Below, piece after piece: positions 1 through 20,106 of a stretch of DNA of 20,106 nt. Within the stretch, counting starts at the first letter, position 1. Every line of letters starts with the position of its first letter. A program made the translations under genes and the position numbers. The notes beneath the pieces were generated by a model. It was not told where the DNA came from, made no database searches, and saw only the letters and a program-made list of their open reading frames with translations. This DNA comes from a virus, in IMG/VR virus record IMGVR_UViG_3300010885_029431, positions 1 to 20,106 of that record; one strand, written 5' to 3'.

Positions 1-306
1 GCCCGAGCCCGATTCTACTATTACGCCGTTCAAGCGGGCATCCCGTCTTTGACTCAGGTGGTGATTATTGCCCAGCCACTTCTGAAGTCTAGAAGGTCGT
101 TGCCTGATGTCGCCGCCTGCTATCCGACAGTTAAAGCAGCCATTGACGGGATTGTGGATGCCAAAGTGATTGCCGATGACACAGACAAGTATCTAAAAGC
201 CTTACTCTTCTTGCCTGCTGAAATAGGAAAGGTAGAAGGTTTAAGACTCACTATTCTACCTGCTCAGAACGACCCAAGAATATATTTAGAAATATCCGTG
301 ATATAG
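1..306 (+). CDS. RusA-like Holliday junction resolvase, 5'-truncated
   Basis: The reading frame is open from the first base, so the N-terminus lies outside the window. The visible 101 residues contain the segment YPTVKAAIDGIVDAKVIADD, which matches the RusA-family pattern of an aspartate and lysine helix followed by a DD pair (paired acidic metal ligands), then a short C-terminal strand (GLRLTI). RusA enzymes are small dimeric nucleases that cut Holliday junctions or branched DNA during phage replication, recombination or packaging. Actinophage RusA-like proteins commonly carry this YPTVKA.IDG.VDAGV..DD form. The final codons overlap the AT-rich upstream part of the promoter at 309-337. A TTG at 49 is only an internal codon. 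Family assignment is from motif recognition; the missing N-terminal half limits certainty. Confidence 0.72.
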   Translation, partial: ARARFYYYAVQAGIPSLTQVVIIAQPLLKSRRSLPDVAACYPTVKAAIDGIVDAKVIADDTDKYLKALLFLPAEIGKVEGLRLTILPAQNDPRIYLEISVI

Positions 307-343
307 GCTTGACATTTATGAATACAGGCGCTATGATTACAAT
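282..343 (+). promoter_or_regulatory. Promoter P1, sigma70/SigA-type, leaderless geometry
   Basis: The -35 box TTGACA is at 309-314 and the -10 box TATGAT at 332-337, with a 17-bp spacer, essentially full consensus. The -10 box ends 6 bp before a GTG at 344, so the expected start of transcription falls on the start codon. An imperfect AT-rich palindrome (ATATTTAGAAATAT, 282-295) lies 13 bp upstream of the -35 box. About 26 bp from just upstream of the -35 box into the spacer are identical to promoter P3 on the minus strand near 18152. It should drive the small-gene operon 344-2209. Confidence 0.85.
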
Positions 344-394
344 GTGACTCGCAGACAGACCAATCCGAGTCACCCCGAGACAAAGGAAGTATGA
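344..394 (+). CDS. 16-residue leaderless leader ORF
   Basis: The GTG lies exactly where P1 transcription should begin (6 bp after TATGAT). The ORF encodes MTRRQTNPSHPETKEV and stops with TGA at 392-394, inside the ATGACAATG that starts the next gene. A Shine-Dalgarno-like AAGGAAG sits at its end. The arrangement resembles the other leaderless first ORFs in this window (11165, 18122), which also overlap or abut the next start and begin with Met-Thr. It could be a leader peptide that couples translation to the downstream zinc-knuckle gene. No homology is claimed; the support is the promoter position and the stop/start overlap. Confidence 0.55.
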   Translation: MTRRQTNPSHPETKEV

Positions 395-396
395 CA

Positions 397-600
397 ATGA
401 GAAACGAGCCTGCCGATGAGGAACACGCAGCAAGCCACCTGGAGTTCTGCCCAATATGTCAAGGCGAAATGACTGATGAAGATGCCCCGTTCTGCTCACC
501 GAAATGCGCCGCCGATTATGTCGTGGTTGCCGCTCAGGAACACGAAAAGGAATACGGTGGAGTGTGGGAGAGGAATACGGTGGAGTGTGATTATGACTGA
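397..600 (+). CDS. Small zinc-ribbon protein
   Basis: This 67-residue protein carries CPIC near residue 18 and a second half-site FCSPKC about 14 residues later, the typical C-x2-C...C-x3-C zinc-binding treble-clef or ribbon pattern (compare DUF2116-like small zinc-ribbon proteins, whose second half is FCS.eC). Start choice: ATG at 397 is 7-9 bp from AAGGAAG, better than the ATG at 391, which overlaps the preceding stop. It is the second gene of the P1 operon and overlaps the next gene by 8 bp. Its last codons lie in a 23-bp direct duplication (550-589) that shifted the stop and added about eight residues. Role unknown; possibly DNA- or protein-binding. Confidence 0.7.
   Translation: MRNEPADEEHAASHLEFCPICQGEMTDEDAPFCSPKCAADYVVVAAQEHEKEYGGVWERNTVECDYD
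550..589 (+). repeat. 23-bp direct tandem duplication at a gene junction
   Basis: GAATACGGTGGAGTGTG occurs at 550-566 and again at 573-589, with a period of 23 bp. The second copy is followed by the ATG of the next gene. Without the duplication the upstream frame would read GAA TAC GGT GGA GTG TGA and stop. With it, the frame continues to TGA at 598. The duplication also doubles the GGAG that serves as ribosome-binding site for the gene at 593. Confidence 0.9.
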
Positions 601-1036
601 CGAGGAACTGACTCAACTGGTACGGGATTACTCAGTCCACCTGATGAACGAGGGTTCGGGTGACGGCACAATCTACGCCTGTTATTCGGATGCCGAAATC
701 ATAACTCAGTTTGGCGGCAAGACTAAGGCGCAAGTCCTCAGAAAAGTCGCTAAACTAGACAAGGCAACCGCTAACCGATTTAATGAAGTCCGTATGTTTT
801 CGGGCGAATATGAGATGGTAAACGGGGTCTCGGTTTCTAAGTATGAGTTGGAAGCCCGAGCCGAGATTGCCCGACTCAAAGCCGAAGCCGAGGCCGATGC
901 TGAAGAGGAAGCCAAACACCAAGCCAGGCTGCTCGCAGACCCCGAATATGCCGCATACGAAGCGAGTTGGGCAAGTACCAACGCTGCTGAACTTGAGGCA
1001 GAGCGCCGAAGCGGGTTCCGCCCTGGAGAGTGGTAA
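593..1036 (+). CDS. Hypothetical protein with Ala/Glu-rich coiled-coil segment
   Basis: The ATG at 593 is 7 bp after GGAG and overlaps the previous stop (ATGACTGA), indicating translational coupling; an upstream in-frame ATG at 476 lies inside the zinc-ribbon gene and was not chosen. The 147-residue product has an N-terminal globular part (MTDEELTQLVRDYSVHL...) and, from about residue 84, a long charged helix (ELEARAEIARLKAEAEAD...) that should form a coiled coil, ending in a tryptophan. I do not recognise the family. It is a member of the P1 operon of small genes. Confidence 0.72.
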   Translation: MTDEELTQLVRDYSVHLMNEGSGDGTIYACYSDAEIITQFGGKTKAQVLRKVAKLDKATANRFNEVRMFSGEYEMVNGVSVSKYELEARAEIARLKAEAEADAEEEAKHQARLLADPEYAAYEASWASTNAAELEAERRSGFRPGEW

Positions 1037-1038
1037 GA

Positions 1039-1371
1039 ATGAAAACGCTAAAGCCTATTCCTGACGGTCTGCCATTTCTACTGTGGTTAGAAACGCAGCG
1101 TGAAGAGACCGTTATGGACAATGCCGTTCCCCTAGATATTCCAGGGGTTCACAAGGCATATTCTAAAGGCGGTCTAGAAACCGCAACTCTTTTATGCGAA
1201 GCGGTAATCAGGCAGATTGTCGCCTTTGACTCCGACGACTCAGATGCCCCAAAAACTTGGGCGCTGCTACTACAAAGGCTTTGGGAGATTGGACTACAAA
1301 ATCCCAATACTAAAAAACAAGCAAAAGGCATTATCGCCTCAAGAGAAGGATACCTAAATGGAGAAATGTGA
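1039..1371 (+). CDS. Hypothetical protein, 110 residues
   Basis: The ATG at 1039 follows GGAGAG at 1025-1030 with normal spacing, just after the stop of the previous gene (1034-1036); a GTG at 1030 in the same frame is less favoured. The product begins MKTLKPIPDGLPFLLWLETQ and contains a predicted all-helical middle (TATLLCEAVIRQIVAFDSDD). No family recognised. It overlaps the next gene by 14 bp, as expected for genes co-translated from the P1 transcript. Confidence 0.68.
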   Translation: MKTLKPIPDGLPFLLWLETQREETVMDNAVPLDIPGVHKAYSKGGLETATLLCEAVIRQIVAFDSDDSDAPKTWALLLQRLWEIGLQNPNTKKQAKGIIASREGYLNGEM

Positions 1372-1651
1372 TAAGTGCGAAGAGGAACTAGACGAAGCCG
1401 AAATATGGCTTTGTACGGGGACAGGCAACGACCCCATATGTTCGGACTGTAGAGCAGACGAACAACTAGCGTCTTACCTGGATGAAATACGAACTATGCG
1501 ATGGGAAATAGAAGCCTTATCGGTGGCATTACGGGAAGCCATTGCGGGCAATGTGGAGATGAGCAACCTGCTGCCAAACTGGAGTGCGGTTGTGTCCAAG
1601 ACTACGGCAGACATCATCGTGGCCGCTATGCTGAACGCCCAACAGGTATGA
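1358..1651 (+). CDS. Small protein with N-terminal zinc knuckle
   Basis: The 97-residue product starts MEKCDKCEEEL and has a second pair CSDC about 20 residues later, giving C-x2-C...C-x2-C, a likely structural zinc site. The remainder is helical (YLDEIRTMRWEIEALSVALREA). The ATG at 1358 is preceded by GAAGGA with 8-bp spacing. It overlaps the previous gene by 14 bp and the next start by 4 bp (ATGA). Function unknown; the metal knuckle suggests a nucleic-acid or protein-binding adaptor. Confidence 0.7.
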   Translation: MEKCDKCEEELDEAEIWLCTGTGNDPICSDCRADEQLASYLDEIRTMRWEIEALSVALREAIAGNVEMSNLLPNWSAVVSKTTADIIVAAMLNAQQV

Positions 1652-1959
1652 AGCCAGCAACCATTATAAGTGCCAAGTTCAGAATAAACCGAGAAGGGGT
1701 CAAAGGCTACCCGCAAGCATTAGATAGCCTGATTATCGCTGGACTAATGCCGCTGCTGAACGAGAACGGCGATTGTGTCAATGTGGAGTCTCAGAGCGGG
1801 CTTGAAGAGTATTTAGATGAGATTGAACCAGCATTGCGGGCGCTGACTCCACTCATCTCCGATAACTCCGTTATACTTTGGCAAGAAGGTCACAAACGGT
1901 GGAAAACACTCGTTCGTGGAGATACACTATTAACAATCTACCCAACAGGGCGATTATAA
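1648..1959 (+). CDS. Hypothetical protein, 103 residues
   Basis: The start is set at ATG 1648, where ATGA overlaps the stop of the preceding gene (TGA 1649-1651), a classical coupling arrangement; longer in-frame starts from 1501 lie wholly inside that gene. The product begins MKPATIISAKFRINREG and contains an acidic helix (SGLEEYLDEIEPALRAL) and a C-terminal beta-like segment (SVILWQEGHKRWKTLVRGD). No family recognised. Part of the P1 operon. Confidence 0.62.
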   Translation: MKPATIISAKFRINREGVKGYPQALDSLIIAGLMPLLNENGDCVNVESQSGLEEYLDEIEPALRALTPLISDNSVILWQEGHKRWKTLVRGDTLLTIYPTGRL

Positions 1960-1975
1960 CTATGAGAGGGAACAA

Positions 1976-2209
1976 ATGATTTTTGACATCGTGAAAACTA
2001 ATGAAGAGGGCGGCGCTTGGCTAGTCAAAGCCTCAACTACCGTTTGGGCTGATGACAGTCACGCAGCAGAAAAGGTTGAAACTGGAGTGTGGTCGTTTAG
2101 AACACTTACGGCAGCACGGCGGTTCATTACAAGTGTGGTGAAAACAGACAAGCGTGTTCGGATGACCAAAACCGATAACTCTAATACCAGTTATGTTTAT
2201 CGGGGCTGA
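1976..2209 (+). CDS. Hypothetical protein, 77 residues
   Basis: The ATG at 1976 follows GAGAGGG about 5 bp upstream, 16 bp after the previous stop. The product (MIFDIVKTNEEGGAWLVKAS...) looks like an alpha/beta fold with a basic C-terminal tail (KTDKRVRMTKTD). It resembles in style the 66-residue protein at 19770-19970 (a KAYVIRTNEGFYLQVTDKDYAL region with 'TA.. F' helices), but I cannot claim homology. It is the last gene of the P1 operon and its 3' end overlaps convergent whiB by 13 bp. Confidence 0.62.
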   Translation: MIFDIVKTNEEGGAWLVKASTTVWADDSHAAEKVETGVWSFRTLTAARRFITSVVKTDKRVRMTKTDNSNTSYVYRG

Positions 2210-2475
2210 GAGCGAAGCCGCCTATTCCGTTTGTAGGTGAACCGTTGGCGCTCAGTCATCCCGCCCCAAACCCCCCAATGCTGATGATTGTCAATCGCAT
2301 ACTTAAGACAGTCATCTCTGACAGGGCAGCGTGAACAAGTTTCTAACGCCTCAGATGGCCGAACCCCTGAAGGTGGATAAAACAAGTTTATATCCATCCC
2401 AGCGCACAATGATTCAAGTATCCATTTGCCAGGCGGCGGCGGGGGAACAGGCAAATCATCATCGGCTTTACTCAC
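2197..2475 (-). CDS. whiB: WhiB-family iron-sulfur transcription factor
   Basis: The 92-residue product has the four-cysteine signature (Cys24, Cys47, Cys50 and Cys56; spacing C...C-x2-C-x5-C) and the G-V-W-G-G turn at 68-72, followed by a basic tail (RNRRLRSQPR). These features define WhiB proteins, which bind a [4Fe-4S] cluster, contact region 4 of the housekeeping sigma factor and act at promoters; they are restricted to actinobacteria and their phages. An unusual N-terminal proline run (VPPPPPG) precedes the domain. The GTG start at 2475 has no Shine-Dalgarno, but TAGCGT ends 6 bp upstream (2482-2487), the same leaderless geometry as elsewhere in the window. It stands alone, convergent to the P1 operon and divergent from the ParB block, so it may regulate phage promoters or manipulate host WhiB circuits. 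Confidence 0.93.
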   Translation of the reverse strand: MSKADDDLPVPPPPPGKWILESLCAGMDINLFYPPSGVRPSEALETCSRCPVRDDCLKYAIDNHQHWGVWGGMTERQRFTYKRNRRLRSQPR

Positions 2476-2562
2476 ACGGCTACGCTACATTAAATAATAG
2501 GCTTATGATGGTTAGCACCTCTGACACAATCTAGAGGCGTTCTTAGAGTCAAGGAGAGGGCA
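2476..2562. promoter_or_regulatory. Divergent control region between whiB and the ParB block
   Basis: On the plus strand TATGAT (2504-2509), the same -10 hexamer as P1-P3, precedes the rightward block, but I find no good -35 box at 16-18 bp. AAGGAGAGG (2551-2559) is a strong ribosome-binding site for the ATG at 2563. On the minus strand TAGCGT (2482-2487) sits 6 bp from the whiB GTG. GAGGCGTTCTTAGAG (2534-2548) resembles the core of the dispersed repeat described at 10138, 15106 and 17270. Confidence 0.45.
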
Positions 2563-3030
2563 ATGGTTGAAGATGTAGAGGTGAATAGATTATCTAGACA
2601 TCCCTTAAACCCTAGAGAGGGCGATATTGGTGCTATCGCCACCAGTATTCAACAGAACGGATGGTTCGGAACTGTCGTTGCTCAACGCTCTACAGGTCAG
2701 GTCATCGCAGGTAACCATCGTTTAGAAGCAGCGAAGATACTGGGGTTTAAGAGTGTTCCTGTCTATTGGGTGGACTGCGACGATGAGCAGGCGCTCAGAA
2801 TGTTGTTGGCAGATAACCGCACTTCGGATTTAGCCAGTTATGACATTGAGCAACTGTCGGAAATCCTTGTAGGGCTTATTGAGACTGACGGACTGTTGGG
2901 AACGGGTTATGACGGCGATGACTTAGACAGTCTGCTGAAAGAGGCTAAAAGATTACCGCCCGACTTCCCCGACTTATTTACTCCCTTCACACATCATTGC
3001 CCTCGTTGCTACTACTCTTGGGAAACATAA
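2563..3030 (+). CDS. ParB/sulfiredoxin-fold protein (IbrB-like), C-terminal zinc hook
   Basis: The 155-residue protein shows a ParB N-terminal domain: NPREGD (15-21), SIQQNGW (28-34), the diagnostic GNHR at 50-53, then a helix ending LADNRTSDLASYD (82-94). The C-terminus has CPRC at 146-149, typical of stand-alone phage ParB-like proteins that end in CPxCGYxW. The ParB fold binds or hydrolyses CTP in partition proteins; in phages it occurs next to DNA methylases and PAPS-reductase-like proteins, as in the enterobacterial IbrA/IbrB regulator pair. Here an IbrA-like gene follows at 3905, and the methylase at 5053 begins with the module usually fused behind such a ParB domain. First gene of the rightward block, with a strong RBS. 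The biochemical role is not known. Confidence 0.82.
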   Translation: MVEDVEVNRLSRHPLNPREGDIGAIATSIQQNGWFGTVVAQRSTGQVIAGNHRLEAAKILGFKSVPVYWVDCDDEQALRMLLADNRTSDLASYDIEQLSEILVGLIETDGLLGTGYDGDDLDSLLKEAKRLPPDFPDLFTPFTHHCPRCYYSWET

Positions 3031-3031
3031 G

Positions 3032-3235
3032 ATGACTAAGCCGAAAAAAGGATTAACAAAAGAATGTTCAAAGATTATCGCCGTCAGAGTGGCACAAGTT
3101 GATTACGACATTATCCAGTCTGTGGCGACGAATAGAGAAGTTTGCGCTTCCGATATTGTTCGGTGGGCAATCGCCGTTTGGCAGGACTCCGAGTGGGAAG
3201 CCATACAACGAGCCGTTAGTCGCCAGGTCATATAA
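3032..3235 (+). CDS. Ribbon-helix-helix-like small DNA-binding protein
   Basis: The ATG at 3032 is one base after the previous stop, so translation is probably coupled. The 67-residue product has a short beta strand (KIIAVRVAQVD) followed by two helices (YDIIQSVATNREVCASDIV and RWAIAVWQ), the arrangement of Arc/MetJ-type ribbon-helix-helix repressors. Such proteins dimerise and bind palindromic operators, often their own promoter. The 3' part of the gene overlaps the next open frame. Assignment is from predicted secondary structure pattern only. Confidence 0.6.
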   Translation: MTKPKKGLTKECSKIIAVRVAQVDYDIIQSVATNREVCASDIVRWAIAVWQDSEWEAIQRAVSRQVI

Positions 3236-3908
3236 CGACTTCTATTCGCAACCTGTCTATGAGTATGAGAACCAGGTTGTTCAGAGGGTATTGAAGCCAT
3301 TATTGGAATCGGCAGCGGTTCTTGACCTCGGGGCGGGGACAGGCCTGGTTTTACAACTGACCAATCCTGCCTTCTACTATGCCGCAGACTCTTCCGCTGA
3401 AATGCTACAAGCGATACTGGACAACCATTACGACAGTATGAGTCGGACTCAAAAAGAAAACATATTTACTATTAAAGCCGACTTACAAGACCCGTTTGAC
3501 CTTCGTTATCTCCAAGAGCAATGCCAGTACCTCGGGGACATAGATGCTATAACGGCATTGTGGGCTGCTCATCATTTCCACGGGCAAGAAACTTACAACG
3601 CTATGTTTCAGATTGTTTCTCCCTCGGGAATGGTATTCTTTCACGGCAATATGCCTAGACGGAAGTATCGTCGTTGCCCCCCTTGGCTGAAACACGATTA
3701 CGATAAAACCTTCAACCCGAGAACGATGAAGGCTAAGATGAAAGCGGCTGGTTTTACCGATATAACGGTTGTCGGGTTTAACGCTGTACCTGACTGGCTT
3801 ATCCGCTTTATCCCCAGTAAGTGGGCTGCTGAAATCATTTGGCTTACACGGCTCATCCCAGCAAGATATCATTACAACGCCGCTGTTATCGGAAGGAAAC
3901 CATCGTGA
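3156..3908 (+). CDS. Class I SAM-dependent methyltransferase
   Basis: The product contains the Rossmann motif I AVLDLGAGTGLVLQL, an acidic motif II position (AADSSAEM) and a later ITALWAAHHFH segment, typical of small-molecule or protein SAM methyltransferases; there is no DPPY/DPPW, so it is not an obvious DNA N-methylase. The start is uncertain. The conserved N-terminal part (SYNDFYSQPVYEYENQ) begins immediately around the stop of the upstream ribbon-helix-helix gene, but no ATG/GTG lies there; TTG codons at 3156 or 3099, both inside that gene, are the only candidates, and 3156 is used here. The ORF ends 4 bp into the next gene. It could modify a base intermediate, a cofactor or a host protein. 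Confidence 0.72.
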   Translation: MFGGQSPFGRTPSGKPYNEPLVARSYNDFYSQPVYEYENQVVQRVLKPLLESAAVLDLGAGTGLVLQLTNPAFYYAADSSAEMLQAILDNHYDSMSRTQKENIFTIKADLQDPFDLRYLQEQCQYLGDIDAITALWAAHHFHGQETYNAMFQIVSPSGMVFFHGNMPRRKYRRCPPWLKHDYDKTFNPRTMKAKMKAAGFTDITVVGFNAVPDWLIRFIPSKWAAEIIWLTRLIPARYHYNAAVIGRKPS

Positions 3909-5056
3909 GTGATTCAAGACGCAAAGACACAGGATTAGATGTCTTTAACGAGGCAATAGAGAGACTGGTTGCCGTATATGAGCAGGGGCATAGAATCATC
4001 GTTTCCTTTTCCGCTGGCAAAGACTCGGGGGTATGCTTAGAACTGGCAATCATCGCAGCAACGATTACAAACAGACTCCCCGTTGAAGTGGTTATGCGTG
4101 ATGAAGAGATTATGTTCCCAGGCTCTTACGAATACGCTGAACGGTGTGCCGCCAGGCCTGAAGTGGACTTCCATTGGATGGTGGCAAACCAACCAGTTAT
4201 TAACTGCTTTAATCGCAGACAACCGTACTTTTGGACTTTTGACCCCGACCTAGACCCTTCCGAGTGGGTTCGCCAACCGCCTGATATTGCCTATACCATC
4301 CCCGAGAAAAACATTGACTCTATGGTGAACCCTGACCGCTTCCCGCCAGCAGAAGGCAAAGAGTTAATGACCATCATTGGGCTTCGCATCTCTGAGTCAT
4401 TTAGCCGCAGGCGAGGCTTGTTCTCTTCAGGCGGCTACATTACAAAACCGCAAAAGTATGGGGTTCGCAGAGTCCGACCAATCTACGATTGGGAAGATGG
4501 GGATGTTTGGAAAGCCATTGTGGATAACCAATGGGATTACAACCACGCCTATGATGTCCTATACCGTCACGGTGTTAAGCCCGCCCAACTACGAATCGGG
4601 CCGCCTACGATGAACATATATGGGGCTTCTAACCTAGCAATCGCCAGGGTTGCCTGGCCGCAATGGTTTGACAAGGTAGAGAAGAGATGTCCAGGGGTAC
4701 GAACCGTTGCCCAGTTCGGGAAGAGGGCGGTCACTCCGAGGCGGATGCTTGGTGAATCGTGGGAAACGACCTTTTGGCGTGAGTGTGTAGATGAAGCACC
4801 TGACTGGATTGCCGAACGGTCACGCAAAGTGATTACCAGCGTCCTTGCTCAGCACTCTCGGCACGCTTCCACAGAGTTCCCCCAGGCAAACAAATGCTAC
4901 CAATGCCACGCCGTTCTCGGGTCTTGGAAAAAGGTTTGCGATGTTATGTATTTAGGAGACCCGTTCTCTGCTGTAACTGGCGGAAGCCTACCTTATGTTG
5001 AGCCTGAGTTCTTTAAGGCAGGGGCAGGCACTTGGGGAGGCGCACCGACTTGGTGA
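3905..5056 (+). CDS. PAPS-reductase / IbrA-like PP-loop ATPase
   Basis: The 383-residue protein has the PP-loop pyrophosphatase motif SFSAGKDSGVCLEL at 34-47, and a central segment (WTFDPDLDPSEWVRQPPDIA, then IGLRISESFSRR) like the IbrA branch of PAPS-reductase-related proteins. A C-terminal KCYQCHAVLGSWKKVC cluster could hold zinc or iron-sulfur. PP-loop enzymes adenylate a carbonyl or activate sulfur; relatives act in sulfate reduction, tRNA thiolation and, as DndC, in DNA phosphorothioation. IbrA proteins occur with ParB-like IbrB. The GTG at 3905 overlaps the previous stop (GTGA); the longer frame from 3839 lies in the methyltransferase gene. It ends GTGA-coupled to the DNA methylase gene. 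The substrate is not deducible from sequence. Confidence 0.85.
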   Translation: MSDSRRKDTGLDVFNEAIERLVAVYEQGHRIIVSFSAGKDSGVCLELAIIAATITNRLPVEVVMRDEEIMFPGSYEYAERCAARPEVDFHWMVANQPVINCFNRRQPYFWTFDPDLDPSEWVRQPPDIAYTIPEKNIDSMVNPDRFPPAEGKELMTIIGLRISESFSRRRGLFSSGGYITKPQKYGVRRVRPIYDWEDGDVWKAIVDNQWDYNHAYDVLYRHGVKPAQLRIGPPTMNIYGASNLAIARVAWPQWFDKVEKRCPGVRTVAQFGKRAVTPRRMLGESWETTFWRECVDEAPDWIAERSRKVITSVLAQHSRHASTEFPQANKCYQCHAVLGSWKKVCDVMYLGDPFSAVTGGSLPYVEPEFFKAGAGTWGGAPTW

Positions 5057-5784
5057 AAATACACAACATAGCCGAAGACGGTTCGTGGCGCTACTCAGGG
5101 AAACACAAAGACATCCCTGTTCAACCTGGCGACATTTGGCGGGTAGGCGAACATATATTCGTTTGCGGCGACATAGAAGGAGACCAAGCGAGCAGTCCCC
5201 TGAGTACGCTGTTGAAATCTCATCCGCCAACCCTTATCTACGCAGACCCGCCTTGGGGTTCGGGTTTGGCAAGGTCATATCGGACTAAGGCAGGCTCAGA
5301 TAACGGTTCAGGCAGAGCGGTGGACTTCCCTAACCTTATAAGGTCATTACTGTTGCCCGCTAAGACCTACAAAACTGTCGCCTATGTGGAGAATGGCGTT
5401 CGTGAAGAGCGAGTGCTGAAAGAGACTCTCATTGAGATGGGCGCTACGATAACGGGACATTGGAATACGACTTATTATAAGACGAAGCCAGCAATCCTTT
5501 ACGCTGCTGATTTCCGACCTGTGCCTCAGACAGACCACCCCGACTTCACAGGCGTTGATGACGAATACACTCCTTTAATGGCGTTAAGACATCATCCTGT
5601 CGGAACAGTCTTAGACCCTTGTGCTGGAAGAGGTCTAACCGCTAGAACCGCACAAACTTTAGGGTGGAAATCTATTAATCACGAGTTATCCCCATACCGT
5701 ATGGCGGAAGCACTTGATAGTATATTTAGGATGACCGACCAACCCATAGAGAGAGTTTTATATGAGCGAGACCCCATTAAATGA
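5053..5784 (+). CDS. DNA adenine N6-methyltransferase-like protein (DPPW type)
   Basis: The protein (243 residues) starts with PGDIWRVGEHIFVCGD (25-40), the linker found between ParB and methylase domains in ParB-methylase fusions. It then has motif IV ADPPW (64-68) followed later by motif I VLDPCAGRGLTA (186-197). Motif IV before motif I marks a beta-class amino-methyltransferase, and DPPW is typical of adenine-N6 enzymes. It is short, with little room for a target-recognition domain. The GTG at 5053 overlaps the upstream stop; GGGGAGG at 5034-5040 is the likely ribosome site. Likely role: methylating phage DNA against host restriction, or preparing adenines for further modification. It overlaps the next gene by 23 bp. 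Confidence 0.8.
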   Translation: MKIHNIAEDGSWRYSGKHKDIPVQPGDIWRVGEHIFVCGDIEGDQASSPLSTLLKSHPPTLIYADPPWGSGLARSYRTKAGSDNGSGRAVDFPNLIRSLLLPAKTYKTVAYVENGVREERVLKETLIEMGATITGHWNTTYYKTKPAILYAADFRPVPQTDHPDFTGVDDEYTPLMALRHHPVGTVLDPCAGRGLTARTAQTLGWKSINHELSPYRMAEALDSIFRMTDQPIERVLYERDPIK

Positions 5785-6115
5785 CCTGTTTGACCGCTTG
5801 ACCGCAGCGAGGTTTCGGAAGAGCAAATCTTACGACCCGCCACACGAATACATAATGACCAGTTACGATGATTCGTACACGGCGCTATGGCACGAAATCC
5901 GTGTTGCCCTAGTCAATCACGGCATTGTCAGACCGTTCTACAAATCTAGAGCGGTTTGGAAATACCTGGATAGCCCCGACGGGTACACCTATTGGATTAT
6001 GCCGCAATGGCTAGTCCCCGACTGGGAAAACAACTTTGACCCGTTTGACAACTACATCATTAACAGGCAGCGTACTGATGTCGCCAAGAACGGTTCCTGG
6101 ACTAAGAAAAGTTAG
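5762..6115 (+). CDS. Hypothetical protein in modification block
   Basis: The ATG at 5762 has GAGAGAG about 6 bp upstream and starts inside the methylase gene. The 117-residue product is rich in aromatic residues, with WKYLDSPDGYTYWIMPQW near the middle and PDWENNFDPFDNYI after it. I do not recognise the family. Its tight packing between the DNA methylase and the glycosyltransferase suggests a partner role in the same pathway, but nothing in the sequence shows a catalytic site. Confidence 0.68.
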   Translation: MSETPLNDLFDRLTAARFRKSKSYDPPHEYIMTSYDDSYTALWHEIRVALVNHGIVRPFYKSRAVWKYLDSPDGYTYWIMPQWLVPDWENNFDPFDNYIINRQRTDVAKNGSWTKKS

Positions 6116-6117
6116 AG

Positions 6118-6777
6118 ATGCCCCTTCGCTGGATTGTGCGAGCAGTCCCCGAGCGAAAACCTGTCATTGAATATCTCCAATATCATATTCCTCAGTTAGA
6201 GGTCGTTTGGGACAAGCATCGTGACGGGATGGAAACATTCCTCAGAGCAATGGACACGGCAGGCGATGACCCAGCAGTCCATTTAGAGGATGACTGTATT
6301 CTGACCAAGCGTTTCACACAGTTGATGCTGAACGAGATACACAAAAAGCCAAACGACATTATTCAAGCGTTCTCCAGGTCTAAATATGACATAACGGATG
6401 GTTCAAGGTATAGAGGCGGCGGTCATTTCTCTTGTACGGTCTGCTTCTACACTCCTCGGGGCTTGTCTGCTGAAATAGCGTCGTTCTATGACTCCCCCGA
6501 CTGGGCCGAGACTAGAAACATTCATCCCACAGGATGGGATTATATGATGGCAGCCCTGTTCGCCAAAAAGCGGTTAAACTACTGGATAAGAGTCCCAAGC
6601 CTCGTTGACCACATTATACAGCCATCTCAGATTGGTGGGCGTTCAGCAAGGCGACTCTCAACAACATTTAAGAGCCCCGACTACAGGAACTACCCCCATA
6701 CCCCACAAGAGCAGTTAAGTGATAGTAGATTACCATTACACGGCGTAAAACCAACAAGGAGAAAAAGTGAGCAATAA
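6118..6777 (+). CDS. Glycosyltransferase-like protein (GT-A type, EDD motif)
   Basis: The 219-residue product carries HLEDDC at 55-60, a DXD-like metal/nucleotide-sugar motif, and later VPSLVDHIIQPSQIGGRS, closely like the P-S-L-V-x-H...S-x-x-G ending of GT25-like and related phage glycosyltransferases. Between them GWDYMM is a plausible acceptor-site segment. Phage enzymes of this kind glycosylate modified bases, capsid proteins or surface polymers. Placement beside a DNA methylase and a PP-loop enzyme favours base glycosylation, but that is inference. The ATG is 2 bp after the previous stop, with only a weak ribosome site. The 3' end overlaps the next gene by 11 bp. Confidence 0.72.
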   Translation: MPLRWIVRAVPERKPVIEYLQYHIPQLEVVWDKHRDGMETFLRAMDTAGDDPAVHLEDDCILTKRFTQLMLNEIHKKPNDIIQAFSRSKYDITDGSRYRGGGHFSCTVCFYTPRGLSAEIASFYDSPDWAETRNIHPTGWDYMMAALFAKKRLNYWIRVPSLVDHIIQPSQIGGRSARRLSTTFKSPDYRNYPHTPQEQLSDSRLPLHGVKPTRRKSEQ

Positions 6778-7579
6778 GGGCAAAGCAATCATTGACAAAA
6801 AGAACAAAGCGTTAGAGCGGCTAGAAATAGTTTATGCCTCCCTGACTGACATCGCCCCAAACAGTTACAACCCAAACCGCCAGTCCGATGCTGACTTTGA
6901 GTTGCTACTCCGTTCCATCAGAGAAGACGGCTTCACGCAACCTATCGTGGCGGTTCGCACCGAAGACCCTGAACTCGCCAAAAAGCATCCTTACACCATC
7001 GTTGACGGCGAACACCGTTGGCGAGCAGCCTCACAGTTAGGGATGAAAGAAGTCCCCTTGGCTCTTGTCCCAATGACTCTCGCCCAGGCACGAATCGCCA
7101 CCCTTCGCCACAACAGGGCAAGAGGGTCAGAAGACATTGAACTCGCCACCGAAGTCCTCAGAGACTTAGAACGCCTTGGCGCACTTGACTGGGCTCAAGA
7201 CTCCCTTCAACTCTCAGACGACGAACTCAACCGCCTACTGGAAGACATCCCCGCCCCCGAAGCCCTCGCAGCAGCAGTATTCACAGACGCTTGGGAACCA
7301 CAGAAAGCCACCTTCCAATCAGACGGCGTTATCGCAGCAGTTACAGGCGGCACTCAACAAGACGCACTTACCCCAGGGGCAATAGAGGCCTCAAGAGAGC
7401 AAGAACGCCGAATCGTAGCAGCACGAAGCGACGAAGAGAAAGAGCAGATTTCCAAAGAGCGCCTCATATACAGACTGAACCTCACCTTCACAAACGACGA
7501 AGCCAAAATCGTTAAAGAAGCATTAGGCAGCCAACCAGCAGTCAAACTCCTAGAACTATGCGACAACGCCTTAAAGTAG
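6767..7579 (+). CDS. ParB-like nuclease-domain protein, 270 residues
   Basis: The N-terminal half is a ParB domain: NPNRQSDADF (35-44), SIREDGFTQPIVAV (50-63), the core IVDGEHRWRAA at 78-88 and VPLALVPM. A helical region (RIATLRHNRARGSEDIELATEVL) and an alanine/glutamate-rich C-terminal part follow. It is unlike the ParB protein at 2563 in its core motif (GEHR instead of GNHR) and in lacking the terminal zinc hook, so the two are distant paralogues rather than a recent duplicate. The GTG start is supported by AAGGAG 5 bp upstream. Actinophages often place such a gene just before the terminase; its exact role is unknown. Confidence 0.82.
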   Translation: MSNKGKAIIDKKNKALERLEIVYASLTDIAPNSYNPNRQSDADFELLLRSIREDGFTQPIVAVRTEDPELAKKHPYTIVDGEHRWRAASQLGMKEVPLALVPMTLAQARIATLRHNRARGSEDIELATEVLRDLERLGALDWAQDSLQLSDDELNRLLEDIPAPEALAAAVFTDAWEPQKATFQSDGVIAAVTGGTQQDALTPGAIEASREQERRIVAARSDEEKEQISKERLIYRLNLTFTNDEAKIVKEALGSQPAVKLLELCDNALK

Positions 7580-7611
7580 GCTATGTTTACAACACCTAGA
7601 AGGGTACGACA

Positions 7612-8025
7612 TTGGCAACGCCGAAACAAGTAGATATTGCGAACCGTAGGGCTCAGGCTTTAGAGTTGCGGGCGATGGGGCTCACTTATGAGCAGATTGC
7701 CGAGCGCCTGAAGTACAGTTCTCGCCAGTCTGCTCACAGGGACATCCACACGGCTTTGGATAATCTTGTTTCTGCCCCTGCTAAGGAGTTGCTCGCTGAA
7801 GAGTTGTCAAGGCTAGAGCGCCTGCTTCAAGGCGTTTGGGCGGATGCCCGAAAGGGTGACCCTCACAAGGTCAATACGGTTCTGAGGATTTTGGATATGC
7901 GGGCAAGATACCTTGGGCTCTATTCCCCTGAGCGTATCCAGGCAGAGGTTCGCATTGATGACCCTATTCGGGTGGCACAGAGCATTATAGAGATTGCCGA
8001 AAGTCTCCGTTCTAAGAAGAACTGA
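7612..8025 (+). CDS. terS: Terminase small subunit
   Basis: The 137-residue product has an N-terminal helix-turn-helix (RAQALELRAMGLTYEQIAERL, followed by SSRQSAHRDI) and a helical oligomerisation region (LSRLERLLQGVWADARKGD...VLRILDMRARYLGLY). This matches small terminase subunits, which bind the packaging site and recruit the large subunit. A TTG start at 7612 is well supported by AGAAGGG with 7-bp spacing. Its stop overlaps the ATG of the large subunit (TGATG). The position directly before the large subunit makes the call firm. Confidence 0.85.
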   Translation: MATPKQVDIANRRAQALELRAMGLTYEQIAERLKYSSRQSAHRDIHTALDNLVSAPAKELLAEELSRLERLLQGVWADARKGDPHKVNTVLRILDMRARYLGLYSPERIQAEVRIDDPIRVAQSIIEIAESLRSKKN

Positions 8026-9320
8026 TGGCAGCCCTGACAAGAGCGGATGCCGAGAAGCGCCTCGCTGAACTGCCTGTTGAGATACAGGGGCGTGTCAGAT
8101 GGCGGCTTCAGGCGAGACCTGAGCAACTCGCACCCGAAGGGGACTGGTTCCTTTGGCTGCTTGTCGCAGGGCGTGGCTTCGGCAAAACTAGAACGGCAGC
8201 CGAGTGGCTTGCTGAGCAGATGGTTACAAGACCGATGACCCGTTGGGCAATCATCTCCCCTACTTACGGCGACGGAAGAGATGTCTGCCTTGAAGGGGAG
8301 TCAGGTCTCTTAGCAGTCTTAGACCAAGGCGTAAGGTCATACAACCGTACTTCAACCGAGGTCGTTATGAACAACGGTTCAAGAGCCCGTGTTTACCCCG
8401 CCATTACCCCTGACCGTCTCAGAGGGCCGCAGTTTCACGGCGCTTGGCTTGACGAACCCGCATCGTTCAGATATGGGATGACCGTTTGGGAAACCCTACA
8501 ACCAGCGTTGCGCCTGGGAACCGCCCCAAAGATTATTATTACGGGAACCCCAGCACCCGTTCCGCTGATGAAATATCTTGTATCACAGGTTGACGGGCAG
8601 AGTGTCCACCTGACAAGAGGCAGGACTTACGACAACGCCGCAAACCTTCCCGCCTTGCTGCTTGACCAGTTGCGAAGGCGATATGAGGGGACTCGCATCG
8701 GCAGACAAGAGTTAGATGGTGAACTGCTTGACGATGTTGAAGGCGCACTTTGGAACTATGACCTGGCGACCCGCAACCGTTCAGACATCCCCGACGAAAT
8801 GGACAGGATAGTTGTAGCCATTGACCCTGCTTCAACCGCTAAAGAGTCATCCAACGAGACAGGCATCATCGTGGCAGGCAGGAAAGGCGACAAGGCTTAT
8901 GTCCTAGAAGACTGTTCGCTGAAGGCATCCCCTCTTGACTGGGCAGGCAAAGCGGTTGCCGCCTACCACCGTTGGGAAGCAGATGCCATCGTCGTTGAGA
9001 CCAACCAGGGTGGAGATATGATTAAAACCACAATCCACACGGTTGACTCCAGGATTAGAGTTCGTGAGGTACACGCCACCCGAGGCAAAACCCTAAGAGC
9101 GGAACCTGTTGTCGCTTTGTATGAGCAGAACCGTATCTGTCACGCAGGCATATTCAAAGAACTAGAAGACCAAATGTGTTCCTGGGTTCCTGAGCGTGAC
9201 TCCCCCGACAGGCTTGACGCTCTCGTTTGGGCTTTAACAGACCTGATGTTAGACGGCCCTCGCAGAGCAATGGCGGTTGTCCCCGCTTCAATAGAGAAGG
9301 TATCCCATTGGAATATATAA
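8025..9320 (+). CDS. terL: Terminase large subunit
   Basis: ATPase motifs: Walker A AGRGFGKT at 48-55, Walker B with catalytic glutamate in GAWLDEP (LDE at 142-144) and coupling motif TGTPAP at 173-178. Nuclease-domain acidic residues: Asp267 (VVAIDPA), Glu325 (VVETNQGG) and Asp398 (DRLDALVWAL), the RNase H-like triad. At 431 residues it is of usual length for the family (Terminase_6 type). The enzyme is the packaging motor: it translocates genomic DNA into the prohead with ATP and cuts it. Translation is coupled to the small subunit. Confidence 0.96.
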   Translation: MAALTRADAEKRLAELPVEIQGRVRWRLQARPEQLAPEGDWFLWLLVAGRGFGKTRTAAEWLAEQMVTRPMTRWAIISPTYGDGRDVCLEGESGLLAVLDQGVRSYNRTSTEVVMNNGSRARVYPAITPDRLRGPQFHGAWLDEPASFRYGMTVWETLQPALRLGTAPKIIITGTPAPVPLMKYLVSQVDGQSVHLTRGRTYDNAANLPALLLDQLRRRYEGTRIGRQELDGELLDDVEGALWNYDLATRNRSDIPDEMDRIVVAIDPASTAKESSNETGIIVAGRKGDKAYVLEDCSLKASPLDWAGKAVAAYHRWEADAIVVETNQGGDMIKTTIHTVDSRIRVREVHATRGKTLRAEPVVALYEQNRICHAGIFKELEDQMCSWVPERDSPDRLDALVWALTDLMLDGPRRAMAVVPASIEKVSHWNI

Positions 9321-10096
9321 TCCATCACGCTTCCCCTGGAGACCGTTTGCTTACTCAGAATAGCGAGATGAGAAAGAATGGGATTTACAACTGGACAATC
9401 CCCGCCTTTAAAGTGACCCTCTCTGATGGCAGCAAGTTTAACGCCTGTCCCAACGCAGGCGCTTGCGCCCGAGTCTGCTACGCCCGTTTCGGCACTTACC
9501 GCTTTGGCAATGTGATGAAACGCCATTTACACAACCTGGAGTACCTGTTACAACATCCCGACGATTGGGAAGAGCAGATGAGCCGAGAAATAGGACAACG
9601 ACGCTTCGCCCCTTCGGGTATTCCCCACCACCTGCCGTATGACCCTTCCGACTCGTTCGTAGCAACCTGGATGCTCACAGGGGGCAAGGCGGTCAGAATA
9701 CACGATGCTGGTGACTTCTTTGAAGTGGGTTATCTGTTTCGGTGGGTTCATATCGCTGAGCAACATCCTCAAGTCCTCTTCTACGCTTACACTAAAGAGA
9801 ACTCAATGATAATGCCGCTGCTGAGTGCGATGCCACCAAACTTCAAAATCATATTCTCTTACGGCGGGCAGGAAGACGGGCTCATTGTCAGAGACATCCA
9901 CAGGCACGCCGATGTCTTCGCATCCGCTGAAGCGTTAGAGGCAGCAGGGTACTTTGACCAAGAGGACAATGACATCCTTGCGGCGATAGCACCTACAACA
10001 CGGATTGGGATAGTTCAGAACAACCTTCCAGTAGCAAAGAAACGGTTTAACGGCAGGCCGATGTCCGAACTCATTAACCGTGTTACTGAGGCTTAA
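9308..10096 (+). CDS. GP88-family protein of unknown function
   Basis: The 262-residue product has CPNAGACARVCYARFG (Cys47, Cys53, Cys57), then RIHDAGDFFEVGYLFRWVHIA and FYAYTKEN. These are the hallmark blocks of the 'gene product 88' family (Pfam GP88), first named in mycobacteriophages. Its biochemical activity is not established; the three cysteines could bind a metal or cluster, but the spacing (C-x5-C-x3-C) is not the radical-SAM C-x3-C-x2-C. The TTG start at 9308 has AGAAGG with 7-bp spacing and overlaps the terminase stop by 13 bp, so it is expressed with terminase. Longer in-frame starts lie in the terminase gene. Confidence 0.82.
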   Translation: MEYIIHHASPGDRLLTQNSEMRKNGIYNWTIPAFKVTLSDGSKFNACPNAGACARVCYARFGTYRFGNVMKRHLHNLEYLLQHPDDWEEQMSREIGQRRFAPSGIPHHLPYDPSDSFVATWMLTGGKAVRIHDAGDFFEVGYLFRWVHIAEQHPQVLFYAYTKENSMIMPLLSAMPPNFKIIFSYGGQEDGLIVRDIHRHADVFASAEALEAAGYFDQEDNDILAAIAPTTRIGIVQNNLPVAKKRFNGRPMSELINRVTEA

Positions 10097-10137
10097 CGCT
10101 CTTATATGCCCGCCACCTACACCCATCTCGCTTCACG

Positions 10138-10164
10138 GAGACGCTCTTAGAGCATCCTGGAACG
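10138..10164 (+). repeat. Dispersed imperfect repeat, copy 1
   Basis: A 27-bp segment beginning GAGACGCTCTTAGAGCATCC matches 23 of 27 positions of the copy at 17270-17296. Both lie just downstream of a plus-strand operon and before a convergent minus-strand gene. A third copy lies in the MuF gene (15106-15132). There is no obvious ORF through this copy. Confidence 0.7.
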
Positions 10165-10181
10165 GGCTGATGACAACCTAG

Positions 10182-10198
10182 AAGCCCTATTCGGGCTT
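10182..10198. terminator. Hairpin at convergent gene ends (weak intrinsic terminator)
   Basis: AAGCCC (10182-10187) pairs perfectly with GGGCTT (10193-10198) around a 5-base loop, followed by TTA on the plus strand. It lies between the GP88 gene and the converging gene at 10187-10534, whose stop codon is inside the hairpin. The U-run is short, so termination may be partial in both directions. Confidence 0.5.
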
Positions 10199-10534
10199 TA
10201 CGGGGAGGTCTAACAGGACTGGCTTTGTCCCCGTTAGATACCAGTAAGCAGACTCGGCTTCCAGTCTGTCTCTTTTAGAACGACCATTGTGCCGTTCATA
10301 CAGGGCATCCTTAACCATCAGTTCTCTTGCCGCTGGAGTCAGGTCTAGAAAGAGCCGTTCGCACTCTCGCCTGGTAACCCTGATGAGCGCTTCCCTATTA
10401 GACCGATGGCTGAAGTTCTGAATATCGCCGTTCCGCCTTCTATCTATCTGCGAATAAAACTTGGCGAGATGCCTGAGTGAAAACCATTGACTTACTACTG
10501 CGGGTCGCCTTGGAGTGCCGAGCCAATCAGTCAT
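10187..10534 (-). CDS. Hypothetical basic protein, 115 residues
   Basis: The ATG at 10534 is preceded by AAGGGAG with about 6-bp spacing, a good ribosome site. The product begins MTDWLGTPRRPAVVSQWFSLR and is arginine-rich (FYSQIDRRRNGDI, RVTRRECERLFLDL, YERHNGRSKRDRL), suggesting a helical nucleic-acid-binding protein, but no family is recognised. It is second in the minus operon driven by P5. Its stop lies in the hairpin shared with the converging GP88 gene. Confidence 0.65.
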   Translation of the reverse strand: MTDWLGTPRRPAVVSQWFSLRHLAKFYSQIDRRRNGDIQNFSHRSNREALIRVTRRECERLFLDLTPAARELMVKDALYERHNGRSKRDRLEAESAYWYLTGTKPVLLDLPVKPE

Positions 10535-10564
10535 TGCTATCTCCCTTCTCCCCGTTCGGGATGA

Positions 10565-10580
10565 CGCTGCCGAAGCAGCG
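10565..10580 (-). other. Intercistronic UUCG-loop hairpin
   Basis: CGCTGC (10565-10570) and GCAGCG (10575-10580) form a 6-bp perfect stem; read on the minus strand the loop is TTCG closed by C-G, an unusually stable tetraloop. It sits in the gap between the two minus genes and may protect or attenuate the mRNA. There is no T-run for intrinsic termination. Confidence 0.5.
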
Positions 10581-10612
10581 CCACCCCTTGAGGCTATCGG
10601 TAACCCTCTTGC

Positions 10613-10981
10613 TCAGAGTGTGTACCCTATTTGCTTGAGGACTTGAGCGTGCGTTAGGCAGCGCCCCTCAACACTCCACAGTCTTTCGCCTATGCTGTAT
10701 TGGTCAGGCTGCTTCTCTCGTGCCGTCACTACATTACTGAAGGCTGGCCAGGATAGAATCCCAGCGTAGTTTTCCGCCTTGTGGCAGTTCACCCCCACGA
10801 CTTCCCAGGATTGGTCGCCGCAGACATACGGCGGGTCAAGCCTATAAAGCCATCCATCTGCTTTCCTCATCTTCCTTATCTTGGTTGCTTTGCCCATCTT
10901 GGTCTCCTTCGTTTGGTCGGTTGTCTTACTGATTTGAGGTCTCATCTTCTCACCCCCTTCCTGAGTGGTCTCTCGTGTCAT
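10613..10981 (-). CDS. Hypothetical protein, leaderless, 122 residues
   Basis: The ATG at 10981 begins 6 bp after the P5 -10 box, so translation should start leaderless (MTRETTQEGGEK...). Two further in-frame ATGs have their own ribosome sites: residue 13, and especially residue 29 (ATG at 10897) after AAGGAG with 7-bp spacing. The conserved-looking part starts near residue 29 (MGKATKIRKMRKADGWLYRLDPPYVCG) and contains WSVEGRCLTHAQVLKQIGY at the end. The first 28 polar residues may therefore be a fused leader. DPPY here lacks methylase context. No family recognised. Confidence 0.65.
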   Translation of the reverse strand: MTRETTQEGGEKMRPQISKTTDQTKETKMGKATKIRKMRKADGWLYRLDPPYVCGDQSWEVVGVNCHKAENYAGILSWPAFSNVVTAREKQPDQYSIGERLWSVEGRCLTHAQVLKQIGYTL

Positions 10982-11031
10982 ACCCCAATGATAGCATAAT
11001 ATATGAGCCCTGTCAAGTCATATATTTCTGA
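10982..11031 (-). promoter_or_regulatory. Promoter P5, leaderless geometry
   Basis: On the minus strand TTGACA (11016-11011) and TATCAT (10993-10988) are separated by 17 bp. The -10 box ends 6 bp before the ATG at 10981. The box TCAGAAATATAT (11031-11020) just upstream of the -35 box is shared with P2 and P3. P5 and P2 are back to back in a 183-bp intergenic region. A small CCCG-AAA-CGGG hairpin (from about 11036) lies between them. Confidence 0.8.
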
Positions 11032-11082
11032 TAGCCCCCGAAACGGGTCATATTAAAGTATTTATGGGCGTGAAGTCCCAGG

Positions 11083-11164
11083 TCAGAAATATATTTATAA
11101 ATATATCTAAAGAAATCTGCGATATGGGCTTGACATTTAGAAATCTATAAGGTATGATTACAAT
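11083..11164 (+). promoter_or_regulatory. Promoter P2 with AT-rich palindrome, leaderless geometry
   Basis: TTGACA (11130-11135) and TATGAT (11153-11158) have 17-bp spacing, and the next six bases, TACAAT, are the same as in P1 before the start codon. Upstream are TCAGAAATATAT (11083-11094) and a perfect 14-bp palindrome ATATTTATAAATAT (11091-11104), identical to that of P3. The segment 11097-11118 is also shared with P4. P2 should drive 11165-12436. Confidence 0.85.
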
Positions 11165-11356
11165 ATGACATCACATACACTCACAGAGAAGACCGAAACC
11201 GTAGCCCAAGTCCGAAGCCGCCAAAGCATTTGGGTGGGCTGGATGATGGAAGCAACCCGAGGTCTAAAAGACAACGACCTCGTAGTAACCGTCACCCTAA
11301 CATACCCATTTGGGCGCTACCTACAATCCATCACCCCAATAGCAAAAGGAGAATGA
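11165..11356 (+). CDS. Leaderless small protein, 63 residues
   Basis: The ATG at 11165 coincides with the predicted P2 transcription start, and there is no Shine-Dalgarno. The product begins MTSHTLTEKTETVAQVRSRQ and continues SIWVGWMMEATRGLKDNDLVVTVTLTYPFGRYL, suggesting a beta-rich C-terminal half. No family recognised. Its stop (TGA 11354-11356) lies within ATGACAATG at the start of the next gene, the same junction sequence as at 391-399. It opens the plus half of the divergent cassette between terminase and portal. Confidence 0.68.
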   Translation: MTSHTLTEKTETVAQVRSRQSIWVGWMMEATRGLKDNDLVVTVTLTYPFGRYLQSITPIAKGE

Positions 11357-11358
11357 CA

Positions 11359-11595
11359 ATGACACACGCCGAAATGATTGAGAGACTGGAGTGGCGAATC
11401 TCTAGCCTGGAAACCTCGGCTAGGCGATACAACCAAACGCTAGTCCACCTTGCCGAGGATTATCCGCTCAAGACCCCCGAGGCAATCCAACGGTGGAACG
11501 ATGCCACAGAGAACAGGCGCTACTGCCAAGCAGAGGCTGCCCGAGAGAAAGACCTACTCGCAAGAATCAGAGCAAAGAAGGAGAAAACCAAATGA
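11359..11595 (+). CDS. Hypothetical coiled-coil protein, 78 residues
   Basis: ATG 11359 has AAAGGAG with 7-bp spacing; ATG 11353 is also in frame but too close to the ribosome site. The product (MTHAEMIERLEWRISSLETSARRYNQTLV...) is strongly helical and charged, with a lysine/arginine-rich C-terminus (EKDLLARIRAKKEKTK), so a coiled coil is likely. No family recognised. The end overlaps the next gene (ATGA). Confidence 0.68.
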   Translation: MTHAEMIERLEWRISSLETSARRYNQTLVHLAEDYPLKTPEAIQRWNDATENRRYCQAEAAREKDLLARIRAKKEKTK

Positions 11596-11849
11596 CAACC
11601 GAGCCTAAGTACCCCGAACTCGTGGTTCCACTCGTAGGTCACGATGGCAACGCATTCGCCATCCTCGGCAGAGCCCAACGGGTAATGCGGAACGCTGACC
11701 TGGATAACGAGTTTCATCACTTCCACAGCGAGGCGACAAGCGGCGATTATAACCACCTACTGCGAACCGTGATGACCTGGTTCTCCACCGATGACGACGC
11801 TGATTACGACGAAGACGACGAAGACAACTGGGACAATGACCGTGACTAA
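11592..11849 (+). CDS. Conserved small protein with acidic tail
   Basis: The ATG at 11592 overlaps the previous stop and follows AAGGAG with 8-bp spacing. The core VPLVGHDGNAFAILGRAQR...EATSGDYNHLLRTVMTWF resembles a recurrent small protein of actinobacterial phages and plasmids with a 'DGNAF.ILGR...EA.SGDYDHLL' signature, whose role I do not know. The last 20 residues are almost entirely acidic (DDDADYDEDDEDNWDND), perhaps a DNA mimic-like or protein-binding tail. Part of the P2 operon. Confidence 0.72.
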   Translation: MTTEPKYPELVVPLVGHDGNAFAILGRAQRVMRNADLDNEFHHFHSEATSGDYNHLLRTVMTWFSTDDDADYDEDDEDNWDNDRD

Positions 11850-12099
11850 GTGGGGGCCGTCAGGGTGGGGAAAACCAATACCGTACTGGATTGTAGAAAG
11901 AGGCGAAGGGTGGCTGAAGTGCTTTACCTGGGATGAGGCAAAAGAGAAAGCAGACATTGAGGTAGCCGCAAACCGAGAAGTCACGATTACCTACCACCGA
12001 ATGATTGGAAGCCTATGGTTCTCCACCTCATCCGTTTATCCGAGACCTACCAACAACCAAAACACAGAAGGAGACAAAAGCAATGTGCGAATGCCATAA
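11836..12099 (+). CDS. Hypothetical protein, 87 residues
   Basis: The start is placed at ATG 11836, which overlaps the acidic-tail gene by 14 bp; GTG 11842 is an alternative and neither has a strong ribosome site. The product reads MTVTKWGPSGWGKPIPYWIVERGEGWLKCFTWDEAKEKADIE and continues to an ITYHRMIGSLWF strand, suggesting a compact alpha/beta protein with several tryptophans. No family recognised. The 3' end overlaps the next gene by 17 bp. Confidence 0.62.
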   Translation: MTVTKWGPSGWGKPIPYWIVERGEGWLKCFTWDEAKEKADIEVAANREVTITYHRMIGSLWFSTSSVYPRPTNNQNTEGDKSNVRMP

Positions 12100-12436
12100 A
12101 GTAAACCACTACTCAGTCGGGGATTTCATCCACGAACTGCTGGTAACGGACACCATCGTTTGGGAAGTGATAGCCCGAACCCCAAAGACGATAACGATTA
12201 GAAACACTCAGAGAACGGGCAATCAGAAAAACCACAGTAACGGCAGTCCGTACCCAATCGTCTATTGCGAGGTGGGCAGCCTGAAGGATAACCTGGCGAC
12301 AACTCACACTCTGAGGCTACGAAATGACGGCTCGTTCAGAGTCCACCGAAGTTCAAGAGACCTGTTGCCAGCGCCCACAATGGACTTTGGAAGCGGCATC
12401 CCTACGCCATACGACAGAACCGACTACTCGTTCTAG
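12083..12436 (+). CDS. Hypothetical protein with MCECH start, 117 residues
   Basis: The ATG at 12083 follows AAGGAG with 10-bp spacing. The N-terminus MCECHKVNHYSVGDFIHELL has a Cys-x-Cys-His cluster similar to the MCQC start of the small protein at 19596-19739, possibly a metal site. The middle looks beta-stranded (TIVWEVIARTPKTITIRNT), like a small barrel. No family recognised. It is the last gene of the P2 operon; 136 bp with hairpins follow before the portal gene. Confidence 0.65.
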   Translation: MCECHKVNHYSVGDFIHELLVTDTIVWEVIARTPKTITIRNTQRTGNQKNHSNGSPYPIVYCEVGSLKDNLATTHTLRLRNDGSFRVHRSSRDLLPAPTMDFGSGIPTPYDRTDYSF

Positions 12437-12489
12437 TCCACCTCGGCTTGTAGAGCCCAACACAGGGCAACCTAGAGCCCAATCCGAGC

Positions 12490-12566
12490 AACCTGTTCTC
12501 CCACTACCACACTCAAACGGCAACAGGTTTGAGCAACAAACATAATCACAGTTAATCCGCTATTGT
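12490..12566 (+). promoter_or_regulatory. Alternative hairpins and -10 box upstream of portal
   Basis: CTCAAAC (12512-12518) pairs with GTTTGAG (12527-12533) in a 7-bp stem. AACCTGTT (12490-12497) pairs with AACAGGTT (12522-12529). The two stems share bases 12527-12529 and so are mutually exclusive. TATTGT (12561-12566) is a -10-like hexamer exactly 6 bp before GTG 12573. No convincing -35 box is seen. The region 12437-12489 holds nothing I can name. Confidence 0.4.
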
Positions 12567-12572
12567 ATGTTT

Positions 12573-13898
12573 GTGCCTGACTCCCCAGCAAACCCACTAA
12601 ACAAAGCGAAACCTACTTCAACCGACTTTATGGAAGTAGGTTCCTCGGGTCTCCACCAAAGCAACGGACAAGTCAGGGAAGAGTTCTTACGAAACCTACA
12701 AGGTCGCCAGGCATTTGCGAACTACAGGGAGATGGCAGACAACGACCCTGTGGTGGGCGCAATGCTTCAAAGCATAGAGATGCTGATAAGAGGCGTTTCG
12801 TGGAGTGTTGAGCCCGCCGATACTGAGAACGAGGCAGCAGTCCAGGAAGCCGTCTTTATAGGTGAATGTATTACCGATATGAGTGACAGTTGGGTTGACA
12901 CTCTCGCTTCAATAATGTCGTTCCTCGTTTACGGCTTCTCGTTCCACGAAATAGTTTACAAACGGCGACAAGGCTACACTACGGATGGCAGGACACGCTC
13001 AAAATATAAAGACGGAAAGATTGGGTGGAGAAAACTCCCAGTCCGTTCACAGGACACAATCAACAAATGGGACTTCGGTGACGAAGGCTCTATCAACGGC
13101 GCTTACCAACTAGACCCCAACGGCAACGGTCACGGACTCACATACATCCCTATTGAGAAAGCGCTTCTGTTCAGAACTACCAGCAAGTTGAACAACCCGC
13201 AAGGGCGTTCAATCCTCAGAAACGCCTATGTCTCTTGGTATTACAAGCGCCGCATCCAGGAAATAGAAGCAATCGGTATTGAACGAGACCTCGCTGGACT
13301 CCCCGTTGCTCTAGTGCCACCCCAACTGTTATCGGATAACGCTACGGCAAACGAGAAAGCGGCGCTCACGGCGATAAAGCAGATTGTTAGAAACATTAAG
13401 CGTGATGAGCAAGAGGGAGTCGTATTCCCCCTCGCCTATGACCCCGACACAAACCAACCTGCTTACGAGTTGAAACTACTGTCATCGGGCGGAAGCCGCC
13501 AGTTTGACACAGACTCAATCATCGCCCGATATGACCAACGGATTGCGATGACCGTTCTAGCAGACTTCCTGCTTCTCGGCCACGAAAAGATAGGTTCGGC
13601 AGCCCTGTCCGTGTCAAAGATAGAACTGTTCACAAAGTCTCTTGACGCTTACTTGGCAGAAATAGCCGAAGTGTTTAACCAACACGCCATCCCTAGACTG
13701 TTGCGGCTGAACGGCATATCGGAAGAGTTATCGCCATCTCTAAAGTTCTCCACCCCGAAGCCAGTAGATTTGGCGATGCTTGGCGGCTTCATCGGAACGC
13801 TTGCGACTGCTGGCGCACCACTATTCCCCGACACAGAGTTAGAAAACCATTTAAGAGGATTGGCAGGGTTGCCTTCAAGCAAGTCAGAAAAGATTTAG
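12573..13898 (+). CDS. Portal protein (DUF935 / Mu gp29-like)
   Basis: The segment REMADNDPVVGAMLQSIEML followed by IRGVSWSVEPAD is the typical start of the DUF935-type portal fold, and later parts (SFLVYGFSFHEIVYKRR, GRSILRNAYVSWYYKR, ADFLLLGHEKIGSAALS) match the clip/wing and crown organisation of portals about 440-500 residues long. Portals form the dodecameric DNA channel at one capsid vertex. Start: GTG 12573 stands 6 bp after TATTGT with no Shine-Dalgarno, matching the leaderless rule of the window; ATG 12567, two codons earlier, is the alternative. A MuF-type gene follows one base after the stop, the usual neighbour. Confidence 0.88.
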   Translation: MPDSPANPLNKAKPTSTDFMEVGSSGLHQSNGQVREEFLRNLQGRQAFANYREMADNDPVVGAMLQSIEMLIRGVSWSVEPADTENEAAVQEAVFIGECITDMSDSWVDTLASIMSFLVYGFSFHEIVYKRRQGYTTDGRTRSKYKDGKIGWRKLPVRSQDTINKWDFGDEGSINGAYQLDPNGNGHGLTYIPIEKALLFRTTSKLNNPQGRSILRNAYVSWYYKRRIQEIEAIGIERDLAGLPVALVPPQLLSDNATANEKAALTAIKQIVRNIKRDEQEGVVFPLAYDPDTNQPAYELKLLSSGGSRQFDTDSIIARYDQRIAMTVLADFLLLGHEKIGSAALSVSKIELFTKSLDAYLAEIAEVFNQHAIPRLLRLNGISEELSPSLKFSTPKPVDLAMLGGFIGTLATAGAPLFPDTELENHLRGLAGLPSSKSEKI

Positions 13899-13899
13899 T

Positions 13900-16605
13900 G
13901 TGCGTTCCCCAATCGGCATTATCCAACGCACAGGGTGGACACGCCTACCCCTGAGCAAGTCTAGCGTTCGCCCTGGGGGACAACAGGCATACAAACCTAT
14001 TGGCAGCAGCCTCTCCTCTTCCGAGAAACGGTTATCTGACCTGATTCAAGAGGCATACAACAGTATTCCAACCGCAGTCTATTCCGCTGATCTTACTGAG
14101 TCTGCCATTGCGGCACAAAACAAACTGGCGTTATCCACCCTGACCTCATACAGCGAACGGTTCCAAGAGGTACTCCAAGCCCAATATGAGGCTTCCGCAG
14201 AGTTAGGAGTTAAAGAACTAAGAGCCATCCTGAGCCGCAGTTGGGCAAAGTTAAGTAAAGCGAGCGATGCCTTACCTTCTAAAGCGATTCAGTCCTGGGG
14301 CTTCAACGGCAAAGGAGTAGCGGCTGCTGACTGGGCAAAAACCGAAGCAGGCAAACTGATTACCAATATGACGGTCACCCAACAGGAAACATTCCGCCAG
14401 GTCATAAACACTTCGCAGACACTCGGGAGAACCCCCGCAACCTCAGCAAGAGTGCTTGTAGAAACACTCAACTCTGTCGCCCCTTCAACCCCAACAGCCA
14501 TAAGCCTTTCAACGCTACTGGGCGTAAATGCCAACGGGTTGACAGTCCGATATGAGCAGGCGGTTGTCAACAGAGCAACCAGCGTTGCCCAGTCGTTGGC
14601 TGATAAAGGCATAACTGGACAGAAGGCAGTAGATAAGGTCAGAGCAGACACACAAAAGTACGCTGACCAGTTGCGGCGCTCTCGGAGTGTAACCATCGCC
14701 AGGACTGAAACGATGATGGCAAACAACGAAGGGAGACTCGCCACCTTCCAACAGGCAGTCAACGACGGGATGCTTTCAAAAGAACACTCACGGAAGATTT
14801 GGTCAACCAGCCCGATGGATGTCTGCCCTATCTGTGTTCCGCTGAACGGTCAGATGGTCAAGATAGACGAAGAGTTTTCTAATGGTCGCTTAACGCCGCC
14901 TGCTCATCCTCGCTGCCGCTGCTCATTTGACATTGAACCCAATGTGAAACTGTACGAACCGCCAACAGCCGTTGGGTCAGGTACGCCTTCCGACCCGTAC
15001 CGTTTCCAACAGGCAGATAACCTGTTCACTCCCCAGGGCAGCGCCTTATCTCAACAGGGTTTCGGTGCTGATATGAGCGCCCCTACGGCCCCACCTGTGT
15101 TGCCCGAGGCGCTCACAGCGAATCCTAGAACGGGTACTTTTGATAAACCGATTGATTTCAGTCGGGAAACGGCTCAAACGAGTAACGGGCGACTGAGGAT
15201 GAAAGAAGCATTTGAAGAGTTTAAGCCCACCGAAACGCATACAAGAGTTATCCAAGACTTAGATTCCCCTGCTGGCAGGGACATCCCGACCCTCATTAGC
15301 CGAACACAACTGGATGAGGTTGCCGAGGATAAAGCCCGCAAGATACTTGAAGAGGTTGACGACCTCATTGCCAACTCCGAATCGGTCATCCCTGACCAAG
15401 GCTTCCAGGCAGTTATAAGGGGGGCGTTTGACATCACAGATGAGGCAGCCCGAGACCTTATAACCTCAGACGGTGGAGACATCTTTTACAACCCTCAACA
15501 TCTCAGAGTTAATACTTATGGCTTAGAAAGAAAAGGTATTGGTTGGCGTGTTGAAGCATCCTTTGTGGAAGGAACACGCTTTGTCCCAATAAATACTACT
15601 TCGGGCGAGATACTGATGCCCAGGGGAATGAGTTATGTTGTGACATCGGTGGATGAGGCGACACGAATCATTACCGTCAGTTATAACACCCCGCCGCCGT
15701 TCGTCTCACCAACGCCACTCCCTACGAATACGATGGTTCACAGGCTAAGAGACGGGCTCAAGGCTAATGGTTATGCGGCCTGGCAAGACCCCATAATACA
15801 AACACTCAGAGAGGGCGAAGTGATTGTATATGAGGGAATCATTCCTGGATTCGGCTCATTAAATACGATACAGGGTTCCATCATCACTCGCCAGCAAGGC
15901 GTTATCATCATTGAGGAAGTGTTTGAACAGTCAAGGCTTTCCGAGGTTGTAAGACAAGGTAAACTGCTTTCTCAAAACAAAGTGATTGACTTTAATGCGG
16001 ATTGGGCTCAACAGGGAAATATCGGTCAGACCATTAGACAAACTGTGGAGACGCTTAAACAGGTTGCGTCTGTTATTCCCGAATCCAGTCCAACATTCAC
16101 AAGGCAAATAGTATTAAGTCTAAAAGCAAACCCACAAGATGCTAACTGGGCTAAAAAATATAATATGCCTGGGTTTACCTCGGGGGCGACAGGTGGCAGA
16201 TATGCCATATTCTCTTATGGTGGCAGACCAGTTGGAGTTGGAACTTTTGGTCACGAGTTTGGTCACGGGTTAGACCACTCAACCATCTTTGGGTCGTTTC
16301 GGGTTTCCGAGTCGCCCGCCTGGACTGAGGCAGCCAAATCCGATTCTAGGACCACATTTAAGATGGTTCCGCCCTGGGAATACGCAACGGGGAATAAGAG
16401 AGCAATCTTCGGCAGCCGTTTCATAAGTAAATATGCTTTCTCATCGCACTCCGATATAGAAGACTTCGCAGAGTCAGTAGCCTTATACCTTCAAGACCGC
16501 AACTCTGGTTATCTAGTTAGTCACCCCGACACAGGGGTGGTTAAAACCTTTGCCGACTTATTCCCCGAGAGGGCAAAGATACTAAGAGGCATCTTCGGGG
16601 TCTAG
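13900..16605 (+). CDS. MuF head-morphogenesis protein fused to C-terminal zinc metallopeptidase
   Basis: Residues about 265-341 form the MuF domain: IARTETMMANNEG, then SPMDVCPICVPLNGQ (cysteines near 309) and PPAHPRCRC (336-341). MuF proteins bind the portal inside the capsid and can be ejected with DNA. From about 345 the protein has a low-complexity linker, a region around 560-580 (SGEILMPRGMSYVV) that faintly resembles the last strands of ADP-ribosyltransferase exoenzymes, and a C-terminal domain with HEFGHGLDH at 785-793 and a downstream DIEDFAESV (about 852-860). That is the HExxH plus glutamate pattern of zinc peptidases, like the anthrax-lethal-factor-type (ATLF) family. Known MuF proteins with variable C-terminal toxin domains make this a candidate injected effector. 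GTG start, one base after portal. Confidence 0.85.
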   Translation: MRSPIGIIQRTGWTRLPLSKSSVRPGGQQAYKPIGSSLSSSEKRLSDLIQEAYNSIPTAVYSADLTESAIAAQNKLALSTLTSYSERFQEVLQAQYEASAELGVKELRAILSRSWAKLSKASDALPSKAIQSWGFNGKGVAAADWAKTEAGKLITNMTVTQQETFRQVINTSQTLGRTPATSARVLVETLNSVAPSTPTAISLSTLLGVNANGLTVRYEQAVVNRATSVAQSLADKGITGQKAVDKVRADTQKYADQLRRSRSVTIARTETMMANNEGRLATFQQAVNDGMLSKEHSRKIWSTSPMDVCPICVPLNGQMVKIDEEFSNGRLTPPAHPRCRCSFDIEPNVKLYEPPTAVGSGTPSDPYRFQQADNLFTPQGSALSQQGFGADMSAPTAPPVLPEALTANPRTGTFDKPIDFSRETAQTSNGRLRMKEAFEEFKPTETHTRVIQDLDSPAGRDIPTLISRTQLDEVAEDKARKILEEVDDLIANSESVIPDQGFQAVIRGAFDITDEAARDLITSDGGDIFYNPQHLRVNTYGLERKGIGWRVEASFVEGTRFVPINTTSGEILMPRGMSYVVTSVDEATRIITVSYNTPPPFVSPTPLPTNTMVHRLRDGLKANGYAAWQDPIIQTLREGEVIVYEGIIPGFGSLNTIQGSIITRQQGVIIIEEVFEQSRLSEVVRQGKLLSQNKVIDFNADWAQQGNIGQTIRQTVETLKQVASVIPESSPTFTRQIVLSLKANPQDANWAKKYNMPGFTSGATGGRYAIFSYGGRPVGVGTFGHEFGHGLDHSTIFGSFRVSESPAWTEAAKSDSRTTFKMVPPWEYATGNKRAIFGSRFISKYAFSSHSDIEDFAESVALYLQDRNSGYLVSHPDTGVVKTFADLFPERAKILRGIFGV
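15106..15132 (+). repeat. Dispersed imperfect repeat, copy 2 (inside MuF gene)
   Basis: This 27-bp segment matches 25 of 27 positions of the copy at 17270-17296. Here it is coding (EALTANPRT, residues 403-411) and lies in the linker between the conserved MuF domain and the variable C-terminal part of the protein. Confidence 0.7.
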
Positions 16606-16767
16606 TGGAGTCCCTGCTGAACCATCCACACTTCCATAGGTTCTCAACAGTTGCCCGTCTTGTATAAACTCAATCTCAAAGGTTTTAGCCTCTTTAGATG
16701 AAGGCGCAACAACATTGCCATCTTTGTCAAAGAACTTCTGACGGTTTATGAAGGGTTTATCGGGCAT
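16582..16767 (-). CDS. Small antisense gene overlapping the MuF 3' end
   Basis: The 61-residue product (MPDKPFINRQKFFDKDGNVV..., then TFEIEFIQDGQLLRTYG) has a natural-looking hydrophilic, beta-rich composition and an acidic end. TAGTCT lies 6 bp before the ATG (16779-16774), with TTGGTT 16 bp further upstream as a weak -35 box, so a leaderless start is plausible. Its last 24 bp are antisense to the metallopeptidase end. It could be a regulator, a structural protein or an antidote to the MuF effector; nothing in the sequence decides this. Confidence 0.6.
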   Translation of the reverse strand: MPDKPFINRQKFFDKDGNVVAPSSKEAKTFEIEFIQDGQLLRTYGSVDGSAGTPLDPEDAS

Positions 16768-16803
16768 ACAAGCAGACTACCACCCGCAGGTGAAAAACCA
16801 ACT

Positions 16804-16822
16804 GTTATAGTATTCTATAACA
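16804..16822 (+). promoter_or_regulatory. Perfect inverted repeat and -10 box before the 16823 gene
   Basis: GTTATAG (16804-16810) and CTATAAC (16815-16821) form a perfect inverted repeat around TATT, ending two bases before the ATG. TATTCT (16811-16816) is a -10-like hexamer ending 6 bp before the start codon. A repressor bound to this operator-like site would cover the -10 box. No -35 box is visible. Confidence 0.45.
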
Positions 16823-17251
16823 ATGCCTACCGCCCCAAAGATTACTGTGCCTTCATATATTGCTGCTAATGCCACAAGAGGCCTGTCTCATTTGAAACAC
16901 GCTGGCAACGGGTTGCGACCTAAGACTGTTCGTGAGGCGAGACTGATGGCAGCAGGGTCTATTAGTGCTGATAAGGCAATGAGGATGGCAGCCTGGTTCG
17001 CAAGGCACGAAAGCGACTTAAACATTAAGGAAGCCCGAGACTACCTTTCGGGTGCTTCGGAAAGCCCAACCGCTGGACAAGTCGCTTGGCTGCTTTGGGG
17101 TGGAGACCTGGGCGAGAACCGTTTGCGGGCAATGGAGTGGGCTGCCGCAACCCGAGACAGGCAAGACAAAGCAAACGACGATGTTGCCAAAGGACTATCC
17201 AGTTCGGTGACTGAGTTGCCGCAGAGAAGAGCCCATAACGGGTGGGGCTGA
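16823..17251 (+). CDS. Hypothetical phage protein with GQVAWLLWGGD motif
   Basis: The 142-residue product has VPSYIAANATRGLSHLKHAG, then REARLMAAGSISADKAMRMAAWFARHESD and GQVAWLLWGGDLGENRLRAMEWA. I associate this pattern (helical ARxMA.G.IS..K..RM..WFARH..D...GxVAWLLWGGD) with a recurrent module of actinophage head-region proteins, but I cannot name its function. No ribosome site precedes the ATG; TATTCT at 6 bp suggests a leaderless start. It follows the MuF gene and may be a structural or scaffold-related protein. A hairpin and a repeat copy follow its stop. Confidence 0.72.
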   Translation: MPTAPKITVPSYIAANATRGLSHLKHAGNGLRPKTVREARLMAAGSISADKAMRMAAWFARHESDLNIKEARDYLSGASESPTAGQVAWLLWGGDLGENRLRAMEWAAATRDRQDKANDDVAKGLSSSVTELPQRRAHNGWG

Positions 17252-17269
17252 CATACCTATTTTAGAATA

Positions 17270-17296
17270 GAGGCGCTCACAGAGCATCCTAGAACG
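17270..17296 (+). repeat. Dispersed imperfect repeat, copy 3
   Basis: This copy begins GAGGCGCTCACAGAGCATCC and lies 19 bp after the stop of the 16823 gene, in the convergent gap before the minus gene ending at 17355. It matches the in-gene copy at 15106 in 25 of 27 bases and the copy at 10138 in 23 of 27. A small CTATT-TTAG-AATAG hairpin (from about 17258) directly precedes it. Confidence 0.7.
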
Positions 17297-17320
17297 ACCT
17301 ATATTGCCCTTATAGCAACA

Positions 17321-17341
17321 TATCGGGGCTTTCGCCCGATA
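17321..17341. terminator. Hairpin in convergent gap, GAAA loop on minus strand
   Basis: TATCGGG (17321-17327) pairs with CCCGATA (17335-17341). Allowing one bulged G, the stem extends by a G-C pair and leaves a four-base loop that reads GAAA on the minus strand. It lies between two converging genes. No T-run follows on either strand, so it may be a processing or rho-independent-like barrier rather than a strong terminator. Confidence 0.45.
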
Positions 17342-17354
17342 ATGCCGAGACAGG

Positions 17355-17693
17355 TTAGACCGAATACCCTCTGAGGTTCGGGGCAGTCTCATCCACAAAG
17401 CGGAAACGCCTGACCACATTTCGCATCTTGCCATAACTCATTTCCAGGGTCTCCACTTGCCACAGGTGAAACTCCACTTCGGAGACTACAGGTTCCGCCT
17501 TGAGTACCGCTTCCCACTCTGCCGATAACGCCTTGACACACTTGAGCGCCATCCGTTCGCTGCCGTGTGAGTGGTGGCAACCACGAGTTGTCTCTCTTCC
17601 ACCTAGAAACACGGCGGCGTGGTGAATATCGTGTTTGACGATATCGCTGTAACCCACCTTGACCGCTTTTACTGAGTAGTCTGTCAAGTCCAT
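17355..17693 (-). CDS. Hypothetical protein, 112 residues
   Basis: The ATG at 17693 follows AAGGAG with 7-bp spacing and lies just after the upstream stop at 17695; a longer frame to 17735 lacks support. The product (MDLTDYSVKAVKVGYSDIVKHDIHHAAVFLGG...) has several histidines in two clusters (KHDIHHAA, GCHHSHGSE), perhaps a metal site, and a C-terminal strand-rich part. No family recognised. Last gene of the P3 operon. Confidence 0.65.
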   Translation of the reverse strand: MDLTDYSVKAVKVGYSDIVKHDIHHAAVFLGGRETTRGCHHSHGSERMALKCVKALSAEWEAVLKAEPVVSEVEFHLWQVETLEMSYGKMRNVVRRFRFVDETAPNLRGYSV

Positions 17694-17694
17694 C

Positions 17695-17994
17695 TTATTC
17701 TCCTTCGCTCTCTGATGAGGCTTCCACCAGGGCATCTTGGCGGTCTGATTCTCGCTGCTCTTCGGCGGTCAGGCGGCGGGACAGGCTTCGCAGCATTGCC
17801 CGTCTTGCCCATATTTCCTGACGGCGGGCAGCGAGTTCGCAGTTGGCGGTGGCTTCCAGTAGCATCGCATCCACTTCGGCCCCCTTCTCGGGGTCAGAAA
17901 TGCTTTGGCGGATGATTCGGAGTACCTCAACCCCTTCCCGCATTTGGGACAGTAGTTGAGCCTCTCTTTGTCTCTGTGCTGATGTCGTTACCAC
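17695..17994 (-). CDS. Hypothetical coiled-coil protein, 99 residues
   Basis: The start is placed at GTG 17994, overlapping the stop of the upstream leaderless ORF (TAA 17990-17988) and about 10 bp after AAGGGAG; TTG 18001-18003 is in frame but too close to that site. The product (TTSAQRQREAQLLSQMREGVEVLRIIRQS...RRQEIWARRAMLRSLSRRL) is almost wholly helical and charged, with an acidic serine-rich tail (EASSESEGE). Likely a coiled coil; no family recognised. Confidence 0.6.
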   Translation of the reverse strand: MVTTSAQRQREAQLLSQMREGVEVLRIIRQSISDPEKGAEVDAMLLEATANCELAARRQEIWARRAMLRSLSRRLTAEEQRESDRQDALVEASSESEGE

Positions 17995-18122
17995 GAGGCA
18001 CAATCTCCCTTATCCTGGGAGTGGTCTATTTGGCATCCTTGAGTTCCCGCTTCGCAGGGCTCAGATTCCTCTCTGTCTGCTGCTACGATTCGGATGATTT
18101 GGGTGGTCTGTGCTGATGTCAT
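17988..18122 (-). CDS. Leaderless 44-residue ORF
   Basis: The ATG at 18122 is exactly 6 bp after the P3 -10 box. The 44-codon ORF encodes MTSAQTTQIIRIVAADREES followed by an acidic, cysteine-containing end (PCEAGTQGCQ). Its stop overlaps the next gene's GTG, indicating coupling. The N-terminal MTSAQ echoes TTSAQ at the start of the next protein. It is too short for family assignment; the promoter and overlap are the evidence. Confidence 0.55.
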   Translation of the reverse strand: MTSAQTTQIIRIVAADREESEPCEAGTQGCQIDHSQDKGDCASW

Positions 18123-18192
18123 ATAGTAATCATACGGCATATATTCATAAATGTCAAGCCTATATCAAAGATATTTATAAATATATTTCTGA
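18123..18192 (-). promoter_or_regulatory. Promoter P3 with AT-rich palindrome, leaderless geometry
   Basis: On the minus strand TTGACA (18157-18152) and TATGAT (18134-18129) are 17 bp apart, and TACTAT separates the -10 box from the ATG at 18122. The perfect palindrome ATATTTATAAATAT (18184-18171) ends 13 bp upstream of the -35 box, the same distance as in P1. TCAGAAATATAT (18192-18181) matches P2 and P5. It should drive 18122-17355. Confidence 0.85.
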
Positions 18193-18194
18193 GC

Positions 18195-18210
18195 AGGAAC
18201 TATCGTTCCT
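18195..18210 (-). terminator. Hairpin over the stop codon of the Mom-like gene
   Basis: AGGAAC (18195-18200) and GTTCCT (18205-18210) form a 6-bp perfect stem with a 4-base loop; the TAG stop of the upstream gene lies in the loop and stem. The minus strand then enters the AT-rich P3 upstream region. A weak intrinsic terminator separating the two minus operons is likely. Confidence 0.45.
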
Positions 18211-19132
18211 TCGGATATGGATAAACCTTATTCCTCTGCTCAAAGAGACTCTTCAGTTGCCGAGTCTCCGAACGGTTGCCACCAAGGACAAGAGCATACT
18301 TATGTTTAAGACTGACAGGGATACGAACAGATGAAGCCTGCTTATCCTTACTCATAAGCCGCAACGCTGACTCCACCTCACTCGGCACAAACTCCCACAA
18401 CATCTTTTGGTCGTTACTCCACTCACGCTTCCACACAATCCCCAACTCTTTAGCATATTGCTTATAAGCAGACCTCACTCTGAAAAAGCGGTCAGAAACG
18501 ACCTTGCCCGTATAAGGATTTATGTACCTGGCAGCAGCCCCCGAGTTCTGCCCCAAATAGTAGAAGTTACAAGCCTGATAAATGGTTCCTAACTCTTTCG
18601 CCGTTGTGTCAGAGTAGGCGGTGAACAATCTGTATTCGCTATTACGGCTCATCCAATGGCAGCACCACATTAGAAACGATGAAGCGAGGTTCTTGGGACT
18701 CCAGGATATACAAGCGCCACGACTTATAAGCCTTTCCAGTTTCGGAGTCTCTTCACCTAGAAGTTTAGAAAAACTGTTAGGCATATTCATAAGGATTACT
18801 CCAGCGAGATGACCCTTGTAATACGCCCCAAACCAATGGGTTGTAAACTGAGATAAAGTCCCAAGCCATTCGTGCCTCTTTATAAACGCTGCCGCCTCAC
18901 CCTTCCGACTCGGAGTTATAATGACCCGATACTCAAAGTCGCTTACTGTTAAGCGGGCTGTCTCCATAAGGGTGAGTCCGACATCAGAAAGGTCACGGGT
19001 AAGGTTTCTGAGCCTTATCTCATATTGCCAACAATGAGACCCTTCGTAAAGGGCGGTTTGAGCATACGGGTCTGCCGATAAAGACGGTTCCTCTACTTCA
19101 AACAGGGTTGGCTGTTTGCTGATGTCACTCAC
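18200..19132 (-). CDS. Mom-like adenine-modification protein (GNAT fold)
   Basis: The 310-residue product carries the block order of phage Mu Mom and Mom-like acetyltransferase-fold proteins: FIKRHEWLGTLSQFTTHWFGAYYKGHLAGVILMNMP (after residue 80), then LERLISRGACISWSPKNLASSF, and RLFTAYSDTTAKELGTIYQACNFYYLG. The D...G.iYqA.NF.Y.G ending is diagnostic. Mom converts adenine in DNA to a carbamoylmethyl-type N6 derivative that blocks many restriction enzymes. The first 60 residues (DISKQPTLFEVEEP) form an extra polar extension. The GTG at 19132 is 6 bp after the upstream stop; the ribosome site is weak, so coupling is likely. Last gene of the P4 operon. Confidence 0.83.
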   Translation of the reverse strand: MSDISKQPTLFEVEEPSLSADPYAQTALYEGSHCWQYEIRLRNLTRDLSDVGLTLMETARLTVSDFEYRVIITPSRKGEAAAFIKRHEWLGTLSQFTTHWFGAYYKGHLAGVILMNMPNSFSKLLGEETPKLERLISRGACISWSPKNLASSFLMWCCHWMSRNSEYRLFTAYSDTTAKELGTIYQACNFYYLGQNSGAAARYINPYTGKVVSDRFFRVRSAYKQYAKELGIVWKREWSNDQKMLWEFVPSEVESALRLMSKDKQASSVRIPVSLKHKYALVLGGNRSETRQLKSLFEQRNKVYPYPKER

Positions 19133-19138
19133 GGATGG

Positions 19139-19366
19139 TTAACGCCCCTGGTTATGGGCTGACATTGTGTGATGGCAGACAATCGCCTTATCTAAGGCAT
19201 CGTTGAGGCTTCGGATTCGCTGCCGCTGCTCAGAGTACGGGCAAGCATAGGTAAACATTTCTATGATTTGACCATCGGTAAAATACTCTTCTATTGGGGA
19301 ACCTGAGCCGATACCGATAAGGGGATGGCTACGAACCGCACTTATAAACTCTTCATCATCAAACAT
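19139..19366 (-). CDS. Hypothetical acidic protein, 75 residues
   Basis: The ATG at 19366 has GGAG with 6-bp spacing and is 2 bp after the previous stop. The product (MFDDEEFISAVRSHPLIGIGSGSPIEEYFTDGQII...) has an acidic N-terminal helix and a helical C-terminal half (RIRSLNDALDKAIVCHH). No family recognised. It directly precedes the Mom-like gene in the P4 operon and may be a partner. Confidence 0.65.
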   Translation of the reverse strand: MFDDEEFISAVRSHPLIGIGSGSPIEEYFTDGQIIEMFTYACPYSEQRQRIRSLNDALDKAIVCHHTMSAHNQGR

Positions 19367-19368
19367 TA

Positions 19369-19599
19369 CTACTCCATTTCTCTCTTGACCTTGCGAGCCA
19401 TCTTTAACACTCTGAGCATCACAGGGTCGTCAAACTTATCGGGGAGACACAACCCGTTGGGCAGGGCGTTCTCCAGTCTGTCGGCAAAGTCTTCACGCTT
19501 CAGAGGCTCATCCACAAACCACGATTCCACAACCTCAGCGATGAGTTCCTCAATCTCTTGGGTGATGTCCTCAAAGGTCATTGTGCGATATTCGCTCAC
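19369..19599 (-). CDS. Hypothetical acidic helical protein, 76 residues
   Basis: GTG at 19599 follows GGAG with 6-bp spacing and overlaps the preceding stop (GTGA); TTG at 19611 would be longer but lacks a site. The product (MSEYRTMTFEDITQEIEELIAEVVESWF...) is rich in glutamate and helical, with a basic end (MARKVKREME). No family recognised. Confidence 0.62.
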   Translation of the reverse strand: MSEYRTMTFEDITQEIEELIAEVVESWFVDEPLKREDFADRLENALPNGLCLPDKFDDPVMLRVLKMARKVKREME

Positions 19600-19739
19600 T
19601 TGGCTCTCCAACCTTTAAGGTCGTTGTAGGGGCCGTCTTGGTCATCGTTGCCGTAGTAGTCCTTTTCGGCTTGGTATTGGTCATCTGCTCTGTCTTCGGC
19701 ATCGTGACCGCAACAGGGTCGGTCTTCGCATTGGCACAT
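19596..19739 (-). CDS. Cysteine-rich small protein, 47 residues
   Basis: The ATG at 19739 is preceded by AAGGAGAT with about 5-6 bp spacing, a strong ribosome site. The product starts MCQCEDRPCCGHDAED and continues with a tyrosine- and aspartate-rich segment to WRAK. The CxC...CC.H cluster suggests a metal site. Its TGA overlaps the GTG of the next gene by 4 bp. It is short enough to be missed by a length cutoff of about 60 codons. No family recognised; the MCECH start of the 12083 gene is similar. Confidence 0.65.
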   Translation of the reverse strand: MCQCEDRPCCGHDAEDRADDQYQAEKDYYGNDDQDGPYNDLKGWRAK

Positions 19740-19769
19740 ACTTATCTCCTTCGTGGTGGTGGTTGGTGT

Positions 19770-19970
19770 TTAGAGGTCGCCGTCTATGCGGAAGTCGTTG
19801 AGGCTAATCCCGAGAGCCCAAAACAGGCTTCGTGCCTCAGAGTAGGTGCTGAACCCTGTTGCCTCGGCATATTCGGTGGTGAGCGCATAATCTTTATCCG
19901 TGACCTGGAGGTAGAAACCCTCGTTGGTGCGGATGACATACGCCTTTTTGGTGGTGGTGGTCTGTGTCAT
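19770..19970 (-). CDS. Leaderless small protein, 66 residues
   Basis: The ATG at 19970 is 6 bp after the P4 -10 box, making it the expected leaderless start; an in-frame codon at 19985 lies inside the -10 region and is rejected. The product (MTQTTTTKKAYVIRTNEGFYLQVTDKDYALTTEYAEATGF...) looks like a small alpha/beta protein with strands followed by a helix (YSEARSLFWALGISLND). No family recognised. First gene of the operon that ends with the Mom-like gene. Confidence 0.68.
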   Translation of the reverse strand: MTQTTTTKKAYVIRTNEGFYLQVTDKDYALTTEYAEATGFSTYSEARSLFWALGISLNDFRIDGDL

Positions 19971-20038
19971 ATCTGAACTATACACTATGTATTCTCATCT
20001 GTCAACCCCATATTGGAGATTTCTTTAGATATATTTAT
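19971..20038 (-). promoter_or_regulatory. Promoter P4, leaderless geometry
   Basis: On the minus strand TTGACA (20005-20000) and TATAGT (19982-19977) are 17 bp apart; the ATG follows the -10 box by 6 bp. The AT-rich segment 20038-20017 is identical over 22 bp to P2 at 11097-11118, and the bases leading into the -35 box are also nearly the same. It lacks the TCAGAAATATAT box. The last 68 bp of the window (20039-20106) hold no gene I can support. Confidence 0.82.
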
Positions 20039-20106
20039 GGGCTGCTCAGAGTCCAGGGCTTTAACGGTACGCCTCTTGCTAGGCCACCTCAGCCTTCCAC
20101 GATTAA

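Follow-up and report, generated by a model that had tools for sequence, protein, structure and literature searches.

Dispersed actinophage promoters with a start codon at the predicted transcription start

The window, which is the whole 20,106-nucleotide stretch analyzed, is a piece of an uncultured actinophage genome. It contains five promoter sequences, termed S1 to S5, in which an ATG or GTG codon (RTG) follows directly on a short and fixed interval after the −10 box (Table 1). These are very probably dispersed promoters of the host sigma-A type, accompanied by an upstream element, where transcription would start on the first base of the RTG. A host sigma-A-type RNA polymerase would place the RTG at the 5′ end of the transcript, and ribosomes would therefore start at the very end of the mRNA. 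Three uses of the RTG are proposed. It may be the sole start, followed by A/C-rich codons. It may be the first of two starts that share a reading frame, the second being a Shine-Dalgarno (SD)-led ATG 5–13 codons downstream (as many as 22 in the family of the window). Or it may open a mini-ORF feeding the gene behind it. The window appears to hold all three versions: leaderless-only at S3, S4 and S5, dual in-frame at S2 and mini-ORF at S1. Actinobacteria commonly use leaderless translation.

Table 1. Positions of the promoter cores, upstream elements and predicted first genes in the window
Feature	Coordinates	Strand	Remarks
S1 promoter core	309..343	+	TTGACA-17-TATGAT-6, then GTG
S2 promoter core	10982..11016	-	TTGACA-17-TATCAT-6, then ATG; TG before -10; divergent from S3
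S3 promoter core	11130..11164	+	TTGACA-17-TATGAT-6, then ATG
S4 promoter core	18123..18157	-	TTGACA-17-TATGAT-6, then ATG
S5 promoter core	19971..20005	-	TTGACA-17-TATAGT-6, then ATG
S1 upstream element	273..308	+	positions -71 to -36; CCTGC at 259-263
S3 upstream element	11094..11129	+	AAAGAAATC and ATA blocks
S4 upstream element	18158..18193	-	
S5 upstream element	20006..20041	-	AAAGAAATC and ATA blocks
S1 mini-ORF, predicted leaderless	344..394	+	16 codons from GTG; stop overlaps next start as ATGA (391-394)
Second gene of S1 unit	391..600	+	SD-like AAAGGAAG upstream; coupled to mini-ORF
S2 first gene	10613..10981	-	predicted leaderless ATG 10981; second in-frame ATG 10945 (codon 13) behind GGAAGGGGGTGAG
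S3 first gene	11165..11356	+	63 aa, predicted leaderless start
S4 first gene	17988..18122	-	44 aa
S5 first gene	19770..19970	-	66 aa, predicted leaderless start

All five sites described in the sequence-only reading are present, with a perfect TTGACA, a 17-nt spacer, a TATNAT-like −10 box and an RTG after 6 nt. A search for a perfect −35 box, at most one −10 mismatch and a spacer of 16–18 gives S1–S5 and no other site in the window. In 300 dinucleotide shuffles the mean is 0.11 such sites (maximum 1), or 0.007 if an RTG at 6–7 nt is included. A general promoter scan of positions 1–20000 gives S1–S4 a score of 11/12, which is the top rank; S5 (20005) begins outside of the scanned stretch. The same scan shows no excess of promoter-like sites overall, 21 against 17.1 in shuffles (sd 4.5). 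The window copies and most of the relatives display the sigma-70/sigma-A features, i.e. TTGACA, a 16–18 spacer and TANNNT, and use of a host sigma factor is predicted. No usable Shine-Dalgarno sequence precedes the start in the window copies, which have only 6 nt between the −10 box and the RTG. GGAGA or AGAGA is found in this interval in L137, L025, L203 and one L020 copy, where it is upstream of the predicted +1. The spacing fits leaderless transcripts, as had been proposed, with 5′ ends that would fall on the RTG. The first proteins all start with fMet-Thr, also as noted earlier.

The five promoters had been described as near-identical, with long stretches common to pairs, and as one family across both strands. 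This is correct for four of them. S1, S3, S4 and S5 are close copies over 70–84 bp (S1–S4, 84 nt, 82%; S3–S4, 75 nt, 81%; S3–S5, 74 nt, 77%; S1–S3, 70 nt, 77%). S2 is not closely alike; it has the boxes and spacing only, and its family motif score is 3.1 compared with 67–77 for the other four.

The boxes and the spacing are conserved in relatives, which was the test on which the earlier proposal had been made to depend. A motif model built without the start codon gives 27 matches, and in 26 of these the RTG is 6 or 7 nt after the −10 box, as it is at all five window sites. For matches outside the first training set the figure is 14/15, and the model has no matches on reversed sequence. A start-codon-free pattern gives 16 distinct promoters in IMG/VR (several already known), every one with an ATG at 6–7 nt; the identical pattern in GTDB genomes has 9 matches, 0 with ATG/GTG at 6–7 nt. 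Among promoter-like sites in all 127 sequences, 23 have the RTG at 6 nt, 17 at 7 nt and 61 at any of the other 26 offsets, and in the 112 sequences reached only via the portal gene, with the window excluded, the numbers are 9, 14 and 53; these counts overstate independence because copies are alike within genomes and some represent one gene in related phages. Six cultured actinophages without the pattern have an RTG at 6–7 nt in 2/35 strict sites. The repeats inspected in G008 and G009 include no cassette of this kind, an exact-pattern scan using the −10 box and start of the window gave 0 matches, and a near-identity search of phage records found none.

It can be argued that these are ordinary leadered promoters, where transcription starts elsewhere or the true starts are SD-led and downstream, the RTG at +1 being incidental. 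In favor of this, S2 and five further members of the window's own family carry an SD-led ATG in frame, 11–22 codons downstream, and leadered, SD-containing promoters are found in the cultured phages Laroye (7/8 strict sites) and Vardy. Gene 79 of Laroye, an Arthrobacter phage, has its annotated start on an ATG (47292) that lies 6 nt past the −10 box, and a second, SD-led ATG is in frame 14 codons further. The 50-bp repeat of Gordonia phage Vardy resembles the window promoters as a dispersed repeated actinophage promoter (PMC9671010). It is not the same system: its copies are leadered, since about 24 nt with GAAAGGA separate the −10 box and the ATG. Such a reading of the window promoters is highly improbable in view of the sharp peak of RTG at 6–7 nt, which is seen at those offsets only, the reading frame kept in 37/37 sister copies, and S3 and S4, where no SD-led alternative start was found within 120 nt.

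The in-frame second start in sister phages having other promoter families is new here. Five sister promoter families have an RTG at +1 followed by an SD-led ATG 5–13 codons on, and the two are in frame in 37/37 cases, not all of which are independent. A plainly leadered reading of these sister promoters is rejected, as the GTG/ATG at +1 is in frame with the SD-led ATG. By sequence, 37 of 39 sister-family copies combine a 5′-terminal start codon with a downstream SD-led gene, and the same is true of S2. The distance between the two starts is 5, 7, 8, 10 or 11 codons in the TAAG family, 9 or 10 in G010, and 11, 12 or 13 in G011. The G007 family has six copies, all with the same 11 codons between starts, and shows no recognizable −35 box. 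A scan that is independent of family shows the SD-led ATG in frame in 21/22 cases at offsets 6–7 compared with 1/6 at other offsets; for the portal-found set the values are 19/19 and 1/6. Three features are absent from the sequence-only reading: the second, in-frame start of relatives and of S2, the upstream element and the A/C-rich first codons.

The shared frame may have arisen incidentally, through the copying of a small number of ancestral cassettes that brought their reading frame along, with no selection on two starts. Similarity of copies within a genome, including the identical 11 codons in G007, is in keeping with this. So is a comparison of three homologous gene pairs from distant genomes, whose promoters have a likeness to each other of 0.46–0.57, compared with an average of 0.58–0.80 to copies in their own genomes. 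Cassette copying is nevertheless unlikely as the explanation, as start distances vary inside families, in steps of whole codons only, and the sequences of the families are different. The three distant pairs do not favor joint inheritance of promoter and gene, one of them by a small difference only (0.57 vs 0.58). Two pairs between the related G001 and G002 have promoter likeness of 0.81 and 0.68. In the 0.81 pair neither gene nor flank matches and the pair is not orthologous; the 0.68 pair has the same position by flank only. Within-genome homogenization of promoters is only suggested, because of the narrow margin in one distant pair and because the G001/G002 pairs are not proven orthologous.

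Start-codon-first transcripts may represent an obligate, selected strategy. 70S ribosomes would enter at the 5′ end and continue in the same frame past the SD-led start, giving two routes to one protein, and translation would be kept when one route is impaired in infection. This proposal is tentative and rather doubtful. Some E. coli mRNAs have both a 5′-terminal AUG and an SD-led gene; according to the available text, the first start is bound by 70S ribosomes and the second by 30S subunits (PMC4965119). The phage transcripts predicted here would similarly carry a 5′-terminal start and a downstream SD-led start on one mRNA. However the E. coli uORFs in the available part of the published table stop ahead of the gene or extend into it in a different frame (PMC4965119), whereas the phage starts are in one frame in all 37.

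A and C make up 86% of the 21 nt that follow the start codon (n = 26), compared with 61% for 119 SD-led ORFs from these contigs. A/C-rich starts are not confined to leaderless genes. In the dual-start relatives, promoter-proximal genes have an A+C fraction of 0.69 at the SD-led ATG (n = 16) and 0.675 at the RTG (n = 27), and since these are also somewhat enriched, the difference is one of degree.

The upstream element, which surrounds four of the five cores and is absent from S2, displays conserved blocks near −60, −51 and −42 and often −86 (CCTGC). It most likely would raise or control promoter strength. It may instead serve a phage repressor or activator as its operator, making the module primarily an immunity or timing switch and the leaderless format secondary; this is a serious possibility, short of being the probable one. 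CCTGC lies between −92 and −72 in 15/26 copies compared with 2.8% of random stretches. Inverted repeats with 8/8 arms are found upstream of the −35 box in L020, L108, L139 and S3, and the TAAG family has long palindromes. Over all 26 copies, however, dyad symmetry is weak (mean 6.46 of 8 vs 5.71 shuffled). The idea of a simple palindromic operator was thus rejected, its symmetry being strong in some copies only. Also counting against an operator, no cognate regulator for the element was identified, and the approximate 9-bp phasing of the AT blocks would presumably fit contact by the RNA-polymerase alpha subunit (UP-like) as well.

S1 is predicted to direct a mini-ORF. Small ORFs of 5–50 codons with an RTGA overlap between their stop and the following start are found at S1 (16 codons) and in the L153 minus copy (30 codons). 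Three other mini-ORFs of 11–13 codons, two in L134 and one in L135, have a stop without the RTGA overlap. A leaderless start is disfavored at S1 because of a predicted fold over its first 45 nt (−12.4 kcal/mol). S2, with the upstream element missing and a good SD-led start at codon 13, weakens the leaderless case.

The first gene of S3 has homologs that appear leaderless in L009, dual-start in L141 and SD-led in L143. The S4 ATG coincides, at or within one codon, with the SD-led ATG of dual-start homologs in L142 and L022. Pfam and PHROGs gave nothing useful for most of the small genes.

The promoters had been assigned, as plausible, to early or moron genes, and this class assignment is not supported. 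The S3 unit heads toward the portal and MuF genes; a weak scan (15 sites vs 20.3 in shuffles) lists no terminator-like site on the plus strand at 11165–12567. Same-strand genes after S5 run on as far as 18200, where a Mom-family gene lies. The sister record G010, of 49 kb, has seven copies spread along its whole contig. The suggestion of an actinobacterial host is supported by a WhiB gene, which is present in 17/21 records. WhiB is not indicated as a specific activator; its presence does not discriminate, because relatives without the promoter motif carry it too.

One of the closest known cases is that of Cluster O mycobacteriophages such as Corndog, where the available account has predicted leaderless SigA promoters whose +1 falls on the first base of the start codon, including a divergent pair, PL1/PR2 (PMC4351075), comparable to S2 and S3. 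Three of the 8–9 promoters predicted there are named as leaderless, whereas here each genome has several copies of one extended module, and the portion of that description available has neither an extended common upstream element nor an in-frame second start (PMC4351075). Mycobacterial leaderless genes have an RTG at +1 and include RTGA-coupled leaderless small ORFs, as in S1; in the part of that study available, M. smegmatis shows no nucleotide preference after the RTG, unlike the strongly A/C-rich first codons here, and 22% of M. tuberculosis start sites have an RTG, compared with nearly all copies of these phage promoters (PMC4633059). In Deinococcus-Thermus, TANNNT approximately 6–7 bp before the start codon gives leaderless mRNA, but this is described, in the text available, as a cellular genome-wide mode (PMC12340547) and not as a repeated phage module with a −35 box and upstream element.

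Gene finders that rely on Shine-Dalgarno sequences would miscall mini-ORFs and protein N-termini in such phages. Homologous genes that differ in having one start or two are natural paired constructs for testing when 5′-end initiation pays. The frame-sharing starts point to an unusual mode of translation initiation.

Five near-identical promoters had been claimed for the window by the sequence-only reading, and all five are found as described (S1 to S5 in the table). A perfect -35 box with at most one mismatch in the -10 box occurs at exactly five sites in the window, and in all of them an ATG or GTG (RTG) is located 6 nt beyond the -10 box. The mean over 300 dinucleotide shuffles of the window is 0.11 such sites, or 0.007 with RTG at 6–7 nt, and a stricter pattern search shows three sites vs. 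none in 100 shuffles. The pairwise sharing of long stretches holds for four copies (70–84 nt at 77%–82% identity) and fails for S2, which has only the boxes and spacing in common with them; its family motif score is 3.1 vs. 67–77 for the other four.

Features of the window
Feature	Position	Strand	Remark
Promoter S1	309	+	
Promoter S2	11016	-	
Promoter S3	11130	+	
Promoter S4	18157	-	
Promoter S5	20005	-	
ParB-like and PAPS-reductase genes	2563-3030, 3905-5056, 6767-7579		
MuF-like protein	13900-16605	+	901 aa; PF04233 at residues 236-343
Mom-family protein	18200-19132	-	PF25680, E 9e-14
27-nt repeat	10138-10164, 17270-17296		directly past ends of + strand gene runs
27-nt repeat, third match	15106		inside coding sequence
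23-bp unit, twice in tandem	544-590		at gene junction

The RTG position is conserved in relatives. From 121 portal relatives 80 loci were retained. From 13 sequences a 65-nt motif was derived, start codon excluded; it matches the collected contigs 27 times and reversed sequences not at all. RTG is present at 6 or 7 nt in 26 of the 27, the exception being contig L146; the first training set contained 12 of these matches, and outside it the figure is 14/15. A first IMG/VR pattern, consisting of the upstream block, -35 and -10 boxes with the start codon left out, gave 51 stretches. ATG is at 6–7 nt in contigs L009/L119, L019/L123/L125/L115, L020, L108 and L126, and none of the remaining stretches has ATG or GTG there; these are from contigs of 26%–48% GC, L088 excepted (57%). 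With a second pattern, 16 distinct IMG/VR promoters were retrieved; several were already known, and all 16 have ATG at 6–7 nt, including one in a 35% GC contig (L204). The same pattern in GTDB genomes has nine matches, mostly Clostridia, none with ATG or GTG at 6–7 nt.

Promoter-like sites were also counted disregarding the upstream element. In 127 sequences, exact duplicates removed, there are 163 sites; RTG occupies the 6-nt offset in 23 and the 7-nt offset in 17, vs. 61 across 26 other offsets. Because some contigs had been fetched by way of the motif, the count was repeated on 112 sequences found through the portal gene only, window excluded (118 sites). RTG is at 6 nt nine times and at 7 nt 14 times vs. 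53 across 26 other offsets, none of which exceeds six. A promoter in a 128-kb IMG/VR phage contig (L133, -35 at 11384, +) displays the same upstream element and TTGACA without RTG at 6–7 nt; a G-rich stretch (GGTGGGGGG) is in its place.

In the 26 motif matches other than L146, the upstream element displays TAT at -61 to -59, a AAGAAATC-like block at -55 to -48, ATA at -43 to -41 and G at -38, with about 9 bp between AT blocks, followed by conserved TTGACA and TANNNT; position -12 is C in 7/26. In another, largely overlapping set of 26 copies (omitting both from L153, adding S2 and L203), CCTGC is found at -92 to -72 in 15, exactly at -86 in ten of these, compared with 2.8% of random stretches. 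Some copies have inverted repeats with 8-of-8 arms; overall dyad symmetry is weak (6.46 of 8 vs. 5.71 shuffled, 26 copies). The element may serve as an UP-like contact or, alternatively, as a site for a regulator.

A Shine-Dalgarno (SD)-led start is found in homologues of the S4 gene (L022, L142) and the S3 gene (L141, L143). The L022, L141 and L142 promoters also have RTG 6–7 nt past the -10 box, in frame with the SD-led ATG. Five promoter families of sister phages were defined by a -10-like box, 6–7 nt and a repeated RTG-containing leader; the definition included RTG and not frame. The SD-led ATG was to lie within 66 nt and open an ORF of at least 30 codons, the longest ORF being chosen among several. 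Of 39 distinct copies, partly non-independent (some represent one gene shared by related phages, and two are opposite ends of a single contig), 37 have such an ATG, in frame with the RTG in 37/37 at a distance of 5 or 7–13 codons. Of the other two, one is truncated where its contig stops and one has the leaderless start alone. A scan independent of family sequences gives 21/22 in frame at offsets 6–7, the lone exception being an ATG within the S5 gene, vs. 1/6 at other offsets; in portal-found contigs the values are 19/19 and 1/6. A fresh IMG/VR scan for the TAAG family found seven new matches. Three have a TTG-type -35 and all are in frame (two are on one contig and similar to known copies); the four without it have no in-frame SD-led ATG. 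In the window's own family, an SD-led ATG follows within 120 nt in 9 of 28 copies. It is in frame at 11–22 codons in six, S2 included; two are ATGA-coupled mini-ORFs (S1 and a copy in L153), and in the remaining one it is out of frame, internal to the S5 gene.

The sequences show the promoter geometry, its conservation and the conservation of frame. With a sigma-A-type -10 box, transcription begins about 7 nt further downstream, and leaderless RTG mRNAs are translated well in actinobacteria such as mycobacteria. From this established knowledge, the -10 box would set the transcription start on the RTG. For the first 45 nt, the predicted folding energy is close to 0 kcal/mol in S3 and S4, near -5 in S2 and S5 and -12.4 in S1 (mean -4.6 vs. 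-7.7, sd 3.6, for 1000 random stretches).

The first codons are rich in A and C. In the 26 copies with S2 and L203, the 21 nt past the start codon are 86% A+C vs. 61% in 119 SD-led ORFs from the same contigs (Mann-Whitney p = 2e-12, with copies that are not independent). ACN is the second codon in 19/26 vs. 20/119. In dual-start families A+C after the start reaches 67.5% (n = 27). CA repeats behind the start are reported to boost translation in E. coli, for leadered as well as leaderless mRNAs (review, PMC9031893), whereas selections in M. smegmatis found no downstream preference (PMC4633059).

The window, a virus record of 20,106 bp, has genes for WhiB, a terminase, a Mu-type portal and MuF as well as ParB-like and PAPS-reductase genes. 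The MuF-like protein has a long C-terminal region with an HEFGH motif of the kind seen in metallopeptidases. The Mom-family protein is a DNA-modification gene product that closes the S5 strand run. The 27-nt repeat (GAGRCGCTC..AGAGCATCCTRGAACG) past the gene runs is possibly a terminator or processing element; the tandem unit begins GGAATACGGTGGAGTGT. A near-identity search of phage records with the window found no match. The closest cultured portal matches are Laroye-type Arthrobacter phages (~51%–53% identity), whose gene order is similar. WhiB is present in 17/21 group records searched, the four others being fragments of 6.9–18.1 kb, and the host is therefore taken to be an actinobacterium.

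In six cultured phages (28 kb of Vardy and 50 kb each of Laroye, Kovu, DSL-LC01, Ottawa and Kithara) RTG is at 6–7 nt in 2 of 35 strict promoter-like sites, one each in Ottawa and Laroye; hence the cultured actinophages examined do not generally share the pattern. Leaderless promoters have been predicted in Cluster O phages (PMC4351075), and one in Adephagia (PMC11373665). In the open-access literature searched, none of the listed matches describes repeated leaderless promoters in phages in which an SD-led second start follows in frame. In the Laroye promoter at 47327 (-), ATG lies 6 nt past TACACT, an SD-led ATG follows in frame 14 codons later, and gene 79 is annotated from the leaderless ATG (47292). 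It is a cultured candidate for dual initiation.

In three homologous gene pairs from distant genomes promoter similarity is 0.46, 0.52 and 0.57, and each promoter's mean similarity to the other copies of its own genome is higher (0.58–0.80), in one case barely; homology is not proven for two further pairs compared. In the pair from contigs L025 and L134 the protein match starts four residues ahead of the SD-led Met, thus the leaderless N-terminus seems to have been added. This small sample points to a spread of promoter, start codon and first codons as one module.

Follow-up and report, generated by a model that had tools for sequence, protein, structure and literature searches.

The viral DNA analysed here, a stretch of 20,106 nucleotides hereafter called the window, contains at positions 2563-7579 eight close-packed genes upstream of terS and terL. 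We judge the chances about even that this block is one form of a modular cassette with which phages modify nucleic acid, most likely their own DNA. The core of the cassette is a PP-loop enzyme plus ParB, and its other enzymes are swappable; the window belongs to the subtype with a SAM methyltransferase (SAM-MT) gene next to the PP-loop gene. The arrangement of the block is far beyond chance, with its order kept in relatives and its association found in dozens of diverse phages.

Organisation of the gene block

All eight genes lie on the plus strand and abut or overlap. The GTG start of the PP-loop gene at 3905 falls inside the SAM-MT stop, and further overlaps join the PP-loop and DPPW methyltransferase genes, the latter and p5762, and the glycosyltransferase (GT) and second ParB genes. 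The initial annotation had placed such a packed set just before the terminase, and downstream we indeed find a small-terminase candidate, terS (7612-8025, plus strand; phrog_645, 1.1e-31, a family labelled 'RNase E'), and the terminase large subunit, terL (8025-9320, plus strand; PF03237, 3.2e-23; PF17289, 5.4e-18). A phrog_645 gene is also located directly upstream of terL in phage Hendrix. At the left edge of the block is a divergent WhiB regulator gene. The order WhiB (minus strand), ParB1, p3032, SAM-MT, PP-loop, DPPW (where present), p5762, GT, ParB2, TerS, TerL is common to the window and its closest relatives, L002 and L003; in L012 the same order holds for the genes other than p3032.

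The five genes named at the outset (ParB, PP-loop, two methyltransferases and GT) were recovered in place by domain and family matches and, for the GT, by a predicted model. ParB2, p5762 and the small protein at 3032-3235 had been left unnamed. The last of these, p3032 (plus strand, 67 residues), has no clear family (no match better than E 0.019 in a family search), but is kept in L002 and L003 at 47-49% identity and, judged by eye, looks like a ribbon-helix-helix regulator. A nucleotide search of the block against phage sequences gave no match, a promoter and terminator scan gave signals at chance level, and no tRNA genes were detected in the window.

The PP-loop and ParB core

The PP-loop gene (3905-5056, plus strand; PF01507, 1.6e-10; phrog_2302, 4.5e-56) encodes an IbrA-like ATP pyrophosphatase. 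Its P-loop motif is SAGKDS, and SxGKDS is invariant in all 16 aligned homologues. No cysteine is conserved across the same alignment, a CxxC being limited to the window clade and to L023. NCBIfam models gave only partial matches of the CysD/CysH type, with CysH scores far under the cut-off. Because SxGKDS is kept and a conserved cysteine is missing, the family is neither a PAPS reductase (CysH), for which that residue is catalytic, nor a DndC-like sulfurtransferase; the idea in the initial annotation that the enzyme might activate sulfur is thus unlikely. At E 0.1, no DUF3440 domain follows the PP-loop domain in the window protein; the Hendrix PP-loop protein has one (1.2e-7).

These observations bear on one alternative, a phosphorothioate-type sulfur modification of DNA by a DndC-like PP-loop enzyme helped by a host cysteine desulfurase. 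PADLOC matched the window PP-loop protein weakly to BrxP (2.2e-7) and DndC (9e-4), and Dnd systems do have a ParB-superfamily member, DndB (PMC10853773). However, an Fe-S cluster as well as a cysteine dyad is found in DndC (PMC10853773), whereas no cysteine is conserved in the 16 PP-loop homologues, the block proteins have no DndB/D/E-type match, and the GT, the GNAT acetyltransferase and the arginine decarboxylase found in cassettes would be left unexplained. We consider this alternative extremely unlikely. For the block proteins as a whole, PADLOC returned weak PP-loop and methyltransferase similarities and no defence system.

ParB1 (2563-3030, plus strand) is an IbrB-like ParB/Srx-domain protein (PF02195, ParB_N, 1.3e-6; phrog_723, 5.7e-38) with a GNHRLEAA motif of the nucleotide-binding type and a C-terminal CPRC; it is 71% identical to its counterparts in L002 and L003. 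ParB2 (6767-7579, plus strand; PF02195, 2.4e-13; phrog_2159, 9.9e-32), a second ParB/Srx protein, contains GEHRWRAA and shares 82% identity with its counterparts there. A ParB protein by itself is no proof that DNA is the target. Two families, phrog_498 and PDLC03229, each match both window ParBs and the DPPW protein, that is, ParB and a DPPW-type methyltransferase are fused in single families, and therefore the ParBs of the block are linked to DNA methylation.

Tailoring enzymes of the window

The SAM-MT gene (plus strand) starts with TTG at 3099 or TTG at 3156 and ends at 3908. Its class I product has LDLGAGTGL as motif I and a Methyltransf_23 match (3.4e-6) of 27.3 bits, against a cut-off of 27. 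It adjoins the PP-loop gene constantly within the PP-loop clade of the window, and an alignment search found only the two near relatives.

The 117-residue orphan p5762 (5762-6115, plus strand) has the motif PHxY...G...yW.M...iNR, in which H28, G54, W78 and N101 are invariant, and is fused to SAM-MT in Hendrix, L021 and L024. Its predicted model (pLDDT 88) had no PDB match at a Foldseek E under 0.001 and a best VIA Z of 3.8; it did match one predicted viral protein (TM 0.78 by target). Two p5762 query sequences found no match among phage sequences.

The putative DPPW-type amino-methyltransferase (5032-5784, plus strand; phrog_498, 2.6e-5, a weak match; PDLC03229, 2.1e-6) has motif IV (DPPW at 72) preceding motif I (DPCAGRG at 195), and its PF01555 match is weak (0.022; 15.1 bits, under the cut-off of 26.7). 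The initial annotation had counted it as part of the set. The gene is present in L011, L012 and L112-L115 but missing from L002, L003 and most loci, so we rejected it as a core component and regard it as accessory.

The remaining enzyme (6118-6777, plus strand) is predicted to be a GT-A fold glycosyltransferase, an assignment made initially by eye and now confirmed by modelling. The predicted model (pLDDT 90) superimposes on GnT-I (1foa) with a VIA Z of 13.8 over 173 residues, and also matches mimivirus R655 (Z 13.7), COLGALT1 (Z 13.2) and the LH3 GT domain (Z 11.2). The acidic EDD motif (D58/D59), D141 and H165 are present, D58 and D59 being invariant in 18 sequences. The protein is linked to phrog_854 through its L003 and Hendrix relatives. 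While a single-sequence search of viral contigs retrieved no relative, an alignment search did; in bacterial genome contigs, a narrow search pattern found none.

Co-occurrence across phages

Three independent baits were used, the GT, the HxD protein (a dioxygenase-like partner seen in other phages) and the PP-loop protein; loci were made non-redundant at 90% PP-loop identity and filtered for sufficient flanks, and PP-loop genes were called by an all-ORF scan. With the GT as bait, viral loci contained PP-loop (15/15), ParB (14/15) and p5762 (13/15) genes. The HxD bait, with 21 loci, was accompanied by PP-loop in 19, ParB in 20, GT in 16 and p5762 in 13, most of these loci repeating the order ParB-(p5762)-GT-HxD-PP-ParB-terL. 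ParB was present in all 40 loci found with the PP-loop bait. As background, a set of 50,697 phage records has PP-loop genes in 197 and the window GT in just two, both belonging to phage Hendrix, an isolated and cultured Microbacterium phage that carries the cassette. The initial annotation had named a lack of co-occurrence in other phages among the observations that would refute its proposal; co-occurrence proved very strong with all three baits.

GT, HxD and p5762 genes occur almost solely beside PP-loop genes, and the slot labels track the PP-loop tree, with 19 changes versus 64 when shuffled. This bears on a regulatory interpretation, in which IbrA and IbrB activate transcription, as for the E. 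coli eib genes, and the methyltransferases and GT are passengers. In E. coli, IbrAB is a pair that activates prophage genes. A glacial virus paper calls IbrA/B co-activators of prophage gene expression (PMC4490671), and the divergent WhiB regulator would suit such a role. Passengers, however, need not follow the PP-loop tree, be confined to its vicinity in conserved order or form p5762/SAM-MT fusions, and we find this interpretation decidedly unlikely.

Exchangeable partners include GT, p5762, SAM-MT, the HxD...H dioxygenase-like protein, a cupin, GNAT, arginine decarboxylase, ectoine synthase, an epimerase and amidoligase/GGCT. An arginine decarboxylase (PvlArgDC, 1.8e-35) and, in six loci, an ectoine synthase (1.1e-42) lie beside the PP-loop gene; such amine-making neighbours are confined to other subtypes and absent from the window. 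Of 116 loci, nine have GNAT, 20 amidoligase (background 95 of 50,697 phages) and 18 GGCT, the latter two being paired on the opposite strand in several (L019, L022 and L043). Amine and amide enzymes beside the PP-loop gene favour the proposed modification; the opposite strand of the pair in these loci and the absence of amine makers from the window count against it. L043 also has a GalE-like epimerase (1.9e-44). In the HxD protein, H83, D85 and H129 are invariant in five sequences; its profile matched no solved structure, and only one relative matched PF05118 (Asp/Asn hydroxylase), weakly (0.0052).

The GT, GNAT, epimerase and hydroxylase-like proteins are also compatible with decoration of glycans or proteins. 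In that case, hydroxylation by the HxD protein and glycosylation by the GT would act on a protein of the phage (capsid or tail) or of the host; GNAT, epimerase and methyltransferase would tailor the sugar, and the site beside structural genes would reflect the substrate. The resemblance of the GT to COLGALT1, a collagen hydroxylysine galactosyltransferase, to LH3 and to R655 is in line with this, as are the PF05118 match and the epimerase. Against it, GT-A structure matches are generic, the universal PP-loop and ParB core is without a role in known glycosylation, and members of the ParB family occur as fusions with DNA methyltransferases. Genes recurring within 8 kb of cassettes are module genes and terminase or portal genes; none encodes a shared virion protein as obvious substrate, and no conserved structural protein travels with the cassette across phages. 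We hold decoration of proteins or virion glycans to be unlikely.

A further possibility is modification of tRNA or other RNA, by a TilS-like PP-loop enzyme and a GT resembling that of Q-glycosylation, in aid of phage translation. Pathways of tRNA modification include PP-loop and GT steps, and four tRNAs lie beside the Hendrix cassette. The window lacks tRNAs, however, no RNA-binding domain appears among the domain and family matches of the block, and the ParB core and its DNA methyltransferase fusions point to DNA; we regard this possibility as very unlikely.

Proposed function

For modification of the phage's own nucleic acid, we infer the following route. The PP-loop enzyme would bind ATP and adenylate its substrate, and the ParB/Srx-fold proteins may bind nucleotide and/or DNA beside it, together forming a 'writer'. 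As in lysidine-type chemistry, a small nucleophile (probably an amine) would then attack the activated position, which is probably the carbonyl of a base. Tailoring may follow, in the window by SAM-MT with its partner p5762 and by the GT, and in other phages by the HxD protein, cupin, acetyltransferase, amine-making decarboxylase, ectoine synthase, sugar epimerase or amidoligase/GGCT. The DPPW enzyme could optionally add ordinary N6-adenine or N4-cytosine methylation. The likely benefit would be that host nucleases are kept off the packaged DNA, in keeping with the location of the cassette next to the terminase. More tentatively, and with less confidence than in the cassette itself, we suggest that cysteine-free PP-loop enzymes of the PAPS-reductase family and their ParB/Srx partners may underlie a widespread, undescribed class of phage DNA hypermodification. 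They would couple a side chain carrying an amine to a base (lysidine- or agmatidine-like), and exchangeable enzymes (GT-A, p5762/SAM-MT, HxD dioxygenase, GNAT, ectoine synthase, amidoligase/GGCT) would then yield different final bases.

Many tailed phages have PP-loop ('PAPS reductase') and ParB genes, for which sulfur metabolism or plasmid partition is the usual annotation. In this family that annotation is probably mistaken, and the two genes appear instead to form the unchanging centre of a modular system whose partners come from a defined set. If DNA is modified, the known hypermodified bases and anti-restriction strategies would gain a large new group, IbrAB a biochemical role, and the GT and p5762 families a function. 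As Hendrix is cultured, the cassette is open to direct testing.

Comparison with known systems

The initial annotation knew of no pathway with exactly this combination; our search of the searchable literature, with Iyer et al. 2013 outside its scope, likewise gave no paper on it. Serratia phage eta, once reported to have hypermodified guanine, was rejected as an experimental link, its DNA being unmodified (PMC3918226).

In TET/JBP and hmC/hmU glycosylation systems, GTs decorate modified bases, but four module-bearing records lack a C5-methyltransferase (PF00145, CmoX type; controls matched; the window itself is a fragment) and a thymidylate-synthase-type gene. A search for TET/JBP dioxygenases gave no match, nor did its controls. 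Dnd/Ssp and the BREX type 4 protein BrxP share with the block a PP-loop/PAPS-reductase-fold enzyme, there acting on DNA, and in DndB a ParB-superfamily partner; they differ in the cysteines and DndB/D/E components discussed above. In the Dpd 7-deazaguanine system, the ParB-like ATPase DpdB serves the DNA-base-modifying DpdA (PMC12839542), a comparable pairing, although no transglycosylase is seen in the block, whose core is a PP-loop ATP pyrophosphatase. The carboxymethylcytosine hypermodification by CmoA/CmoX/CmoY includes an AMP-forming step and has frequent ParBc neighbours (PMC12783734); it shares multi-step phage DNA decoration and ParB neighbours with the proposed cassette, but the four module-bearing records have no counterpart of the C5-methyltransferase CmoX, and CmoY is asparagine-synthetase-like and outside the PAPS-reductase family.

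IbrA/IbrB are named in other phages too (PMC4490671; PMC4541368). The E. coli IbrAB island (YbdN/YbdM in K-12) has, like the block, a PAPS-reductase-like PP-loop gene beside a ParB-domain gene; by comparison, the window PP-loop protein is without detectable DUF3440, and the block adds a GT-A glycosyltransferase, SAM-MT and p5762.

Gene content of the block and its close relatives

Between a divergent WhiB gene and the terminase genes, eight abutting or overlapping plus-strand genes (2563-7579) encode the ParB-like protein ParB1, p3032, a class I SAM methyltransferase (SAM-MT), an IbrA-like PP-loop ATP pyrophosphatase (PP), a putative DPPW-type amino-methyltransferase, p5762, a GT-A glycosyltransferase (GT) and a second ParB-like protein, ParB2; p3032 and p5762 belong to no clear family. 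The GTG start of the PP gene (3905) lies within the stop of the SAM-MT gene, which itself starts at TTG 3099 or TTG 3156. Intact signatures are present in PP (SAGKDS), GT (EDD, D141 and H165), SAM-MT (LDLGAGTGL) and the DPPW enzyme (DPPW, then DPCAGRG), and both ParB-like proteins contain G-x-H-R-x-x-A-A. The gene block described in the initial annotation is confirmed.

The WhiB regulator (2197-2475, minus strand; PF02467, 1e-19) is also kept in the related contigs L002, L003 and L012 and suggests an actinobacterial host. The 20,106-base record is probably a fragment. Downstream of the block, the protein at 7612-8025 belongs to PHROG 645, labelled 'RNase E'; as it occupies the terS position both here and in Microbacterium phage Hendrix (NC_047977.1, 1994-2530), this family is probably a mislabelled small terminase. 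A GP88-family protein (9227-10096; PF17338, 4.3e-40) directly follows terL and is kept in L002/L003. The MuF-domain protein (13900-16605) has a long C-terminal extension with a weak metallopeptidase match (PF15887, 0.0017), possibly an effector-like fusion. A Mom-like protein (18200-19132, minus strand; PF25680 8.9e-14, phrog_1384 3.1e-16) is a possible second DNA-modification gene; the relatives' records gave no Mom-like match, in a search in which the controls gave none either.

Gene order up to terL is common to the window, L002/L003 (PP identity 83%) and L011/L012 (75%). The DPPW gene is present in L012 and absent from L002/L003. The initial annotation had proposed that ParB, PP, SAM-MT, DPPW and GT could form a linked set for multi-step base hypermodification. 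This is partly supported: all five are present and the linkage holds by bait co-occurrence, but DPPW is a replaceable rather than a fixed member. The 48-kb L003 contig, read whole, carries genes for portal and tail proteins, WhiB and recombination-type functions; inspection by eye revealed none of the enzymes known to produce hydroxymethyl pyrimidines. C5-methyltransferase and thymidylate-synthase families had no match in L003 or in three further records that carry the module, Hendrix among them, in searches whose controls did match. L003 also encodes a second, distinct PAPS-reductase-like protein (16769-17485; phrog_424, 1.6e-26).

A conserved core with exchangeable partners

Viral contigs were searched with three independent baits: GT alone, PP alone, and HxD alone, a dioxygenase-like protein first met as a cassette neighbour. 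Among 15 non-redundant flanked loci found with GT (loci with PP over 90% identical removed), PP occurs in 15, ParB in 14 and p5762 in 13. The 21 HxD loci contain ParB (20), PP (19), GT (16) and p5762 (13), with the recurring order ParB-(p5762)-GT-HxD-PP-ParB-terL. With PP as bait, ParB is found in 40/40 loci, p5762 in only 14, SAM-MT in 8, a DPPW-like protein in 7 and GT in 4. Of 50,697 annotated phage records, 197 contain PP; these records are a different collection from the bait loci, so the frequency gives a scale and not a p-value; the same records gave only two matches to the window's GT, both from Hendrix. Co-occurrence is found with every bait. On this reading, PP and ParB make up a core on which GT, p5762 and HxD depend, and the remaining genes are exchangeable.

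In a fast tree built from 114 PP sequences, in which some branches are long, the protein in the slot next to PP (SAM-MT, HxD or cupin) tracks PP phylogeny (19 changes versus a shuffled mean of 64). The window falls in a 16-member clade in which SAM-MT is always present; in a further group of 27 loci, the slot contains a cupin protein (Cupin_2, 7.9e-7 in L142).

The right end of the Hendrix record contains two GT genes, a p5762/SAM-MT fusion, GNAT and PP; the left end contains three ParB genes, a TerS-like gene and TerL. Hendrix is a phage listed as lytic with a circularly permuted genome (PMC7302621). The two ends of the record are therefore joined, and here too the cassette leads into the terminase genes. 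As a cultured carrier, Hendrix makes the cassette testable without cloning an uncultured phage.

Fusions of p5762 to SAM-MT, also present in loci L021 and L024, indicate that p5762 probably serves the methyltransferase. No solved structure resembles the p5762 model (pLDDT 88) convincingly (best Z 3.8), which tentatively points to an uncharacterised fold. The GT model (pLDDT 90) has a GT-A fold, matching GnT-I with Z 13.8 over 173 residues.

Proposed chemistry and comparison with known systems

The PP-loop family has an invariant S-x-GKDS and other PAPS-reductase/CysD-like positions. No cysteine is conserved among 16 homologues, CxxC being limited to the window clade and L023. This pattern is evidence against both PAPS reduction and sulfur transfer of the DndC kind, and favours adenylation.

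Enzymes making or modifying amines or amides adjoin PP in subtypes other than the window's. These include a pyruvoyl arginine decarboxylase (L028, 1.8e-35), GNATs in nine loci and ectoine synthase in six (1.1e-42 in L181), with an ectoine-synthase-like cupin between PP and ParB in L181 (3893-4282), L179 (7314-7694) and L188 (4753-5241). L179 has a C5-methyltransferase (PF00145, 7.3e-60) near this cupin. Amidoligase occurs in 20/116 PP loci versus 95/50,697 phages generally, and together with GGCT in 16/116; the pair (PF12224, PF06094) lies beside the module in L019 (8569-10096, minus strand), L043 (4642-6371, minus strand) and L048 (2997-4715). Radical SAM proteins with a weak spore-photoproduct-lyase match lie inside or beside the module in L030 (5945-6784; Radical_SAM, 6.6e-14) and L028 (10129-10962). 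Genes for sugar chemistry comprise one to three GTs and, in a single locus, a GalE-like epimerase (L043, 1.9e-44).

From the probable adenylation by PP and these neighbourhoods, we infer that the cassette would activate a base, which would receive an amine-type group that is then tailored. The window fragment contains no amine genes, so for this phage the amine-type chemistry is extrapolated. The main rival explanation is that the cassette decorates protein instead of DNA. PHROG 498 and PADLOC PDLC03229 are each a single family that matches both window ParBs in its N-terminal part and, further along, the window's DPPW enzyme, linking ParBs of this type with a DNA methyltransferase. That the cassette carries out new chemistry is plausible but unproven.

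The block is a variant of the phage modification cassettes built around IbrAB. Part of the modification idea may have a precedent, since Iyer et al. in 2013 reportedly predicted lysidine-like DNA pyrimidines in phages. In mycobacteriophage Gaia, a ParB that carries the annotation ectoine-synthase/ParB multidomain protein comes after PP, an arrangement resembling the cassette loci with ectoine synthase.
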